Source: Sediminibacterium sp. Gen4 (GTDB lineage: Bacteria > Bacteroidota > Bacteroidia > Chitinophagales > Chitinophagaceae). Taken from it: a stretch of 64,000 nt of DNA. The translations under genes were made by a program, and so were the position numbers. The stretch spans positions 1-64,000 of the forward strand of contig JACBFI010000016.1 of NCBI GenBank assembly GCA_013391385.1, given 5' to 3'. The notes beneath the pieces were generated by a model. That model had not been told where the DNA came from, did no database searches, and saw only the letters and a list, made by a program, of their open reading frames with translations. Shown here piece after piece: positions 1 to 64,000 of this stretch (its first letter is position 1; each line of letters starts with the position of its first letter).

Positions 1-108
1 AGCTTTTTCCCGTTAACTCTAACCAAGAATGGACAACTTTTTGGGGGAGCCTACATACGTAAAAAAGAAGTTTGGTTATCAATTTTTAACAATACTTAAT
101 TTTAGTAA

Positions 109-151
109 AAAAGAGAGGTCGTTTTATTATTTATATAATGGCCTCTCTTTT
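109..151. terminator. Terminator-like hairpin in decayed left-edge region
   Basis: A 10-bp perfect stem (AAAAGAGAGG at 109-118, CCTCTCTTTT at 142-151) encloses a 23-nt AT-rich loop. The right arm ends in a T-run on the plus strand. It could terminate a plus-strand gene lying to the left of the window. The loop is long for an intrinsic terminator, so the role is inferred. Confidence 0.4.
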
Positions 152-215
152 AAACTTACCGATTTAATAAAAAACTCATTGATTGCAGGTGCTGCCTACG
201 AAAACTCTTTTGGTT

Positions 216-359
216 CTATCCTGTTATATACAAACAATCAGCATATTGTATACTGAATTCATCAACGATAGCAATACTTGGTTCAATAGTAAAACACACG
301 CCCACTTGTATTTTTAGCAGATCATCCTTTACCATATTATCCCATATATAACCATTCAT
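216..359 (-). pseudogene. Remnant of an M24-family metallopeptidase (Xaa-Pro dipeptidase-like C-terminus)
   Basis: A 47-codon open stretch on the minus strand reads VGVCFTIEPSIAI followed by DEFSIQYADCLYITG. This resembles the C-terminal metal-binding part of M24 (pita-bread) peptidases, where GMxFTIEPG is followed by GEFGxRxEDxxxVT. The fragment lacks the rest of the roughly 400-residue enzyme, and the frame upstream is broken by stops. It is therefore read as a decayed gene. Identification rests on one short motif seen by eye, so alternatives remain open. Confidence 0.35.
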
Positions 360-652
360 ATCAATCAAATTCCGCAAGATCGGTAATTGCTAAATCTGAC
401 TAACACCATTTCTGTGGTTACTTTTGGGCGGCAGTATTTATCATTTTATAGGAATTGCTGAGCTGTACTGGTTGATAGATCTATTAAACCACCAATAGCT
501 GCAAGCAAATGAAATTCACCTTTTTTATCAGGACTGACTATATAGTTTCAAATTAGCCAGAAGAAGTATTGTTGATTTTCAGAAAATCAACAGAAGATTT
601 TTCATATAGTAATAAAAGTAGATACAGGAAAAAGAACATGTTGATTGGCGTA
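360..652. other. Gene-poor region, probably decayed coding sequence
   Basis: No intact gene is visible here. On the minus strand, positions 446-539 carry a short open stretch reading KKGEFHLLAAIGGLIDL before a stop at 446, preceded by an in-frame stop near 550. It looks protein-like but I do not recognise the family. Together with the M24 remnant at 216-359 this suggests an eroded segment next to the CBS-domain gene. Confidence 0.3.
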
Positions 653-1312
653 CTACATGTTTAAATAAGCCAACAAGTGGTTATAATTCTCTTTCAACTC
701 ATTGGCATATTGTTCTTCACCGAAGTAGTAGCGAACAGAATAATCATAACGCTGGAAAGTAGCAACGATATCAGAGACTTCCACTTTATTGATCTTAATG
801 GTGACAATGATTTGTCCGGAATCATTTTCCGGATAGGTATTGAGTTGGGTGATATAAGCATCATTGGTTTCTACCAATCTGCTGATCTCACCAAAAGAGA
901 AGTGTCGTTTATCGGTTTCCAATACAATGATACCCCCTCTTTCTTCTGTTCCTAAGAAACGAGATAAGTGCACCATCATAGAGCGAGAAGAAATGATACC
1001 GGCTAATTCGCTCTGTTCATTGATAACAGGTAATAAGGTCAGTTCATTTTCTGCAATCAGCTTCAATGCAACAAGAAAATGTTCCTCTCCTTTAACGGAT
1101 ATCTTTTTGAGTGATTGTTCCAGCGAAGCGAGTAAGCCTTCTTCATCTGCATCAAGCAATTCATCTTTTTCAATGACGCCGGCAAATTTTTCCTCACTAA
1201 GTACCGGGAGGTGCAACAAGTCATAATCCTCCATCAATTGTAAGGCAAAAGAAACTTTGTCAAATAAATTGACCGCTGGAAATCCGGTATTGATGAGCTG
1301 CGATGCGAGCAT
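653..1312 (-). CDS. CBS-domain protein with C-terminal ACT-like domain
   Basis: A 219-residue cytosolic protein. Two CBS motifs occupy roughly residues 5-55 and 60-118 (HLPVL and TLLPVINE are typical CBS strand/turn patterns), followed by an ACT-like region that includes GGIIVLETD. CBS pairs usually bind adenine nucleotides and sense energy state; the ligand here is unknown. The frame extends 10 codons upstream to a TTG at 1342, but ATG at 1312 is preferred because an AG-rich stretch (GAAGAAAGA) precedes it. It lies 33 bp downstream of the alpha/beta hydrolase and is probably co-transcribed with it. In related genomes NAD kinase often follows; here decayed sequence follows instead. Confidence 0.9.
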   Translation of the reverse strand: MLASQLINTGFPAVNLFDKVSFALQLMEDYDLLHLPVLSEEKFAGVIEKDELLDADEEGLLASLEQSLKKISVKGEEHFLVALKLIAENELTLLPVINEQSELAGIISSRSMMVHLSRFLGTEERGGIIVLETDKRHFSFGEISRLVETNDAYITQLNTYPENDSGQIIVTIKINKVEVSDIVATFQRYDYSVRYYFGEEQYANELKENYNHLLAYLNM

Positions 1313-1345
1313 GATTCTTTCTTCAATTGATATACGCGTCAACCT

Positions 1346-2122
1346 TTAGGAAGGTTGTGAAACAACACTTAATTTTTGCAAGAACCCATCGAGAATACGA
1401 TTGAATTCATCGGGTACTTCCATCATCGGGGCATGGCCACATTTGTCTACAAAATGTAATTCACTGTTTGGGATCAATCGGTTGAATTCCTTTCCTACAA
1501 AAGGTGGCGTAATGGTATCATTATTCCCCCAGATCAATAAAGTAGGTTGCTGGATCTGATTCAATTCTTCACCCAAGTTATTGCGGATCGCACTTTTCGC
1601 CAGTGCAATAATTTTGATGACTTTCAATCTATTATTTGTAATCTCAAATACTTCATCTACCAGTTCTTTGGTAGCAGTATTGGGATCGTAAAAAGTAAGC
1701 TGTGTTTTCTTTTTGATGTACTCATAGTCACCACGCTTGGGATAACTGTCACCCATTCCATTTTCAAACAACCCACTACTACCTGTAAGGATCAGCGATT
1801 TAATTCTTTCCGGATGTTTTAAGATATGTACCAAAGCAACATGTCCACCTAAAGAGTTCCCAAGTAGATGAATATTTTCATATCCCCTCATCTCAATGAA
1901 CTTATGTACGTGTTTCTCCAATCCGCCAACAGAGGTATGAAAAATATCCAGGTCGAAAAGAGGCAGCATGGGCACTACCACTTTGTATTTGGGCTTGAAA
2001 TACTCAATGAGGTCTTTGAAATTGCTGAGTGCACCAAATAATCCATGGAGCAGCAACAAAGGTTCACCTTCCCCTTCTTCAATGTATTTGAACTTGTCTT
2101 GATGTTTAATCTCGTAATTCAT
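1346..2122 (-). CDS. Alpha/beta-hydrolase fold protein
   Basis: A 258-residue hydrolase without a signal peptide. Visible are the oxyanion-hole HGLFG (26-30), the nucleophile elbow GNSLGG (Ser90), Asp202 in WGNNDTITPP and His230 in CGHAPMMEVP, giving a complete Ser-Asp-His triad. The substrate cannot be told from sequence; the family includes esterases, epoxide hydrolases and C-C hydrolases. ATG start at 2122. It is the first gene of a likely two-gene unit with the CBS protein. Confidence 0.92.
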   Translation of the reverse strand: MNYEIKHQDKFKYIEEGEGEPLLLLHGLFGALSNFKDLIEYFKPKYKVVVPMLPLFDLDIFHTSVGGLEKHVHKFIEMRGYENIHLLGNSLGGHVALVHILKHPERIKSLILTGSSGLFENGMGDSYPKRGDYEYIKKKTQLTFYDPNTATKELVDEVFEITNNRLKVIKIIALAKSAIRNNLGEELNQIQQPTLLIWGNNDTITPPFVGKEFNRLIPNSELHFVDKCGHAPMMEVPDEFNRILDGFLQKLSVVSQPS

Positions 2123-2262
2123 GGGGTTAATTTCTTATGCAAGCATGATATCCGTTACAAATAAAAGAAAAACCATTAACAATATAAGAAACGTTTGAAA
2201 CAAGCTGCGGATTGTGCCGAATCTTTACTAAGATACTGATTTATAGGCAAAAATGTATGCCT

Positions 2263-2811
2263 TTACTGTGTCACCTGACTGGCAGGAGCTACACCGGTCT
2301 CAAAGAAATCAGTAAGGGAAGAAAACATGTCGCCAAATAAAGGGATTATTTCTCCGATCCCATCAATCACTTTTGGACCCCAGGGTTGTATGAAACCATA
2401 GGTTTGTGAAGCGTCAAGTGTGGTTTTATCAAATAAATGCAATTGTTCTGCATAAAATAGTACCACACTCAATACTAACGTATAAATAGCAGCATATAAA
2501 ACAATACCTGCTATTTTATTCAACCATCCTAGAAATACCATTTCTACCATTTTCTGAAGAGCAGTAGCACCCAATCTCACCAATATGACCACTGCAATCA
2601 TAACCATCGCAAAAGAAATAAAAGGCAACCATGACTGAGAAATACTTGTCTGCTGGCCCAACTTCTCCGCCACATAAGCAGATAATTTCATCGCTGCTGC
2701 CAAACCCACAACAATCGCCACAAAAGAAAACACCGCCACAATCAGTCCATTGCGGTAGCCCTTGATGAGAGCGAGGATCATACAGAGGAGGAAAATGATG
2801 TCGATGAGCAT
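2263..2811 (-). CDS. CvpA-family membrane protein
   Basis: A 182-residue integral membrane protein with about four hydrophobic segments. The N-terminal pattern MLIDIIFLLCMILALIKG followed by RNG is characteristic of CvpA/colicin V production proteins, whose exact function is unsettled. An in-frame TTG at 2844 would extend the frame, but those codons lie inside a perfect 18-bp inverted repeat, so ATG at 2811 is chosen. The C-terminal tail after the last helix is predicted soluble. It follows the YqeY and gldC genes on the same strand. Confidence 0.88.
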   Translation of the reverse strand: MLIDIIFLLCMILALIKGYRNGLIVAVFSFVAIVVGLAAAMKLSAYVAEKLGQQTSISQSWLPFISFAMVMIAVVILVRLGATALQKMVEMVFLGWLNKIAGIVLYAAIYTLVLSVVLFYAEQLHLFDKTTLDASQTYGFIQPWGPKVIDGIGEIIPLFGDMFSSLTDFFETGVAPASQVTQ

Positions 2812-2828
2812 GAGATAAGTCAAAAGTG

Positions 2829-2867
2829 AAAAGTCAAAAGTCAAAATCGTTTTGACTTTTGACTTTT
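2829..2867. repeat. Perfect inverted repeat built from GTCAAAA words
   Basis: Two 18-nt arms (2829-2846 and 2850-2867) are exact reverse complements around a 3-nt loop. Each arm is a tandem of the word AAAAGTC. A T-run follows on the plus strand only. Both neighbouring genes run minus, so it is not an obvious terminator for them. It belongs to the class of word-based palindromes found throughout this window. Confidence 0.85.
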
Positions 2868-2873
2868 GATTTT

Positions 2874-3329
2874 TTAATTAGATGCCAACAACTCCTTCAC
2901 CACCGCAGAAATGGCTTTCCCATCTGCTTGTCCGGAAAGTTGTTTGGAAGCTACCCCCATTACCTTGCCCATGTCTTGTGGACCTGCAGCGCCGGTAGTG
3001 GTGATGATTTCAGCGATGATCTTCTTTAATTCATCTGCATCCAACTGTTTGGGCAGGAACTGTTCGATCACAGCAATTTCTTCCTGTTCTTTTTTAGCGA
3101 GGTCTTCACGGTTTTGTTGCTGGAATATTTCCAGTGAATCTTTTCTTTGTTTTACCAGCTTCTGTAACAGTTTCAATTCCCCTTCGGCATTGATTTGTCC
3201 GTTAGCACCGGGTTCTGTTTTAGCTTTGATGATTTCAGCTTTGATGGCACGTAGACCACGGAGAAGCGCTTCATTTTTTGATTTCATCGCTTCTTTCATA
3301 CCTGTCATTACTTTTTCTTCTAAACTCAT
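2874..3329 (-). CDS. GatB/YqeY-domain protein
   Basis: A 151-residue protein matching the YqeY family over its full length: an N-terminal helical bundle (MSLEEKVMTGMKEAMKSKN), the EQFLPKQL segment, and the C-terminal DMGKVMGVASKQL segment shared with the GatB tail of the Asp/Glu-tRNA amidotransferase. YqeY proteins are thought to bind tRNA-related partners, but no activity is established. ATG start at 3329, 11 bp after the gldC stop, so the two probably share a transcript. Confidence 0.9.
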   Translation of the reverse strand: MSLEEKVMTGMKEAMKSKNEALLRGLRAIKAEIIKAKTEPGANGQINAEGELKLLQKLVKQRKDSLEIFQQQNREDLAKKEQEEIAVIEQFLPKQLDADELKKIIAEIITTTGAAGPQDMGKVMGVASKQLSGQADGKAISAVVKELLASN

Positions 3330-3340
3330 AGCGGTATGTT

Positions 3341-3685
3341 TTATTGGTTTTCTTTTAATTGAGAATCACGGAATTTTTTGTAGAACTCTTTGGCAAAAGC
3401 TTTCATGTCTTCCATCATTTCCTTTTGTTGCGTGGCACGCATATAGGTATCCGCCATACCCATCAGGGTTTGGTAATAAAAATCGGCCATTTCATCTACC
3501 ATCATTTCCTTGGTCCAGAGATCGATGCGCAGGGCTGATTTATCCGCCGCGTCCCAAAAAGCTACCATCATGGCTCTGGCAGGTTGTGCCATATCTGCAG
3601 TGCTGTCGCTCGCTTTCCATTGGATGGACTGTGGTACTTTTTGTTCGTCTAAGTGAACATCAATGTTTATTGTTGAAGTATGCAT
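3341..3685 (-). CDS. gldC: Gliding motility protein GldC
   Basis: A 114-residue soluble protein. The sequence follows the GldC pattern: the opening INIDVHLDEQKVPQSIQW, ALRIDLWTKEMMVDEM in the middle, and a helical C-terminus with ATQQKEMMEDM. GldC is an accessory factor of Bacteroidota gliding, found also in non-gliding species, and is not a core secretion component. A TATTTTTG promoter box lies at 3715-3722. No other gld gene is in the window, so motility cannot be concluded. Confidence 0.92.
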   Translation of the reverse strand: MHTSTINIDVHLDEQKVPQSIQWKASDSTADMAQPARAMMVAFWDAADKSALRIDLWTKEMMVDEMADFYYQTLMGMADTYMRATQQKEMMEDMKAFAKEFYKKFRDSQLKENQ

Positions 3686-3714
3686 ACGTAGTTCAAAGAT
3701 TTTAAAATAAGGCG

Positions 3715-3722
3715 CAAAAATA
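3715..3722 (-). promoter_or_regulatory. Predicted -7 box for gldC-yqeY
   Basis: TATTTTTG on the minus strand matches the Bacteroidota TAnnTTTG consensus and sits about 30 nt before the gldC ATG. No good -33 TTTG was seen at the expected distance. Confidence 0.45.
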
Positions 3723-3749
3723 AGGTTTAATCAGCAGCCGAGTGAAGGC

Positions 3750-4880
3750 CTATACGCTCAATACTGCTTTGCGTAAAGATTCATATATGGCGATAGCACT
3801 GGTATCCCAGCTAAATTGACCAACCCTTTCCAAGCCTTTGGTAATAAAAGCATTACGGATACCTTCATTTCGGTATAGACTCAACATCTCTTTGGCAATG
3901 GCATCTGGATCGGCAGGATCAATCAGTAAAGCGGCATCACCGGCTACTTCCGGCATACTACTGGTATTTGAGCAAATAACAGGAACGCCACATTGCATGG
4001 CTTCTAAAATAGGCAATCCGAAACCTTCAAACCAGGAAGGATATACCAGCGCATAAGCTGCGGCCGTTACTCTTTGTAATTGTTCTTCGGGTAAATAATC
4101 CAATAGCACTACATCTTCCCGGTATTTGTAGGTCTTGATTTTTTCCAAAAGATCATCGTATTGCCAAGCTTTTCTACCAGCTACCAGCAACTTCATATTA
4201 CTGTGTTGCCATTTTTTAAAATGTGAGAATGCTTTCAGTAGGTTTAATAAATTTTTCCGAGGATGAATACCTCCTACAAACAAGAAATATTCTCTTCCAT
4301 CTGCATATCCATCTTTCACCGCTTGTTTGTCTTCCCACTCCATGGGTTGAAACCCTTTCCGTACTGCACCGCCGATCACTTGGATCTTTGTTGAAGCAGT
4401 TCGATAGGTTTTCATGATATCTGTTTTTGAAAACTCAGATACGGTGATGATCTGTTTTGCTTTGCGCAGAAATGCGGGTGTGAACCAACGATAATAGGCC
4501 CGCTGATACCAGCTGATGTATTCAGGATGATGCAAAAAAGCCAGATCATGGATCATGAGCACTTGCGGAACAGAACTAGTAACACTACAAAATCCGTATG
4601 GCTGAAACCAAACATCGGCTTTCCATTTTTTTACAGCTCTTGTCGCTTTTATATCATACCAATATTTAAAACTCAGAGGGTGACGTGCAGCAGGGGGTAC
4701 TAATACCGAATGAACATTAGGAGCGGTAATAAACGGTGTTTCCCATGCACGATCATACAATAACAAAAACTCATCTTCCGGATGTGACGCTACCATACGA
4801 CGTAATACTTCCGCCGTATAATGCCCATACCCTTCCATTGGATTGTTCTGCAGAAAAATGGCATTGATGGCGATACGCAT
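3750..4880 (-). CDS. GT4-type glycosyltransferase
   Basis: A 376-residue cytosolic glycosyltransferase of the GT-B fold. The N-terminal half carries the acceptor domain (MRIAINAIFLQNNPMEGYGHY); the C-terminal half has FVGGIHPRKNLLNLL and the nucleotide-sugar site PSWFEGFGLPILEAMQCGVPV with the E-x7-E pattern typical of GT4. The sugar donor and acceptor are unknown; surface polysaccharide or mannan-like glycosylation is likely. The frame opens at a TTG at 4910, but ATG at 4880 starts the conserved N-terminus. A TAATTTTG box at 4887-4894 lies 6 nt upstream of that ATG, which also excludes the TTG. Confidence 0.92.
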   Translation of the reverse strand: MRIAINAIFLQNNPMEGYGHYTAEVLRRMVASHPEDEFLLLYDRAWETPFITAPNVHSVLVPPAARHPLSFKYWYDIKATRAVKKWKADVWFQPYGFCSVTSSVPQVLMIHDLAFLHHPEYISWYQRAYYRWFTPAFLRKAKQIITVSEFSKTDIMKTYRTASTKIQVIGGAVRKGFQPMEWEDKQAVKDGYADGREYFLFVGGIHPRKNLLNLLKAFSHFKKWQHSNMKLLVAGRKAWQYDDLLEKIKTYKYREDVVLLDYLPEEQLQRVTAAAYALVYPSWFEGFGLPILEAMQCGVPVICSNTSSMPEVAGDAALLIDPADPDAIAKEMLSLYRNEGIRNAFITKGLERVGQFSWDTSAIAIYESLRKAVLSV

Positions 4881-4886
4881 GGGAAG

Positions 4887-4894
4887 CAAAATTA
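4887..4894 (-). promoter_or_regulatory. Predicted -7 box for the glycosyltransferase gene
   Basis: TAATTTTG on the minus strand fits TAnnTTTG. It ends 6 nt before the ATG at 4880, so the transcript would have almost no leader. Confidence 0.45.
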
Positions 4895-4975
4895 GTAGGT
4901 ATACGATCAATTATTGTTAAAATAAAGCATCGATATAAAAGGTTAAGAATTTATATTATATTATTGTATTCACTT

Positions 4976-6115
4976 ATGCGAAAAACATGCTTTCTTTTGT
5001 TATCCTGTTTATTGTATCTGAACATACAAGCATCTGATTCATTATATGTTCAACTCAATAAGCAAAACTTCAAAAAAGGAGATACCCTAGATTTTTCTTG
5101 TGTCATCCCCGATTTTGAAAAAGCAAAACTCAATGCGGCATCCTTACATGTATGGATCGATCATATCAGTACCGGCACTCGCTGGAAATTTCGTTATCCG
5201 TTTATCAATGGCGAAGCTCAGGCAGCACTGGTTTTGGCAAAAACATTACCTGATGGACATTTCGCTGTGAACTTCCTGGTACAAAAGGGATATTTCCGTT
5301 TATCCGGACAGTTAAAAGAAAAGTTTGAGGATGAGAACAATATCAATTACCTGATGGTTCCAAAAAACAAACGGACCTATTCAGAAACCATCACACTGAA
5401 TAAGGATGGTTTTTTTCGTTTGAAGAGTACCTTATTCGAAGATTCTGCTTATTTCGTTTTTTCACCCGTTAAAAAGAACGCCAAAAATAACCTGAACATC
5501 AGTATAGAAACGCCTTTGGACTCTACTTTCATTCCTGAAATGGAAACTAGGATATGGATTACTGTGGGGAATCAGAAAAGACCCATGAACAAAGAAGATT
5601 CTGCTGCTTATGCATTTAACATGATCAGTAGCTCGGGTACTGATCTGTTACCCAATGTAACGGTTGTGGGTAAATACAAAAAGAAAGTAGAGCAATACGA
5701 TGATTATTATTCGAGTGGTCCGTTTAAACGTGATGAAGCGATGATCTTTGACGGAATTGAAGACGAAACCATGGCACGATCCATGAGCATTCTTCGTTTT
5801 CTGGAAGGAAAAGTACCCGGACTGATCGTTGAAAAAGATCAGGAAAGCATGGTGGAGATGGCAAGATGGAGAGGTGAGCCTACGGAAATTTATTTGGATG
5901 AGTTTAGAGTATCCCCACAAGATATTTGGATCGTTTCTCCTTCTGATGTAGCGATGGTAAAAGTGTACCGTCCACCCGCGATGTTATCACCATTATCAGG
6001 AGCCGCCGGTGCTATCGCTATTTATACCAAGCGTGGAGAGTTTGCGGGGAAGAATAGATTTAAACATAGCTTTACAGTGAAGGGATATACACCTGCGGAA
6101 GCAGTTTGGCAGTGA
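4976..6115 (+). CDS. Secreted macroglobulin-like/TonB-plug protein lacking a barrel
   Basis: A 379-residue protein with a signal peptide (MRKTCFLLLSCLLYLNIQAS). Residues about 22-115 resemble an alpha-2-macroglobulin-type beta sandwich (LYVQLNKQNFKKGDTLDF). The C-terminal 150 residues look like a TonB-receptor plug: PNVTVVGKYKKK, then RFLEGKVPGLIVEKD, EIYLDEF and a final GAAGAIAIYTKRGEF. No beta-barrel follows, so it is not a transporter by itself. Family members in Bacteroidota are usually near 800 residues, so this is a short version. The ATG at 4976 is chosen over an in-frame TTG at 4964 that precedes the charged n-region. Function unknown. Confidence 0.8.
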   Translation: MRKTCFLLLSCLLYLNIQASDSLYVQLNKQNFKKGDTLDFSCVIPDFEKAKLNAASLHVWIDHISTGTRWKFRYPFINGEAQAALVLAKTLPDGHFAVNFLVQKGYFRLSGQLKEKFEDENNINYLMVPKNKRTYSETITLNKDGFFRLKSTLFEDSAYFVFSPVKKNAKNNLNISIETPLDSTFIPEMETRIWITVGNQKRPMNKEDSAAYAFNMISSSGTDLLPNVTVVGKYKKKVEQYDDYYSSGPFKRDEAMIFDGIEDETMARSMSILRFLEGKVPGLIVEKDQESMVEMARWRGEPTEIYLDEFRVSPQDIWIVSPSDVAMVKVYRPPAMLSPLSGAAGAIAIYTKRGEFAGKNRFKHSFTVKGYTPAEAVWQ

Positions 6116-6192
6116 TATTTGTATAGAAGATGAACAGCTATTGATCGTTTCCATTTCTCATTTATACAATTCGTTTCTAAAATACCTGTGCT

Positions 6193-6651
6193 ATGCAAAA
6201 ATTACAATTCAAAGTAAACATCAACGCACCTGCAGCCAATGTATACGATTGTATGCTTGGTATTCAAAATAAATCAACTTATGAGCAATGGACTTCATTG
6301 TTCAATCCCACATCCACCTATGAGGGAAGTTGGAATAAAGGAAGTAAAATTCTATTTATTGGCGTAGATGAGAAAGGAGAAAAGGGAGGTATTGTTTCCA
6401 AGATAGCTGATAATATTCCCCACCAATTTGTTTCGATTCAACATTATGGTCTTGTAAAAGGTGATCAGGAAATTACGGAGGGACCGGAAGTAGAAAAATG
6501 GGCCAATGGATTTGAAAATTATCACTTCGAAGAAAACAATGGAATTACAACCGTTACTGTTGAATTAGATACCACTGAAGATTTCATAGGTTATATGAAT
6601 GAGAAATATCCAAAAGCACTTAACAGGTTGAAAGAACTTTGTGAACAGTAA
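6193..6651 (+). CDS. SRPBCC-fold protein (AHSA1-like)
   Basis: A 152-residue protein with the START/Bet v 1-type helix-grip fold. It opens with a strand (LQFKVNINAPAANVYDCM), has the buried-cavity region SKILFIGVDEKGEKGG, and ends in a long helix (YMNEKYPKALNRLKELCEQ). Such proteins bind hydrophobic ligands or modulate partners. No catalytic residues can be named. It stands alone between two inverted orientations. Confidence 0.82.
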   Translation: MQKLQFKVNINAPAANVYDCMLGIQNKSTYEQWTSLFNPTSTYEGSWNKGSKILFIGVDEKGEKGGIVSKIADNIPHQFVSIQHYGLVKGDQEITEGPEVEKWANGFENYHFEENNGITTVTVELDTTEDFIGYMNEKYPKALNRLKELCEQ

Positions 6652-6713
6652 AATGGAACGCAGATGAATGAATCATGATTGACCATGAAAATTATAAGAA
6701 TCTGTGTTCCATT
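6652..6713. repeat. Inverted repeat between convergent genes
   Basis: Arms AATGGAACGCAGAT (6652-6665) and ATCTGTGTTCCATT (6700-6713) pair with one mismatch. It fills the gap between the SRPBCC gene and the convergent dehydrogenase gene and probably acts as a two-way terminator. The CGCAGAT word recurs in the repeat at 16178. Confidence 0.7.
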
Positions 6714-6714
6714 A

Positions 6715-7563
6715 TCAATAATGATAAAACCCTTTCCCCGTTTTCCGTCCCAATTCACCCGCAGCTACTTTCGCCGCTTGAATTGGCGAAGGTGTTAAAC
6801 GTTTGGGTTTACCCAGTGCTTCCCATACAATATTGCTTACACCAAAATTGATATCCATTCCAATAAGATCCATCAGTTTGAATGGACCCATTTTAAAACC
6901 ACTCGCTTCCATCACCGCATCAATCGCAGCAAAATCCATCTGCTCTTTTTCTACCAGTTGCATGGCTTCCAGGTAATAATGTCTGGCAACGCGATTGACA
7001 ATAAAGCCCGGTGCATCTTTACAGACAACCGGCACTTTCCCCATCTGTTTACTGATAGCAATGGTCTGTTGCATTACTTCCGCAGAAGTAGCGGTTCCTT
7101 GTATTACTTCCACCAGTTTCATCAATGGAGCCGGATTGAAAAAATGCATGCCAACGACTCTTTCAGGATGCGGAATTTCGACCGCGATCTCACTCACCGG
7201 AATTGAAGAGGTATTGGTAGCCAAAATGGTATCATTACTATTCAAAGCAGCCAGTTGAGTAAACAAACTCACTTTGGCTTCTTTCTTTTCGATAATGGCT
7301 TCAATGATCATATCTGCTACACAATCATTTGCTTGCGTTGTGAAAAGGATACGATCCAGAGTCTCTTGTTTTTCTGTTGCACTGATCTTCCCTTTTTCTG
7401 CCAACTTATTAAGATTCAGCTCAATGGCCTTTCTGCTTTTTTCGATCATCTCCCCACTTAAATCAAACTGAATGGTTCGATAGCCAGATTGGGCACTTAC
7501 CTGAGCAATGCCACTCCCCATAGTTCCCGCGCCACAAATACAGATGGTTTTGATTGATTTCAT
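6715..7563 (-). CDS. 3-hydroxyacyl-CoA (3-hydroxybutyryl-CoA) dehydrogenase
   Basis: A 282-residue NAD-dependent dehydrogenase that oxidises (S)-3-hydroxyacyl-CoA to 3-ketoacyl-CoA. The Rossmann motif GAGTMGSGIAQ is at 11-21, ATNTSSIPV at 115-123, and the active-site segment GMHFFNPAPLMKLVEV gives His140 and Glu152 as the catalytic dyad. The C-terminal helical domain follows from FIVNRVARHYYLEA. The length is that of stand-alone HBD/PaaH enzymes, without a hydratase fusion. It probably serves fatty-acid or butanoate metabolism. Single gene, ATG start at 7563. Confidence 0.94.
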   Translation of the reverse strand: MKSIKTICICGAGTMGSGIAQVSAQSGYRTIQFDLSGEMIEKSRKAIELNLNKLAEKGKISATEKQETLDRILFTTQANDCVADMIIEAIIEKKEAKVSLFTQLAALNSNDTILATNTSSIPVSEIAVEIPHPERVVGMHFFNPAPLMKLVEVIQGTATSAEVMQQTIAISKQMGKVPVVCKDAPGFIVNRVARHYYLEAMQLVEKEQMDFAAIDAVMEASGFKMGPFKLMDLIGMDINFGVSNIVWEALGKPKRLTPSPIQAAKVAAGELGRKTGKGFYHY

Positions 7564-7642
7564 ACGATCCTGTAATGATTGGAACGCAAGATACTTACAT
7601 CTTTTCCACTTTAACTAAACGCCGTAAAATCCTGCTACTCAG

Positions 7643-8434
7643 ATGGCTTACTTTTATACCATGCAAAAAATGCAGCAACTCGATCTGTTTGGAATGCCTG
7701 TAGAACCGGCAAGTGCCCCTGCTAAAAAAACGGTAGCCCCTAAAGCAAAACCTGCGCAGGAAGTTGTACCTGAACCTCAACCTATGGTTGTAGCAGAACC
7801 GGAACCCGTAATGATTCCCGAGCCTGTTGCAATCATCACTGAAACTCCTCTCATTGAGACTGAGCCTTCTATTATTGCAGAAACACCAATTAAACAAGAA
7901 GACCCCGTTGTTTTTGCAGATGAACGTATTGTGGTAAAGATCAAACCCAAAAACATTACTACGGAAGTAAAAGCTATTGAACAAGCAATACCTACTCCGC
8001 CTAAAGCTGCTGAACCTCTCGCTACCAAACAACCTGGTAAACGCGGTAGAAAATCTTTCCGTGAAATAGATACTGAAATTGATCTCGTTGATATTCCGGA
8101 TGAAGAAACATTGAAACAAAAATTATACTACCCCATCAGTGAAGTAGCCAAATGGTTCAAAGTGAATACTTCTTTACTGCGTTATTGGGAAAATGAATTT
8201 GATATTCTCCAACCCCGCAAGACACGCAAGGGAGATCGCTTATTCAGATATGAAGATATCCGCAACTTACAACTGATCTATTTCCTGTTGCGCCAGCGTA
8301 AGTTCTCCATTGAAGGAGCAAGAGCTTATCTCAAACAAAACAAACATCAGGCCGATGTACAGGCACAACTTGTACAATCCTTGACCAAATTCAAATCTTT
8401 CTTACTCGAGCTAAGAGCAGGTCTAGGTAACTGA
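7643..8434 (+). CDS. MerR-family regulator with acidic proline-rich N-terminus
   Basis: A 263-residue protein. Residues about 20-130 are low-complexity, rich in Pro, Glu, Ala and Thr, and probably disordered. A MerR winged helix-turn-helix follows at roughly 155-235 (YYPISEVAKWFKV, LLRYWENEFDIL, LFRYEDIRNLQLIYFLL). The DNA-binding domain being C-terminal is the reverse of classical MerR and is the common arrangement for this Bacteroidota group. There is no recognisable effector domain or cysteine metal site. ATG at 7643 is used; ATGs at 7661 and 7670 are alternatives. Confidence 0.85.
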   Translation: MAYFYTMQKMQQLDLFGMPVEPASAPAKKTVAPKAKPAQEVVPEPQPMVVAEPEPVMIPEPVAIITETPLIETEPSIIAETPIKQEDPVVFADERIVVKIKPKNITTEVKAIEQAIPTPPKAAEPLATKQPGKRGRKSFREIDTEIDLVDIPDEETLKQKLYYPISEVAKWFKVNTSLLRYWENEFDILQPRKTRKGDRLFRYEDIRNLQLIYFLLRQRKFSIEGARAYLKQNKHQADVQAQLVQSLTKFKSFLLELRAGLGN

Positions 8435-8602
8435 CCCTTCGTCGCCATTTCAGCCCTGCGGACTGAACGCTCCTCAGGGTGACAAGATCGACTATAATAA
8501 TAATGGTGATGGGTAAAACCTATCACCATTTTACTATCCAAAAATCGATTGTCACCCTGAGGAATCTTCCGACACAAGTCGGAAATGGCGACGAAGGGTC
8601 AG
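8431..8602. repeat. 172-bp palindromic REP-like element between convergent genes
   Basis: The outer arms are 21-nt perfect reverse complements (8431-8451 and 8582-8602). Inside, CTCAGGGTGACAA pairs with its complement near 8550, and an inner hairpin pairs AATGGTGAT with ATCACCATT. Both convergent genes end in the arms: the merR TGA is at 8432-8434 and the MscS TGA at 8599-8601. The CACCCTGAGG core resembles a repeat widespread between genes in Bacteroidota. Confidence 0.85.
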
Positions 8603-9693
8603 TTGTTTGCTTGTCGCACAGTCACATCTGTATTCGCAGCTGCCAACTGTAAATGATGTTCTTCCAGCCAACCAATAATTTCAAGATTCACCCGCTGTCT
8701 TAATTGATTAAATGTTTCTATGGACTGATCCATGGATGTGAAAAATTCAATGATCACCACATGTGCATTCTTACCTGTTTCTGCAAGAAAGACAACCGTG
8801 CTGAGAATATCCGGTTTATCCAATATCTTTTTGGCTGCTACGGTGAACGCTTCTAATTGTGTTGCAGAAGCTGCTAGATCCAATTCCATCCTGAGCTCTG
8901 CTTTACGTTGTGTTCGCAAACTGATATTGTCTACGATCGTATCCACCATTTGTTTATTTGGAACAGAGATATAGGTTTTTTCTGTCGTTCTGATTCGTGT
9001 ACTTCTTAATCCGATCTTTTCAATATTTCCGGTAAACCCATTGACTTTTACCAGATCACCTACAGCAAACGGACGATCAAAAAATATGATGAAAGAAGCG
9101 ATTAAATTTTCCAGACTCTCTCTTGTTGCTAAAGCAAGTGCCGCACCCACAATACTCAATCCGGTCAACACATTACCTACTGGCTTATTGAAAGAGAATT
9201 TCATGATCAATAATATCCCAATGATCACCAGTATGACTTTAAAAAAATCTTTGAAGAAAATAATCAGTTGATTGTCTGTTTGATCTATTGTAAGATTTGC
9301 CTTTTCTTCCAGTACAATCGCAATAAAGTCAATGACACGTAAACAAAGCCGAATGAATACAGTCACCAATATCCCGTTTGCTAATGATTCAATGATTTGT
9401 CTGGATGTAACACGATAAACCTTAAATTCTAACACACCAGGAAACTGTAACTTATCAATGGCTATCACTGAAATGGAAAGAAATAAAAATAACCCCAATG
9501 GGCCAGCTACAAGGTCGAGAAAAGATTGCCTAGCTGTATGATCTCTTTTCTTCGTAATTGCCTTATACAGCTGATTGGCCAAGTACTTTGAAATAAAGCG
9601 TTTTAGCAACAGCATCAGCAGAATAGTGCCTATTACATATAAGTAGGCTTCAACAGTATTGTCGAATAACTTTTGCTGTAGAAAATTTTCCAT
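8599..9693 (-). CDS. MscS-family mechanosensitive channel
   Basis: A 364-residue inner-membrane protein with about five hydrophobic segments in residues 10-195. The pore-lining helix and beta domain follow: GLSIVGAALALATRESLENLIASF, then PFAVGDLVKVNGFTGNIEKIGLRSTRIRT, which is the MscS signature, and YISVPNKQMVD. The C-terminal alpha/beta domain completes the vestibule. It should open on membrane tension and release solutes on hypo-osmotic shock. ATG at 9693. It lies 21 bp downstream of lpxH and may be co-transcribed. Confidence 0.92.
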   Translation of the reverse strand: MENFLQQKLFDNTVEAYLYVIGTILLMLLLKRFISKYLANQLYKAITKKRDHTARQSFLDLVAGPLGLFLFLSISVIAIDKLQFPGVLEFKVYRVTSRQIIESLANGILVTVFIRLCLRVIDFIAIVLEEKANLTIDQTDNQLIIFFKDFFKVILVIIGILLIMKFSFNKPVGNVLTGLSIVGAALALATRESLENLIASFIIFFDRPFAVGDLVKVNGFTGNIEKIGLRSTRIRTTEKTYISVPNKQMVDTIVDNISLRTQRKAELRMELDLAASATQLEAFTVAAKKILDKPDILSTVVFLAETGKNAHVVIIEFFTSMDQSIETFNQLRQRVNLEIIGWLEEHHLQLAAANTDVTVRQANN

Positions 9694-9714
9694 AGTGTAA
9701 TCTACATAGTAGGG

Positions 9715-10476
9715 TTAAGATTGCCATTGATGCAATTGCACTTCAGTACCATCAAAACTGGCATAGGTAAAATTACGGATCCAATCACCGAGATTGATGT
9801 AACGGCTTTTTTCATTGAGCTTAAAGTCGATGGGATAATGACGATGACCAAACACGAGATAATCGAAATGTTCTTTAGTCAACATTTCTTTACAATAAAT
9901 AATCAGCCACTCATTTTCTTCACCCAGGAAATGTTGATCGGAAGTACCGGTTTTTTCACGACTCTTTCTGCTGAAATAATTAGCTAATCCAATCCCCCAG
10001 CTAGGGTGCAGCAATCCGAATAACCATTGACACAAAGGGTTTCGGAATATCTTTTTTAGAAACTTATATCCATGATCACCCGGACCTAATCCATCACCAT
10101 GACCAATATAAAAACGCTTCCCATTCCATTCAAATACTTTGGGATGATGGTAGACCGGAATATTCAGTTCTTTCTCAAAATATCCGCGCATCCACATATC
10201 ATGATTACCGACAAAACAATGAATCGCAATTCCGCGATCTGTAAGTTCAGCAAGTTTGCCGAGTAACCGTACATAACCCTTGGGTACTACCTGTTTGTAT
10301 TCGTACCAGAAATCAAAAATATCTCCCACAATAAAGATCATCGCAGCACTGTCTTTGATACTGTCCAAAAATGCCACTACCTTTTTCTCACGAACAAGAC
10401 TCTGTTCATAATCAGGCGCGCCGAGATGAAAATCTGAAAGAAAATATATTTTTTGTTGCGGTGTAATGGATGGCAT
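9715..10476 (-). CDS. lpxH: UDP-2,3-diacylglucosamine diphosphatase (LpxH-type)
   Basis: A 253-residue metallophosphoesterase of lipid A synthesis that cleaves UDP-2,3-diacylglucosamine to lipid X and UMP on the inner face of the inner membrane. Metal ligands are visible in order: SDFHLGAPD (Asp15, His17), GDIFDFWYEY (Asp52), GNHD (Asn91, His92), GHGDGLGPGD (His126) and FGHRHYP. The FDFWYEY sequence is typical of LpxH rather than LpxI or LpxG. ATG at 10476. lpxD lies elsewhere in the window at 49.4 kb. Confidence 0.9.
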   Translation of the reverse strand: MPSITPQQKIYFLSDFHLGAPDYEQSLVREKKVVAFLDSIKDSAAMIFIVGDIFDFWYEYKQVVPKGYVRLLGKLAELTDRGIAIHCFVGNHDMWMRGYFEKELNIPVYHHPKVFEWNGKRFYIGHGDGLGPGDHGYKFLKKIFRNPLCQWLFGLLHPSWGIGLANYFSRKSREKTGTSDQHFLGEENEWLIIYCKEMLTKEHFDYLVFGHRHYPIDFKLNEKSRYINLGDWIRNFTYASFDGTEVQLHQWQS

Positions 10477-10526
10477 TAGGCAAATAACAATTGTGCATCC
10501 GTATGATGCATGAATGATCTGTGAAT

Positions 10527-10955
10527 TTACTGTTTATTTTTCTGCTGCATATATACCAGCAAATCGCCACATTCAATACGAGGTCTGCCGCTTATATCTC
10601 CTTTATACCAGTAGATCCATGCTTCTATAGCGGTATCATTTAAGTATACCGTCGTTTTCTCACGAGCATACAATACCGGTTCATCTGCTTCTCCATTGAT
10701 GCCCTCATAATCATCCAACTGACCAATCGCCCAGGGAAATTCTGCCGTTTGTTGAATGGTATACAATTCTCCGGTGATCCAAGTTTCTGCATGGCCGGGA
10801 ACTGCAGCGGGATAATCGCCCATATCATACAACTCACCCTTCACTTTTGCAGTGCCTGCCAATTCAAAATATTTGCTGATATAGGCGTAGGCCGGATGCT
10901 GAAAGCCACTTCTAAGTGAACCATACACAAATAAAGGCAATACGGTGATAGACAT
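10527..10955 (-). CDS. Gamma-glutamylcyclotransferase-like protein
   Basis: A 142-residue protein of the GGCT/AIG2 fold. LPLFVYGSLRSGFQHP carries the YGSLR substrate-binding loop, and the conserved acidic region QLDDYEGINGEADEP supplies the probable catalytic Glu. Bacterial members act on gamma-glutamyl amides or are of unknown substrate. It starts 5 bp after the stop of the LUD gene, so it is in the rsfS-ftsH-LUD transcript. Confidence 0.85.
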   Translation of the reverse strand: MSITVLPLFVYGSLRSGFQHPAYAYISKYFELAGTAKVKGELYDMGDYPAAVPGHAETWITGELYTIQQTAEFPWAIGQLDDYEGINGEADEPVLYAREKTTVYLNDTAIEAWIYWYKGDISGRPRIECGDLLVYMQQKNKQ

Positions 10956-10960
10956 ACGCT

Positions 10961-11599
10961 TTAGTTAGTTCTTTGAACAAGGAAACAAAATACTTCTTTC
11001 GGACCATGCACCCCCACTACCAATGTTTTTTCAATATCCGCAGTTCTGCTGGGTCCGGTTGCCAATGTGATCATAGAAGGCAATTGCTCTCCGTATTCTT
11101 GTTGTAATGAAATTAATGCTTCATCAATATCATAGACCAACTGATCAGTATATGCAATACAAATATGTATAGGCGCATACACACTCACCGTTCTGCCACT
11201 TTGTTGTCCACTGGATAGTACCATACTTCCTGTTCTTGCCACCAGGTATTCGCAGCCGGTAATAGAAGCATCGCAACTCTCTACTTCAGGTGCCGTCATG
11301 GCATGAAAACCTGCATCGGAGAGTACTTGTCTGAGTTCATCTTCTCTACAATACAACTCTTTCCACTCTCTTTTAATGAAAAGCATATTGAGTTGTGAAG
11401 CCAGTTCCTTCTCATTTTCACAATAAGAAAAGCGGCCTTGTAGCTTGGTGAAATTTTCTGCAAACAATACATCCAACTCTTCAGTTGGTGCATGGAATAC
11501 CGAAGACTGTTCTGTTTGTTGGGGAAAGGGAACAGGCACTGGTTGAGTCAGTGCCTGTTTTATTTTATTCAAAATGGTATCTCTTGCAGATTGTGACAT
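10961..11599 (-). CDS. LUD-domain protein (LutC/YkgG-like)
   Basis: A 212-residue protein with the LutC/YkgG fold. The C-terminal half carries YLVARTGSMVLSSGQQSGR and ITLATGPSRTADIEKTLV followed by GVHGPKEVFCFLV, the family hallmark. LutC normally works with LutA and LutB in lactate oxidation; neither is in the window, so the role of this lone copy is open. Its ATG shares one base with the ftsH stop (TAATG), which implies translational coupling. Confidence 0.88.
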   Translation of the reverse strand: MSQSARDTILNKIKQALTQPVPVPFPQQTEQSSVFHAPTEELDVLFAENFTKLQGRFSYCENEKELASQLNMLFIKREWKELYCREDELRQVLSDAGFHAMTAPEVESCDASITGCEYLVARTGSMVLSSGQQSGRTVSVYAPIHICIAYTDQLVYDIDEALISLQQEYGEQLPSMITLATGPSRTADIEKTLVVGVHGPKEVFCFLVQRTN

Positions 11600-13635
11600 T
11601 ATACCGTTTCGTTTGAATCTGTAGTAGTGTTTACATCCGTTGTTGCTGTTTCGTCGGCAATGACTTCTGTTGTAGTCTCTTCTACTTCTAACAATTTCTT
11701 TTCCTCAAAAGGTCTTTTGCCGATCAACTCTTCCACATCACTTTTATGTAGTACCTCTTTATCTAACAATTCTTTTGCAAGTTTTTCTACTTGTTCTTTT
11801 TTCTCCGTCAACAATTGAATGGTACGCTGATACGCTTCATCAATAATACCTCTTACCTCTTCATCGATGATTTTTCCTGTTTCTTCACTAAATGGTTTGG
11901 TAAATGTATTTTCCTGTGAAGGGTCATAAAAACTCACATTACCTACTTTGCTGTTCATACCATAAGCTGTTACCATGCTGTAAGCAATTCTGGTAATCTG
12001 TTGAAGATCATTCGCAGCACCGGTAGAAATTTTTCCAAAGAAAATCTGCTCTGCAGCACGACCTCCCAATGTCATACAAATCTGATCCATCAATTGATCT
12101 GTATTGTATAGGTATTGTTCAGTAGGTGTGTATTGCGCATAACCTAAAGCAGCCGTACCTCTTGGTACAATGGTTACTTTTAATAAAGGATAGGCATGCT
12201 CCAAGAACCAACCACACACAGCATGTCCGGCTTCATGATAAGCGATCACAGATTTTTCATGCGGAGCGATGATCTTGTTTTTCTTTTCCAATCCACCGAT
12301 CACACGGTCAATGGCATCTTGGAAGTCGCTCATGTCTACCGCTTCTTTTCCCTTACGTGCGGCAATCAATGCTGCTTCATTACAAACATTGGCGATATCA
12401 GCACCTGCAAAACCCGGTGTTTGTTCAGCCAGTTTATGCAGATCCAAGGTTTCAGATATCTTGATCGGACCTAAGTGTACTTTGAAGATCGCTTCACGAC
12501 CTTTTACATCCGGTCTGTCAATAGAAATTTGTCTATCGAAACGTCCCGGACGCAACAGCGCACTATCCAATACATCCGGTCTATTGGTAGCAGCGAGGAT
12601 AATAATACCGGTATCACCGCCAAAACCATCCATCTCCACCAATAATTGGTTCAATGTATTCTCCCGTTCATCGTTGCTCATGATGGCATTTCTACCACGT
12701 GCACGACCAATGGCATCGATTTCATCAATAAAGATGATACAAGGCGCTTTCTCTCTGGCTTGTTTGAACAAGTCGCGTACACGGCTAGCACCCACACCCA
12801 CAAACATTTCCACGAAATCGCTACCGCTCAAGCTAAAGAAAGGCACTTGCGCTTCACCGGCCATGGCTTTTGCCAATAGGGTTTTACCGGTACCCGGAGG
12901 GCCCACGAGTAATGCACCTTTTGGAATCTTACCGCCCAGTGAAGTATATTTTTTCGGATTCTTCAGGAAATCAACGATTTCCATTACCTCTACTTTTGCT
13001 TCATCCAATCCGGCCACATCTGCAAAAGTGATGTTTACTTTTGCACCCTTATCAAACAAAGTCGCTTTTGATTTACCAATATTGAAAATTCCACCCGGAC
13101 CACCACCACTGGCGGGACCACCCATTTTACGCATCAACAATATCCAGGCTACTATGATAATAAGCAATGTGAACACTGTATTCAACAATGGACCAAACCA
13201 TTCCGGTGCTTTTACTACTTTCATTTCAACTTCAGCCACATTATTGGCTTTACAGAAAGCATCCAGTCTTTCTTCAAAAGCTTTCCAGTCTACTACTTCA
13301 AAAGCAAACAGCGGTGTGCCTTTTACTTTATCTGCGGATAAACGTCCTTTGAATTGTTTTACATAAAACTCTTTAGAGAGTCTGTCTGACTTGATATAGA
13401 CATGCACCTGTTCTTTGTTCTTCACCAGATCCAGTCTCTGCACGTCACCGGGAAGCAAAATTTCATTCCTGAATTGCTGCTCAGAGATCACTTTCAGTTC
13501 CGGTGAAAAGTTCATGACCTGTGCCAGAATCAGCACAATAGCGATGATACCATATACCCAGTAAATATTAAATTTTGGTCCTTTACGTTGACCATCACCT
13601 TTTTCCATTTTCGATTGCTTGTTTTCCTGTGACAT
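11599..13635 (-). CDS. ftsH: ATP-dependent zinc metalloprotease FtsH
   Basis: A 678-residue membrane-anchored AAA+ protease that degrades unassembled membrane proteins and short-lived regulators. Transmembrane helices are at about 24-42 and 152-168, flanking the periplasmic domain. The AAA domain shows Walker A GPPGTGKT (245-252), Walker B IIFIDEID (300-307) and the second region of homology with the Arg finger (349-368). The zinc protease motif HEAGH is at 467-471. The C-terminal tail is acidic and Thr-rich. ATG at 13635. It lies 59 bp downstream of rsfS and overlaps the LUD gene by one base. Confidence 0.98.
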
Positions 13636-13694
13636 ATTCCTCTCTGTATTGACGATTCAGGATCCGATATATTCAGTGACCCTATAATTTTTAT

Positions 13695-14096
13695 TTATTC
13701 ATGGATTTGCGAAGCCGCATCACTCCACATTTCTTCTAATTTGTAAAACTTTCTGGCATCCGGGTGCATCACATGTACTACAATATTCACATAATCAATC
13801 AGCACCCATTGCAATGCTTGTCTGCCTTCATGTTTATAAGGATGTTCATCACAACTCTTTTTCACTTCTTCTTCCACTGAATCACAAATGGCCCTGATCT
13901 GTGTGGTACTAGAAGCCTGACAAACCACAAAAAAGTCAGCCGAAGCTTCCGGTATTTTTCGGAGATCAAGGCTGATGATATTTTCACCTTTTTTATCCTG
14001 AATAGCTTTAATAATAGCCTTGAAAATTTTAGAATTTCTGGTAAGTCTAGATACCGAACTCTTCGTGCGGCTTTGTAAAACTGAAAGCGGTTCCAA
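13695..14096 (-). CDS. rsfS: Ribosomal silencing factor RsfS
   Basis: A 133-residue protein of the RsfS/DUF143 family that binds ribosomal protein L14 and blocks subunit joining in starvation. Visible are IISLDLRKIPEASADFFVVC, the EGRQALQWVLIDYVNIVVHV core and a C-terminal YKLEEMWSDA. No ATG exists near the N-terminus: the first in-frame initiator is TTG at 14096, and the frame is closed by TAA 7 codons upstream. A TTG start is therefore likely. First gene of the rsfS-ftsH-LUD-GGCT run and divergent from birA. Confidence 0.92.
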   Translation of the reverse strand: MEPLSVLQSRTKSSVSRLTRNSKIFKAIIKAIQDKKGENIISLDLRKIPEASADFFVVCQASSTTQIRAICDSVEEEVKKSCDEHPYKHEGRQALQWVLIDYVNIVVHVMHPDARKFYKLEEMWSDAASQIHE

Positions 14097-14162
14097 TAAT
14101 AGCGTTGATTTAAATTAAACAATGATCCGGATCCTCTGACCCTCTTTCTTTAACACCCCACT

Positions 14163-14189
14163 TGGTGTTGAACGGTCTGTGTACCTTTG
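14163..14189 (+). promoter_or_regulatory. birA promoter
   Basis: TTG at 14163-14165 and the -7 box TACCTTTG at 14182-14189 are 16 nt apart. Transcription would start near 14194, which places the upstream in-frame TTG at 14162 outside the mRNA. Confidence 0.6.
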
Positions 14190-14221
14190 ACATCGGTAAC
14201 TTCGTCAAAAATAGTAATTCT

Positions 14222-14992
14222 TTGCCATCAGACATCGTTAAAACACCAATCGGACAGCCGTTCGTGGAATTATCTGTGACAGATAGTACCAACATCTATG
14301 CCATGACCCATATTCAACACAATATGGCAACACATGGTTCAGTTTTTTTTGCGCATCAGCAGGTGGCGGGGAAGGGCCAACATGGGAAAACCTGGGTAAC
14401 CGAGGGGGGACAAAACATCATTCTTTCCGCTATCATTGACCCGAATCCATTGATACTGGGGCAACAATTCAGATTAAGCGTTGCAGTTGCCTTGGCATGT
14501 TATGATTTTTTTCGCAGCTATGCGGGTGAGGAGACCCATATTAAATGGCCCAATGATCTGTATTGGCGTGACAGAAAGGCAGGGGGGATTTTGATTGAGA
14601 ACCAAATTCGGGGTCAACATTGGCAATGGGCGGTTGTGGGCATAGGTATCAACATCAACCAAACCACATTCGATCCTACACTGACCAACCCCGTTTCCCT
14701 CAAACAAATCACCGGCAAAACTTTTGATCCGGTACAACTGGCCAAAGAACTCTGTACCTATCTTACCCAACGTGTGCACCAACTAATCAACCACCCATTT
14801 TCAGCATTATTAGAAGAATACAATCGGTGTTTGTTCAAAAGAAATGAAGTGGTACAACTCAAAAGACTCAACACCCGGTTCACCTGCACCATACTCGGCG
14901 TTAATGAGGTTGGAGAACTCTTGGTAAAAGACGGCCCGGCAGATCGGTTTGTGTTTGGAGAAGTGAGCTGGGGGTGGGAAACAGAGAAATAA
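14222..14992 (+). CDS. birA: Biotin--[acetyl-CoA-carboxylase] ligase
   Basis: A class I biotin protein ligase of about 256 residues without the N-terminal repressor domain; it attaches biotin to the carboxyl carrier protein. Motifs are AGKGQHGKTWVTEGGQN (adenylate-binding loop), HIKWPNDLYW and KAGGILIEN (lysine-binding), then the small C-terminal beta domain. The frame has no ATG before the conserved start; TTG at 14222 (LPSDIVKTPIGQPF) is preferred because the promoter at 14182-14189 excludes the TTG at 14162. The stop codon lies inside the left arm of a 21-bp inverted repeat. Confidence 0.92.
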   Translation: MPSDIVKTPIGQPFVELSVTDSTNIYAMTHIQHNMATHGSVFFAHQQVAGKGQHGKTWVTEGGQNIILSAIIDPNPLILGQQFRLSVAVALACYDFFRSYAGEETHIKWPNDLYWRDRKAGGILIENQIRGQHWQWAVVGIGININQTTFDPTLTNPVSLKQITGKTFDPVQLAKELCTYLTQRVHQLINHPFSALLEEYNRCLFKRNEVVQLKRLNTRFTCTILGVNEVGELLVKDGPADRFVFGEVSWGWETEK

Positions 14993-15054
14993 GAAATAGG
15001 AAACAAGGAACAAAGGAAGTAGAAAAACTTTCTTATTTCTTATTTCTCTGTTTC
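14978..15054. repeat. Inverted repeat of TTCTTATTTC words at the birA end
   Basis: Perfect 21-nt arms at 14978-14998 and 15034-15054 with a 35-nt spacer. The birA TAA (14990-14992) is inside the left arm. The arm is built from the tandem word TTCTTATTTC; the same word appears again near 17410-17440. Confidence 0.8.
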
Positions 15055-15103
15055 TTATTTCTTACTTATCTCTCCTCGTAACTTGCACCCTAATCAACTT
15101 CTC

Positions 15104-16159
15104 ATGACTTCTTCTATTCGTCTTACGCAGTTTTCGCATGGTGCAGGATGTGGTTGTAAAATCGCTCCGGCTGTTTTGGATACGATTTTGAAATCTGATC
15201 AGCCTGCTACTTTATTCCCACAATTATTGGTAGGCAATGCCAGTAAGGATGATGCCGCTGCGTATGATCTTGGCAATGATCAAGTACTGATTAGTACGAC
15301 CGATTTTTTTATGCCGATTGTAGATGACGCTTTCGCTTTCGGAAAAATTGCCGGCGCCAATGCCATCAGTGATGTGTATGCTATGGGGGGACAGCCTATT
15401 CTCGCCATCGCCATTCTTGGATGGCCGGTTGACAAATTACCTCCTGAACTTGCACAACAAGTGATTGAAGGAGCACGTGCTGTTTGTGCTGAAGCAGGTA
15501 TACCACTGGCTGGCGGACATAGCATCGATTCTCCTGAACCTATTTTTGGATTAGCGGTCAGCGGACTTGTTCATAAAGAACACCTCAAACAAAACAATAC
15601 CGCCCAGGAAGGAGATTGGTTATTACTCACCAAACCACTGGGTGTAGGTATTCTATCTACCGCACAAAAAAAAGAGTTATTGAGTAATGATGATCAACAA
15701 GTTTTATTGCAACAATTGATGCAGTTGAATAAAGTGGGCACTGCACTGGGAAAAATCAATGGGGTGCATGCGATGACGGATGTAACCGGTTTTGGTTTAC
15801 TCGGACATTTACTTGAAGTAGCCGAGGGTAGTGGGCTGTCTGCTGAACTCTATTATTCAAAAGTGCCAGTGATCGATGCTGCAAAAACCTATCTCGCACA
15901 AAGGATTGTTCCTGATGCTACTTATCGTAACTGGAACAGCTATAGTGGCAAAACCGGTTTTGGTACCGGTGTGAATGTGATGGAAGCTTTCAACATCCTT
16001 CCTGATCCTCAAACCAATGGTGGACTCCTCATTGCCGTTGCACCGGATGCTTTGGAGCAAGTGCAAAATACATTGCGTGAAAATGGACTTGAAAATTTTA
16101 TTGAGCCCGTCGGTAAGATGATCGAAAAGGCTGAAAAGACGATCACGGTGGTTGCTTGA
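15104..16159 (+). CDS. selD: Selenide, water dikinase
   Basis: A 351-residue ATP-dependent enzyme making selenophosphate from selenide, the selenium donor for selenocysteine or 2-selenouridine tRNA. The N-terminal SHGAGCGCKIAP has Cys at the catalytic position that is Sec in some homologues. ATP/Mg sites follow: VLISTTDFFMPIVDD, IAGANAISDVYAMGG and MTDVTGFGLLGHLLE, then the C-terminal PDPQTNGGLLIAV. An in-frame TTG at 15083 is upstream, but ATG at 15104 fits the family N-terminus. No selA, selB or selU is in the window. Confidence 0.96.
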   Translation: MTSSIRLTQFSHGAGCGCKIAPAVLDTILKSDQPATLFPQLLVGNASKDDAAAYDLGNDQVLISTTDFFMPIVDDAFAFGKIAGANAISDVYAMGGQPILAIAILGWPVDKLPPELAQQVIEGARAVCAEAGIPLAGGHSIDSPEPIFGLAVSGLVHKEHLKQNNTAQEGDWLLLTKPLGVGILSTAQKKELLSNDDQQVLLQQLMQLNKVGTALGKINGVHAMTDVTGFGLLGHLLEVAEGSGLSAELYYSKVPVIDAAKTYLAQRIVPDATYRNWNSYSGKTGFGTGVNVMEAFNILPDPQTNGGLLIAVAPDALEQVQNTLRENGLENFIEPVGKMIEKAEKTITVVA

Positions 16160-16177
16160 TGATAAGTGCGAAGGATA

Positions 16178-16262
16178 GGCCGCAGATTTTTATGATCAAT
16201 TATGATTTATTTGTCTAGGTGAAATCTGCGTTCATCATAACAATCATAAAAAATCTGCGGCC
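16178..16262. repeat. Inverted repeat at the selD end
   Basis: Arms at 16178-16196 and 16243-16262 pair over 19 positions with one bulged T (GGCCGCAGATTTT... against its complement). It separates selD from the convergent CtlX-like gene and likely terminates both. Confidence 0.8.
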
Positions 16263-16271
16263 CATCATCAT

Positions 16272-17120
16272 TTAAGTAATTGGAATGAAGACAGGTGCAA
16301 CAATGGAGCTCACACTTGCACCGCCAATTAGTTCTATAGCACTCATAGGAACACTGATAATTGTTGCAGATGCACAAATCGCTTCTTCTTGTTCTTTTGT
16401 TAATTCAGTTGTTTCTGAAAGGAATAAGAAAGTTTCTCCTCTGGCATTCTTACAACAAAATGCATTCCCCATAAAGGCTTCCAACTGATCATGCGAGAAA
16501 GGGATAATGCGATAGCCGGTTGATAACAACAATTGTTTCACTGCCATCAGATCCATGTCATCGGCAAATGCTTCTTCACACAACAAGGCAAAATCAGTAC
16601 CCAGACACAACATACGATTGGTATGCAACAAAAACTTTCCGGAAGTATCTGTAGCATAAAAAGCAATGGCTTTGTACTGATGTGCCGCTGCAAATTTTTC
16701 CAGCATGGCTGTATGGGTTCTCTGTGATAAGCAGGCATAGATGAGCTTGTGTTCATGATCCATCACCATGCTGGCAGTGCCTTCGAGGAAAAATCCGTCT
16801 ACTTCAAATTCGCTCCAATCTTCAATATCATTGATTAGAAAATATTTACGTAAATATTCGAGAATATCATCTCTTTTTTCTTGCCGTCTATCTCTTCGAT
16901 ACATGGGCAATACTGCTACTGTACCATCAGGTAATGTGGTTAACCAACAAGAAGGGAAAATAGCGTCAATAGAATCGGCAGCATCCTGCTCAAATACCAC
17001 TGTCTGAATCTCATTTTTTTTGAAAGCAACTTGCAAAGTATCAAATTGTTGCAACAGTTGCAAATCAGCATTGGCATCTGCGGGACGAATCATCAATACT
17101 AAATCAGCGAGGGAAGCCAT
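16272..17120 (-). CDS. CtlX/amidinotransferase-like protein lacking the catalytic Cys
   Basis: A 282-residue protein of the guanidine-modifying superfamily, closest by eye to citrulline utilisation hydrolase CtlX. Family marks kept are LVLMIRP at the N-terminus, FFLEGTASMVMD with the acidic residue, and FLLHTNRMLCLG with the His. The C-terminal active-site segment, normally ELxGGGSxRCMxAE, reads ELIGGASVSSIVAP, so the nucleophile Cys is Ser and the adjacent Arg is Ser. The N-terminal substrate loop is also divergent. It is probably not an active hydrolase. ATG at 17120 follows the pterin dehydratase stop by one base; an upstream TTG at 17162 lies inside that gene. Confidence 0.8.
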   Translation of the reverse strand: MASLADLVLMIRPADANADLQLLQQFDTLQVAFKKNEIQTVVFEQDAADSIDAIFPSCWLTTLPDGTVAVLPMYRRDRRQEKRDDILEYLRKYFLINDIEDWSEFEVDGFFLEGTASMVMDHEHKLIYACLSQRTHTAMLEKFAAAHQYKAIAFYATDTSGKFLLHTNRMLCLGTDFALLCEEAFADDMDLMAVKQLLLSTGYRIIPFSHDQLEAFMGNAFCCKNARGETFLFLSETTELTKEQEEAICASATIISVPMSAIELIGGASVSSIVAPVFIPIT

Positions 17121-17121
17121 A

Positions 17122-17352
17122 TCAACACAGTTTATCAATTCGTTGTGCAAGTTGATGATCAAGATCAGTTACAATATCACCAGCATCATGTGTGCTTAGC
17201 CATATTTCAACAGTATTCCACACATTACTCCAATAAGGATGATGATTCATTTTCTCCGCTTCAATGGCCACCCTTGTCATAAAAGCAAAAGCCTCAGAAA
17301 AATTCTGAAACTGAAATTTCTTATACAGTTTATTATTTTCTTCTACCCACAT
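17122..17352 (-). CDS. 4a-hydroxytetrahydrobiopterin dehydratase (pterin-4a-carbinolamine dehydratase)
   Basis: A 76-residue protein covering nearly the whole PCD fold. The motif [29 protein letters not shown] contains the active-site His-His-Pro and the later His. It dehydrates pterin-4a-carbinolamine, recycling tetrahydrobiopterin after aromatic amino acid hydroxylation; no hydroxylase gene is nearby. Family members are often near 95-110 residues, so the N-terminus is short. ATG at 17352, coupled to the CtlX-like gene. Confidence 0.88.
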
Positions 17353-17439
17353 GATGAATAATGAATTTTGAATGACGAATACTCAACGTCCATCTTTATT
17401 TGGACATTTCTCTGTTCCTTATTTCTTATTTCTCTATTA

Positions 17440-17883
17440 TCAAAAGACCATATTCCCCTTATTCTTGATCTGCTCATTCGTGAGCTCAGCTACCAACTGA
17501 ACACCAACAAGGTTTTTGACGGATTGTTTGATCCAGTTACATTTTGTATCATCTACCAAATCACCTTTCATCAACCATAAAAAATCCATATGCTTGAATT
17601 CAGGCAATAAATATTCTCCGTCGAACTGATTGTGATATAGATAATGTACCAAAAAGCTATTTGGCTCCTTTGATTCATAGATACTGAAATAATAACTCCG
17701 CTCTTTCCTTCGCAAATGAATTTCATAAGCAGGGTTCAATCTAAACGTGTATCCCAAAAAGTTATTCAACTGCAAACAAAACTGATAATTCTTCACCGGC
17801 GCCGTTATGCCCAATAAACGCGTATCATCGAAGAAATCTTCGTTGAGTTCCTCAATATTCAGTCTTAGTTTGGTGGTGGCCAT
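17440..17883 (-). CDS. IPExxxVDY-family protein
   Basis: A 147-residue protein of unknown function restricted to Bacteroidota. It begins TTKLRLNIEELNEDFFDDTRLLGI, continues with NNFLGYTFRLN and ends with YLLPEFKHMDFLWLMKGD, which matches the family signature (I/L)PExKxxDYxLxxxG. An ATG at 17904 is also in frame, but its codons are part of the inverted repeat of GGTCCAT words, so ATG at 17883 is preferred. Confidence 0.85.
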   Translation of the reverse strand: MATTKLRLNIEELNEDFFDDTRLLGITAPVKNYQFCLQLNNFLGYTFRLNPAYEIHLRRKERSYYFSIYESKEPNSFLVHYLYHNQFDGEYLLPEFKHMDFLWLMKGDLVDDTKCNWIKQSVKNLVGVQLVAELTNEQIKNKGNMVF

Positions 17884-17898
17884 AGGCGATAGTGAATG

Positions 17899-17979
17899 GT
17901 CCATGGTCCATAGTCCATGGTATTTTTATCAGATAAATTCTCTTTCCCTACCATGGACCATCGACTATGGACCATGGAC
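17899..17979. repeat. Inverted repeat of CCATGG/TCCAT words
   Basis: The left part (17899-17922) and right part (17949-17979) are reverse complements apart from a 7-bp unit present only on the right. Arms are tandem GGTCCAT and GTCCATA words. It separates the M28 peptidase stop from the downstream IPExxxVDY gene on the same strand. Confidence 0.75.
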
Positions 17980-17983
17980 TAAA

Positions 17984-19627
17984 TCACAGCTCTACTTCAA
18001 ATACTTTCTCCTCATTTCCTCTCTTAATCCGCAACTGTGTTTTATCTCCTTTGTTAAATTTACCCAATGCTTGCATATAACTCATCACATCTACGAACTT
18101 AAATTCTCCGAGTTGCAATAAGATATCACCTGCCTGCAAACCCAGTTTCTCTGCTAATTTACCCGGACTTACACCATCAATACGCATACCGGTACCGGAA
18201 TAGCCATAATCAGGGATAACTCCCAGACTTACGGTGAAGCGGCGTGTTTGTCCCATTTGGGGCTCAGTGGTTTTAGTGAAACTTAGTTTGCCTTTGGTAT
18301 CTGTACGGTTGATCAGTTCATAGATGAGTTTTACGATATCTTTCTGTGCATCATAATTGATCTTGTCTGCATCATCGCTGATTTTATGATAATCAGGATG
18401 ACTACCAGTGAAAAAGAATTGTACCGGAATATTGGCGCGATAAAAACTGGCATGATCACTTGGACCACTACCGGTACTATCAAATTTTATGATCAGGTTT
18501 GAATTCAATCCTTTCCATACTTCACCCCAAACCGGAGAAGTGCCATAACCACCTACCGTGAGTTTATGTGCAGTATCATAACGTCCTACCATGTCCATAT
18601 TGATCATATAGTTGGGGGTAATTTTTACAGTAGGATTTTCCAACCAATATTTACTTCCCAGTAACCCTAGCTCTTCGCCAGAAAAATGAATAAAGAGATA
18701 ATTGTTATTGGTAGGGGCTTTTACTTTTAGCATACGAGCCAGTTCCAGCAATGCTGCAGTACCACTGGCATTATCATCAGCGCCGTTATGAACGGCGTGG
18801 AATGTATCTAAGGCTGATTTATCCTCTCCATATCCTAGGTGATCATAATGTGCGCCAATGATGACTGTATTAGCTGCATTATTATTTAAAAACGCAATTA
18901 CATTTCTGGCTTTTCGCTTTTTTTCTGACAAAGAAACATTCACACTAATGGCATAACTCGCAGATTCATCTGCAAAATGTTTCTTGATGCCTTCTTTAGT
19001 AATATAGATAACCGGAATCGACAATAAAGCAGAAGTATCATTTTTATTGAACTGAATATTGTCAACTCGATTGGAGCTATTGTACACAAATAAAGCGGTG
19101 GCACCTTTGCTAACAGCATGTGCTGCTTGTTGTTTGATTGTATTTTCTATATCGAAATGTGGATTGTTTTGATTGTCTTCCAAAACATCTTGTAAATCAA
19201 AAAACCAAGGCTGTCCTTTTTCGGTAAGTGCTATTGCGGGTTTTCCTTGTGCAGACTTATTGGCACTATACGGTAGCGGAAAATAATCTTTGCGAATGGT
19301 AAGTGTTTGGTCTTCTACTACCAAACGGGTAGCCGCATCCACCTGTTTCCCTTCTTTAATCTCAAACTCCTGTACATAGCCATTCGTGCCTTTGGCTTCT
19401 ATACCCATTTGCTGGTATTGCTGAACCAGGTATTGCATCGCCAGTTCTTCGCCTTTACTACCGGTTAAGCGACCTTCCAGTTGATCATCGGCCAGATATT
19501 GTACATGCGATTTCAAAGACGCCACCAAAACCGCATTGGCTTTTTCTTCGGCGATTCGCTTTTTACGTTTACTCTGCGACCAGGAAAGAACAGGAACCAA
19601 TACCAATAAGAACAGAATTTTCTTCAT
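17984..19627 (-). CDS. Secreted M28 aminopeptidase with PA and PDZ domains
   Basis: A 547-residue exported zinc peptidase. A signal peptide (MKKILFLLVLVPVLSWSQS) leads to a catalytic domain interrupted by a PA insert (about 125-235). Zinc residues are His260 in GAHYDHLG, Asp285 in NGADDNASG, Glu318/Glu319 in SGEELGLLGS, Asp345 in NMDMVGR and a distal His in SHPDYHKISDD. A PDZ domain (about 460-547) ends the protein and may position substrates. Probably an aminopeptidase in the periplasm. ATG at 19627; a TACTTTTG box lies at 19647-19654. Confidence 0.94.
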   Translation of the reverse strand: MKKILFLLVLVPVLSWSQSKRKKRIAEEKANAVLVASLKSHVQYLADDQLEGRLTGSKGEELAMQYLVQQYQQMGIEAKGTNGYVQEFEIKEGKQVDAATRLVVEDQTLTIRKDYFPLPYSANKSAQGKPAIALTEKGQPWFFDLQDVLEDNQNNPHFDIENTIKQQAAHAVSKGATALFVYNSSNRVDNIQFNKNDTSALLSIPVIYITKEGIKKHFADESASYAISVNVSLSEKKRKARNVIAFLNNNAANTVIIGAHYDHLGYGEDKSALDTFHAVHNGADDNASGTAALLELARMLKVKAPTNNNYLFIHFSGEELGLLGSKYWLENPTVKITPNYMINMDMVGRYDTAHKLTVGGYGTSPVWGEVWKGLNSNLIIKFDSTGSGPSDHASFYRANIPVQFFFTGSHPDYHKISDDADKINYDAQKDIVKLIYELINRTDTKGKLSFTKTTEPQMGQTRRFTVSLGVIPDYGYSGTGMRIDGVSPGKLAEKLGLQAGDILLQLGEFKFVDVMSYMQALGKFNKGDKTQLRIKRGNEEKVFEVEL

Positions 19628-19646
19628 AACAGATGCTTAGCTGCTG

Positions 19647-19654
19647 CAAAAGTA
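19647..19654 (-). promoter_or_regulatory. Predicted -7 box for the M28 peptidase gene
   Basis: TACTTTTG on the minus strand fits TAnnTTTG and lies 19 nt before the ATG. A TTTG further upstream is about 25 nt away, longer than usual. Confidence 0.4.
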
Positions 19655-19772
19655 CGTTGAGGAAGAGAAGTATGGAGATCAAATGAATATTTTATGATGA
19701 ATTTATTCCGGCAAAGTCATAAAAACACTTAATCCGCTCAAAAGTAATTTTTACCCATATCAAAAAATAAAT

Positions 19773-19819
19773 TTTGCGAAACCAAATGGTTGCGTATATA
19801 TTTGCAACTGAACGGTTGC
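19773..19819 (+). promoter_or_regulatory. Promoter and dual operator of the ArsR/SRPBCC-VOC operon
   Basis: TTTG (19773-19776) and TATATTTG (19797-19804) are separated by 20 nt, an ideal Bacteroidota promoter. Two dyads overlap it: AACCAAATGGTT (19780-19791, arms AACCA/TGGTT) in the spacer, and GCAACTGAACGGTTGC (19804-19819, arms GCAAC/GTTGC) at the start site. Their position suggests autorepression by the ArsR protein encoded just downstream. Confidence 0.65.
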
Positions 19820-19834
19820 TAAAATTAGTGTATC

Positions 19835-20155
19835 ATGCGAAGAGATGTATTTCAAGCCATTGCCGACCCAACCAGAAGAGCCATCATTGCATTGATTGCC
19901 TTTCAAGCCATGACACCCAATGCCATTGCTGAACATTTTGACTCGAGCAGACAAGCTGTTTCCAAACACTTGCGTATACTAACAGAATGTCAGTTGGTAG
20001 AGCAAGAACAGTCGGGACGCGAAATTTACTATACCCTTAATGCCAAAAAGATGAAAGAAATCGATAAATGGCTGGAACAGTTTCGTTTGTTATGGGAAAA
20101 CAGATTCAGCCAATTAGATAAAGTCTTACACACCCTTAAAACACAAAAGAAATGA
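19835..20155 (+). CDS. ArsR-family transcriptional repressor
   Basis: A 106-residue winged-helix regulator. The HTH spans [23 protein letters not shown] and [13 protein letters not shown], and the wing contains [10 protein letters not shown]. There is no metal-binding Cys cluster, which fits the ArsR subgroup that is paired with SRPBCC (AHSA1-type) genes. Its stop overlaps the next start (ATGA), so the two are coupled. It probably represses its own operon through the dyads at 19780-19819; the inducer is unknown. Confidence 0.92.
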
Positions 20156-21117
20156 ACACCAATCTTTTATTCGACTTTACAGTGAATAAAGAAACCAACA
20201 CCATTCATGTAAAGCGCGAATTTGCCGCCAATCTGCATTTTGTCTGGGATGCCTGGACAAAACCCGAACTGCTCGATCTCTGGTGGGCACCCAAACCCTA
20301 TCGTACCGTTACTAAATCCATGGATTTCAGAGAAGGCGGTTACTGGCATTATCGCATGATTGGTCCGGACAATGACTGTCACTGGTGTAGAGCCGATTAT
20401 GAACATATTGACAAACATGTGGTTTTCTCAGGATTGGATGCATTCTGTGATGAAGCAGGGACAGTCAATACAGACTTTCCTCGTTCTCACTGGACCAATC
20501 GTTTTAGCGAAAATGAAGATGTGACCACGGTGAATATTGTGATTGCGTATCAATCACTCGCTGATTTGGAGAAAATTGTTGAGCTCGGATTCAAAGAAGG
20601 ATTTACGATGGCATTGCAGAATCTGGATCAGTATATCGAAGCGCAATTCAAGTTGCGTGCAGAAATGAAAAGCAGCACAAAAGAAAGAGTGTGTACGTAT
20701 TTGAATTTCCCGGGTAACACGGAAGAAGCTTTTCTATTTTATCGTTCTGTTTTCAAAACAGAATTTACAACCGGAGGTATCAAACGTTTTGGTGAAGTTC
20801 CTGCTAGTGCTGATCAACCACCAATAGCTGATGCTTTAAAAAATATGGTATTACATGTAGAGTTACCGATCACCGCTAACCATATTCTAATGGGAACGGA
20901 TGCTCCTAAAGAAATGGGCTTTACTGTAACGCAAGGGAATAATATGCACATTAGTATAGAACCTGAATCCAGAGCGGAAGCCAAGCGAATTTTTGATGCT
21001 TTATCTGCTGGAGGCACCATCAGTATGCCTTTACAGGACATGTTCTGGGGCGCCTATTTTGGTAGCTTCACAGACAAGTACGGTATCAACTGGATGATCA
21101 ATTGCCTTGCCCAATAA
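20152..21117 (+). CDS. SRPBCC-VOC fusion protein
   Basis: A 321-residue protein joining two folds usually encoded separately. Residues about 14-160 are an AHSA1-type SRPBCC domain ([37 protein letters not shown]). Residues about 175-321 are a PhnB-like VOC/glyoxalase domain ([17 protein letters not shown], ending [19 protein letters not shown]). Both are common ArsR partners in Bacteroidota as separate genes. The joint substrate is unknown. It overlaps the arsR-type gene by 4 nt. Confidence 0.9.
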
Positions 21118-21120
21118 AAT

Positions 21121-21196
21121 TCAGTGCCTTCTGTGCTTTCAGTGGCAAATAATTTTCTATCAAGAAATTGCCACTGAAAGCACAGAAATACACTGA
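21121..21196. repeat. Inverted repeat of CAGTGGC/GCACAG words
   Basis: Inner arms at 21129-21148 and 21168-21187 are perfect 20-nt reverse complements, extended outward by TCAGTG/CACTGA. The loop is 19 nt. It lies just after the SRPBCC-VOC stop, before the DoxX gene. A related half-copy is at 60069-60097. Confidence 0.8.
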
Positions 21197-21220
21197 AAGA
21201 ACTTTATAAAACAACCCACT

Positions 21221-21598
21221 ATGCCAACCAAATCAACCAAACTCATCTACTGGATCACTACTGCCTTGTTTGCAGGATTCATGATCTTCTCTGCCATTCC
21301 CAATATTATGGTCAATGAAGAGTCGAAACAATTTTTATCAGGATACCTTGGATATCCTGAATATTTTATTCGCTTTATTGGTATTGCGAAATTGTTGGGA
21401 TCCATTGCGATACTGATGCCCTTCTTAAAAAAAGTCAAAGAATGGGCGTATGCCGGACTGTTCTTTGATCTCGTCGGTGCCGTGTATTCAGTGATTAGTG
21501 TTGGGGGTATTGACCCTAATATGAGTATGATGGTACTTGTATTTGGCGTGGCAATTACTTCTTATATTTATAATGATAAATATTTCACGAAGAAATAG
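21221..21598 (+). CDS. DoxX-family membrane protein
   Basis: A 125-residue protein with four hydrophobic segments: LIYWITTALFAGFMIFSAI, a second after YFIRFIGIAKLLGSIAILM, then WAYAGLFFDLVGAVYSVI and MMVLVFGVAITSYI. This matches the DoxX-like family (a DUF of small four-helix proteins). Function is not established. ATG at 21221. It may be in the arsR operon, although the inverted repeat at 21121-21196 intervenes. Confidence 0.82.
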   Translation: MPTKSTKLIYWITTALFAGFMIFSAIPNIMVNEESKQFLSGYLGYPEYFIRFIGIAKLLGSIAILMPFLKKVKEWAYAGLFFDLVGAVYSVISVGGIDPNMSMMVLVFGVAITSYIYNDKYFTKK

Positions 21599-21624
21599 TT
21601 CCAGTATTATAAATCAGACCCCAT

Positions 21625-22413
21625 ATGAGTGGTTCAAAAACGATTCATTGCCTTAATTGTGGCTACTCATTTCAAGGAAACTATTGCTCTTCATGCGGAC
21701 AAAAAGCCTCCGTAAAGAAACTCACCTGGAAGAGTTTGAGTGATGAGTTCATCCATTTTTTTACGCATGCAGAGCATAGTTTTATCTATACATCCCGCTC
21801 AATTCTTACTAATCCTGGAAACGTTGTAAAGGAATTTCTGGATGGCAAAAGAAAGAAAGTTCATAAGCCTATCACTTTTGTCTTGATTTGGTTTGCGATC
21901 TACAAACTCATCTCTGCCGGCTATACCTTAATAATTGGATGGCTTAACCTTGAAAAATTCACTCGCTCAGAACCAACATTAAGGATATTATGGCATGGAT
22001 CAAGAAATAAAGTTCTTACACAATATGAAAACTTTATCACCATTCTCATTATAGCACCCATACTTGTGCTATTGGGCTGGATCATTTTTCGAAAAACAAA
22101 GACCAGTTTTGTTGAAAGATGGGTGGCACTTATTTATGGTTCTGCTTATTCAACAATGATCTCAACTTTATTGGCAACAATTGGTTTTATATTCAAGCTG
22201 CTACAAGTGCCTTTTAAAACAGGCTTTATTAATGACCTGTATTTTCTGATCTATTTTTTTTCCATAACCTGGTTTATATATGGATTCGAAAAAATATTTC
22301 AACCCAAGAGTTCCAGAACAGCAAAAATATTTTTAGCATTGATTATGTCACTGATAGCTAATTATGCAGCTGATATTGTTTGGTACTTTTTATACAGATT
22401 ATTTCCTGCGTAA
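21625..22413 (+). CDS. DUF3667 membrane protein with zinc ribbon
   Basis: A 262-residue protein. The N-terminus holds a four-Cys zinc ribbon (CLNCGYSFQGNYCSSCGQK), followed by the DUF3667 helix FLDGKRKKVHKPITFVLIWF and about five transmembrane segments. The family is widespread in Bacteroidota and has no known function. ATG at 21625, 26 bp after the DoxX gene. Confidence 0.85.
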   Translation: MSGSKTIHCLNCGYSFQGNYCSSCGQKASVKKLTWKSLSDEFIHFFTHAEHSFIYTSRSILTNPGNVVKEFLDGKRKKVHKPITFVLIWFAIYKLISAGYTLIIGWLNLEKFTRSEPTLRILWHGSRNKVLTQYENFITILIIAPILVLLGWIIFRKTKTSFVERWVALIYGSAYSTMISTLLATIGFIFKLLQVPFKTGFINDLYFLIYFFSITWFIYGFEKIFQPKSSRTAKIFLALIMSLIANYAADIVWYFLYRLFPA

Positions 22414-22471
22414 AGATTGGATGGATGTACAATCTTTTATCAACACCCTCTTTACGCATTGATGATATCCA

Positions 22472-22513
22472 AATTCAAATAGCTACGGGCTTAAGCCCGT
22501 AGCTATTTGAATT
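22472..22513. repeat. 42-bp perfect palindrome
   Basis: A perfect 42-nt palindrome with no loop, centred on GGGCTTAAGCCC, flanked by AGCTAC/GTAGCT and AATTCAAAT/ATTTGAATT. The esterase stop codon (22512-22514) begins in its right end. The core resembles GGGCTTAAGCCC repeats seen between genes in other bacterial phyla. Confidence 0.9.
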
Positions 22514-23975
22514 ATTTGATTTTAGCATCGATCTCCGCAACCACCCGTTTTGTAAAAGCTTCGGACCAAATATTCCAATGATCTGCTCCGGGTATCAATT
22601 CTGTAACAACAGGAACTTTTGCTGTAACGGCTTTTTGTGTAAATGCAGTTACTGCTTCATTCAATAAGAAATTATGGGCGGTACCGGCATATACATGCAC
22701 TTTGCCATTAATCTTACCGGATAGCTTTGAAGCATTTCTTTGAATGAATTTACCAAGATCATAAGGCTCCCAGCTTTTTACAACAGCCGGGTCTACTTTT
22801 CCGGTAGTATGATCATATACTTGTTTAGGTCTTCCGTTTTTATCCGGCACACCAAACTCTGCTTCAAACGCCTGTAGCTGTTCTCCATCACCTGTGAAAT
22901 TTTCAACAGCTGCCATAACACGGGTAGTCATGGTAGGCGTTCCTTGCATAAAAAATATACCACGTTCTTTTCCTTCTTTATTGGTATAGAGATTCACATC
23001 TTTTTCATACAAATTGATACCGATAAAAGAAGTGAAATCCACCGGATCCGGCGATACCGACCAACAACCGCCAAATGCCTCCGGATAATTCAGTTGCAAC
23101 CAAAGAGATCCATAACCGCCTGTACTTTGTCCCATCACAAAACGCTGACTCGCATCTTTTACAACACGGTATTTGCTTTCTATATGCGGAATCAGTTCTT
23201 CTACCAATGCTTTCCCCCAAGGACCATTCACCCTTGAATCCACAAAAGCATGTAAACCAAAAGGAGACTGTGTTTCCGGATTTAGGTATACATAGATCTT
23301 ATCTTTTCCTAGATCCATCCCATAACGTCTTACCGGCATGGAGCCTTGCATATCATAATGGGTACCACCCCAACCCGGTATTACAAATACAATGGGGTAC
23401 AAACGGGTGCTATCATTTTTATAGGAAGCAGGCAAACGAACGGCCGCTTTCATGAAAATGTCTTTTTTACGAAAATCAGATAGCAGTTTGCTTTTAAGAA
23501 CCACTTCTTTTACCTGCTCTGTTTCACGAATGATGCGTGATGCAATAAAAGAAGTGAACGCAATTGTAGCAGTTCCCTTTCCTTGCTCATCTACATAGAG
23601 TATCGCTTCTTTTCTGGCATAAATATTTCCTGCATTGAAGGTTCCTCTTTCTTCAAAGTCTGTATCCAGAATACCGGCTATTTTATAATAACCCGGTTTT
23701 AATGTAGACATACCATTCGGCAGGTAACGATTACTAGCTTGGTCGGTTGTTACGGTTATTTCATCCTTGACATCTTTTACCATCCATGCAAACATGGCCT
23801 GAGAAGGATCGGGATTATTGGGAATTCGTTTTGTGGTATCGCTTTGGGTAAAGATGTAGAGTTTACCGGTATAGGTTCTATTCAAAGAGGGGTCTGTAAA
23901 TACGCGAATTTGAATCTGTGTCCAGGCTTGAGCACCTAATAGTAATAAGGTGATAAGTAGAATGATCTGTTTCAT
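22512..23975 (-). CDS. Secreted esterase (putative esterase D/CE1-like)
   Basis: A 487-residue exported alpha/beta hydrolase. After the signal peptide (MKQIILLITLLLLGAQAWTQ) comes a beta-rich N-terminal domain to about 175, then the esterase domain with VFVIPGWGGTHYD (oxyanion region), GQSTGGYGSLW (Ser284) and, near the end, GADHWNIWSE with the probable catalytic His. Substrates of such enzymes include feruloyl- or acetyl-esters of carbohydrates; which one is not decidable here. ATG at 23975. Confidence 0.88.
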   Translation of the reverse strand: MKQIILLITLLLLGAQAWTQIQIRVFTDPSLNRTYTGKLYIFTQSDTTKRIPNNPDPSQAMFAWMVKDVKDEITVTTDQASNRYLPNGMSTLKPGYYKIAGILDTDFEERGTFNAGNIYARKEAILYVDEQGKGTATIAFTSFIASRIIRETEQVKEVVLKSKLLSDFRKKDIFMKAAVRLPASYKNDSTRLYPIVFVIPGWGGTHYDMQGSMPVRRYGMDLGKDKIYVYLNPETQSPFGLHAFVDSRVNGPWGKALVEELIPHIESKYRVVKDASQRFVMGQSTGGYGSLWLQLNYPEAFGGCWSVSPDPVDFTSFIGINLYEKDVNLYTNKEGKERGIFFMQGTPTMTTRVMAAVENFTGDGEQLQAFEAEFGVPDKNGRPKQVYDHTTGKVDPAVVKSWEPYDLGKFIQRNASKLSGKINGKVHVYAGTAHNFLLNEAVTAFTQKAVTAKVPVVTELIPGADHWNIWSEAFTKRVVAEIDAKIK

Positions 23976-24306
23976 GCAAAGGATTTGATAACTAAACGGA
24001 GAATGAATTTAGATGTTACATTTTTTTCATGCAATCACATGATTATGTGGTGGATATGCTAAAGTTCGGCAGAAAACTGACGATTTCAATTTCAGTTGAC
24101 GAAATGATTTACGAACTTTTTACACCATGACACAATCTTTTACAAAACGTTATTTTACAATCATTTGTATAGGTATACGCCATTAGATGTTTTTGGATAA
24201 GTTCATATATTTAAGAGTTAGGTGCAAGCCTAAAGAACGAAACCACCTAGACAAACCGACAACCAAATTCAAAATTTCTACAAAATTGAAATGGTAACTT
24301 TGACGA
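23976..24306. other. Long intergenic region at the left border of the two-component island
   Basis: 331 nt without a gene. It contains an imperfect dyad CACAT-GATT-ATGTG near 24036, a wider pair AAAGTTCG (24061-24068)/CGAACTTT (24112-24119), and GTTAGGTGCAAGCCTAA (24217-24233), whose GTTAGGT fits the attC R' consensus GTTRRRY. The last 12 nt hold the -7 box of the response regulator gene. Confidence 0.4.
24295..24302 (+). promoter_or_regulatory. -7 box of the response regulator gene
   Basis: TAACTTTG fits TAnnTTTG and ends exactly 4 nt before the ATG at 24307, predicting a leaderless mRNA. Confidence 0.5.
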
Positions 24307-24981
24307 ATGAAAATACTGATTATAGAAGACGAAAACGAACTTGCCGACAGCATCTCTGAATATCTTTCGGAAGAAAACTATTTGTGTGAGTTTGCTCGAA
24401 CTTATAATCAAGCATTGGAGAAAATCGAATCATTTCATTACGACTGCATCTTATTAGACATTATGTTGCCAGATGGCAACGGAATGAATATTTTAGAAGA
24501 ACTCAAAAGACAAGACAAACAAGACGGAGTAATTATTGTTTCTGCAAAAAACGCATTAGACGACAAAATAAAAGGGCTTAAAATTGGTGCAGACGACTAC
24601 TTGACAAAGCCTTTTCATCTTTCGGAATTAGCTGCAAGGATTTACTCCGTTATCCGTAGAAAACAATTTGGAAATTCAAATACCGTTCGACAAAATGAAT
24701 TAGAAATAGACTTACTTGCAAAGACTATTTCAGTTCATAATCACCTCGTTAGTCTGACCAAAAAAGAATTTGATTTATTGCTCTACTTTGTCGGAAATAA
24801 AAATCGAGTTATTTCCAAAAGTACCTTGGCTGAACACCTTTCAGGTGATTTTGCCGATATGTTAGACAATCACGATTTTGTATATGCTCATATCAAAAAC
24901 TTAAAAAAGAAATTGAATGAAGCAGATTGCGGTAATTATTTGAAAACAGTTTACGGAACAGGTTATAAATGGGAAGGATGA
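24307..24981 (+). CDS. OmpR-type response regulator
   Basis: A 224-residue two-component regulator. The receiver domain (1-115) has the acidic pocket EDE at 7-9, phospho-acceptor Asp51 in LLDIMLPDGNG, the Thr/Ser switch region VSAK and Lys in LTKPFHL. The C-terminal winged helix (about 125-224) contains SLTKKEFDLLLYFV and TVYGTGYKWEG. It overlaps the histidine kinase gene by 4 nt (ATGA), so the pair is coupled. Asp is mostly encoded by GAC, unlike surrounding genes. Confidence 0.95.
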   Translation: MKILIIEDENELADSISEYLSEENYLCEFARTYNQALEKIESFHYDCILLDIMLPDGNGMNILEELKRQDKQDGVIIVSAKNALDDKIKGLKIGADDYLTKPFHLSELAARIYSVIRRKQFGNSNTVRQNELEIDLLAKTISVHNHLVSLTKKEFDLLLYFVGNKNRVISKSTLAEHLSGDFADMLDNHDFVYAHIKNLKKKLNEADCGNYLKTVYGTGYKWEG

Positions 24982-26264
24982 ATAAATTACTAAACAAATC
25001 CCTTAAATCCTTTACCATTTATGCCCTAATTGTTTTAGCGGCAAGTGTTCCTGCATACCTTTATTTGGTTGATAGCATTTGGCTTCGTGAGTTAGACGAA
25101 CACAACGAAATTGTTGCTGACAGAACGGATAACGAACTTAATAAATTAGAACTATCTGAAACCGAATTGAATCAAAGTATAGTGCTTTGGAACAAAATTC
25201 AACCCGGAACAAACCTTCAAAAGACCACTTTAGAAAAAAACAGAAAGGACAGCACCTATACAGTATCTAGAAAAAATCCTTATGTAACCCACGAAGATGT
25301 TGACCGATTTCGTGGGCTTTCGAGAGTGATTGAAATAAATGGACAAAATTATTTACTCACCGTAGAAACCAATGTTGAAGAAACCGAAGAAACCGTTGTT
25401 GCAATCGCTATTCTAACCTTTTTGTTTTTTCTGATTTTGGTTGTCGGTTTTTTGATTCTTAACAGACGATTATCCGTCAAATTATGGCAACCGTTCAGAA
25501 ATACTTTGGCGAGTTTGAAAACATTTAATCTCAATACTCAAAGCAATATTTTGTTCAAAAAATCAAACATCCTTGAGTTTGAAGAATTGAATGTGGCTTT
25601 GAATAAATTAATCGAACACACTGTTTCGGTTTATAATTCGCAGAAAGAGTTTACCGAAAATGCATCTCACGAATTGCAAACACCGTTGGCAATCATCAAA
25701 AACAAATTGGACATACTTCTGCAAAAAGAAGCACTAACAGACAGGCAATACCAACTAATTGAAGACATCAATAAAGCTTTGACAAGGGTTTCTCGAATTA
25801 ACAAAAATCTATTGTTGCTTGCCAAAATAGAAAACCATCAGTTTGATGATAGCGAAACAATAAATTTGAGCGAATTGACCCCAGAATGTATAGAACAATT
25901 GCAAGAACATTTTGCAAACAAAGACCTGAACCTAAAATCATCAATAGACGAAGATTGTGTGGTAACAGGAAATAGAATTTTGATTGAAATTCTCATCAAC
26001 AATTTATTGCTCAACTCAATTAGGCATAACTTACTAAAAGGAACAGTTGAAGTTAAGTTGAGTAAATCGGGCTTTATTATTAGCAATTCAGGAAGGACTG
26101 CACTGGAGCAAGAACAGCTTTTCAAACGGTTTAAAAAAACTTCTGACGAAAGTTCAGGAAGTGGGCTTGGATTGGCTATAGTTGAGCAAATCTGCAAAAG
26201 ACATCAATGGGAAATCGTCTATGAATTTCAGCAAGAAACACACATTTTCAAAATTAGCTTTTAG
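24978..26264 (+). CDS. Sensor histidine kinase
   Basis: A 428-residue membrane kinase. Transmembrane helices at about 12-31 and 139-161 enclose a sensor of about 105 residues in the periplasm. The HisKA domain has phospho-acceptor His231 in ENASHELQTPLAI, then the ATPase domain with LLLNSIRHN (N box) and SGSGLGLAIVEQI (G2 box). ATG at 24978 is chosen over one at 24969 because it overlaps the regulator stop as ATGA. The signal sensed is unknown; the neighbouring outer membrane protein is a plausible target. Confidence 0.94.
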   Translation: MNKLLNKSLKSFTIYALIVLAASVPAYLYLVDSIWLRELDEHNEIVADRTDNELNKLELSETELNQSIVLWNKIQPGTNLQKTTLEKNRKDSTYTVSRKNPYVTHEDVDRFRGLSRVIEINGQNYLLTVETNVEETEETVVAIAILTFLFFLILVVGFLILNRRLSVKLWQPFRNTLASLKTFNLNTQSNILFKKSNILEFEELNVALNKLIEHTVSVYNSQKEFTENASHELQTPLAIIKNKLDILLQKEALTDRQYQLIEDINKALTRVSRINKNLLLLAKIENHQFDDSETINLSELTPECIEQLQEHFANKDLNLKSSIDEDCVVTGNRILIEILINNLLLNSIRHNLLKGTVEVKLSKSGFIISNSGRTALEQEQLFKRFKKTSDESSGSGLGLAIVEQICKRHQWEIVYEFQQETHIFKISF

Positions 26265-26330
26265 GGCAATTCAAAATTTCTTCTAAATCGCTTCGGAGCT
26301 TTGCAGGGTAACTTAAAAATTATCCAATTT

Positions 26331-27728
26331 ATGAAGCGTATAATTGCAACTTTATTTATTCTGTTCTCCATCACAATCGTTAAGGCACAAGAAAAGGACA
26401 GTCTTTCATTCATCAAATCAAAAAGAATGTCAGATGCTGACCTTGAAAAAAAGAAAGAAGGAATATTTATAACGGGTATTCCAGACTTTTCTTCTGACCC
26501 AGTTACAGGTTTTGGGCTTGGTATTAGGACAAATGTTTATTGGAATGGAAAACGGACAAACCCTTTTTTTGCTTACACACCATATCTTGCAAAACTCAAA
26601 GCAAATGCTGCATATTACACATCTAATGCAAAAGAATTAATTTTGTCACTTGATGTTCCTTACTATAAGGGAACTCGTTGGCGTTTTAAAGTAGACTTTA
26701 AGGCTCAGCAGAATCCTGCTAATTTATATTTTGGCTCTACCGAAACAACACTTGGTGAACTTAGGCTTCCTTCAACACCTAATGGTGGACAAACCTACTC
26801 AACTTATTCAGATTTTGACAAAGCAAGAAAAATATTACGAACAGGTGGAGTTGGAGAAGCTAGCTTAGTAACAGACGCCCTTTCAAATAGGTTTCGAGAA
26901 ACAGAATTTATGCTAAACCTAAAAGCAGACTATGCACTTGGTAAAAAGGGCGTATGGAGAATTATGGGTGGCTATGAAATCCAACATTTAAGTTACAAAA
27001 CATTTGAAGGTACAGAGGCAGAAGCGATAGACCCAGCAAATGGACAATCTGTAAAAGCACCAAATGGAACATCATTATTAAGAAGGGATTTTCAACAAGG
27101 CTTAATTTCAGGGCTTGACGGTGGCTGGGTTTCCATATTGCAAACTGCATTAATTTACGACACAAGAGATTTTGAGCCTGACCCAACCCGTGGGTACTAT
27201 CTTGAAATTGCCAATGAATTTTCAAATCCTATAATTGGTTCTCAATTCAACTTTGATAAACTGTTTATACAAGGACGGTTTTACAAAAAACTACCCATTG
27301 GCACAAGAACAGTTTTAGGTGGACGATTAGGTATAGGAAATATCTTTGGCGATAATGCACCATTCTTTGAATATCAAGACCAATGGAGCCCAGACGGTAG
27401 TATCAATGCTTTAGGTGGTAAGCAATCATTGCGTGGACATAGAGCCAATCGTTTTTTAGCTCGTTCATTGGCATTTGCAAATTTTGAGCTAAGGTACAGA
27501 ATAACAGAAACCAAATTAGGCAAACAACGCTTCGCATTTACACTTGCTCCTTTTTTTGACGCAGGAACGGTAAGAGATAAATGGCAAGACATTAACTTCA
27601 CCGATATAAAAACCTCATATGGTGGTGGTTTGAGAGTTGCTTGGAACCAATCAACAATAGTTTCGTTTGACTATGGTATTTCGAAGGAAGACAAACTGTT
27701 TTACTTTAGCATTGGACAAGCATTTTAA
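26331..27728 (+). CDS. BamA/TamA-like outer membrane beta-barrel protein
   Basis: A 465-residue outer membrane protein. A signal peptide (MKRIIATLFILFSITIVKAQ) is followed by GIFITGIPDFSSDPVTGFG and a barrel of Omp85 type: ALIYDTRDFEPDPTRGYYLE, the loop-6-like GGKQSLRGHRANRF and a C-terminal Phe (SIGQAF). There are no POTRA repeats, so it is not BamA itself; it resembles the short surface-antigen family of Bacteroidota. ATG at 26331; an in-frame TTG at 26301 precedes the charged n-region. It lies 66 bp after the kinase gene. Confidence 0.88.
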   Translation: MKRIIATLFILFSITIVKAQEKDSLSFIKSKRMSDADLEKKKEGIFITGIPDFSSDPVTGFGLGIRTNVYWNGKRTNPFFAYTPYLAKLKANAAYYTSNAKELILSLDVPYYKGTRWRFKVDFKAQQNPANLYFGSTETTLGELRLPSTPNGGQTYSTYSDFDKARKILRTGGVGEASLVTDALSNRFRETEFMLNLKADYALGKKGVWRIMGGYEIQHLSYKTFEGTEAEAIDPANGQSVKAPNGTSLLRRDFQQGLISGLDGGWVSILQTALIYDTRDFEPDPTRGYYLEIANEFSNPIIGSQFNFDKLFIQGRFYKKLPIGTRTVLGGRLGIGNIFGDNAPFFEYQDQWSPDGSINALGGKQSLRGHRANRFLARSLAFANFELRYRITETKLGKQRFAFTLAPFFDAGTVRDKWQDINFTDIKTSYGGGLRVAWNQSTIVSFDYGISKEDKLFYFSIGQAF

Positions 27729-28031
27729 GTTGACAGAAAGAAGCAGAGCACACAACAAAAGTATTTGCAAAAGCAGGGCTGGACATCGTAACATCAGCTA
27801 TGTGCAAGCATCAGCAGCGGTTAGGTTTGGACTATCAATGAATTCCCTGCTTTCGCAAATACTCAAACGTTAGCAGTAACACTTCAAGACATTAAAACTA
27901 GATACATTGAAAAAGATCTTTTATTTATTATTGATCAACAACTTTTAGAAAATTTTACAACTTTCCAAAAATTTCTTCAGCGTAATTTTAAGTTATTTTA
28001 AGACATTTAAACACCTAAAATTACTAGGCGC
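27729..28031. other. Intergenic region with attC-like structure
   Basis: 303 nt between the barrel protein and the S41 peptidase. The first half is the attC-like inverted repeat listed separately. From 27877 to 28031 the sequence is AT-rich with no recognised gene or promoter. Confidence 0.5.
27753..27876 (+). repeat. attC-like imperfect palindrome
   Basis: Nineteen-nt arms at 27760-27778 and 27845-27863 pair with one mismatch. Outside them are 4-5 unpaired nt, then AAC on the left (27754-27756) and GTT (27869-27871, in AACGTTAGC) on the right. That is the R-spacer-L architecture of integron attC sites. The 66-nt central spacer and total near 120 nt fit long attC sites. The outer R boxes pair only over AAC/GTT, which weakens the call. 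A long terminator-like palindrome is the alternative. Confidence 0.45.
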
Positions 28032-29426
28032 ATGAGGCTAACTACTTGCTTGTTGACCAGCTTCCTGTTCCTTTCCACTAAACTTTCCGCTCAAAATAAT
28101 CAATGTAACTGTCTTGAAAATCTAAAAAAGATGATTCTTAAGACGGAAGAGAACTATGCCGGTTTTCCTGCAAAAGTGAATAACAATACACAATCTGGAT
28201 ATAAAGCGCTGGTCAAGTCACTTGAGAAAAAAGCTTCCAAGGAAACAAATCCAAAAGCTTGTTTCTTCTTGCTCAAAGAATATATCAGATTATTTAAAGA
28301 CAAACATTTTACATTACGCTACATTAACTCTGAAGATTTTGATAAAGAAATAGCTGTATACTCTGAGAAGTATTTTCAAGAGCAGATTAAGAAAAAAGAG
28401 CTACAAAATATTGAAGGCATTTGGATCAATGCGGATACTTCACTAAAATTAGCGATACAAAAAACGCAACCCAATACTTTCAAAGGGATTGTAATTGCAT
28501 CAAAAGACCCTACGATCCCGATAGGTCTGGTTTATTTGACTTTACGAGCATCAAAAAATGGATTCATTGCTAAAGAATACAATTACTTCATCACAACCGA
28601 TATTCCTGCAAAACAAAAAGGCAACTTATTACAGATATGGAACCAAAGCATGTTTGGAAAGATCTATCCAACAGCATTATCACAAGCTGAAAAGAAAGAA
28701 TTGAGTACATGGCTGAATGACAATAATGGTCTTGATTTTCAAAAGCTATCTTCGAAAACAGCCTACTTAAAGATTCCAAGCTTTTTAAACAATGATGATA
28801 AAATTCAACAGTTGGTTACTAAACATGATTCTATCATAAAAGCAAGCGACTACTTAATCGTTGACTTAACAGGTAATGGTGGAGGTAATACTGGTTGGGT
28901 TTCTTTTTTGTCTTATTTCATGACAAACCCTATTCTTCAATATGATACCTACTTACGTGTTACTCCTGAAAATGTGCAGATGAAATTAAAAGATTTAGAA
29001 CCCTTTGTATTGAATCCGATACCGGATGATTATAAAAAATACTTTCCCAATGAAACAATCGCCGCTTATAAGAAAGCCTATCAGGAACTTCCTACAACCC
29101 AAAAAACATTTTATCCTATTCCGGGCGTAACCTTTCCATTGGATTCCATCTTACAGAGACCCAAGAAAATAGCAGTTATTGTAGATGACCTTTGTGGTAG
29201 TTCCACAGAATATTTTTTCTATCTCACCAAGCAAAGTAAAAAAGTAACTACCTACGGTATCCATACCATGAGGATGATGGATTATGAGGGCATGTCGATC
29301 CCAACTGCATTACCGTATGATAAGTATTTCTTAACCATCCCCATTGTAAAATCAAGTTGGACAGATAAGCAACCAATTGATCAAACCGGATTTCGGCCAA
29401 CCATTCTGTTGAATACAATAGAATAG
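28032..29426 (+). CDS. Secreted S41-family serine peptidase
   Basis: A 464-residue exported protein. After the signal peptide (MRLTTCLLTSFLFLSTKLSA) an N-terminal helical region with two Cys leads to the S41 core: IVDLTGNGGGNTGW and VDDLCGSSTEYFFYL, where Ser390 in SSTE is the expected nucleophile. A PDZ domain is not evident, so it resembles the tricorn/IRBP-like rather than the CtpA group. Substrate unknown. Asp codons return to mostly GAT here, unlike the preceding island. ATG at 28032. Confidence 0.9.
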   Translation: MRLTTCLLTSFLFLSTKLSAQNNQCNCLENLKKMILKTEENYAGFPAKVNNNTQSGYKALVKSLEKKASKETNPKACFFLLKEYIRLFKDKHFTLRYINSEDFDKEIAVYSEKYFQEQIKKKELQNIEGIWINADTSLKLAIQKTQPNTFKGIVIASKDPTIPIGLVYLTLRASKNGFIAKEYNYFITTDIPAKQKGNLLQIWNQSMFGKIYPTALSQAEKKELSTWLNDNNGLDFQKLSSKTAYLKIPSFLNNDDKIQQLVTKHDSIIKASDYLIVDLTGNGGGNTGWVSFLSYFMTNPILQYDTYLRVTPENVQMKLKDLEPFVLNPIPDDYKKYFPNETIAAYKKAYQELPTTQKTFYPIPGVTFPLDSILQRPKKIAVIVDDLCGSSTEYFFYLTKQSKKVTTYGIHTMRMMDYEGMSIPTALPYDKYFLTIPIVKSSWTDKQPIDQTGFRPTILLNTIE

Positions 29427-29578
29427 AAGAAATGGGTTGAGTTTGTGATGAAAGATTTAGAAAGAAATTAGTTGGCGGTTTTTTCATCAGCATTTATTAG
29501 CAGAATACCTTGTAACAACAGCATAAAAAAGGGAGATGATCACTCATCTCCCTTTGTATATCAATACTTGAATTGTAA

Positions 29579-30415
29579 TTAACCTAAAGCAACACGCTTA
29601 AATCCGGTAACAGTTACATTACCTGCATTTTTCAGGTAAGCTTCAACAGTGATGCTACCATCTTTTACGAAAGCCTGTGCCAACAAAGTATTCTCTTTGA
29701 AGAATGCATTCAGTTTACCTTCTGCGATCTTAGCGATCATATCATCGGGTTTACCTGCCATTTTAGGATCTGCTTTCATGGTATCTACCACAATTGCTCT
29801 TTCTCTTTCGATGGTTTCAGCAGGAATGCTATTCGCATCTACTGCCAATGGATTCATCGCAGCAATTTGCATCGCTACATCTTTACCAGCTTCAGCAGCT
29901 TCACTGCTTAATCCAACCAATACACCCATACGGTATGCACCATGGATATAAGATGCTACATAAGGAGCTTCTACTCTTTCAAACTTAGCAATACCGATTT
30001 TTTCACCGATAGCAGCCAGTTTATCATTGATCATATCCGCTACTTTAGAACCATTGATCACTACTTCACTCAGCTCTTCCGCACTTTTTACATTATTAGC
30101 AACAGCTGCATCAGCGATGGTCTGTGCAAATGCAACGAAATCTGCATTCTTAGATACGAAATCTGTTTCGCAACTGATACAAACCACAAAACCGGTTTTG
30201 TTATCAGCTGAAGTCTTAGCGATGATCACACCTTCTTTTGCTTCACGGTCGCTACGCTTGGCAGCAACTTTCTGTCCTTGCTTACGCAACCAGTCGATCG
30301 CAGCTTCGAAATCACCATTGGTTTCAGTCAAAGCTTTTCTGCAATCCATCATGCCGGCACCTGTGGCCTGGCGTAATTTGTTGATATCAGCGGCTGTAAT
30401 TGTTACAGTACTCAT
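29579..30415 (-). CDS. tsf: Translation elongation factor Ts
   Basis: A 278-residue guanine nucleotide exchange factor for EF-Tu. The N-terminal UBA-like domain reads ITAADINKLRQATGAGMMDCRKAL; the core has TDFVSKNADFVAFA and the second half VASYIHGAYRMGVLVGL and MQIAAMNPLAV. Length and domain order are normal. ATG at 30415. It is downstream of rpsB, separated by 208 nt that include an inverted repeat. Confidence 0.98.
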   Translation of the reverse strand: MSTVTITAADINKLRQATGAGMMDCRKALTETNGDFEAAIDWLRKQGQKVAAKRSDREAKEGVIIAKTSADNKTGFVVCISCETDFVSKNADFVAFAQTIADAAVANNVKSAEELSEVVINGSKVADMINDKLAAIGEKIGIAKFERVEAPYVASYIHGAYRMGVLVGLSSEAAEAGKDVAMQIAAMNPLAVDANSIPAETIERERAIVVDTMKADPKMAGKPDDMIAKIAEGKLNAFFKENTLLAQAFVKDGSITVEAYLKNAGNVTVTGFKRVALG

Positions 30416-30561
30416 GGTATGTTGAATTTTGAATGTTGATTGAAATGCGTCTGATAAACTGCAAAATTATGGTCCTTACCAGAGCGCTTATTTTATGAAA
30501 TGATGAACAGGTATTGTCAAATACGATGCCTGATCATCAAAAGACTGAAGTGTATATATAA

Positions 30562-30611
30562 ATTGGGTCATTATGTCACTATCTGAAGAGATAATGACGC
30601 AATGACCCAAT
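30562..30611. repeat. Inverted repeat after rpsB
   Basis: ATTGGGTCATTATGTCACTATCT (split here as 30562-30584) pairs imperfectly with 30589-30611 around a GAAG loop, reading ATTGGGTCATT and AATGACCCAAT at the ends. It lies between rpsB and tsf and may reduce read-through. Confidence 0.65.
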
Positions 30612-30623
30612 CTGATTACTTCA

Positions 30624-31514
30624 TTATCTGCTTCCACCGCCACCGGCTGGACGACGGCTTCCCGGAACACGACGCTTAGGAGCTCCGCTTCCTTCACCCG
30701 CACCGGCACCACCACGGCGACCGCCACGTGCAGCTTCAGCTTGTGCTTCTGCTTCTAATCTGCGTGCTTTTGCTTCGTTCTCGTTATTGCTATCTTCTGT
30801 TTCTTCTTCATCTTTAGAAGCCTGACGTTCAGCCAGACCTTCAGCGATAGCAGCTACGATATAGTTAGTGATGATTGCAATAGATTTGGTAGCATCATCA
30901 TTCGCAGGAATAGCGAAATCAACTTTATTAGGATCACAGTTGGTATCAACCATACCAAAAGTGGTAATACCTAAACGCTTAGCTTCAGCTAATGCGATAT
31001 GCTCATGTCCGATATCAACCAGGAACAATGCTGCCGGAAGACGACCCAACTGCGCGATACCACCCAATACTTTCTCCATCTTGTCTTTATCGCGACTCAA
31101 TGTCAATCTTTCTTTTTTGGTAAGGCTTTCAGCACTGCCATCAGCCAGCATTTTTTCGATGCTCTGCATTTTCTTCACGCTCTTACGAACGGTGTTGAAG
31201 TTGGTCAACATACCACCCAGCCAACGTTCTGTAGCGAAAGGCATGTTCACACGCTTAGCGCATTCACTCACGATTTCTTTCGCTTGTTTTTTGGTGGCCA
31301 CAAACATGATCTTCTTACCGCTTTTAGCGATCTGCTTCACAGCCGCTGCAGCTTCCTGCAGGTGATCAACAGTTTTATTCAGATCAATGATGTGAATACC
31401 TTTCTTCTCAGCAAAGATGTAAGGCAACATCTTGGGATTCCACTTCTTTTTCAGGTGACCAAAGTGTACGCCGGCCTCCAGAAGTTGTTGCTGTAATGAA
31501 GTGTTATTTTCCAT
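30624..31514 (-). CDS. rpsB: 30S ribosomal protein S2 with R/G-rich C-terminal extension
   Basis: A 296-residue S2. The conserved body has LLEAGVHFGHLKKKWNPKM, FVATKKQAKEIV, PFATERWLGGMLTNF and DIGHEHIALAEAKRLGI. After residue about 235 an acidic segment (DEEETEDSNNENEAKARR) and a Gly/Arg-rich tail (ARGGRRGGAGAGEGSG onward) add roughly 60 residues beyond the usual length. ATG at 31514 is chosen; the frame opens at a TTG at 31580 within an inverted repeat. Confidence 0.98.
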   Translation of the reverse strand: MENNTSLQQQLLEAGVHFGHLKKKWNPKMLPYIFAEKKGIHIIDLNKTVDHLQEAAAAVKQIAKSGKKIMFVATKKQAKEIVSECAKRVNMPFATERWLGGMLTNFNTVRKSVKKMQSIEKMLADGSAESLTKKERLTLSRDKDKMEKVLGGIAQLGRLPAALFLVDIGHEHIALAEAKRLGITTFGMVDTNCDPNKVDFAIPANDDATKSIAIITNYIVAAIAEGLAERQASKDEEETEDSNNENEAKARRLEAEAQAEAARGGRRGGAGAGEGSGAPKRRVPGSRRPAGGGGSR

Positions 31515-31551
31515 CTTGTATGATTGTTGTAAATTTTTAAAATTATTTATC

Positions 31552-31622
31552 AGCTTCAGGCTGCAAGCCTCAAGCCGCAAGCAGCATTTCGCTTGTAACT
31601 TGTAGCTTGAAGCCTGTAGCTT
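31552..31622. repeat. Degenerate inverted repeat of AGCTTGTAG-type words
   Basis: The left part (31552-31584) and right part (31590-31622) are imperfect reverse complements, both made of variants of GCTTCAAGC and GCTTGTAGC. It sits between rpsI and rpsB. Similar words without a partner occur at 32772-32808. Confidence 0.6.
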
Positions 31623-31630
31623 CTCTCCAA

Positions 31631-32020
31631 TTAACGCTTACTGAACTGGTAGCTTCTACGTGCTTTCTTGTGACCGAATTTCTTACGTTCAACACCACGT
31701 GGATCACGCTTCAGTTGTCCGGCAGCCTTCAGTGAAGGACGGAAATCAGCACTGATCTCTAACAATGCACGAGCAATACCCAGTTTGGCAGCTTCGGCCT
31801 GGCCTTTCAAACCACCACCTTGTGCATTGATCACCACATCATACTTACCCAGTACTTCTGCAGTTTTCAAAGGAGCTTCTACCTGATTCTGCAGGTATAC
31901 CAGCGGAAAATATTCTTTATAATCTTTATCGTTTACAGTGATCTTACCATCACCCTTGCTAATGAATACACGGGTAACAGCTTCTTTACGGCGACCAACT
32001 GCGTTTTTTTGTTTTTCCAT
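31631..32020 (-). CDS. rpsI: 30S ribosomal protein S9
   Basis: A 129-residue S9. It begins MEKQKNAVGRRKEAVTRVFI and ends with the invariant ERKKFGHKKARRSYQFSKR tail that reaches the P-site tRNA. ATG at 32020, 36 bp after rplM, the usual rplM-rpsI pairing. Confidence 0.98.
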   Translation of the reverse strand: MEKQKNAVGRRKEAVTRVFISKGDGKITVNDKDYKEYFPLVYLQNQVEAPLKTAEVLGKYDVVINAQGGGLKGQAEAAKLGIARALLEISADFRPSLKAAGQLKRDPRGVERKKFGHKKARRSYQFSKR

Positions 32021-32056
32021 TTATCAGGAATTTGTAATTAGCTAATTTGTTGTTGA

Positions 32057-32500
32057 TTAGAACTTCAGTTCTTTAGGCTGTTGAGCAGTGTGCGGATGTG
32101 CACTACCTGCATACACAAACAATTTCTTGATCATTTTACGACCCAGACGATTCTTAGGGAGCATACCTTTTACAGCTCTCTCCATAATTACTTCCGGACG
32201 ACGCTTGATCAAATCTTGCGCTGCTTCTTCTTTTTTACCACCTGGGTAACCAGAGAAATTGATGTATTGTTTGTCTTCGAATTTGTTACCCGTGAAAACA
32301 ACTTTCTCAGCATTGATAACAATTACGTAGTCACCACAATCAACGTGCGGTGTGTAATAAGCTTTGTTCTTACCACGAAGAACAGAAGCAATCTTAGAGG
32401 CAATACGTCCTACGGTTTGATTAGTACCGTCCACAACGTACCAGTTGTGCTGTACGGTAGCCGCATTCGCATGCTTCGTAGTGAAATGAAGTTTACTCAT
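32057..32500 (-). CDS. rplM: 50S ribosomal protein L13
   Basis: A 147-residue L13. Motifs include [39 protein letters not shown] and [20 protein letters not shown] at 32500. First gene of the rplM-rpsI-rpsB-tsf run; the promoter lies at 32569-32601 with a 68-nt leader. Confidence 0.98.
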
Positions 32501-32568
32501 AATATTTCTTTTTAAGTGAACCCGGCGCTATCCCACCGGACTTATAATGATCCCAGAATTTGGGACGG

Positions 32569-32601
32569 CAAAGGTAGGCCTGATATAGATGATTTTCCAA
32601 A
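32569..32601 (-). promoter_or_regulatory. rplM operon promoter
   Basis: On the minus strand TTTG (32598-32601) and TACCTTTG (32569-32576) are 21 nt apart, a good Bacteroidota promoter. Transcription would begin near 32564. Confidence 0.65.
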
Positions 32602-32688
32602 GAAATTGGAATGTATTTTTAATCGAACCTTTGTAATTAATTGATTTTCAATAAAAAATTTGGTTGAAAATTTCTATTGATGAAAAAA

Positions 32689-32740
32689 TAAGCCACAGAT
32701 CCACAGATTACGCAACCATAATCTGTGAATCTGTGGCTTA
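32689..32740. repeat. Inverted repeat of CCACAGAT words
   Basis: Twenty-two-nt arms (32689-32710 and 32719-32740) pair with one mismatch around an 8-nt loop. Each arm contains two copies of CACAGAT. Probable terminator for the hydrolase gene, which runs toward it. Confidence 0.8.
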
Positions 32741-32812
32741 ATATAACAGCACGCTATCCCATTTCAGACTAAATACTTGTAGCCTGTGGCTTGCTACTTG
32801 TCGCTTACACTG

Positions 32813-33700
32813 CTATTTTTTCAAAAGCCCCTGATACTCCATCCATACAGCAAACTGTTCAGCCCAAGCATCAGAAGGCTGTTGCTGCTTGCGGATACCA
32901 AAACCATGTCCGCCTTTATTGTATACATGCAATTCAGCGGATTTTTTGGCATTGTTCCATTTGGTGTACAATGCCACACTATGCGTTTGCAGACCAATTT
33001 GGTCATCAGATGCTACGGCAATAAACATGGGTGGAGCATCTGCTGCCACCGCTCCCTGCATTTCAGGAGGCAGAAAAGCATAAATGGGCGCTACAAAATC
33101 GGGTTTGTTTTCTGCGGTATAGCCAAAACCGGCTGAGCCCGCTACTGTTCCACCCGCTGAAAAACCCATGATGCCTATTTTATTAGGGTCAACACCCAAT
33201 TGTGCTGCATTTTTTCTGACATAAGCTATTGCCTGCTTCCCATCTGCAATGGCCATAGGAATAGATGCCGTTTGTTTGGCCTGTAAATCCTTATCACCAA
33301 ATGAGGCATTGAAATCTTTGATCGGATCATCGCCGGATGCTTTTGCCAATCTGTATTTTAAAACAAAACAGGTAACGCCTTTTGTAGCCAGCCATCTTGC
33401 AACACCCAATCCTTCGTTTTCGATAGACAACGCAAAGAATCCTCCACCCGGACAAATCACTACTGCTGTTCCATTGGCTTTTCCCGCTTCGGGTTTGATC
33501 ACTGTAAGCGTGGGGTCTGATACATTAAAAACTACCGGTGTATTCCATGCAGTCTTTTCTATATAAGCTTCAGACCATGTCCAACTTTCTGAACCGGGGG
33601 CTTTGCCTTCATAGAGTTTGATAACATCTTGTGCAGTTAATACTGTTGTACAAAACAATACTAATAACAATCCAAAAAAAGAGCGTACTAACATAGCCAT
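32813..33700 (-). CDS. Secreted alpha/beta hydrolase (BD-FAE/acetyl-esterase type)
   Basis: A 295-residue exported esterase. The signal peptide spans MLVRSFFGLLLVLFCTTVLTAQ. The oxyanion loop VVICPGGGFFAL, the nucleophile elbow GIMGFSAGGTVAG and the late KGGHGFG supply the expected elements and His; the Asp is probably in VASDDQIG. Enzymes of this type deacetylate plant polysaccharides. ATG at 33700 (or 33694) is preferred to an in-frame TTG at 33775, which would put 25 residues before the signal peptide. Confidence 0.88.
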   Translation of the reverse strand: MAMLVRSFFGLLLVLFCTTVLTAQDVIKLYEGKAPGSESWTWSEAYIEKTAWNTPVVFNVSDPTLTVIKPEAGKANGTAVVICPGGGFFALSIENEGLGVARWLATKGVTCFVLKYRLAKASGDDPIKDFNASFGDKDLQAKQTASIPMAIADGKQAIAYVRKNAAQLGVDPNKIGIMGFSAGGTVAGSAGFGYTAENKPDFVAPIYAFLPPEMQGAVAADAPPMFIAVASDDQIGLQTHSVALYTKWNNAKKSAELHVYNKGGHGFGIRKQQQPSDAWAEQFAVWMEYQGLLKK

Positions 33701-33781
33701 ATTTTTATAGTAAGATATGAATGAATCAATAAAGCCACTACCATTAACCGTATCACTAACAAAAAAATAATTCAACGCGTA

Positions 33782-34486
33782 TCAAACATTCACCCCAAAT
33801 AAATATCCAACGAATGCTGATAATCCCATCGCAATGGTTCCCCAGAATGTAACCCTTATAATAGCTTTCAGTACTCCCGACCCACCAGTCTTAGCTGCCA
33901 ACGCTCCGAGAATGATGAGAAAAATAATAGCAGATCCATACAAAGTATACCGCAATGATTCCAAGGGTAGAAACAATGTAGCCAGCAGTGGTAATACACC
34001 CCCTGCAGTAAAAGCCGCACCGGATGCCAACGCAGCTTGAATAGGATTGGCCTGACTGATTTCATTCAATCCCAATTCATCTCTTAAATGTGCACCCAAT
34101 GCGTCATGCTCTGTAAGCTCTTTGGCAACTAACATCGCTGTTTCTTTTTTCAAACCTCTTTGTTCATAGATCTCTGCCAGTCTTTGCAATTCGAGCTCCG
34201 GCATTTCTTCTAATTCCTGCTTTTCGCGAAGAATATCCGCCTTCTCCACATCAGTTTGTGAACTCACCGAAACATATTCACCCGCTGCCATCGATAAAGC
34301 ACCTGCCACCAATCCCGCTACTGTTGCCAACACGATCGGGTCTCTCGTAACACTGGCGGAAGCCACACCAATGGCAATACTTGCCGTGGATAGTATGCCA
34401 TCATTTGCTCCTAACACTGCCGCACGTAGCCAATTACTTCTATTGATATAATGTGGCGCGAGATAATCATCCATGTGTGCTGACAT
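33782..34486 (-). CDS. VIT1/CCC1-type iron/manganese transporter
   Basis: A 234-residue membrane protein. The first helix and metal region read RAAVLGANDGILSTASIAIGVA, followed by AGALSMAAGEYVSVSSQTDVEKADI, the signature of the VIT/CCC1 family. A cytoplasmic helical insert (about 85-150) contains Glu residues expected to bind metal, and three more helices follow. It should export or sequester Fe2+/Mn2+. ATG at 34486 chosen over a TTG at 34516. Confidence 0.93.
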   Translation of the reverse strand: MSAHMDDYLAPHYINRSNWLRAAVLGANDGILSTASIAIGVASASVTRDPIVLATVAGLVAGALSMAAGEYVSVSSQTDVEKADILREKQELEEMPELELQRLAEIYEQRGLKKETAMLVAKELTEHDALGAHLRDELGLNEISQANPIQAALASGAAFTAGGVLPLLATLFLPLESLRYTLYGSAIIFLIILGALAAKTGGSGVLKAIIRVTFWGTIAMGLSAFVGYLFGVNV

Positions 34487-34572
34487 AATTTTGACTTTTG
34501 TATTTGCTGTTTTCAAGTTACTAAACTATTGTGATAGCAGAACTACTTATATAATAACTTCGTTATCATAAC

Positions 34573-35742
34573 ATGGCGTACCATAAATTCAAGGCTACAC
34601 AAATTTTCACCGGCAAAGAAATGCTGGATGAAGATGTTGTACTCATTACTGATACCTCAGGTACTATTGAAGCCGTTGTTCGTAAAGAAGAGGCAGGAGA
34701 AGATGTACAAACATTAGAAGGTTTACTTTGTCCGGGTTTTATCAATGCGCACTGCCATTTAGAGCTAAGTCATCTAAAAGGATGTATTCCTGAAAAAACA
34801 GGTTTGGTAGATTTTGTTTTACAGGTGGTTCAACAAAGACATTTCCCTGATGAAGAAATACTGGCTGCTATCAGCAAAGCAGAAGATGATATGCTAAACG
34901 CAGGTATTGTAGCAGTAGGAGATATTTGCAACAACACCCATACACTCTCACAAAAAAAATTACATCGGTTACAATACCATCATTTTATTGAGATCAGTGG
35001 TTGGAATCCTTCCATCGCAGCAATCAGGATGCAGAAATCACTGGGTTATTTCAAAGAGTTTCATACCGTATTTCCTGACCAGTCCAGTGTTTCACCGCAT
35101 GCTCCCTATTCTGTTTCTACTGATTTGTGGCAAGCAATGCAACCTTACTTCACAGATCAAATCATCACGATTCACAATCAGGAATCAGCGGCAGAAAATG
35201 AATTATTCAAAACTGATAGTGGTGATTTTAAAAGACTGTATCAACTTATGCAAATTAGCAACCCTTCATTCACTGCTACGGGTAAAAACAGTCTTCCCTC
35301 AATTTTCAAATATCTTGAATCAGCAAAACAGGTACTCTTGGTACACAATAGTTTTACTGAACAATCCGATATTGATTTTATTCGATCATCGCAAACACCG
35401 GTATCTTTTTGTTTATGTCCGAATGCCAACTTATATATCGAACAAACATTACCACCCGTTGACCTTTTTGTAAAAAATGATATCACATGGGTCATCGGAA
35501 CCGATAGTCTAGCCAGTAATCATCAATTGAGCATTCTGGATGAATTGAAAACCCTGCATCAATATTTCCCCCATCTTTCACTTTCACTTTTGCTAAAAGC
35601 CGCTACAGACAATGGTGCTACAGCATTAGGAATGGAAAAAGAGTTAGGCAGTTTTGAAAAAGGAAAAAAACCGGGTGTTTTGTTATTGAAGGATATTGCA
35701 GATAAGATTACTGCTGATACTTCTGTTCAACGAATATTATAA
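34573..35742 (+). CDS. Amidohydrolase-superfamily enzyme (deaminase-like)
   Basis: A 389-residue metal-dependent hydrolase. The HxH motif is in [15 protein letters not shown], then SPHAPYSVS, the metal His in VLLVHNSF and Asp in [12 protein letters not shown]. The pattern is that of the ATZ/TRZ/SsnA subgroup, which removes amino or chloro groups from ring substrates such as aminodeoxyfutalosine, guanine or S-adenosylhomocysteine. The substrate cannot be fixed from the sequence. A TAACTTCG box near 34553 lies 12 nt upstream. ATG at 34573. Confidence 0.88.
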
Positions 35743-35747
35743 GACAA

Positions 35748-36485
35748 CTAACTCAATATCTCCTGAAGAATAGCCAGTGTTCTCAACTCCCCAAAATCGG
35801 CAATATGCAATGCCATATAGTTTTGATATGATTCTAATAAAGCCCTTCGAGTAGAGCGATTCAGCTTCAGATTTTCAAGTTCATTGTAAAAAGAGAGATC
35901 TATTAATTGCGAAGTCAATTCGGCCATTTGTCCATCTAAAAAATAGGGGTGTGAAGGAAATGTTTTTACAAAAACCCCCTCCTGCAAATCCAATACTGCC
36001 GTATCCTTACCAAATTTTCCTTGTGGACGAAAACCCAATTCCGATGCAAGATGCAATACAAAATACAAAGGTAGATTTGCCGTTAAAGTTTCATTGCCTT
36101 TATCAAGCTGCTTTAAACTGTCTTCAATCAAATAAAACAATTCAGGATTGGCTTCCGGTTGTTTCAAACTGTGTTGTACCAATTCAATCATGTACATGGC
36201 CACAGAATGTTTCACCACATCCGACAACACATGCTCATACAAATAACTCCACCGATATTCTTTCACAAATTGTAATTGCTTCAACTCATTGTGATACACT
36301 TCCATATCCAACAATGCAGAAGGCTGGAAATATCCGGCTTTACCTGCTGAAGTTTTGGTAGACTGCCGAACCCCTTTCACCAAATAACTCTGTATGCCAA
36401 ACAACTCCGTATACACAGTTGTGATGACACTCGTATCACCATACTTAACCGTTCGCAGTACTATGCCTTTTGTGGAGTGGATCAT
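35748..36485 (-). CDS. recO: DNA repair protein RecO
   Basis: A 245-residue RecO. The OB-fold N-terminus reads STKGIVLRTVKYGDTSVITTVYTE with SYLVKGVR, and a helical C-terminal domain follows. The zinc-finger Cys residues found in some RecO proteins are absent, as is common in Bacteroidota. RecO anneals ssDNA and loads RecA with RecR. ATG at 36485. Convergent with the amidohydrolase gene, only 5 bp apart. Confidence 0.93.
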   Translation of the reverse strand: MIHSTKGIVLRTVKYGDTSVITTVYTELFGIQSYLVKGVRQSTKTSAGKAGYFQPSALLDMEVYHNELKQLQFVKEYRWSYLYEHVLSDVVKHSVAMYMIELVQHSLKQPEANPELFYLIEDSLKQLDKGNETLTANLPLYFVLHLASELGFRPQGKFGKDTAVLDLQEGVFVKTFPSHPYFLDGQMAELTSQLIDLSFYNELENLKLNRSTRRALLESYQNYMALHIADFGELRTLAILQEILS

Positions 36486-36487
36486 AG

Positions 36488-36668
36488 CAGATGGGTTATA
36501 GCATATGGATCATGGCAGATAGTTAGTAAGGATTTTATAACCTTAATAAAATAGATCAAGAGACAAAAAAGAGATTACTAAAAACCACGAATCAAATTTT
36601 TATAATACTACCTAAAACAATTGACCCATACGCAATCAACTATTAGCTATCGCCTATTTGCCATCAGC
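36488..36668. other. recO-pheS intergenic region with repeated words
   Basis: About 187 nt. The right side (36640-36668, CTATTAGCTATCGCC) and left side (36488-36520, GCAGATAGTTAG) are loosely reverse-complementary and made of GATAGC/TAGCTA words. No promoter consensus was found for recO. Confidence 0.4.
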
Positions 36669-36672
36669 TACC

Positions 36673-37704
36673 CTACACCGCCCCTGTAAACTGTTTCAAA
36701 AACCTTACATCATTCTGTGAATAGAGACGCAGGTCGTTTACCTGGTATTTTAATTGTGTGATTCTTTCAATCCCCATACCAAAGGCGAAGCCGGTGTATT
36801 TATTGGAATCGATTCCAAAGTTTTCCAGCACTTTCGGATGCACCATACCACTACCCAATATCTCTACCCATCCTGTATGTTTACAGATATTACAACCATC
36901 ACCACCGCAGATCTGACAGCTGATATCCATTTCAGCACTGGGTTCCGTAAAGGGGAAATAACTGGGTCTGAAACGCACTTTGACATGTTTACCAAATAGT
37001 TCTTGTACAAAGAAGTATAAGGTTTGTTTCAAATCAGCAAAGCTTACATTTTCATCGATGTATAAACCTTCTACCTGATGGAAAAAGCAATGTGCTCTTG
37101 CACTGATGGTTTCATTTCGATACACACGACCCGGACAAATCACACGGATCGGTGGTTTTTGTGTTTCCATCACGCGTGCCTGTACACTGCTGGTATGTGT
37201 ACGCAATAACCAATCAGGATTCTGACTGATATAAAAAGTATCCTGCATATCACGCGCCGGATGATCTTCAGGAAGATTCATGGCTCCGAAATTATGCCAG
37301 TCGTCTTCAATCTCCGGACCTTCCGCCACCGCAAATCCCAAACGACCAAAAATGGAGACGATCTGATTGCGAACAATATTCAATGGATGTCTGGTACCCA
37401 CAGGAAAGACTTCTCCTGGTAAAGAAATATCTCTTTGCTGATCACCACCTGCAGCTATATCTCCGGTTTGTTCTTTTAGTGAAGTATACCTCGCTTCCGC
37501 AAACTCCTTGAACTCATTGAGTATTTGTCCAAACGCCTTTTTTTGTTCATTCGGCACATTTTTCATCTCCCCCATAACAGTCTTTACTAAGCCCTTGGTT
37601 CCGAGGTACTTGATGCGAAACGCTTCTACCTGATCGGGGGTGGTAGCTTCAAAAGCCTGCATTTCCTGTTTGTATTGCTCAATTTGTTGCACAATCTGTT
37701 CCAT
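36673..37704 (-). CDS. pheS: Phenylalanyl-tRNA synthetase alpha subunit
   Basis: A 343-residue class II synthetase subunit. An N-terminal coiled coil precedes the catalytic domain: FYISQNPDWLLRTHTSSVQAR (motif 2 region), CPGRVYRNETISARAHCFFHQVE and the motif 3 segment GFAFGMGIERI. The CQICGGDGCNICKHTGW insert with four Cys is a normal feature of the family. pheT is not in the window. ATG at 37704; TATCTTCG lies 4 nt upstream and is a one-mismatch -7 box. Confidence 0.97.
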   Translation of the reverse strand: MEQIVQQIEQYKQEMQAFEATTPDQVEAFRIKYLGTKGLVKTVMGEMKNVPNEQKKAFGQILNEFKEFAEARYTSLKEQTGDIAAGGDQQRDISLPGEVFPVGTRHPLNIVRNQIVSIFGRLGFAVAEGPEIEDDWHNFGAMNLPEDHPARDMQDTFYISQNPDWLLRTHTSSVQARVMETQKPPIRVICPGRVYRNETISARAHCFFHQVEGLYIDENVSFADLKQTLYFFVQELFGKHVKVRFRPSYFPFTEPSAEMDISCQICGGDGCNICKHTGWVEILGSGMVHPKVLENFGIDSNKYTGFAFGMGIERITQLKYQVNDLRLYSQNDVRFLKQFTGAV

Positions 37705-37795
37705 ATTGCGAAGATAAACAGCGCAGGGGAGTGATGAAAAAATGATTTGTTGAAGGCATTAACGTTAAAATACATCCTGAAAAGCCCTAATTACT

Positions 37796-37803
37796 TACAT
37801 TTG
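37796..37803 (+). promoter_or_regulatory. -7 box of the DUF4290 gene
   Basis: TACATTTG fits TAnnTTTG and ends 22 nt before the ATG at 37826. No TTTG lies at the usual -33 distance. Confidence 0.45.
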
Positions 37804-37825
37804 TTCTCTTACTTATTATCGTTAC

Positions 37826-38581
37826 ATGGAATATAATACTTCGAGAAGTTATCTGGGAATGCGTGAATATGGTCGTCATGTACATAAAATGGTGGACTAT
37901 TTACTGACCATTGAAGACCGCGACAAAAGACAGCAACAGACACAGGCTGTTATAGAATTGATGGGCTTTTTAAACCCACATTTGAAGAATGTGGAAGATT
38001 TCAGACATAAATTATGGGATCACCTCTTTTTTATCAGTGATTTTAAACTGGATGTGGATAGTCCGTACCCTATTCCTACCAAAGAAACCTATAAACTGAA
38101 ACCCGATCCATTACCTTATCCCAAAAGGCATCCTAAATATGCGCACTTGGGTAAGAACCTGGAAGTGGTGATTGATAAAGCTTTGAAAGAAGAAGATCCG
38201 GAGAAGAAAGCAGGTTTTGCGCATGCCATTGCTTATTATATGAAACTGGCATATAGTAACTGGCATAAAGAGTTGGTGCATGATGATGCCATTAGAACCG
38301 AACTCAACAGCATCACCGGCGGTGAACTGGAATTCAGCAATACTCCATATATCAAACACCGCAATCAGAATTTTGAACGCGATGAATATGGTAGTGGTGG
38401 TGGTGGACGAGGTGGTCGCTGGCAGCAAAATTTTGGCGGACGCAACAATCGCAACAATGGTGGCGGTGGACGCAATAACAGCGGTGGTAGAAACAACAAC
38501 AACCGTAATAATGGTGGTGGTGGCAGAAACAATAATAACCGCAATAATAGTGGTGGTGGACAATTCAAAAAAAGATACTAA
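37826..38581 (+). CDS. DUF4290 protein with Gly/Asn/Arg-rich tail
   Basis: A 251-residue protein. Residues 1-185 form the DUF4290 helical domain (YLGMREYGRHVHKMVDYLL, FRHKLWDHLFFISDF, YYMKLAYSNWHKELV), known only from Bacteroidota and without assigned function. The last 60 residues are low-complexity: a GGGGRGGR segment, then alternating GGRNN, NNRNN and GGGG blocks ending QFKKRY. Such RGG/N-rich tails often bind RNA, which is inference here. A strong terminator follows the stop, and murA follows in the same direction. Confidence 0.9.
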   Translation: MEYNTSRSYLGMREYGRHVHKMVDYLLTIEDRDKRQQQTQAVIELMGFLNPHLKNVEDFRHKLWDHLFFISDFKLDVDSPYPIPTKETYKLKPDPLPYPKRHPKYAHLGKNLEVVIDKALKEEDPEKKAGFAHAIAYYMKLAYSNWHKELVHDDAIRTELNSITGGELEFSNTPYIKHRNQNFERDEYGSGGGGRGGRWQQNFGGRNNRNNGGGGRNNSGGRNNNNRNNGGGGRNNNNRNNSGGGQFKKRY

Positions 38582-38601
38582 TCAGGTCTTCTGATATAGA
38601 G

Positions 38602-38626
38602 AAAGTCCACTTGGTGGACTTTTTTT
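38602..38626 (+). terminator. Intrinsic terminator of the DUF4290 gene
   Basis: Nine-bp arms AAAGTCCAC and GTGGACTTT with a TTG loop, followed by a T-run (38623-38626). This is a textbook Rho-independent terminator, 20 nt after the stop codon. Confidence 0.9.
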
Positions 38627-38705
38627 ATGACCATCCTACAGACAATAAAAAAAATCACGGCGGCGTTTTATTACATTCGTATCAACAAGTAATCAAACTA
38701 ATTGT

Positions 38706-40013
38706 ATGAGTTCCTTTGAAGTTCGTGGTGGTAATCGTTTACAAGGTGAGATCATTCCACAGGGTGCTAAGAATGAAGCATTACAAATTCTTTCTGCTGT
38801 TCTATTAACTGATGGAGAGATGATCATTTCCAATATTCCGGATATTTTAGATGTGAATCTGCTTATAGAACTACTGAGTGATATGGGCGTAAAAACTACT
38901 CGTATCAACGATGATACGTATAGCTTTCGCGCCGATGATGTGAATATTGATTATTTATCTTCAGCAGAATTCAGAAAAAAAGGAGGAAGACTAAGAGGTA
39001 GTGTGATGTTGGCAGGACCGATGCTAGCGCGTTTCAAAAAAGCCTATATACCCAAGCCCGGTGGTGACAAAATTGGAAGAAGAAGATTGGACACCCATAT
39101 CATTGGATTTGAAAAACTGGGAGCCCAATTTGAATTTGATGAAGACAATAGTTGCTTCAAATTAACAGCTCCATCTTTACGTGGCACTTATATGTTATTG
39201 GATGAGCCTTCTGTTACCGGCACTGCAAATATTGTTATGGCAGCTGTTCTTGCTGAAGGTACTACACAAATTTACAATGCTGCTTGTGAGCCATATCTTC
39301 AACAATTGTGTGCTATGCTCAATCGAATGGGCGCCAAGATAAGTGGTATTGGAAGTAATTTATTAATCATTGAAGGAGTCACTAAATTAAATGGGACTAC
39401 GCATCGCATGCTACCTGATATGATTGAAATCGGCAGTTTTATTGGTTTGGCCGCCATGACACAAAGTGAACTCACCATTAAAAATGCAGGTGTGGATCAT
39501 TTGGGAATCATTCCTGAAAAATTCAGACAACTAGGCATCACTTTAGATATTCAAGGAGATGATATTCATGTGCCGCAACAGGACGTATATGAAATACAGA
39601 CTTATCTCGATGGTGGTATTCTCACCATTTCAGACCACCCATGGCCGGGCTTTACACCTGATCTGTTGAGCATTGTTTTGGTAGTAGCCACACAAGCAAG
39701 AGGTAGTGTATTGGTACACCAGAAAATGTTTGAGAGTAGATTATTTTTTGTAGATAAACTCATTGATATGGGCGCACAGATCATTCTTTGTGATCCACAT
39801 CGCGCAACTGTAATTGGATTGGGCAGAAAAAATAATTTGAGAGGTATTACTATGAGTAGTCCGGATATTCGTGCCGGACAAGCATTGCTCATTGCTGCTT
39901 TGAGTGCAGAGGGTAAGAGTACCATTCAAAATATTGAACAGATAGACAGAGGCTATCAGAAAATTGATGAAAGATTGAGAAATATCGGTGCTGATATTCG
40001 AAGAATTGTATAA
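38706..40013 (+). CDS. murA: UDP-N-acetylglucosamine 1-carboxyvinyltransferase (Asp-type MurA)
   Basis: A 435-residue enzyme that transfers enolpyruvate from PEP to UDP-GlcNAc, the first committed step of peptidoglycan. The N-terminal GGNRLQGEIIPQGAKNEAL has the PEP-binding Lys-Asn. The catalytic loop, PGGCxIGxRPxD in E. coli, is PGGDKIGRRRLD here, with Asp121 in place of the Cys that fosfomycin alkylates. Later motifs (VPQQDVYEIQTYLDGG, DIRAGQALLIAAL) are normal. ATG at 38706. Confidence 0.97.
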   Translation: MSSFEVRGGNRLQGEIIPQGAKNEALQILSAVLLTDGEMIISNIPDILDVNLLIELLSDMGVKTTRINDDTYSFRADDVNIDYLSSAEFRKKGGRLRGSVMLAGPMLARFKKAYIPKPGGDKIGRRRLDTHIIGFEKLGAQFEFDEDNSCFKLTAPSLRGTYMLLDEPSVTGTANIVMAAVLAEGTTQIYNAACEPYLQQLCAMLNRMGAKISGIGSNLLIIEGVTKLNGTTHRMLPDMIEIGSFIGLAAMTQSELTIKNAGVDHLGIIPEKFRQLGITLDIQGDDIHVPQQDVYEIQTYLDGGILTISDHPWPGFTPDLLSIVLVVATQARGSVLVHQKMFESRLFFVDKLIDMGAQIILCDPHRATVIGLGRKNNLRGITMSSPDIRAGQALLIAALSAEGKSTIQNIEQIDRGYQKIDERLRNIGADIRRIV

Positions 40014-40019
40014 CGCTAT

Positions 40020-40457
40020 TTAGCGTGAAGGGAGTTTGACAATCGATATCCAATATTCTTCAATGCTGCGTATCACTTCCATAAACTTATCCAAATCAAC
40101 CGGTTTGATGACGTAACTATTGGCATGATTCAAATAAGACTCTTGCACATCAGATTCTGCAGATGAAGTAGTGAGCATAATGACAGGAATGCTCTTTAAT
40201 ATGGGATTATTTTTCAATTCATGTAACACTTCTTTACCATCTACCTTGGGCAAATTGATGTCCAGCAAAATGATATCGGGTGTCTGTACATCTGCATATG
40301 CTGCTTCTTTTTTCAAATAGGCCAATGCTTCTTCTCCATCACGCACCACACGTATATGATTCCTGATCTTAGCCTCTTTAAAAGCTTCAATGGTCAATCG
40401 GATATCTCCTTCGTTGTCTTCAACGAGTAATATCTCCAAGTCTTCAAATGCAGACAT
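40020..40457 (-). CDS. Single-domain response regulator (Rcp1-like)
   Basis: A 145-residue stand-alone receiver. The acidic pair is in LLVEDNEGDIRL, the phospho-acceptor Asp in IILLDINLPKVDG, and the Thr and Lys in VIMLTTSSAESD and YVIKPVDLDKF. There is no output domain. It starts 10 bp after the seven-PAS kinase stop and is probably its phospho-acceptor, as for Rcp1 with bacteriophytochromes. Confidence 0.94.
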   Translation of the reverse strand: MSAFEDLEILLVEDNEGDIRLTIEAFKEAKIRNHIRVVRDGEEALAYLKKEAAYADVQTPDIILLDINLPKVDGKEVLHELKNNPILKSIPVIMLTTSSAESDVQESYLNHANSYVIKPVDLDKFMEVIRSIEEYWISIVKLPSR

Positions 40458-40467
40458 ATTGTTTGGT

Positions 40468-43400
40468 TTAATGGATAGATATTTTGGGTAAGCTGAAATA
40501 AAAAGTACTTCCTTTTCCTTCTTCAGAACTTACCCATATTTCACCGTGATGCCTTTCGATGATCTTTTTACAGATGGCCAACCCAATTCCAGTACCGGAA
40601 TAATTATCAATCGGATGTAAACGTTGGAAAACCACAAAGATCTTTTCAAAGTACCTTGGATTGATGCCTATTCCATTGTCTTTAACAAAGAAGACAAATC
40701 TGTTGGCTTCTTCTTTACATCCAACTTCAACGACCGGGGGTTTGTCGCTTTTATATTTCAGTGCATTACCAATCAGGTTCTGCATCAACTGTTGTAACTG
40801 TGATGTATTTCCTTGAATGGTAGGTAAATGATCGATCCTTAAAGTTACCTGTTCTTTTTCAAACCTGGACTCAAATATTTGTACTACATTCTTTACCAAT
40901 GCATTCATATCCACCTGCTGAAAGGGCTCATTTACGGTTCCCACTCTTGAATAAGTGAGTAAATCCAATATCAAACGCTTCATTCTCTCTGCCCCACCTA
41001 CCGCAAAATTGATATACTCTCTGGCTTTTTCGTCAAGCCCCGCTGAATATTGGCGATCTAACAGTTGTAAGAAACTACTTACCATCCTCAAAGGCTCCTG
41101 TAAATCATGTGACGCTACATAGGCAAAGCGCTCCAATTCTCTATTAGATGTCATGAGTTCAGCAGCCCGTTTTTCCAATACCTGGTTTAACTCCTGCAAC
41201 TGCTGTTCGGATTGTTTTAATGCAGAAATATCTTGTGTAGAACCAATCATGCGAATGGCTTTACCTTCTTTGTTCCTGATCACATAACCCCTGTCATACA
41301 CAAAAGCAAAAGAACCGTCAATTTTTTCAAACCGATATTCATCTTCCCAAAATTGATCTTTAGTTTCTTCCAGTAGCTTTCTTCTTTTTTCAACTACTCT
41401 TTCTACATCTTCCGGATGTACATGCTTACGCCAAAAATCATTATCGCGGGAAGCCTCTTCTGTACTATATCCAAATAGTTTTTGTAACCCATCTCCCGAT
41501 CGCACTACGGCATGTGTACGCATATCCCAATCCCAAATAGCATCGCTGGTAGCTTTGGCAACCAATTCATAACGTTCATTCGTTCTTCTGATCAGCGTTT
41601 CAGATTTTTTTCGCTCTGAAATATCTCTGATGAATGCACAAAAGAATTCCTCACTTTCCTGTTTAATGGGCAATACAGTCAGTTCTATCGGAAACATGGT
41701 TCCTTCTCGGTTAATGGCATTCAGCTCGAGTAAAACATTCAATGCCGGACCTTTCCCTGTTACCTTGTACTGTTCCATTCCATGATCATGCATATGCCGA
41801 TAAGGCTCAGGAATAATAATAGACGATAATCTTCTACCCATTACTTCTTCCTGCTTCCAACCAAATATCTCTTCGGCCTGAGGATTCCAGAACGTAACCA
41901 TTCCTTCAGTGTCAATACAAATAATGGCATCCAATGCCGCATTCATGATCAGCCTTCTCTTCTCCTCACTATCACGCATTAAAGCATCTGTCTTTCTTCT
42001 TTCACTAACATCTCTTTCAATTGCTACCCAATGGGTATACCAGCCCGATTCATTGGCAACCGGCGCAACCGTAAAATTGTTCCAAAAGGGTTCTCCGTTT
42101 TTTTTATAGTTCAACACTTCTACATCACAAGGCTGCCAATTTTTTAAAGCGTCTTTTAAACGAGCTAATTCATTTTTATCGGTATCCGGACCTTGCAATA
42201 TTCTCGGTGTTTTACCAATTACTTCTTCTGCTGTATATCCTGTCATTCGTGTAAAAGCATCATTGACATAAAGGATTCTAGGTCCTTCCCCTTCAATGGG
42301 TTCAGCCTCAGTAATTAAAATAGCATCGTTGGTATTGGTAATCACCATATCCATTAATCTGAGTCGCTCTTCTTCTTCTTTCTTTTTGGTAATATCTGTT
42401 CGAATAGCAACATATTGATAGGGCTTACCTTCTTCATTTAGAAATGGAACGATCGTAGTATCTACCCAATAATACCTTCCTGATTTGGTCTTATTCTTCA
42501 ACTCTCCACGCCATACTTTTCCATGAGCAATGGTTACCCATAAATCTCTTAAGAACTCTTTAGTATGGTATCCTGAATTGATGAGACGATGATCTTGCCC
42601 AATCAATTCTTCACGACTATATCCTGATATTTTACAGAAATTATCATTGGCAAAATGAATGATCCCCTTTTGATCTGTAATAGCTACAATACTAGACTGA
42701 TCTAAAGCAAACTTATAATCTGATACTTCTTTAAACGCATTTCTAAGTGCAGTTTCACTTTTCAACTGCTCTGTAATATCATTGATCAACACCAATACAC
42801 ATGGTCGATTATTGAAATCGACATGATGCGCGGTTACTTCTACATCAATGAGGGTTCTATCTTTTTTATAGTGTCGCCAAATACCTTTGTGTGTTAAAAT
42901 ATCCCCTTTTCTTGTTTTGGTGGATTGGTCAAGTTTTGCGAGATCTTCAACCGGTCTGATATCCCTGATGGTCATACTCAAAAATTCATCCCGAGTATAT
43001 CCATAATGACTTACCGCTGTATCATTTACTTCTAAAAATTGCAATGAGTGTTCATCATAGATCCACATGGGCATGGGATTATCGTAAAACAGTTGACGAT
43101 ACCGCTCTTGTGCTTTTTTTGAATCTGTGATATCCGTATAAAAAATAGTGATCCCACCATCCGGAGAAGGATAAATTCTGTTTTCGAACCATCGATTCCA
43201 GGGTAGATAATACTCCTGCATAACAATCGGTTCTCTCTCCTTCATTACTTTATGATAATTCCAATAAAAAGGCTGACCCACACCTTCGGGAAATAAGGTC
43301 CAGATATGTTTACCGATCAGATCTTCCGGCTTATGTCCATTGAGTAATGCCGCACCACGTTCATTTACATAGGTATAATTCCAATCGGCATCCAATGCTA

Positions 43401-43893
43401 CGAAACCATCGGAAATACTGGTCAGTACATTGGACATGAGTAACCTTGTTTTTTCAATGTTCTCATCCAATGCTCTTTGTTTGAATACTCGGTCAGAAAT
43501 ATCTTCTACAGAATTGATGATCTGAATCACATTGCCGGCATCATCTAATACAGGCGTATTAACGACTCTCCAGTATCGTTCTAAAAAATTATTCGTACCA
43601 TCATTTAAAGGAATATCATACCGCAATTCATTCACCTGATTGGTTTGCTTCAAGCGAATAGCTTCGTCAAATAGATTTAATAGCAACTGTTTACTTTCTT
43701 TTGTATCAATACCCGGTGTATCGGGAAAAACTGTAAAGACCGGTTTCCCTACGATATGCTCTTTCTGAGTAAATGTTGCTTGTAAATAGGCTTTATTAGC
43801 AGATATGATGGTATAAACAGGGGCATCGGGTTGCAATAAAAGATACATCCCGGGCAGGTTATCAAAAACAGATTGAAATTCTTTTATCGTCAT
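40468..43893 (-). CDS. Multi-PAS sensor histidine kinase
   Basis: A 1141-residue soluble kinase without transmembrane segments. About seven PAS domains are visible, starting near residues 5, 148, 265, 392, 515, 645 and 775, several followed by PAC endings such as INDITE and IRTDIT. The fifth reads [13 protein letters not shown], like a LOV domain but without the flavin-binding Cys. A coiled coil precedes HisKA with His in [17 protein letters not shown], then the ATPase domain ([25 protein letters not shown]). No receiver is fused; one is encoded just downstream. The ligands are unknown. Confidence 0.95.
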
Positions 43894-43999
43894 TACAATC
43901 GTTGCTATAAAATTTAAAACAAAACCTGCGGATCAAAAGAAATGACATTCAATATAAAACATTTTACTCATTCAACGAAATTGTTCGATACTGTACCGC

Positions 44000-44007
44000 T
44001 AATTTTG
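44000..44007 (+). promoter_or_regulatory. -7 box of the nitroreductase gene
   Basis: TAATTTTG fits TAnnTTTG and ends exactly 4 nt before the ATG at 44012. TTG at 43981-43983 lies 16 nt upstream. A leaderless mRNA is predicted. Confidence 0.55.
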
Positions 44008-44011
44008 TAAC

Positions 44012-44587
44012 ATGAGTACACTCGAAAAAATTATTCGCGAAAGAAGAAGTGTAAAGCCTTCTTTGATGAATGGCAAAAAAATAAATCCATCTATCATTCA
44101 ACAACTGTTAATACTGGCTGACTGGGCACCTACACATGGCAGAACAGAACCTTGGCGTTTTATTGTTTTTAGTGGAGATGGTTTAGCCCGGTTTTCACAG
44201 CAACATGCTGATTTATATAAAAATCATACCCCTGAAGAAAGTTTCACCAATGCCAAGTATCAGAACATCATTCAAAATGCTGAAAAAGCTTCGCATGTCA
44301 TTGCGGTGTACATGAAAAGACAGGCAAGTCAAAAAATTCCCCTCATAGAAGAGATCGCTGCTACAGCTGCTGCTATTGAACATATTTTACTGGGTGCGCA
44401 GGAACATGGAATTGCTGCACTTTGGAGTACCGGAGGCATGACTTATCATAACAGCATGAAACAATTACTAGGACTGGAAGAACATGATCAGATGATGGGT
44501 CTGATCTATCTCGGATATTCTGACGAACCCAGTCCCCCTGCCAAAAGAAATATTGTACTATCAGAAAAAACGGTCTGGAAGGATTAA
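44012..44587 (+). CDS. Nitroreductase-family flavoprotein
   Basis: A 191-residue FMN-dependent oxidoreductase. The N-terminal RERRSVKPSLM, the loop LADWAPTHGRTEPWRFIVF and the C-terminal GIAALWSTGGMTYH are the flavin-contact regions of the YdjA/NfsB-like group. NAD(P)H-dependent reduction of nitro or quinone compounds is likely; the natural substrate is unknown. ATG at 44012. Confidence 0.92.
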   Translation: MSTLEKIIRERRSVKPSLMNGKKINPSIIQQLLILADWAPTHGRTEPWRFIVFSGDGLARFSQQHADLYKNHTPEESFTNAKYQNIIQNAEKASHVIAVYMKRQASQKIPLIEEIAATAAAIEHILLGAQEHGIAALWSTGGMTYHNSMKQLLGLEEHDQMMGLIYLGYSDEPSPPAKRNIVLSEKTVWKD

Positions 44588-44615
44588 GCCTTCTTAAAAT
44601 TCTGTTTCTTTGCGC

Positions 44616-45191
44616 ATGCAGGAAAACAAAGGTAAGATCATCATTATTACAGCTCCATCGGGATCGGGTAAGACATCGATTACGCATTATCTGTTGAATA
44701 AGTATCCTCAACTTTGTTTTTCTATCTCCGCTACCACACGTCCGCCACGAGGGAAAGAGCAAAATGGTGTTGAATACTATTTCTTATCGGTGGAAGCATT
44801 TCAGTCCAAGATCAACGAGCATGCATTCATTGAATGGGAAATGGTGTACGAGGGTAAATATTATGGTACTCTCAAAGCAGAACTGGAACGAATCTGGAAC
44901 GAAAACCGTGTACCGGTTTTAGATATTGATGTCAAAGGTGCGATCCATGTACAAGGTGAGTTCCCGGGAAAATGTTTGTCGATTTTTATTCAACCCCCAT
45001 CTGTAGAAGAGCTGAAAAGAAGGCTGGAAAGCAGGGGAACGGAAACGCCTGAAAGTATTGCCACACGTGTAAGCAAAGCCAGTTATGAGTTGTCATTCAA
45101 TCATCATTTTCATCATATTGTAGTGAATGATGAATTGGATAAAGCTTGTACCCAAACAGAACAGCTCATCAAAGAATTCTTAGGTTGGTAA
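44616..45191 (+). CDS. gmk: Guanylate kinase
   Basis: A 191-residue kinase phosphorylating GMP to GDP. The P-loop is ITAPSGSGKTSI; the GMP-binding part reads SISATTRPPRGKEQNGVEYYF, and RRLESRGTETPESIATRV is the lid. ATG at 44616 is preferred to the in-frame TTG at 44610, since TTTCTTTG just upstream is a near-consensus -7 box. Confidence 0.97.
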   Translation: MQENKGKIIIITAPSGSGKTSITHYLLNKYPQLCFSISATTRPPRGKEQNGVEYYFLSVEAFQSKINEHAFIEWEMVYEGKYYGTLKAELERIWNENRVPVLDIDVKGAIHVQGEFPGKCLSIFIQPPSVEELKRRLESRGTETPESIATRVSKASYELSFNHHFHHIVVNDELDKACTQTEQLIKEFLGW

Positions 45192-45233
45192 GACAGTTTT
45201 CCTGAAATTTAAGGTTCAGCAACAAACTACACT

Positions 45234-46052
45234 ATGTCATTTGAGAACAGAACCGTTTTTATTACCGGCGCCAGCAGAGGTATCGGTAAAGCTATTGCCT
45301 TGCGTTTAGCCAAAGAAAAAGCCAACATTGTTGTTGCTGCCAAAAGTGTAGAAGAAGACCCCAGACTTGGTGGCACCATTTTTTCAGCAGCTGAAGAAAT
45401 TGAAAAAGCCGGTGGTAAAGCATTGGCCGTGCAAGTAGATATTCGTCATGAAGATCAAATTCAGGCTGCTGTTGAAAAAGCAGTAGCAAGGTTTGGGGGT
45501 ATTGATGTTGTGATCAACAATGCTTCGGCCATTCAATTAACACCCACAGAACAAACAGATACCAAACGCTTTGATTTGATGCACAGCATCAATGTCAGAG
45601 GTACTTTTCTGGTTGTCAAAAACTGTTTACCATGGCTCAAAAAAGGCAAAAACCCACATATCATAACCTTATCACCACCTATTAGTCTGGAACCCAAATG
45701 GCTGGGTGGACATATTGCCTATACACTCACCAAATACAATATGAGTATGCTGGCCTTGGGTTGGGCTGCTGAATTCAAAGGGATGGGCATCGCTTCCAAT
45801 GCGCTATGGCCCAGAACTACGATTGATACGGCAGCTGTTCGTAATCTATTGGGAGGGGAAGCTTTGGCAAAAATGAGTCGCACCCCCGAGATCATTGCTG
45901 ATGCTGTTTATTATATCCTTCAAAAAACGGCCGATCAGTGCAGCGGTCATACTTTTATTGATGAACAAGTACTGGCTGCCGAAGACATCACCGATCTGGA
46001 TCAATATGCAGTTGTGCCGGGCGGAATGCTGTACAATGACCTATTCGTTTAA
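45234..46052 (+). CDS. SDR-family oxidoreductase (HSDL2-like)
   Basis: A 272-residue short-chain dehydrogenase. The cofactor motif is FITGASRGIGKAIAL, followed by VVINNASAIQLTPTEQT, the catalytic Ser in ITLSPP and the Tyr/Lys pair in AYTLTKYNMSML. The LSPPIS and ALWPRT segments are like human HSDL2 and its bacterial homologues, which act on fatty-acid-derived substrates. ATG at 45234, 42 bp after gmk. Confidence 0.92.
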   Translation: MSFENRTVFITGASRGIGKAIALRLAKEKANIVVAAKSVEEDPRLGGTIFSAAEEIEKAGGKALAVQVDIRHEDQIQAAVEKAVARFGGIDVVINNASAIQLTPTEQTDTKRFDLMHSINVRGTFLVVKNCLPWLKKGKNPHIITLSPPISLEPKWLGGHIAYTLTKYNMSMLALGWAAEFKGMGIASNALWPRTTIDTAAVRNLLGGEALAKMSRTPEIIADAVYYILQKTADQCSGHTFIDEQVLAAEDITDLDQYAVVPGGMLYNDLFV

Positions 46053-46121
46053 GTTTATACTGATTTTAAGGTGATTCGTTATTAAATCTGACGAAAACAG
46101 GGTATTATTACATACCCCCTT

Positions 46122-46604
46122 ATGAGAACTATTACCCTGCTTACCACTCTGTTGGTCATATTGACCAATTATGCCCCTGCGCAATACAATGGCAGATGTG
46201 GCAGTTTTAGATATACTATCAATGGTCACCTAGCCAGTTCTGTAGAAATAGATAACATTACTACCAAAACCTATTATTCCATTGATCAAAAAAAAGGGTA
46301 TATCTGGTTTTGGAAGGAAACTTCTGAACCTGGAAATCAACAAGTAAATGAATTCTTGACATTGTGGGCAAGGTTATCTGACATGGATACTTCTTGTATT
46401 GAAGCATTGATAGCAGATCCTTCAATAATCAAAGTTCGGCTGACGCAAAAACAAAATTTCTTCTTTGCCACAACGTATGTACAACAAAAAAAAGGACCCA
46501 CATATGGGGTCCGTAATGATATATTGATACCTTTTAAAAATATAGATGCTGCTGCCGATTTCTTAAATCAATTGAAGCTTCAAATTCCTATTAGGAATTA
46601 CTAA
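46122..46604 (+). CDS. Secreted protein of unknown function
   Basis: A 160-residue protein I do not recognise. A signal peptide (MRTITLLTTLLVILTNYAPAQ) precedes a mature part of mixed alpha/beta character with two Cys residues (GRCGSF and SCIEAL) that could form a disulfide. No lipobox is present. ATG at 46122. Convergent with lysS: the stop codons overlap by 4 nt (46601-46604). Confidence 0.65.
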   Translation: MRTITLLTTLLVILTNYAPAQYNGRCGSFRYTINGHLASSVEIDNITTKTYYSIDQKKGYIWFWKETSEPGNQQVNEFLTLWARLSDMDTSCIEALIADPSIIKVRLTQKQNFFFATTYVQQKKGPTYGVRNDILIPFKNIDAAADFLNQLKLQIPIRNY

Positions 46605-48139
46605 CCTTCTTGTACATCCTGTACACGCTCAGGTCTCATTTGTGGGAATAATAACACATCCTGTATGGAAGGCTGATTGGTCATCATCATACACAAACGA
46701 TCGATACCGATACCAATACCTGCTGTTGGTGGCATACCATATTCCAAAGCACGCAAAAAGTCATGATCAATGAACATCGCTTCATCATCACCTCGCTCCA
46801 TCAATTTCAACTGCTCTTCAAAACGTTCACGCTGATCAATGGGGTCATTCAATTCTGTGTATGAGTTGGCAATTTCTTTCCCGTTTACCATCAACTCAAA
46901 TCGTTCTACCAGTCCGGCTTTGCTTCTATGCTTTTTGGTAAGCGGACTCATCTCTACCGGATAATCGATGATAAAAGTCGGTTGAATAAAAGTGTGCTCA
47001 CTGGTGGCACCAAATATTTCATCAATAAGTTTGCCTTTTCCAATATTGCCCGGAACATCAATCTTCAATTGTTTACATACTTCACGCAAACCCGCTTCAT
47101 CCATGGCACTCACATCAATACCGGTATTCTCTTTAATGGCATCATGAATACTGATTCGTTTGAATGGAGCTTTGAAATTGATGATTTTATCACCCAAGGG
47201 CACATCCGTAGTTCCATGTAAAGCAATAGCGATTTTTTCAAACAATTGCTCCGTGGTTTCCATCATCCAGAAATAATCTTTGTAAGCAGTATACCATTCC
47301 AGTACGGTAAACTCAGGATTATGGGTTCTATCCATTCCTTCATTTCTGAAGTTGCGACTAAACTCATACACCCAATCAAATCCTCCTACAATCAATCTCT
47401 TCAAGTATAACTCATTGGCAATTCTCAAATAAAAAGGAACATCCAATGCATTGTGATGTGTAATAAATGGGCGCGCAGCTGCACCTCCCGGAATAGCTTG
47501 TAATACCGGCGTGTCTACTTCCAATGCCCCTTGTTCATTTAAAAAATCTCGGATTGTATTAATAAGCTTGGTTCGTTTAACAAAGGTTTCTTTTACATCC
47601 GGATTGATAATGAGGTCTGCATAACGTTGACGATAACGAAATTCCGGATCAGTAACTGCATCAAAAACATTTCCTTCTTCATCTCTCTTTACCACCGGAA
47701 GTGGCTTTAAAGATTTAGTGAGTAAAGTAAAGGTTTGTGCATGAATAGAAGTTTCACCTGTTTTGGTTATGAATACAAATCCGGTCACACCAATAATATC
47801 TCCCAGATCCAAACCATGTTTTACAACTGTATCCCAAAAGGATTTGTCTTCATCCGGACAAATATCATCGCGCTTTACATACAATTGGATAATGCCTTTA
47901 CTATCTTGGATCTTGATAAAAAACACTTTCCCCTTATCATTGATACTCATCACCCTTCCCGCAACACAGACATTGGCAAAAACTTCCTTATTTTCTTCTT
48001 TGAACTGTTCCTTGATATCGATTGAATAGTGACTTACGGGATATGATGGAGCCGGGAATGGATCGATCCCTGCTTCTTGTAATTTGGTCAGTTTCTCACG
48101 ACGAACCAGTTCCTGCTCAGATAAATGTGCTTGACTCAT
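46601..48139 (-). CDS. lysS: Lysyl-tRNA synthetase (class II)
   Basis: A 512-residue synthetase. The anticodon-binding OB fold occupies roughly 55-165 (VAGRVMSINDKGKVFFIKIQD). Class II motifs follow: motif 1 near FLNEQGALEVDTPVLQ, motif 2 FRNEGMDRTHNPEFT and motif 3 GIGIGIDRLCMM. The ERGDDEAMFIDHDFL segment is typical of LysS. ATG at 48139; TAATTTTG at 48163-48170 is a probable -7 box. Confidence 0.98.
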   Translation of the reverse strand: MSQAHLSEQELVRREKLTKLQEAGIDPFPAPSYPVSHYSIDIKEQFKEENKEVFANVCVAGRVMSINDKGKVFFIKIQDSKGIIQLYVKRDDICPDEDKSFWDTVVKHGLDLGDIIGVTGFVFITKTGETSIHAQTFTLLTKSLKPLPVVKRDEEGNVFDAVTDPEFRYRQRYADLIINPDVKETFVKRTKLINTIRDFLNEQGALEVDTPVLQAIPGGAAARPFITHHNALDVPFYLRIANELYLKRLIVGGFDWVYEFSRNFRNEGMDRTHNPEFTVLEWYTAYKDYFWMMETTEQLFEKIAIALHGTTDVPLGDKIINFKAPFKRISIHDAIKENTGIDVSAMDEAGLREVCKQLKIDVPGNIGKGKLIDEIFGATSEHTFIQPTFIIDYPVEMSPLTKKHRSKAGLVERFELMVNGKEIANSYTELNDPIDQRERFEEQLKLMERGDDEAMFIDHDFLRALEYGMPPTAGIGIGIDRLCMMMTNQPSIQDVLLFPQMRPERVQDVQEG

Positions 48140-48162
48140 ATATACTCAATTGTGAAGAGCAG

Positions 48163-48170
48163 CAAAATTA
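48163..48170 (-). promoter_or_regulatory. -7 box of lysS
   Basis: TAATTTTG on the minus strand fits TAnnTTTG and gives a leader of about 20 nt before the ATG at 48139. No clear -33 element was seen. Confidence 0.45.
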
Positions 48171-48199
48171 ACGGTTAGCGGGGAAGAATTGCTACTCTG

Positions 48200-48400
48200 T
48201 TACTGATTATTGCTGTTTTGAGCGGAAGCTTTCCTTGTTTGGTAAATATTGGGCTGATGTATTTGCATCAACCGCCCCATCACCGCTTTGGGAATCGGCT
48301 CCCAGCCAAATTGTTGGTATAAACCCTCCGCGTCTTTTGTAACCAGCATTCAATGGCTTAATCCCAGAAGTTCAGGGCGACTATAACCATCGTTCAACAA
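48200..48400 (-). pseudogene. GNAT acetyltransferase remnant with an in-frame TGA
   Basis: On the minus strand the frame reads PELLGLSH, a TGA, then MLVTKDAEGLYQQFGWEPIP and on to a TAA at 48200-48202. Intact GNAT proteins of this type read HPDLQGLRRWMLATKDAHGLYEKFGF, so the TGA stands where Trp is normal. The N-terminal two thirds, including the acetyl-CoA loop, are missing. It directly follows the pseudouridine synthase gene. It is a decayed gene, not a functional one. Confidence 0.65.
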
Positions 48401-48410
48401 ATGCCGGTAT

Positions 48411-48998
48411 TTATTCATGGAAAAGTTGTTGGTATAGTTGTTTACGAGTCATGCTGACCAAGTCACCGGGTTGTAAACCATCAATCGTAATATTTTCTAT
48501 TCGGTAACGAATCAATCTTACTGTAGGGAACCCCACCTGTGCGGTCATTCTTCTTACTTGTCTGTTTTTACCTTCTTTCAATACCATGCGAATCCATGGT
48601 GCCGGAATTTCTTTACGGAAACGTATTGGCGGATTTCGAACAGGAACAGATGGTTCATTTTCAAAAACAGAAACCTTACACGGTAAAGTCTGATGTTTTT
48701 TCCCATCGATTGAAATCGTTACACCATTTTGTAATTGTTGAATGGCAACACCGGTAATCGCACCATCTACCTGAACCCAATATTCTCTTTCATGTTGAAA
48801 CGAAGGATGCAGTAAACGATGATTGAGTTGTTTATCATTGGTAAGAATCAGGAGTCCTTCACTATCATGATCTAGTCTGCCAACAGGATATACATCTTTA
48901 GGTACATCAAAAAAATCAGCGAGCGTTTTTTTCCCATCAACCGGAGAAAACTGCGATTGAACGAGATAAGGTTTATAAATGATGAAGTAGTGATGCAT
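48411..48998 (-). CDS. RluE-type 23S rRNA pseudouridine synthase
   Basis: A 195-residue pseudouridine synthase of the RsuA/RluE group without an S4 domain. The catalytic Asp is in YPVGRLDHDSEGLLILTND; KEGKNRQVRRMTAQVGFPTVRLIR is the conserved C-terminal motif. RluE modifies 23S rRNA in E. coli; the exact site here is not known. The frame opens at a TTG at 49007, but ATG at 48998 starts the domain. A minus-strand terminator lies 2 nt upstream of that ATG (49001-49030), suggesting attenuation. Confidence 0.9.
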   Translation of the reverse strand: MHHYFIIYKPYLVQSQFSPVDGKKTLADFFDVPKDVYPVGRLDHDSEGLLILTNDKQLNHRLLHPSFQHEREYWVQVDGAITGVAIQQLQNGVTISIDGKKHQTLPCKVSVFENEPSVPVRNPPIRFRKEIPAPWIRMVLKEGKNRQVRRMTAQVGFPTVRLIRYRIENITIDGLQPGDLVSMTRKQLYQQLFHE

Positions 48999-49000
48999 AT

Positions 49001-49030
49001 AAAACAAAAGTCCCGCAGAAGCGAGACTTT
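49001..49030 (-). terminator. Intrinsic terminator/attenuator upstream of the rluE-type gene
   Basis: On the minus strand AAAGTCTCGC pairs with GCGGGACTTT (one wobble) around a TTCT loop, followed by TGTTTT. It faces the same way as the downstream gene and ends 2 nt before its start. Confidence 0.75.
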
Positions 49031-49070
49031 GTATATGGATGGGTTAGTAAGTACTGGGAAATAAATTTCC
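49001..49070 (-). ncRNA. Candidate 70-nt small RNA or leader transcript
   Basis: A promoter at 49076-49106, a stable 5' hairpin (GGGAAAT/ATTTCCC), about 25 nt of unpaired sequence and a terminator make a self-contained minus-strand transcription unit of about 70 nt. No gene lies upstream for the terminator to serve. It may be a stand-alone sRNA or a leader that attenuates the rluE-type gene. No known Rfam family is recognised. Confidence 0.4.
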
Positions 49071-49376
49071 CTACACAATATTAAAAAGAGTTTTATCGAA
49101 AGCAAAAAAATTTTTAAACAATTTTATTCACATTTTAGGCCTCCTTGTGAATACCTGAACCTTATTCAACGCTGATTCTCATTGCATTTTGTACGACAAA
49201 AAGAATACACTAAAAATATCATTTCGCTGAAACATTGATGAATAAAGGTTTTCATAAGGACTGATTTTTTTGACACAAGAAAGTAAGTAGTGATAAAAAC
49301 AGTGTCAACAGGTTCATTTCACCTGTTTTTATGGGCTTAAAAAAAACTAAAATAATGGAGGGTGAATAGCTCTTAG
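49031..49376. other. Intergenic region between the rluE-type gene and lpxD
   Basis: Apart from the candidate RNA promoter (49076-49106) and lpxD promoter at the right end, this AT-rich stretch shows an inverted repeat GAACAGGTGAAATG-like around 49310-49326 (ACAGGTTCATTTCACCTGT) followed by T-runs. No gene is visible. Confidence 0.4.
49076..49106 (-). promoter_or_regulatory. Promoter of the candidate small RNA
   Basis: On the minus strand TTTG (49103-49106) and TAATATTG (49076-49083, one mismatch to TAnnTTTG) are exactly 19 nt apart. Confidence 0.55.
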
Positions 49377-49384
49377 TACCTTTG
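49377..49384 (+). promoter_or_regulatory. -7 box of lpxD
   Basis: TACCTTTG matches TAnnTTTG and ends 21 nt before the ATG at 49406. The in-frame TTG at 49382 lies within this box and so cannot be the start. Confidence 0.55.
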
Positions 49385-49405
49385 TTTTTAACAAAAAACC
49401 TTGTT

Positions 49406-50359
49406 ATGAAGTTTCCCGCACCTGTTTCTGCCGGTTGGATCGCGTCATTGATCGATGCCGAATTGATCGGTAATCATGATGCATTGGTAACCGGTATCAA
49501 TGAAATTCATAAAGTAGAAACAGGCGATCTTGTTTTTGTAGATCATCCTAAGTACTATGATAAATGTTTAAATAGTGCTGCAGATTTTATCATTATCAAT
49601 ACGGATCAAGTAACGATTCCGACAGGTAAAACAATTTTAGTAACCCCGGAACCATTCGAAGCATACCTCACCATTGTCAATCATTTCAGACCTTTTGTTC
49701 CGGCACAAAAAGCTATTAGTGATTCTGCTATTATTGGTGAAGGAACTGTGATCATGCCCAACTGTTTTATTGGCAATCATGTTCAAATCGGTAAACATTG
49801 TATCATTCATCCCAACGTAACCATATTAGACCATACCATCATTGGAGATCATGTGATCATCCAAGCCGGAACAACTATAGGAAGTGATGCTTTTTATTAC
49901 AACACGAAAAAAAATAGAGACGTATGGTACAAGAAAATGCAGAGTTGCGGTAATGTAGTCATCGAAGACCATGTAGAAATTGGTGCCGGATGTACCATTG
50001 ATAGAGGCGTGACTGCTGAAACCAGAATCGGACAAGGAACATGCATGGACAATATGGTGCATATTGGTCATGATACGACGGTTGGAAAGAATTGTTTGTT
50101 TGCTGCTCAAGTGGGTATTGCCGGAGGTACCATTATTGAAGATGGAGTCACCTTATGGGGACAGGTAGGTGTTAGTAAAACATTGACCATTGGTGCTAAT
50201 GCGGTTGTATTGGCACAAAGTGGTGTTCCCTCTTCCTTGGAAGGTGGCAAAACCTATTTCGGATACCCTGCAGAAGATGCTTCTCTCAAAAGACGAGAAC
50301 TCGTTTGGATTAAACGAATTCCCGAGTTGTGGAAGAAGGTGATGGAGGGGAAATCGTGA
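49406..50359 (+). CDS. lpxD: UDP-3-O-(3-hydroxyacyl)glucosamine N-acyltransferase
   Basis: A 317-residue lipid A enzyme adding the N-linked 3-hydroxyacyl chain. A uridine-binding N-terminal domain (about 1-95) is followed by the left-handed beta helix of hexapeptide repeats (IIGEGTVIMPNCFIGNHVQIG and onward) with catalytic His in NMVHIGHDTTVG. The C-terminal helix (RELVWIKRIPELWKKV) forms the acyl-carrier contact. ATG at 49406. The stop lies in a perfect 29-bp inverted repeat. Confidence 0.96.
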   Translation: MKFPAPVSAGWIASLIDAELIGNHDALVTGINEIHKVETGDLVFVDHPKYYDKCLNSAADFIIINTDQVTIPTGKTILVTPEPFEAYLTIVNHFRPFVPAQKAISDSAIIGEGTVIMPNCFIGNHVQIGKHCIIHPNVTILDHTIIGDHVIIQAGTTIGSDAFYYNTKKNRDVWYKKMQSCGNVVIEDHVEIGAGCTIDRGVTAETRIGQGTCMDNMVHIGHDTTVGKNCLFAAQVGIAGGTIIEDGVTLWGQVGVSKTLTIGANAVVLAQSGVPSSLEGGKTYFGYPAEDASLKRRELVWIKRIPELWKKVMEGKS

Positions 50360-50423
50360 ATTGTGAATGGTGAATTGTCAATGGTTTACGTTATCATTGA
50401 CAATTCACCATTCACAATTCACG
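50355..50423. repeat. Perfect 29-bp inverted repeat of GTGAATTG words
   Basis: Arms 50355-50383 and 50395-50423 are exact reverse complements around an 11-nt loop. Each arm is a string of GTGAATTG, TGAATGG and TGTCAATG words. The lpxD TGA (50357-50359) lies inside the left arm, and a further partial word extends toward the convergent thioredoxin-like gene. Confidence 0.92.
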
Positions 50424-50437
50424 ACTGACCATTCACA

Positions 50438-51010
50438 TCATTTCATCGAACCATAATTCGGCACATAGTTTTCCCGCCTCAAAATCAATAGTAGGTCTTT
50501 CTCGAGTGATACTACAGGGTACTCTATAATTCTTCCCATTTCTTTTTCATTTTCATACACAATCAGTGTCGGCACTCTTTTGATGTTTTTTCCGGCTTCT
50601 TCATGTTGTGGACTTTGCTTATAGCTATTTGACTCGTTGCTGACAAATATGAGTTTGATCTGTTGCTGATGAACACCTGCTTGCGTCAATATTTTCATCA
50701 TACGAGGAACTTCTCTCCTGCTATCTCCACACCAAGTACCGAGAAAAATATCGATTTGTTTTCCCTTCAATAATTCGGTTAGGAATGGAATGGTGGAAGA
50801 GTCGGGTATGTAATGGTCATAACCCGGCTGGTACCAGTTTTTGTAAACCCCTTGTTGTAAAAAAGAAACATCACAATGACCCAGTAACATAGGTTCACCG
50901 TTACTATTTTTAACTTCTATATTGGCAAAAGCAGTGGTGGTTTGCGCATTAACATATGGTTGAGTCATCACTATGCACAGCACAGTGATCACCAAAAAAG
51001 ATGATTTCAT
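50438..51010 (-). CDS. Secreted thioredoxin-like protein with a CxxS-type site
   Basis: A 190-residue exported protein. After the signal peptide (ending VNAQ) comes a thioredoxin fold with GTWCGDSRREVPRM at the active-site position. Only the first Cys is present (CGDS), so a dithiol oxidoreductase cycle is unlikely; monothiol chemistry or a structural role is possible. The cis-Pro loop KRVPTLIVYENEKEMGRI is intact. ATG at 51010. Convergent with lpxD. Confidence 0.85.
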   Translation of the reverse strand: MKSSFLVITVLCIVMTQPYVNAQTTTAFANIEVKNSNGEPMLLGHCDVSFLQQGVYKNWYQPGYDHYIPDSSTIPFLTELLKGKQIDIFLGTWCGDSRREVPRMMKILTQAGVHQQQIKLIFVSNESNSYKQSPQHEEAGKNIKRVPTLIVYENEKEMGRIIEYPVVSLEKDLLLILRRENYVPNYGSMK

Positions 51011-51082
51011 TTTGATTGAATTAATTACATAAATGAATAAATAGCCCCTTTCGGAAGGAGCATAACAAGACTTTATATGTAA

Positions 51083-51418
51083 TCAATAAAGTGGAGGATG
51101 AAAAACTGCTTTCTGATAAGGATCTAAAAGTGCATCAGGAATAAATGCAATTTGGGTTTGATGGAACGAACCCATTAAATACGTCTGATCGTATGATGCG
51201 ATGGTGGTATATTTCCAATCTGTTTTAAAAGCAATGTCTTTTTGTTTTTCTGTTGCTGGAATGCCGTCGGTATCTGTATCAGCTGTCAACATACAATCAC
51301 ACCAGTTTTGATCTGCTTGTGAAATTGCCAGCGCCGAACATTCTGCATAAGCCAATATTTTTGCTACCGATGGCGCATACAGTGAAAGGGATAATATGAT
51401 GGCTACTACATATTTCAA
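51083..51418 (-). CDS. Small exported protein of unknown function
   Basis: A 111-residue protein I do not recognise. The N-terminus KYVVAIILSLSLYAPSVA resembles a signal peptide or membrane anchor. The mature part has three Cys residues (AECSA, WCDCM) and an acidic DTDTDG segment. No ATG is available; TTG at 51418 is the only plausible start because a TAA lies two codons upstream. Coding status is moderately supported by the signal-like N-terminus. Confidence 0.55.
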   Translation of the reverse strand: MKYVVAIILSLSLYAPSVAKILAYAECSALAISQADQNWCDCMLTADTDTDGIPATEKQKDIAFKTDWKYTTIASYDQTYLMGSFHQTQIAFIPDALLDPYQKAVFHPPLY

Positions 51419-51458
51419 GTATTACAAGTTACCAATTTTTAGGAAAGACCCAAACAGA

Positions 51459-52436
51459 TTAGGGTAAACGGTATTTCAATTTCAATTCTTCACAAATACG
51501 CGCGATGGATTGTTCCATAGCTGCATATTGAAATCCGGGAATGGCCTGTAATAGTTTTTCGTTATTGAAACGGACTTTCGCTCTGGCTGTTTTGGCGGTT
51601 TCTTTTGTTAGTAGCGGGGATTTTCCTGTGAATTTAGATTTGATGGCTTCCAAACGCCAAACAATGGCTGCCATCCATGCAGTAACTTTTTTGTATGGAG
51701 GTTTTTTCCCAAATGCTTGAGCAATCATGGTAAAAACAGAGCGGTAGGGTAAGTTAGCACCACTAATCACAAATCGTTGTGCAGTAATATTACTTTCCAT
51801 CAATGCAATCATTGCTTTTACTACATCTTGTACATCTACAAAACCACTCATGCCTTCTGTATACCAGGGAAATTCATCATAGGCTGATTTAAAAATAGCT
51901 GTGGACCCACTGTTCCAATCACCGGCACCCAGAATAATGACTGGATTTACAATTACGGCATTCAATCCCTCGCCAATACCTCGCCACACTTCCATTTCAG
52001 CCATGTACTTACTCTTTCCATATTCACTGTTGCTGGTTTCTGGTGTCCAGTTCATGGTTTCATCAATCATCACATCTTCCCGTATACGACCCAAGGCCGC
52101 AACTGAACTCATGAAAACCATCTTGGAAATTCCGGCATCTAAAGCAGCATTTACCACATTCGCGGTACCCTCTACATTCACATGATGCAGGTTCTTTTTT
52201 TGTGATGGGTGAAATGAAACTACGGCAGCACAATGATATACTTGTTGAACACCTTGCATGGCTTCTTCTAAGGAGAGTACATCCAGAATATCACCTTTCA
52301 CCCAATCCACTTTTTCTGCATGGGGTATTGTTGGAATGATGGAACGATACAGCGCACGAACTTTCTCCCCTTTGTTCAGTAATACCTGTAACAAATGTGA
52401 TCCTACCAAACCTGTTGCACCGGTAACAAGAATCAT
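51459..52436 (-). CDS. NAD(P)-dependent epimerase/reductase (extended SDR)
   Basis: A 325-residue extended short-chain dehydrogenase. The nucleotide motif is VTGATGLVGSHLL, with VKGDILD, the Tyr/Lys pair in SEYGKSKYMAEMEVW and VNPVIILGAG. The pattern is close to dihydroflavonol-4-reductase-like and 3-beta-HSD-like proteins. The substrate is not evident. ATG at 52436. Confidence 0.92.
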   Translation of the reverse strand: MILVTGATGLVGSHLLQVLLNKGEKVRALYRSIIPTIPHAEKVDWVKGDILDVLSLEEAMQGVQQVYHCAAVVSFHPSQKKNLHHVNVEGTANVVNAALDAGISKMVFMSSVAALGRIREDVMIDETMNWTPETSNSEYGKSKYMAEMEVWRGIGEGLNAVIVNPVIILGAGDWNSGSTAIFKSAYDEFPWYTEGMSGFVDVQDVVKAMIALMESNITAQRFVISGANLPYRSVFTMIAQAFGKKPPYKKVTAWMAAIVWRLEAIKSKFTGKSPLLTKETAKTARAKVRFNNEKLLQAIPGFQYAAMEQSIARICEELKLKYRLP

Positions 52437-52499
52437 GAAATAGATTTCAACGAAGTTAATCGAATGATGCGGATAACTGAAAAACAGAGAAGAGCAATA

Positions 52500-52919
52500 C
52501 TATTGAGAACATTTATTACAAAGTCCACTCACGACCAGGTCTTTTTGGATGGCTTTGAATCCATCGGGTAGTGCTACTTTAGGAACGGTTACATGATCCA
52601 AACAATAAGTAGTACCGCAGTTATCGCACATAAAATGAACATGATCATCGTGGTGATGACCTGCTGAACACTCATCTTTACATAAAGCATATCGAACAGA
52701 GTTGTCGGCCGTGGGAATGGTATGGATGATACCTTTTTCCACAAAAGTTTGTAGCGTACGGTAAATTGTTACGCGGTCGAATTCTGTACCACTTCTGCTT
52801 TCAATATCTGCATGCGCCAATGCTCCATTTGCATCCAGAAAATGATGCAGGATTTTTTTCCTGCTTTCTGTAACGCTGAGGTGATTTTTCTTCAACAGAT
52901 CTACGATTCGCTCTTGCAT
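52500..52919 (-). CDS. Fur-family metalloregulator (Zur/Fur-like)
   Basis: A 139-residue repressor. The winged helix covers VTESRKKILHHFL and EFDRVTIYRTLQTFVEKGII. The metal part has the regulatory stretch HHHDDHVHFMC and the structural zinc pairs CDNCGTTYC and CNKC. The many His and the adjacent MerC and SCO genes suggest zinc or copper rather than iron, but the metal is not certain. ATG at 52919, 3 bp after the SCO gene. It may bind the dyad at 53654-53668. Confidence 0.92.
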   Translation of the reverse strand: MQERIVDLLKKNHLSVTESRKKILHHFLDANGALAHADIESRSGTEFDRVTIYRTLQTFVEKGIIHTIPTADNSVRYALCKDECSAGHHHDDHVHFMCDNCGTTYCLDHVTVPKVALPDGFKAIQKDLVVSGLCNKCSQ

Positions 52920-52922
52920 GAT

Positions 52923-53579
52923 TTAGTTAGGATTATTTGTAAAAATACCATTCACAAAATTACCCGTTGCTTTCTCCTTCAATAATATGCCGATATCTTT
53001 TTTCAATTTCTCCAGTTCATCTGCTTTTAGTCCATCATAAATCTGCCCACGCACTTTTCCTGATTTGTCTACCAATGCAAAAAACTGTGTATGGATAAAC
53101 TGATCTTCAATCTTCTCAAAGTTATTCTTAGGGTCATCCAACAAATACGAATTACGGGCCATCTGGTACAAGCTATCTTTTCTACCCGTCAGTAACACCC
53201 ATTTCTTGGTGTCTATCTTCATGGAGTCAGCATAGAATTTTAAACGGGGCACAGAGTCTATTTCAGGATCACAAGTATGTGCCACGATCATAAAGTCGGG
53301 ATTGTCTTTATATGCATCATACACCCCTTTCATGCCCACATGCATTTTCGGACAAATACCTTTGCAGGTCGTAAAGAAATATTCTACCACGGATACTTTG
53401 CCCAACATATCTTTTTCAGTGAAGGGCACACCATCCTGGTTACGAAACATAAAAGGTTTCACATAACTCAATTGCGGCAATTTCACTTTCCAATTATCGG
53501 TGCCCTTAAAAAGGAAATAATAGAAAGCAGCTACTAAAACTGCGAAAAACAACAGATAACCTATTAACTTCTTACTCAT
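52923..53579 (-). CDS. SCO1/SenC-family copper protein
   Basis: A 218-residue membrane-anchored protein. An N-terminal helix (LIGYLLFFAVLVAAFYYFLF) anchors a thioredoxin fold that has the copper site TTCKGICPKMH (CxxxC) and the distal His in QFIHTQFFALVDK. Such proteins help assemble the CuA site of cytochrome oxidase. ATG at 53579 preferred to TTG at 53585. Leads the SCO-Fur operon; a TAACTTTG box lies at 53596-53603. Confidence 0.93.
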   Translation of the reverse strand: MSKKLIGYLLFFAVLVAAFYYFLFKGTDNWKVKLPQLSYVKPFMFRNQDGVPFTEKDMLGKVSVVEYFFTTCKGICPKMHVGMKGVYDAYKDNPDFMIVAHTCDPEIDSVPRLKFYADSMKIDTKKWVLLTGRKDSLYQMARNSYLLDDPKNNFEKIEDQFIHTQFFALVDKSGKVRGQIYDGLKADELEKLKKDIGILLKEKATGNFVNGIFTNNPN

Positions 53580-53595
53580 AATCAATACTAAAGGA

Positions 53596-53603
53596 CAAAG
53601 TTA
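53596..53603 (-). promoter_or_regulatory. -7 box of the SCO-fur operon
   Basis: TAACTTTG on the minus strand fits TAnnTTTG; the leader to the ATG at 53579 is about 11-12 nt. Confidence 0.5.
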
Positions 53604-53651
53604 CACCCCATTCGGTTCAATCGGGGGGATGTAAAAAATATTGAAATTAAT

Positions 53652-53682
53652 TTTGCAACACTGTTGCATAGTTGTATTTTTG
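53652..53682 (+). promoter_or_regulatory. merC promoter with Fur/Zur-type operator
   Basis: TTTG (53652-53655) and TATTTTTG (53675-53682) are 19 nt apart. The spacer contains a perfect 7-1-7 palindrome, TGCAACACTGTTGCA (53654-53668), overlapping the -33 element. A 7-1-7 dyad is typical of Fur-family repressors, and a fur-type gene is 0.7 kb away. The position predicts tight repression. Confidence 0.72.
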
Positions 53683-53689
53683 TCGCCAC

Positions 53690-54082
53690 ATGAACTTTAA
53701 GATCAATTGGGATGCTTTTGGAATTGCCACATCGGTAGCTTGTGCTATCCATTGTGCCTTACTTCCATTATTCATTAGCAGTCTCCCTCTTTTTGGCCAT
53801 AATATCATTGATAACAATGGGTTTGAATATGCCATGATTGCTTTGGCTTTTGCAGTAGGTACTTACTCATTGTATCATGGCAGAAAAAAACACCATCACA
53901 GCTGGATACCGATGATCTTCTTTACAGTAGGTATTCTTCTTTTACTCGGTAAAGTCATCTGGCATTCCTGGGAACTGTGGTTATTGATCCCTTCGGTAGC
54001 TTGTATCATTACAGCACATTACCTGAATTATCGCATGTGCAGGGTGCATAATCACGCACACAGTGACGACTGTAATCACTAA
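53690..54082 (+). CDS. MerC-domain membrane protein
   Basis: A 130-residue membrane protein with four helices. The Cys pair in the first helix (TSVACAIHCALLPLF) is the MerC metal-transfer site. The cytoplasmic parts are His-rich: HGRKKHHHSW and a tail HNHAHSDDCNH. In Bacteroidota MerC proteins are usually under Zur/Fur control and linked to zinc or other metal uptake rather than mercury. ATG at 53690. Its stop overlaps the convergent MntR-like stop. Confidence 0.88.
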   Translation: MNFKINWDAFGIATSVACAIHCALLPLFISSLPLFGHNIIDNNGFEYAMIALAFAVGTYSLYHGRKKHHHSWIPMIFFTVGILLLLGKVIWHSWELWLLIPSVACIITAHYLNYRMCRVHNHAHSDDCNH

Positions 54083-54783
54083 GCTTTTTTCTTTGCTGTC
54101 TTTTTATTTTTTTTCTCGCAATCCTCACATACAATCACAATATTCTCTGCAAAACGCGGACTAACACTGGATTGTTTCCCATTCACTTCAATCTCTATCA
54201 ATTCATCATAGGTTTGTCTGGCTAGTACTTTGATATGATTGTGCATACTCAAGCCTACCTTATCTACATACTGTAAAAAGGCAGCGGAGTTGTCTTTTAC
54301 ACCAATCATTTTACAATTGTGTCCCACCTCTTCTTCATTCAAGGTTTTCTTTACCGGCATTTTCATTTCACCGGTAGCTGTTGGAATGATATCGCCATGC
54401 GGATCAAAACTGGGATAATTCAAAAGCTTATCCAATCGATCAATCAGTTTCTGACTTTGAATATGTTCCAGTTGTTCTGCTACTTCATGCACTTCATCCC
54501 AAGTAAAACCCAACTTCTCGTATAGGAAAGTTTCCCATAAGCGATGTTTACGAACCACTTCGATGGCCAATTTGCGCCCTTGGGCAGTTAGCGAGGACTT
54601 CCCATACTTTTCATAATTGATCAGCTTTTTTTCCTTCAGCTTCTTCAACATATCATTTGCCGTAGCCGGTTTTACACCCAAATGTGCCGCCAACTCATTG
54701 GTACCGGCCTCGGTTTTGGGTGATTGCTCCAACGTTAATTGCAACAAAGCTTTGAGATAATTCTCCTCCGTAGTAGATAACAT
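54079..54783 (-). CDS. DtxR/MntR-family metal-dependent regulator
   Basis: A 234-residue regulator. The N-terminal winged helix (STTEENYLKALLQL, TNELAAHLGVKPATANDMLKKLKEKKLI) is followed by the dimerisation and metal domain (VVRKHRLWETFLYEKLGF, HEVAEQLEHIQSQKLIDRLD, YPSFDPHGDIIP), and an SH3-like FeoA domain. A C-terminal KKKNKKTAKKK tail is lysine-rich. It probably responds to Mn2+ or Fe2+. ATG at 54783, with its -7 box 4 nt upstream and a palindromic operator at 54818-54833. Confidence 0.93.
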   Translation of the reverse strand: MLSTTEENYLKALLQLTLEQSPKTEAGTNELAAHLGVKPATANDMLKKLKEKKLINYEKYGKSSLTAQGRKLAIEVVRKHRLWETFLYEKLGFTWDEVHEVAEQLEHIQSQKLIDRLDKLLNYPSFDPHGDIIPTATGEMKMPVKKTLNEEEVGHNCKMIGVKDNSAAFLQYVDKVGLSMHNHIKVLARQTYDELIEIEVNGKQSSVSPRFAENIVIVCEDCEKKNKKTAKKKA

Positions 54784-54787
54784 GGCA

Positions 54788-54795
54788 CAAAGATA
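54788..54795 (-). promoter_or_regulatory. -7 box of the MntR-like gene
   Basis: TATCTTTG on the minus strand ends exactly 4 nt before the ATG at 54783, predicting a leaderless mRNA. Confidence 0.5.
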
Positions 54796-54814
54796 GCTGA
54801 AATGACAAACTTAT

Positions 54815-54846
54815 TTTGTTAGATAACTCTAACTTTTATACTTTTA
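54815..54846 (+). promoter_or_regulatory. TonB-receptor promoter with MntR-type operator
   Basis: TTTG (54815-54818) and TACTTTTA (54839-54846, one mismatch) are 20 nt apart. Between them lies the dyad GTTAGATAACTCTAAC (54818-54833; arms GTTAGA/TCTAAC), of the form bound by DtxR/MntR regulators. It also sits just upstream of the divergent mntR-like gene, so one site could control both. Confidence 0.62.
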
Positions 54847-54873
54847 CACATCGAACAGCGTAAATGTTATTTT

Positions 54874-57156
54874 GTGAGACAGCTTTTGTATGTATTCTTC
54901 TTAGGATTCTTTTCTTTTTCATCGAATGCTCAACAAGCATCGGTAGCGGGAAGAATCACACAATCGGGCAGTCCGATTGAACTGGCTACTGTTCGGTTAT
55001 TAAATACGGATATACAAGCCAGTTCAGATAGCAATGGATTTTATCAGTTACAAAATCTGAATGCGGGAACTTATACTTTAATCGTAGAACAGGTGGGCTA
55101 TCAATCCTTTCGCAAAAAAATTCAACTCAATAACGCACAACCATTATTGCTGGATATTCAATTGATACCGATGACCAGCCAGATTGCTGATGTGGTAGTA
55201 ACCGGTACACTAAAAGAAGTAAGAAAAACAGAAAGTCCGGTTCCGGTAGAAGTGTATACACAGACTTTCTTTAAAAAAAATCCAACTCCTAATATTTTTG
55301 ATGCCTTACAACAGATCAATGGCGTAAGACCACAACTCAATTGTAATATCTGTAACACCGGCGATATCCATATCAACGGATTGGAAGGACCTTATACCAT
55401 GGTATTGATTGATGGGATGCCCATCGTAAGTAGTTTAGCTTCCGTGTATGGTTTATCAGGTATTCCCAATGCATTGGTGGAAAGAGTGGAGATTGTAAAA
55501 GGTCCGGCTTCATCCTTGTACGGTAGTGAAGCGGTGGGTGGACTCATCAACATCATCACAAAAAAACCACAGCATGCACCTTCGGTCTATGTTGATTACA
55601 TGCATACGAGTTGGAATGAAAAAAATGCAGACCTCGGTTTTGTTTGGAAGCCTTTACGCAAGGCACAAGTATTAACAGGTATTAACCTGTATCACTATAA
55701 TACACCGATTGATCATAATAAAGATGGATTTACAGATGTAACGCTACAACAACGAATTTCTGTTTTTCAAAAATGGAATTTTCAACGCAAAGAAAACAGA
55801 TTGCTCAGTTTAGCAGTGCGTTACTATTATGAAGACAGATGGGGTGGAGAAATGAACTGGAACAAAAAATTCAGAGGAGGCGATAGTATTTATGGGGAAA
55901 GTATTTATACCAAACGATGGGAGCTCACCGGACAATACCAGTTACCGGTAAAAGAAAAGATATTGTATTCGGTTTCATTCAATGACCATGATCAGGATAG
56001 TAGGTATGGAACAACTTCGTATATCGCCCGACAAAAAATTTTCTTCCATCAACTCACTTGGGATAAAAAAATGGGTGATCATGATTTATTAGCAGGTCTC
56101 ACAGCACGTTATACATTTTATGATGACAATACCCCCGCAACTAATGATCCTGTTTTATTGAAAAATCTTCCTACAAAAAATTGGCTGCCCGGCATTTTTC
56201 TACAAGATGAAATTCGATTGAATACAGCGCAACAATTGTTATTGGGATTACGCTATGATAAACATGAAGTACATGGAAATATCATCACACCCCGTTTGGC
56301 ATTTAAATGGAAAACAGGAGATCAGGAAAGTTTGCGCATTAATGCTGGTAGCGGTTTCAGGGTGGTAAATTTATTTACAGAAGATCATGCCGCGTTAACC
56401 GGTGCCAGAAAAGTGGTGATCAAAAATGAATTGAAACCAGAACGTTCGTACAATATCAATCTAAACTATTCGAAAAAACTACTTAGCAAAAAAGGTGTGA
56501 TTTGGAACTTTGATGTTTCTGCCTGGTACACTTATTTTAATAATCGCATCATTGCAGATTATGAAACCAATCCGAATGAGATCAATTATGACAACCTGAA
56601 TGGACATGCCATCAGCAAAGGCATTACCCTCAATACAGAACTGAGTTTGCTGAATGGCTTAAAAGGGATGGCAGGTATTACCTTACAAGAAGTAGCTACT
56701 ATTGATCAGGGAATAAAAACGCAACAAATTCTCACCGAAAAAATAACGGGTACCTGGTCTATTTCCTATCGTATCAAACCTTGGAATTTGGGTATTGATT
56801 ATACCGGAAATTTTTACGGCCCGATGCGATTGCCATTACTCGGTCCACTAGACCCGCGTAACGGCACTTCACCACTATGGAGTATTCAGAATATCCAATT
56901 TGTATTTTCCGGTATGCGTTCTATTGAATGGTATGGCGGTGTAAAAAATTTGCTCAACTGGACACCCAATAAAGGCAACCCTTTTATCATTGCCCGAACC
57001 CAGGACCCTTTTGATAAGCAGGTGGTGTACAATGCCAATGGACAAGTTCAGGCAACTCCAGATAATCCCTATGCATTAAGTTTTGATCCTACGTATGTGT
57101 ATGCCCCTAATCAAGGAATTCGTTTCTTTTTGGGGATGAGGGTTTCTATAAAATAA
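54874..57156 (+). CDS. TonB-dependent receptor for a metal or metal chelate
   Basis: A 760-residue outer membrane receptor. A signal peptide (MRQLLYVFFLGFFSFSSNAQ) is followed by a carboxypeptidase-like regulatory domain (about 22-105), the plug (VVVTGTLKEVRKTESPVPVEV; HINGLEGPYTMVLIDGMPIV) and a 22-strand barrel. The plug has the Cys pair CNICNTGDIH, seen in receptors next to metal regulators. The start is GTG at 54874, as no ATG is in frame. The MntR-type operator upstream points to Mn, Fe or Zn uptake. Confidence 0.93.
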   Translation: MRQLLYVFFLGFFSFSSNAQQASVAGRITQSGSPIELATVRLLNTDIQASSDSNGFYQLQNLNAGTYTLIVEQVGYQSFRKKIQLNNAQPLLLDIQLIPMTSQIADVVVTGTLKEVRKTESPVPVEVYTQTFFKKNPTPNIFDALQQINGVRPQLNCNICNTGDIHINGLEGPYTMVLIDGMPIVSSLASVYGLSGIPNALVERVEIVKGPASSLYGSEAVGGLINIITKKPQHAPSVYVDYMHTSWNEKNADLGFVWKPLRKAQVLTGINLYHYNTPIDHNKDGFTDVTLQQRISVFQKWNFQRKENRLLSLAVRYYYEDRWGGEMNWNKKFRGGDSIYGESIYTKRWELTGQYQLPVKEKILYSVSFNDHDQDSRYGTTSYIARQKIFFHQLTWDKKMGDHDLLAGLTARYTFYDDNTPATNDPVLLKNLPTKNWLPGIFLQDEIRLNTAQQLLLGLRYDKHEVHGNIITPRLAFKWKTGDQESLRINAGSGFRVVNLFTEDHAALTGARKVVIKNELKPERSYNINLNYSKKLLSKKGVIWNFDVSAWYTYFNNRIIADYETNPNEINYDNLNGHAISKGITLNTELSLLNGLKGMAGITLQEVATIDQGIKTQQILTEKITGTWSISYRIKPWNLGIDYTGNFYGPMRLPLLGPLDPRNGTSPLWSIQNIQFVFSGMRSIEWYGGVKNLLNWTPNKGNPFIIARTQDPFDKQVVYNANGQVQATPDNPYALSFDPTYVYAPNQGIRFFLGMRVSIK

Positions 57157-57193
57157 GTGGCTGTAGAGTAAGATCAGAGGAGGATGGACCGCA

Positions 57194-57221
57194 GATGTCT
57201 GATGTCTGATGTCTGATGTCT
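57194..57221. repeat. Four tandem GATGTCT heptamers with distal complements
   Basis: GATGTCT occurs four times without gaps at 57194-57221. Reverse-complement copies (CAGACATC, TTGACATC) follow at about 57256-57281, making a loose inverted repeat between the receptor and convergent cysS genes. Confidence 0.75.
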
Positions 57222-57285
57222 GATATAAGTATGTGAATGGTAAAAAATACCAAATCAGACATCCAACATTTGACATCAAAACATT

Positions 57286-58791
57286 CTACTGAATCGTATA
57301 ACTCACCCCACCATCTTTTTCATCTTTCAATTGTACTCCTAATGCTGCCAGTTCATTGCGGATTTTATCGCTGGTCATAAAATCTTTTCGTTGTTTGGCT
57401 TCTTTACGGATCTCGATCAACAATTGTAATACACCATCGAGTTTACCATCATCAGCTCTTCTTTCGCCTGTAAGACCAAAAATATCTTCGATGTATATTT
57501 TCATTTGTTGTTGCAGCAATTGAAGGGTAGCTCCACCGATAGCATTCACAGCTATATGCTTGTCTTTGATGGAGTTGATTACTGAACTCAATTCAAACAT
57601 ATTGGCGAGTACTTTTGCCGTATTCAGATCGTCGTTCATGAACTCATCAAATTCACGGATCTGTGTAGCCGTTTTTTCGTCTAGTGTTTTATCCGAAGCA
57701 ATTGCCTGCGCATCAAAATTTTGCTTTACCAACCATTCATAGGCTTCCCATAAACGACGCAATGCTTTTTCAGATGCTTGCAATGCTTCATTGCTAAAGT
57801 CGAGTGTACCGCGATAATGACTTTGCAGAATAAAGAAGCGCACTGTCATTGGATGATATGCCTGGGTGAGAATAGGATGTGTTCCTTCAAATAGCTCACT
57901 CAGCTTAATCACATTGTTATAGCTCTTACCCATCTTCTTGCCGTTGATGGTGATCATGTTATTGTGTAACCAATAACGAGCGGGTGTTTTATGATTGCAA
58001 ACCGTACTCTGTGCAATTTCACATTCATGATGCGGGAACTGAAGGTCCATACCGCCTCCATGAATATCAAACTGATCTCCGAGGTATTTATTACTCATGG
58101 CAGAACATTCGATATGCCATCCCGGAAAACCTTCTCCCCACGGACTTTGCCAACGCATGATATGTTCAGGCGGCGCATTCTTCCATAAGGCGAAATCGCT
58201 CTTGTTTCTTTTCTCTTCCTGATTGTCCAGTTCACGGGTGGTATCCATTTGATCATCGAGTACCCTTCCGCTGAGCATGCCGTAAGGCAGCCCCTTTTTG
58301 GAGAAATCAGTATTGTATTTTTCTACATCAAAATAAACAGAGCCATTGGCTTCATAAGCATAACCGTCTGCTATGATCTTTTTGATCATTTCAATTTGTT
58401 CAACGATATGTCCTGTAGCAGTAGGTTCGATGCTAGGTTGCAAGTTGTTGAAACGAGCCATGGCCCAATGATACAGATTGGTATATTTCTGTACCAACTC
58501 CATCGGCTCCAGTTTTTCCAGTACAGCTTTTTTACTGATCTTATCTTCCGCTTCTCTTCCTTCTTCTTCAAAGTGTCCGGCATCCGTAATATTTCTTACA
58601 TAACGAACCTTGTACCCCAAATACATGAGATAGCGATATACCACATCGAATGTAATAAAGGGACGTGCATGTCCGAGATGACTCTCCCCACTCACGGTTG
58701 GTCCGCACACATACATACCCACATAGGGCGGGTTGATGGCTTCAAAAACTTCTTTCTTACGGGTTAATGAGTTATAAACTTTTAGTGACAT
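57286..58791 (-). CDS. cysS: Cysteinyl-tRNA synthetase
   Basis: A 501-residue class I synthetase. The HIGH-type motif is [11 protein letters not shown], the zinc ligands are in [15 protein letters not shown] and [10 protein letters not shown], and the KMSKS-type loop reads [10 protein letters not shown]. The anticodon-binding domain is C-terminal. Length is normal. ATG at 58791. Confidence 0.98.
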
Positions 58792-58912
58792 GCTTGCGAA
58801 TTAGAGAAGATAAAAGATACTGAAAATAATGAAACAAGGGAACCGGAACAGCTCGCATTAACAGCAACAGCAGCAAGAAATAGATATTCGTTTCATGGTG
58901 CCGCGAAGATAT

Positions 58913-60028
58913 TTAATTTTTCAATTGTAAATCAGCCACCAGCATAATATGATCACTCAGCCCCTCATCAATCATATCAAACATTTTAACCTGAAAAGAT
59001 GGAGCCGGAAGGATATAATCAATCCTTAGGGTAGAAGCCAGGGAAATAAAGGTTCGTCCGATCCCAAATCCTCTTTTTAAGAATGCATCTTGGTAATCGC
59101 CGCGGATATGAAAATAGGTGTATGAGTTGGGTACATCATTAAAATCACCGCAAATCAAAGACGGATAAGGGCTTTCATTCATCGCTTTTCTAACGATTCC
59201 GGCTTGAACACCTCGCCTTTTAAAGGCCAATCTCATTTTACGAATGATATTTTTTGAGGCTCGCAATGTTTCATCATCCTGCTCTTTGATCTTTTCCAAA
59301 TCAGAGTAATCGGCTTGTTTGAATTTAAAAGATTGCAGATGGGTATTAAAAACGCGAATGGTATCATCATCTTTTACAATATCTGCATAGATCAAACTCT
59401 CAGCTACCGGAAATTTGATTTTGTTCTGATGAATGATGGGATGTTTTGAAAAAATGATACAGCCCGATTGATAATTACCACCGTTTCGCAAATAATCTTT
59501 TGAAAAGAAATGATAGGGATATGCTTTTTTAAAAAGTGATAAGTTATCCGACTCTGAGTTGAACCCATCTGTATGATTGAATTCCTGCAAGCATACCACA
59601 TCAGCATTCAATCTTCGTATACTTTCTGCAAGCTCAGTTCGGGCTAATTGTTTAACAGCTTTATTTTTACTATTCCCATTGAAACTTTGGATATTCCAAC
59701 TGATCACACGTAAAACATGTTCAGGTTTGTTTTCAGAAACCGACGGCCCCGGTTTCCAGGCAAATACGACATTGAGTTGTTGAATTCCGATCAATAAAGC
59801 AAGTGCCGGAATCAATGCCAGCTTAGGTTTCACAAATAACCAGAAAATAAGGAAGAGGATCAGTCCAAGAATTAAATAGGGTACCATGAGCCCCACAAAA
59901 CCAATCATCCACCAACTGGCAGTATTCAAAAAAGGGGTAAGACAAGAGATGAGCCATAACACAACGATTACCAGATTCAGTATCAGGAATACTGTTTTAG
60001 TAACACGTCTAAAAATGCTCTTGGCCAT
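58913..60028 (-). CDS. Membrane-anchored endonuclease/exonuclease/phosphatase-family protein
   Basis: A 371-residue protein with two or three N-terminal transmembrane segments (residues about 12-100) and a C-terminal EEP domain facing out. Catalytic motifs are RVISWNIQSFNG, VVCLQEFNH (Glu), FNTHLQSF, ICGDFNDVPNSY and GLSDHIMLV with the terminal Asp-His. Members cleave phosphodiesters of nucleic acid or lipid; which is unknown here. ATG at 60028. Confidence 0.9.
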   Translation of the reverse strand: MAKSIFRRVTKTVFLILNLVIVVLWLISCLTPFLNTASWWMIGFVGLMVPYLILGLILFLIFWLFVKPKLALIPALALLIGIQQLNVVFAWKPGPSVSENKPEHVLRVISWNIQSFNGNSKNKAVKQLARTELAESIRRLNADVVCLQEFNHTDGFNSESDNLSLFKKAYPYHFFSKDYLRNGGNYQSGCIIFSKHPIIHQNKIKFPVAESLIYADIVKDDDTIRVFNTHLQSFKFKQADYSDLEKIKEQDDETLRASKNIIRKMRLAFKRRGVQAGIVRKAMNESPYPSLICGDFNDVPNSYTYFHIRGDYQDAFLKRGFGIGRTFISLASTLRIDYILPAPSFQVKMFDMIDEGLSDHIMLVADLQLKN

Positions 60029-60105
60029 GAGCTAAAATACTGATAAAAAAGACGTACTTATATGTAAAATGCCACTGAGGGCACAGAATGGCACTGAATA
60101 CCCTT

Positions 60106-61029
60106 TTAGAGATCTTCTTTGCTGGCTTTTTTTAGGAACTCTTTTTCTTCATCGGTGAGGAACTGATACCCTTGTTGATTGATCTTATCTAAAATCTCGT
60201 CTAAGCGTTGTTGTGTGAGATTGGGTTTTCTATCAAAAGGTTTGGCTTCGGCTTTATAAAAGTGACGCTCACTGCTATTTTTTTGACGGTGTTTTTTTTC
60301 GGGATTGAATAAATCATCCAACCAATTGGCAAATTGGTTCATCCACGCTCCCCAATCCTTCCCTCTTCTCAGCTGGCGGATAAACAAATAACCTACTACA
60401 CCCGCAGCTAAATGTCCGGCACCAATGCCGGCATTACTACCGGCGAGTGTTGCAAAATCAATGGCCACAAAAATCAATGTGATGACCCAAAGTGGAATAC
60501 CGCCATTGATCAACGGAAAAATGCGATAATCCGGTGCTAATGTTGTGGTAGCAACAGCTATTGCCATGACTGCAGAACCCGCCCCTAATAAAGGAGCCGC
60601 CGTTCCTACTTGATTGGCCAATACCGGTACCATATTGTTCATCAATACAAAAAAAACGCTCCCGGTAATACCTCCGTAGATATAAATAGGAATCAGTTTG
60701 TTATTGCCTGCCAGGTCTTGTAAAATATATCCAAAACACCATAACCATAACATGCTGCTGATGAGCTGCCAGATACTATGGTGCGTGATCATGGTACTGA
60801 TAAAAGTCCATGGGCGTGTTAGTAATGTATCTGTTTGCGGTGGCAAACTCAGCCAGTTCAATACCTGACGGTAGAAGAATTCATCAGGAATTTCAGAGAG
60901 ATAATAAACGATCTTAATGAAATTCACGATTACAAACATCAATGCATTCACGGCAAACAGGAATACAAGGGCATTGTTATCCTGTCCTAATAAGATCTTT
61001 TTATTTGCTTTATACGGTCTGGTTTCCAT
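60106..61029 (-). CDS. Rhomboid-family protein with altered Ser motif
   Basis: A 307-residue protein with six helices and a C-terminal cytoplasmic tail of about 75 residues containing a TQQRLDEILDKINQQGYQFLT segment. The usual GASG of rhomboids reads GAGSAVMA, so Gly takes the nucleophile position and Ser moves one place on. The catalytic His is kept (IGAGHLAAGVVGYL). It is 22 bp downstream of the canonical rhomboid and may be inactive or shifted in register. ATG at 61029; a GTG at 61035 is an alternative. Confidence 0.9.
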   Translation of the reverse strand: METRPYKANKKILLGQDNNALVFLFAVNALMFVIVNFIKIVYYLSEIPDEFFYRQVLNWLSLPPQTDTLLTRPWTFISTMITHHSIWQLISSMLWLWCFGYILQDLAGNNKLIPIYIYGGITGSVFFVLMNNMVPVLANQVGTAAPLLGAGSAVMAIAVATTTLAPDYRIFPLINGGIPLWVITLIFVAIDFATLAGSNAGIGAGHLAAGVVGYLFIRQLRRGKDWGAWMNQFANWLDDLFNPEKKHRQKNSSERHFYKAEAKPFDRKPNLTQQRLDEILDKINQQGYQFLTDEEKEFLKKASKEDL

Positions 61030-61050
61030 ACGCACGGTTCTTGGTGACTA

Positions 61051-61887
61051 TTAATACAACGTTTTTTTGTTGGTTTTGTTCCAGGTAATGACAATCAATA
61101 AGCCTACAATCGCTCCGCCAATATGTGCCCAGCGTGCTACATTATCACCCGCAGAATTTTGAAGCGCAAAGAACAATTCATACGAAAAGTATATTAAGCC
61201 TAACCATTTGGCTTTCACCGGTACCAGAAAATACAAGTAGATATAGGTGTTCGGAAATAGGTACACGAATGCTGCCAGAATACCAAATACAGCACCACTG
61301 GCACCTAAAGTGGCCGTATTGATCCTGTTGTTATAATAAGTAGTAACTGCTTCCAAAACCTTATTCGTCATAAGCGTATTGGATGGATCAGCTTTCAGAA
61401 AAACCAAAGCCTCTTCATTAAAGCCCATATTGTACTTGCGGCCAAAGCTTGCCATCGCATCCACAAAAGCCATAGGATCATTTTGCTGTTGTAAAACCAG
61501 TGCATAATCCTTCATAATGGGGGTTAGTTCATAGGAGAGAAACAATAAATGTATCAGCGCAGCACCCAGTCCACAAATCAGGTAAAACGTTAGGAATCTT
61601 TTCGCACCCCAAACATTTTCAAGGATGGAGCCAAACATCCACAAAGCGAACATATTTCCCAAAATATGGTAGAAATCACCATGTAAAAACATGTGTGTGA
61701 TCAATTGCCAGGGTTTGAACAGATCGCTCTGCCAGGCATGTAAAGCCAGTGTATCTTCAAAAGAAAAAACGGGAACAGCACCTTTAGAAAAAGTAACCTG
61801 TGCCAGGTAGAACAAGCCATTGATGATCAGCAGGTTCTTAACAATGATCGGTAATATCTCAAATCTACTGGGTCTGAATTCTGTCAT
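61051..61887 (-). CDS. Rhomboid intramembrane serine protease
   Basis: A 278-residue rhomboid. The first loop has HMFLHGDFYHILGNMFALWMF in place of the HxxxN motif, the Ser is in TLGASGAVFGILAAF (GxSG) and the His in RWAHIGGAIVGLL. A long loop with charged residues (MKDYALVLQQQNDPM to TYYNNR) separates helices 3 and 4. It is the first of two tandem rhomboid genes and lies 34 bp after rlmD. ATG at 61887. Confidence 0.94.
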   Translation of the reverse strand: MTEFRPSRFEILPIIVKNLLIINGLFYLAQVTFSKGAVPVFSFEDTLALHAWQSDLFKPWQLITHMFLHGDFYHILGNMFALWMFGSILENVWGAKRFLTFYLICGLGAALIHLLFLSYELTPIMKDYALVLQQQNDPMAFVDAMASFGRKYNMGFNEEALVFLKADPSNTLMTNKVLEAVTTYYNNRINTATLGASGAVFGILAAFVYLFPNTYIYLYFLVPVKAKWLGLIYFSYELFFALQNSAGDNVARWAHIGGAIVGLLIVITWNKTNKKTLY

Positions 61888-61921
61888 GCATTCAACGCTT
61901 ATGCGTATTTATAATGATTGG

Positions 61922-63352
61922 TTATACTTCTTTTTTCAGTTTCAGCTGTACTACGTTTTCAATATGCAAGGTATGCGGAAACATATCAACCGGCTGAATT
62001 TTTGTGACTTCATATTTTTCATCCAACAATGCCAGATCTCTTGCCTGTGTTGCCGGATTACAACTTACATACACGATCAACGGAGCTGCGATATCCAGTA
62101 GCTTTCTTACGAGCTTCTCATGCATTCCGGCCCTTGGCGGATCGGTAATGACCACATCCGGTCTACCATGTGCAGCAAAAAAAGCATCATCGCAGATATC
62201 AATCACATCTCCGGCAAAAAATGCCGTTTGTGTGAGTCCATTTAGCGCTGCATTTTCTTTTGCATCTTCAATCGCGTCTGCTACCACTTCCACACCTACC
62301 ACTTTTGCCGCCTGTTTACTCACAAAAATACCGATACTCCCTGTTCCACAATACAGATCATAAACCGTTTGTGTGCCATTTAGTTCAGCAAAATCACGGG
62401 TAACCTGGTAGAGTTTTTCTGCTTGCTTAGTATTGGTCTGGAAAAATGATTTCGGACTAATCTTAAACTGAAAATCTTCTAACTTTTCAATGATGTATCC
62501 CTTGCCGGTATAGATCTGTGGATGCAGATCAAAAAGACTGTCGTTCTTTTTGGTGTTGATGGTGTACAATAAAGTGGTGATCTGCGGAAAACCCTTTAGC
62601 AGTTCGTTCAACAGGTCTTCTCTCAATGCCACATCTTCATAACCAAAAATGATATTCACCATCAATTCACCTGTGCTGGTATTACGTACAAACATGTTAC
62701 GTAGCCAACCCTGGTGTTCTTTAATATTATAAAACGGAATCCCTTTTTCAATGGTATAGGCCGCTGCAAATTTTCTGATCAAATTGGTAGGCTCTTCTTG
62801 AAGATGACAGGTATCGATTTCTACGACCTTATCAAAAAAGCCACGAGCATGAAATCCGGCAGCACCGGGTAATGCATCCGGATCAATGCCTTCTGCTTTG
62901 AGTTTGCGGAACTCATCGGAAGGAATGTATTTCCTTGTGGCAAAAGTGTACTCCATTTTATTCCGATAATACCTGGTATCATCAGCTCCCACGATGGGCA
63001 TGATTTCGGGCAAGCGGATACGTCCAATTCTGGTGAGATTATCGGTTACTTGTTTTTGTTTGTATGTCAATTGTTGCGCATAGGGCAGCATTTGCCACTG
63101 GCAACCGCCACAAACCCCAAAATGACTGCAAAAAGGTTGTACCCGATCAGGGGAAAAGCTTTTGATAGAAAGTGTATGTCCTTCCGCCCAATCGCTTTTG
63201 TTCTTGGTGAGCTGTACATCTACAACATCACCGGGTACGGCGCCTTCAATAAATACTACTTTCCCATCTACCCTTGCCAGAGAGCGACCTTCCGCGGCAT
63301 AGTCTTCCACCAGAATATTTTCCAGAATGATTCTTTTCTTTTGTTTTCTCAC
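61922..63352 (-). CDS. rlmD: 23S rRNA (uracil-5-)-methyltransferase
   Basis: A 476-residue TrmA/RumA-family enzyme. An N-terminal TRAM domain (ILENILVEDYAAEGRSLARVDGK) is followed by the Fe-S cluster Cys (CSHFGVCGGCQWQ and a later Cys in DTCHLQ) and a C-terminal methyltransferase with YDLYCGTGSIGIFV, TDPPRAGMHE and the nucleophile Cys in VYVSCNPATQARDL. The start is GTG at 63352. TACCTTTG ends 4 nt upstream, so the mRNA is probably leaderless. Confidence 0.95.
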   Translation of the reverse strand: MRKQKKRIILENILVEDYAAEGRSLARVDGKVVFIEGAVPGDVVDVQLTKNKSDWAEGHTLSIKSFSPDRVQPFCSHFGVCGGCQWQMLPYAQQLTYKQKQVTDNLTRIGRIRLPEIMPIVGADDTRYYRNKMEYTFATRKYIPSDEFRKLKAEGIDPDALPGAAGFHARGFFDKVVEIDTCHLQEEPTNLIRKFAAAYTIEKGIPFYNIKEHQGWLRNMFVRNTSTGELMVNIIFGYEDVALREDLLNELLKGFPQITTLLYTINTKKNDSLFDLHPQIYTGKGYIIEKLEDFQFKISPKSFFQTNTKQAEKLYQVTRDFAELNGTQTVYDLYCGTGSIGIFVSKQAAKVVGVEVVADAIEDAKENAALNGLTQTAFFAGDVIDICDDAFFAAHGRPDVVITDPPRAGMHEKLVRKLLDIAAPLIVYVSCNPATQARDLALLDEKYEVTKIQPVDMFPHTLHIENVVQLKLKKEV

Positions 63353-63356
63353 TGTG

Positions 63357-63364
63357 CAAAGGTA
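63357..63364 (-). promoter_or_regulatory. -7 box of rlmD
   Basis: TACCTTTG on the minus strand ends exactly 4 nt before the GTG start at 63352. Confidence 0.55.
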
Positions 63365-63502
63365 ACCATGATCCGTGAGACCGTTCTCGTCTTAGGTAAT
63401 GGAATAACAATTTATTGTAAGAAGCGTCAGGAAATTGGTGTCTTTGTTAAATCGAGTTCATGGCTTTTAGTATTTAACTAACTTGTTCCCGAATTTTGGG
63501 TT

Positions 63503-64000
63503 ATGAAAAAATATGTACTGCTATCCGGCTGGATCCTTTCTTGCTTACTATCTGTGGCTCAGACAAAAACAGCTACTAAGTCTGCTCCTAAACCTGCTAC
63601 CGGGCGAAATATTCCTATCACACTCACTCCTTTAAAAAACTGTAAGGTATATCTGGGCAGCTATCTGGGAACCGGAAGAACATTGGTTGACTCTGCTATG
63701 CTCAATGAGAAGAGTGAGGGCGTATTTAAGGGTGATAAAAAACTCCCCGGAGGAATTTATTTTGTGGTATCTCCACAAATGACCATTCAGTTTGAATTGC
63801 TGATGGATGATATTCAGCAGTTCTCCATCAAGGGTGACACTTCTTTAAAAGATCAGGCTACAATTATTGGTTCAAAAGACAATGATCTTTTTAAAACTTA
63901 TACCGCGTATTCTGTTGAAAAAGGACAACTAAGGCAACAACTCAGTACTGCTTACAAAGCAGCTACCAATAAAGCTGATTCTACCCGTTTATACAATTCG
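63503..64000 (+). CDS. Secreted protein, probably DUF4369/DUF5106 thioredoxin-like N-terminus (partial)
   Basis: An open frame of 166 codons that runs off the right edge. The signal peptide reads MKKYVLLSGWILSCLLSVAQ, followed by a Thr/Ala/Pro-rich linker and a beta-sandwich-like region (NCKVYLGSYLGTGRTLVDS, GGIYFVVSPQMTIQFELLMDD). This is typical of the N-terminal domain of Bacteroidota thiol-disulfide proteins of the AhpC/TSA group; the thioredoxin domain would lie beyond the window. ATG at 63503; GAATTTTG, one mismatch from the -7 consensus, ends 4 nt upstream. Confidence 0.75.
   Translation, partial: MKKYVLLSGWILSCLLSVAQTKTATKSAPKPATGRNIPITLTPLKNCKVYLGSYLGTGRTLVDSAMLNEKSEGVFKGDKKLPGGIYFVVSPQMTIQFELLMDDIQQFSIKGDTSLKDQATIIGSKDNDLFKTYTAYSVEKGQLRQQLSTAYKAATNKADSTRLYNS

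Follow-up and report, generated by a model that had tools for sequence, protein, structure and literature searches.

Intrinsic (Rho-independent) terminators are made of a hairpin at the 3' end followed by a T-run, and it has long been puzzling how perfect long stems arise and how their pairing is kept up. Among described repeats, the GGGAATC (GGGANTN) heptamers of Xanthomonas form 70 (Xcc) and 75 (Xac) convergent inverted pairs (PMC4692102), and the forward repeats of the TAACTGA heptamers provide stop codons in all three frames (PMC4679880). The footprints published for template switching include spacer inversion and arm homogenisation (PMC8604942, PMC8794818). For the hairpins considered here, no prior description in Bacteroidota was found in the open-licence PMC literature.

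Within the window, that is, the whole stretch of 64,000 nucleotides of Sediminibacterium sp. Gen4 that was analysed, 11 strong hairpins were found (ungapped, match +1, mismatch -2, loop 3-70, strong meaning a score of at least 14), against a mean of 0.1 over 10 dinucleotide shuffles; their coding overlap is at most 19%, with genes taken from a simple purpose-written script. A 364-kb genome sample that includes the window (G000) holds 50 such hairpins, or 137/Mb, against 1 in a single shuffle. Strong hairpins sit mostly at gene 3' ends: they occupy 14/36 convergent, 26/176 tandem and 3/41 divergent gaps of this sample, and 23 of the 26 in tandem gaps are closer to the upstream stop than to the downstream start. 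The long inverted repeats that an earlier note had listed at fourteen gene boundaries are therefore real, their arms and positions being reproduced, and ten of them are among the 11 strong hairpins; the remaining sites score 11 (6652 and 31552), 13 (57194) and below 11 (36488, rightly described there as loose). They had been taken as a single recurrent class, and turn out to be a mixture of classes. Half of them are heptad-class (seven heptad-word hairpins, one of them loose), and the other half comprises four CAGAT/CTGTG-word hairpins, one REP-like palindrome, one MITE-like insert and one conserved hairpin (Table 1). Rfam returned zero families at gathering score within the window, and a terminator scan of its positions 1-20000 is non-discriminating, with 21 sites where shuffled sequence gave 15.2 (sd 4.1).

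Table 1. Hairpins and related inverted repeats of the window, with their state in the sister species where compared.
Feature	Coordinates	Strand	Words and remarks
Heptad hairpin	2816..2880	.	AAAAGTC/AAAAGTG, loop 3; reaches stop codon of - strand gene ending at 2874; sister species with same words
CGCAGAT/ATCTGTG hairpin	6641..6712	.	Convergent gap; sister species keeps stem, its loop longer and partly inverted
MITE-like inverted-repeat insert	8436..8598	.	163 nt, long imperfect arms; sister-species gap without insert
Heptad hairpin	14976..15060	.	GAAATAA/GAAATAG; includes stop codon of gene ending at 14992; TGAATAA/TGAATAT words in sister species
GGCCGCAGATTTTTATGATC...AAAAATCTGCGGCCC hairpin	16172..16270	.	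Convergent gap; sister species near-identical
Heptad hairpin	17888..17983	.	GGTCCAT/AGTCCAT; same words in sister species, register shifted
TTCTGTGCTTTCAGTGGCAA hairpin	21125..21190	.	19-nt loop, orientation inverted in sister species
REP-like palindrome AGCTACGGGCTTAAGCCCGTAGCT	22472..22513	.	REP likeness judged by eye
Hairpin outside the earlier list	27760..27863	.	Arms 19 nt, loop 66
Hairpin ATTGGGTCATTATGTCACTATCT	30562..30611	.	Kept in sister species and S. goheungense
Heptad hairpin	31552..31628	.	AAGCNNC; GTCCATA words in sister-species gap, flanks 96-98% identical
CCACAGATCCACAGATTA hairpin	32687..32742	.	Words common to sister species and S. goheungense
Loose heptad arrays, TATAGCATATGGATCATGG words, face to face	36488..36660	.	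GTCCATA hairpin in sister species, AGCTTATAGC words in S. goheungense
Heptad hairpin	50343..50436	.	GTGAATT/GTGAATG/GTCAATG, 30 perfect pairs; includes stop codon of LpxD-like gene; in sister species left arm one heptad longer, loop inverted
Heptad hairpin	57192..57278	.	GATGTCT; in sister-species gap GACATC words on right, different hairpin and CCGCAGATT stretch on left

The heptad class consists of a degenerate tandem array of 7-nt words at or just past the stop codon, a short locus-specific loop and the words in inverted form. Self-similarity of the arms peaks at lag 7 alone (0.45-0.58 versus 0.28-0.33 when shuffled), so that, of the word length of 7-11 nt first proposed, 7 nt stands for the main class and the longer words do not. 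Arrays of unit 7 occur at 44, 135 and 70 per Mb in G000, G042 and G040, respectively, with units 5, 6 and 8-12 at 32 or fewer; unit 7 thus lies far above the other unit lengths, the over-representation that marks heptameric simple-sequence repeats. The order of the words is polar, since in arrays of at least three words a word-then-complement neighbour was counted in 40/75 cases and complement-then-word in 0/75, with 21/37 and 2/37 in the held-out sample and 61/112 and 2/112 when pooled, every pair entering these counts twice, once per member.

As in Xanthomonas, inverted heptad pairs lie near or over stop codons. Stop triplets are more numerous in the 5' arm than in the 3' arm in 37 of 48 heptad hairpins and the opposite holds in 10, the excess being found at 11/13 against 0 of the family loci and at 25/29 against 4 in the held-out sample, although the first G000 sample taken by itself shows it weakly (9 versus 4 of 13). 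The counts given here are in general non-independent, because orthologous loci occur in more than one sample and the same words come back, and many of the sequences stem from metagenome assemblies. TAA is rarer at gene ends touching heptad hairpins (17/50) than among all genes (1206/1898), and the held-out sample agrees (6/20 versus 243/388). Several hairpins do swallow the stop codons of adjacent genes, as had been noticed: of 39 heptad hairpins facing the end of a gene, 11 include its stop. The median distance to the stop was 4 nt for heptad and 25 nt for other hairpins in the first sample, a contrast that is absent from the held-out sample, where both stand at 4 nt; furthermore, 10/70 heptad hairpins (5/44 in the first sample and 5/26 in the held-out one) lie in divergent gaps, which have no 3' end.

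The lack of a T-run, pointed out earlier for several sites, extends to most of the class: one was seen at only 1/13 heptad hairpins in G000 and beside 5/48 in G000, G042 and G040 together, which rules out plain intrinsic terminators as a general explanation. The hairpins might still be ordinary transcript-end hairpins, whose pairing is held by selection and compensatory point mutation while the words are incidental, and the preference of hairpins as a whole for convergent over tandem over divergent gaps, the strong folds and a compensatory change between the arms of C13_22565 all agree with this. Such an explanation is nevertheless unlikely in view of the scarcity of T-runs and of the gene ends of G010, G017 and G349, which manage without heptad hairpins; moreover, if pairing were all that selection acted on, neither a 7-nt period nor loop inversion would be expected. 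These three genomes belong to the same genus; they have 12-25 hairpins/Mb, none of them heptad over the 160-220 kb sampled from each, and with close relatives lacking them heptad hairpins are dispensable. Judging from sequence, a heptad hairpin at a gene end probably serves to end transcripts in both directions or to stabilise their 3' ends, and the array may be tolerated or favoured there because it offers stop codons in several frames plus a strong hairpin, from either side.

Orthologous gaps were compared with those of a sister species, the flanks being about 92% identical. Among 66 hairpin gaps, 34 share words, 14 bear hairpins in both species without a shared 10-mer block, and 18 have a hairpin on one side only, several of which are, by eye, word swaps too. 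Different words in orthologous gaps, which the earlier note had named as a check on local writing, are thus found in 14/66, and word rewriting is frequent in hairpin gaps, albeit not universal, since about half of them (34/66) retain their words. Of 33 indels of at least 5 nt, 12 have a length divisible by 7, an excess that extends beyond the gaps classed as heptad (2/6 in these and 10/27 elsewhere). Word variants are mirrored between arms at 0.66 versus a calibration of 0.60, a value that detection bias nearly reproduces, and this test was dropped as evidence. Homologous recombination with other strains could import whole gap alleles with other words into hairpins that are otherwise stable in each lineage, and swapped gaps are indeed flanked by well-conserved sequence (for example, 96-98%); however, recombination alone neither inverts loops nor creates words, and we consider it a quite improbable source of the swaps.

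Loops are inverted relative to the sister species in 6 of 67 testable gaps, firmly so under two shuffle seeds (5/39 gaps, and 1/28 in the held-out sample); one of the six is heptad (50355), and the other five are CAGAT/CTGTG-word hairpins or unclassified. Two of an initial eight gaps, C13_6948 and C35_81784, were removed after their inversions were lost on redrawn shuffles. A control on random segments, which drew well-conserved segments and was too easy, gave 1/276 and 0/180, and a stricter control, in which loops were set against non-orthologous hairpin gaps, gave 3/320 and 0/235 loop tests. Spacer inversion between orthologues is a mark of template-switch products, and since fold-back copying predicts loop inversion, the inverted loops fit it.

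Contrary to the earlier note, the vocabulary is not private to each locus: the GTGAATx words of 50355 are met again at about 20 further sites of the genome and in 64/295 Bacteroidia genomes, the spread of these matches over both strands being uninformative because the query is itself palindromic. Against plasmid records, distant-mode BLAST of the 50355 hairpin with the low-complexity filter on gave zero matches. Words are therefore common to loci genome-wide and loops are not, as 0/28 pairs of heptad loci of comparable loop length in G000 had similar loops. Since the heptad loops are unlike each other, whole hairpins are not pasted around, and their copy-paste is ruled out as a general explanation; purely local writing, in turn, leaves the sharing of words between loci unaccounted for.

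Two listed sites, the REP-like 22472 and the MITE-like 8431, do look like mobile-element types. One end of the 8436-8598 insert recurs elsewhere in the genome as five partial copies of 46-51 nt, and no clear target-site duplication was seen around the insert; the 22472 palindrome is, by eye, built like the one next to the only Y1_Tnp (RAYT-like) gene of the genome, and BLAST of the own-genome sample did not find a second copy. If the hairpins in general were small REPIN- or MITE-like elements moved by a Y1 (RAYT-like) or other transposase, their word differences would go back to separate insertions at gene ends. Consistent with this are that gene and its REP-like neighbour, the insert missing from the sister species, and a PF01797 match (E<=0.001) in 4/4 genus genomes with GTSARTD arrays versus 3/37 without, the match of G345 being weak, below the cut-off and interrupted. 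We hold the idea to be hardly probable, as G345 has 100 GTSARTD matches with only this weak PF01797 match, G010 has a Y1_Tnp gene yet no heptad hairpin in 160 kb, heptad loops are not common to loci, the palindromes nearest the examined Y1_Tnp genes are REP-like or absent, and in G040 the distance from the Y1_Tnp gene to heptad hairpins is about 0.7 and 1.3 kb. G010 and the non-heptad palindromes beside Y1_Tnp genes rule out Y1_Tnp mobilisation as a general explanation, and the heptad class shows neither the conserved repeated whole element nor the RAYT adjacency of REPIN/RAYT systems.

The in-place exchange of words is more readily explained by local copying errors than by ordinary jumping elements. 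The local fold-back writing put forward in the earlier note is supported in part, by the word swaps (14/66), by some inverted loops and by loops that are locus-specific, but it does not cover the shared vocabulary, the 34/66 gaps with unchanged words, or 22472 and 8431. We put at about an even chance the proposal that the heptad class represents heptameric simple-sequence repeats that have turned palindromic and are rewritten by slippage and template switching. Arrays would lengthen and shorten as one word slips, template switching between arms would write or correct the opposite arm and flip loops as well, and words may move between loci by ectopic copying among short arrays. A bolder version, which is tentative and rather doubtful, would have gene-end hairpins rewritten continuously in situ, 7-nt slippage and template switching swapping the word in both arms simultaneously and flipping loops. 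The structure would then persist while whole vocabularies (in the sister lineage, for instance, GTCCATA) take over many loci, and the outcome would be a device that renews itself without a transposase and provides a 3' end in both directions along with back-up stops.

Compared with known systems, heptad hairpins share the 3'-end position with intrinsic terminators and differ from them by mostly lacking a T-run and by arms of tandem heptads. The closest precedent is provided by the Xanthomonas GGGAATC repeats, which likewise are degenerate 7-nt words in intergenic inverted pairs, lie near or overlap stop codons on the coding strand, and differ in length and sequence between sister species (PMC4692102). 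Those repeats, however, have one G-rich vocabulary forming G-quadruplexes (PMC4692102), whereas several vocabularies exist here, without such G-runs: GTGAATG, GTCCATA, AAAAGTC, GAAATAA and GATGTCT contain no run of three G. The passages of PMC4692102 examined mention neither loop inversion nor word exchange. TAACTGA heptamers (Beggiatoaceae, Cyanobacteria and some Bacteroidetes) are also intergenic heptad repeats with a patchy distribution across phyla, but they are direct repeats, mostly ahead of start codons, with one inverted case in the main genome (PMC4679880). REPIN/RAYT systems similarly form intergenic inverted pairs as hairpins (PMC3116915), and site 22472 resembles a REP, while the heptad class has no conserved whole element and no RAYT-like adjacency at the examined loci. 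Gene 3' ends can thus bear repeat-built structures whose sequence seems free to change and whose shape does not. With dozens of stems in each genome changing from one sister species to the other, some of them with inverted loops, and with one member, S. goheungense, that can be cultured, a template-switch origin of hairpins becomes directly testable in bacteria. Template-switch footprints are known from yeast coding sequences and from RNA genes, where they comprise spacer inversion and the creation and repair of perfect stems (PMC8604942, PMC8794818); the inverted spacer is seen here too, the making and mending of stems is proposed, and mirrored variants between arms stand at 0.66 against 0.60 in calibration.

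Sediminibacterium sp. Gen4 (genome G000, 3.52-Mb, with the window at 1-64000 of its contig C8) has its relatives among Sediminibacterium-like Chitinophagaceae (Bacteroidota), including S. goheungense (locus L041, genome G042). The closest relative compared is a sister species (locus L039, genome G040, JAAXIF010000065.1), whose LpxD-like protein and CysS are each 97% identical and whose gene order is colinear with the window across 21 kb, at 93% DNA identity. The earlier note had placed fourteen inverted repeats at gene boundaries in one recurrent class; when these are sorted by inspection, seven are heptad hairpins, i.e., inverted arrays of 7-nt words around a loop, and the other seven are of other kinds (see table). 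The arms of heptad hairpins give an autocorrelation peak at lag 7 alone. The MITE-like insert has arms TGACCCTTCGTCGCC / GGCGACGAAGGGTCA, and one of its ends has five partial copies elsewhere in the genome.

Hairpin kinds in the window, word swaps (G000 vs G040) and inverted loops (C-prefixed names: contig and position of the gap)
Feature	Position	Detail
Heptad-word hairpins	2829, 14978, 17899, 31552, 36488 (loose), 50355, 57194
CAGAT/CTGTG-word hairpins	6652, 16178, 21121, 32689
REP-like palindrome	22472	Same build as the palindrome adjoining the single Y1_Tnp gene of G000
MITE-like insert	8436-8598 (listed as 8431)	Missing in the sister species
Hairpin common to three species	30562	Conserved
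Clear word swap	14992	GAAATAA vs TGAATAA
Clear word swap	31514	AAGCNNC vs GTCCATA, flanks 96-98%
Clear word swap	C13_10595	GTGAAAA vs GTCCATA, flanks 96-97%
Clear word swaps, held-out sample	C35_1311, C35_81472, C46_56077
Inverted loops kept after redrawing shuffles	C8_6651, C8_21117, C8_50359, C13_11666, C13_25292, C35_77316

A simple hairpin finder reports 11 strong hairpins in the window, against a mean of 0.1 in 10 shuffles, and 76 per 400 kb sampled in S. goheungense. A 364-kb sample of G000 that includes the window holds 50 (1 in one shuffle), one of them mainly coding; 78 family loci totalling 1.36 Mb hold 56, and a further, held-out 513 kb of G000 and G040 holds 70 (0 when shuffled; 5 mainly coding). 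In the 364 kb, hairpins are present in 14 of 36 convergent gaps, 26 of 176 tandem gaps and 3 of 41 divergent ones. These classes are approximate, since gene calling relied on a simple script. Of the 26 in tandem gaps, 23 lie closer to the upstream stop. Placement, folding and stop content point to a putative bidirectional role at 3' ends, which would be dispensable, since some relatives lack these hairpins. Heptad hairpins are found in 44 tandem, 16 convergent and 10 divergent gaps (n=70), and the divergent ones count against a pure 3'-end view.

Polarity was scored for arrays of at least three GTSVRTN-type words, with a neighbour sought within 120 nt and each pair counted from both members. 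Among the 75 arrays of the first set, 40 are arranged word-then-complement, 0 complement-then-word and 10 on the same strand, with 25 alone; the corresponding held-out figures (n=37) are 21, 2, 2 and 12. An inverted pair is identical from either strand, and transcripts from either side therefore reach the word arm first. Stop triplets per position in heptad hairpins amount to 0.122 in this word (5') arm versus 0.040, being more numerous there in 37 and fewer in 10 of 48 hairpins, which are not independent because words and orthologous gaps recur. The bias is seen in 11 of 13 hairpins from family loci (2 ties) and in 25 of 29 hairpins of held-out DNA, is weak within the first G000 sample alone (9 versus 4), and is absent from 106 non-heptad hairpins (35 versus 33, 38 ties). 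TAA is rarer at gene ends touching heptad hairpins than in other genes; on a simple reading, arrays extend into gene ends, where stop-bearing words are tolerated.

Intergenic gaps could be mapped from G000 to G040 in 171 of 278 cases in the first set and 134 of 221 in the held-out set (median flank identity 92.8% and 92.0%). A hairpin is present in either species in 66 gaps: 34 have common words, 10 have a hairpin in G000 alone and 8 in G040 alone, and 14 have hairpins on both sides without a common 10-mer block, in agreement with the expectation that orthologous gaps of a sister strain would carry different words. The automatic rule also files as different the structurally related C8_21598 and C13_6948 and the terminator-like C46_83876 and C46_89949, and several one-sided gaps (e.g., 31514, 36383, C13_19342, C13_184338) are, on visual inspection, word swaps, filed as one-sided because one side's score falls below the limit. 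At the gap after the LpxD-like gene, which holds hairpin 50355, five relatives (L039-L043) have hairpins with GTGAATx words or with GTGAGTA/GTCAGTA words, the words are different in L044 and L046, and L047 (S. ginsengisoli) has a plain hairpin; L045 is unmapped. In the CysS tree, G000, G040, G042, L042 and L043 form a single clade, the last two with heptad hairpins at this gap, and the loci of a separate clade (L044, L045, L046, L049) also bear heptad hairpins. Among indels of 5 nt or more, multiples of 7 are in excess overall (12/33), an excess that is not particular to the heptad gaps. In G040, the counterparts of C13_8757 and C13_200337 show a similar single-letter word change, AAGC to TAGC, in several units in both arms, which is suggestive of concerted change. 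At G000:C13 8052-8293 stands a large multi-unit CTCTGTG/CACAGAG hairpin, where G040 shows just a small GTGGTTATTTT...ACCAC stem. The G040:C90 orthologue of G000:C35 3673-3708 is a very long hairpin whose arms measure ~59 nt (15-nt in G000, same outer letters), either grown or containing an insert.

Loops of at least 9 nt were called inverted when the inverted alignment beat 200 shuffles and exceeded the forward one by more than 2. First runs gave 6 of 39 gaps, and 2 of 28 held-out; with shuffles redrawn, 5 and 1 stand, C13_6948 and C35_81784 dropping out, and C8_50359 is the sole heptad hairpin among them. Same-orientation loops number 14 in the first set and 17 held-out. Random segments of hairpin-free gaps scored as inverted in 1/276 and 0/180 comparisons, and loops set against non-orthologous hairpin gaps, a stricter control, in 3/320 and 0/235. 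The inversions may be products of short-read misassembly; spacer inversion with arm homogenisation is reported, in the relevant part of PMC8604942, as an outcome of polymerases switching template at short inverted repeats, and an excerpt of PMC8794818 states that perfect stems can arise in this way. At C13_163149, a terminator-like stem within GTCCATA arrays has a 5-nt loop, under the length limit, that looks inverted.

Copy-paste of whole hairpins was rejected as the general explanation: the words of 50355 have matches at ~20 other places in the genome, but the loops differ, with no match among 28 comparable pairs of heptad loops in G000 and one weak match among 76 in G042. Y1_Tnp genes and heptads co-occur only partially. 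One such gene (L159) sits in a gap at G040:C89 341980-342647, where G000 has a CAGAG-word hairpin (C13 ~42915-43056). Many identical palindromes, AACTTTTGGAAAGTT(4 nt)AACTTTCCAAAAGTT, lie in a single stretch at G042:C1 ~194650-200460 (L152 from 14653, L153 to 457), which could be a cassette or a transposon-associated array; the palindrome recurs at L125 3229 and in L164, where two lie beside weak Y1_Tnp hits.

Unit-7 arrays number 44 per Mb in G000, 135 in G042 and 70 in G040, and only 6, 0 and 0 in three other genomes of the genus (G010, G017, G349), so the trait is lineage-specific. Of 295 Bacteroidia genomes sampled, 64 carry the pattern (GTSARTD)x3, as do 4 of 41 genomes of the genus, with 114 occurrences in G000; the 12 loci inspected from the class-wide search are mostly direct arrays, with one inverted case (L173) of opposite polarity. 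According to Mrazek 2007, as quoted in a portion of PMC4679880, no other long simple-sequence-repeat unit is as common as the heptad in most bacterial genomes. Arrays would arise by slippage of a 7-nt unit; strand switching at an array could make or repair the opposite arm and flip loops, a step for which support comes mainly from inverted loops in hairpins of neighbouring classes; and ectopic copying may exchange words between short arrays at different loci. Arm copying was tested directly through mirrored word variants between arms, where detection bias nearly reproduces the signal (0.66 versus a calibration of 0.60). As far as the consulted part of PMC4692102 describes them, the GGGAATC repeats of Xanthomonas likewise form inverted pairs close to stop codons and change fast; what seems to be new here is that a single genome has several vocabularies, that words are replaced in orthologous gaps, and that loops are inverted.
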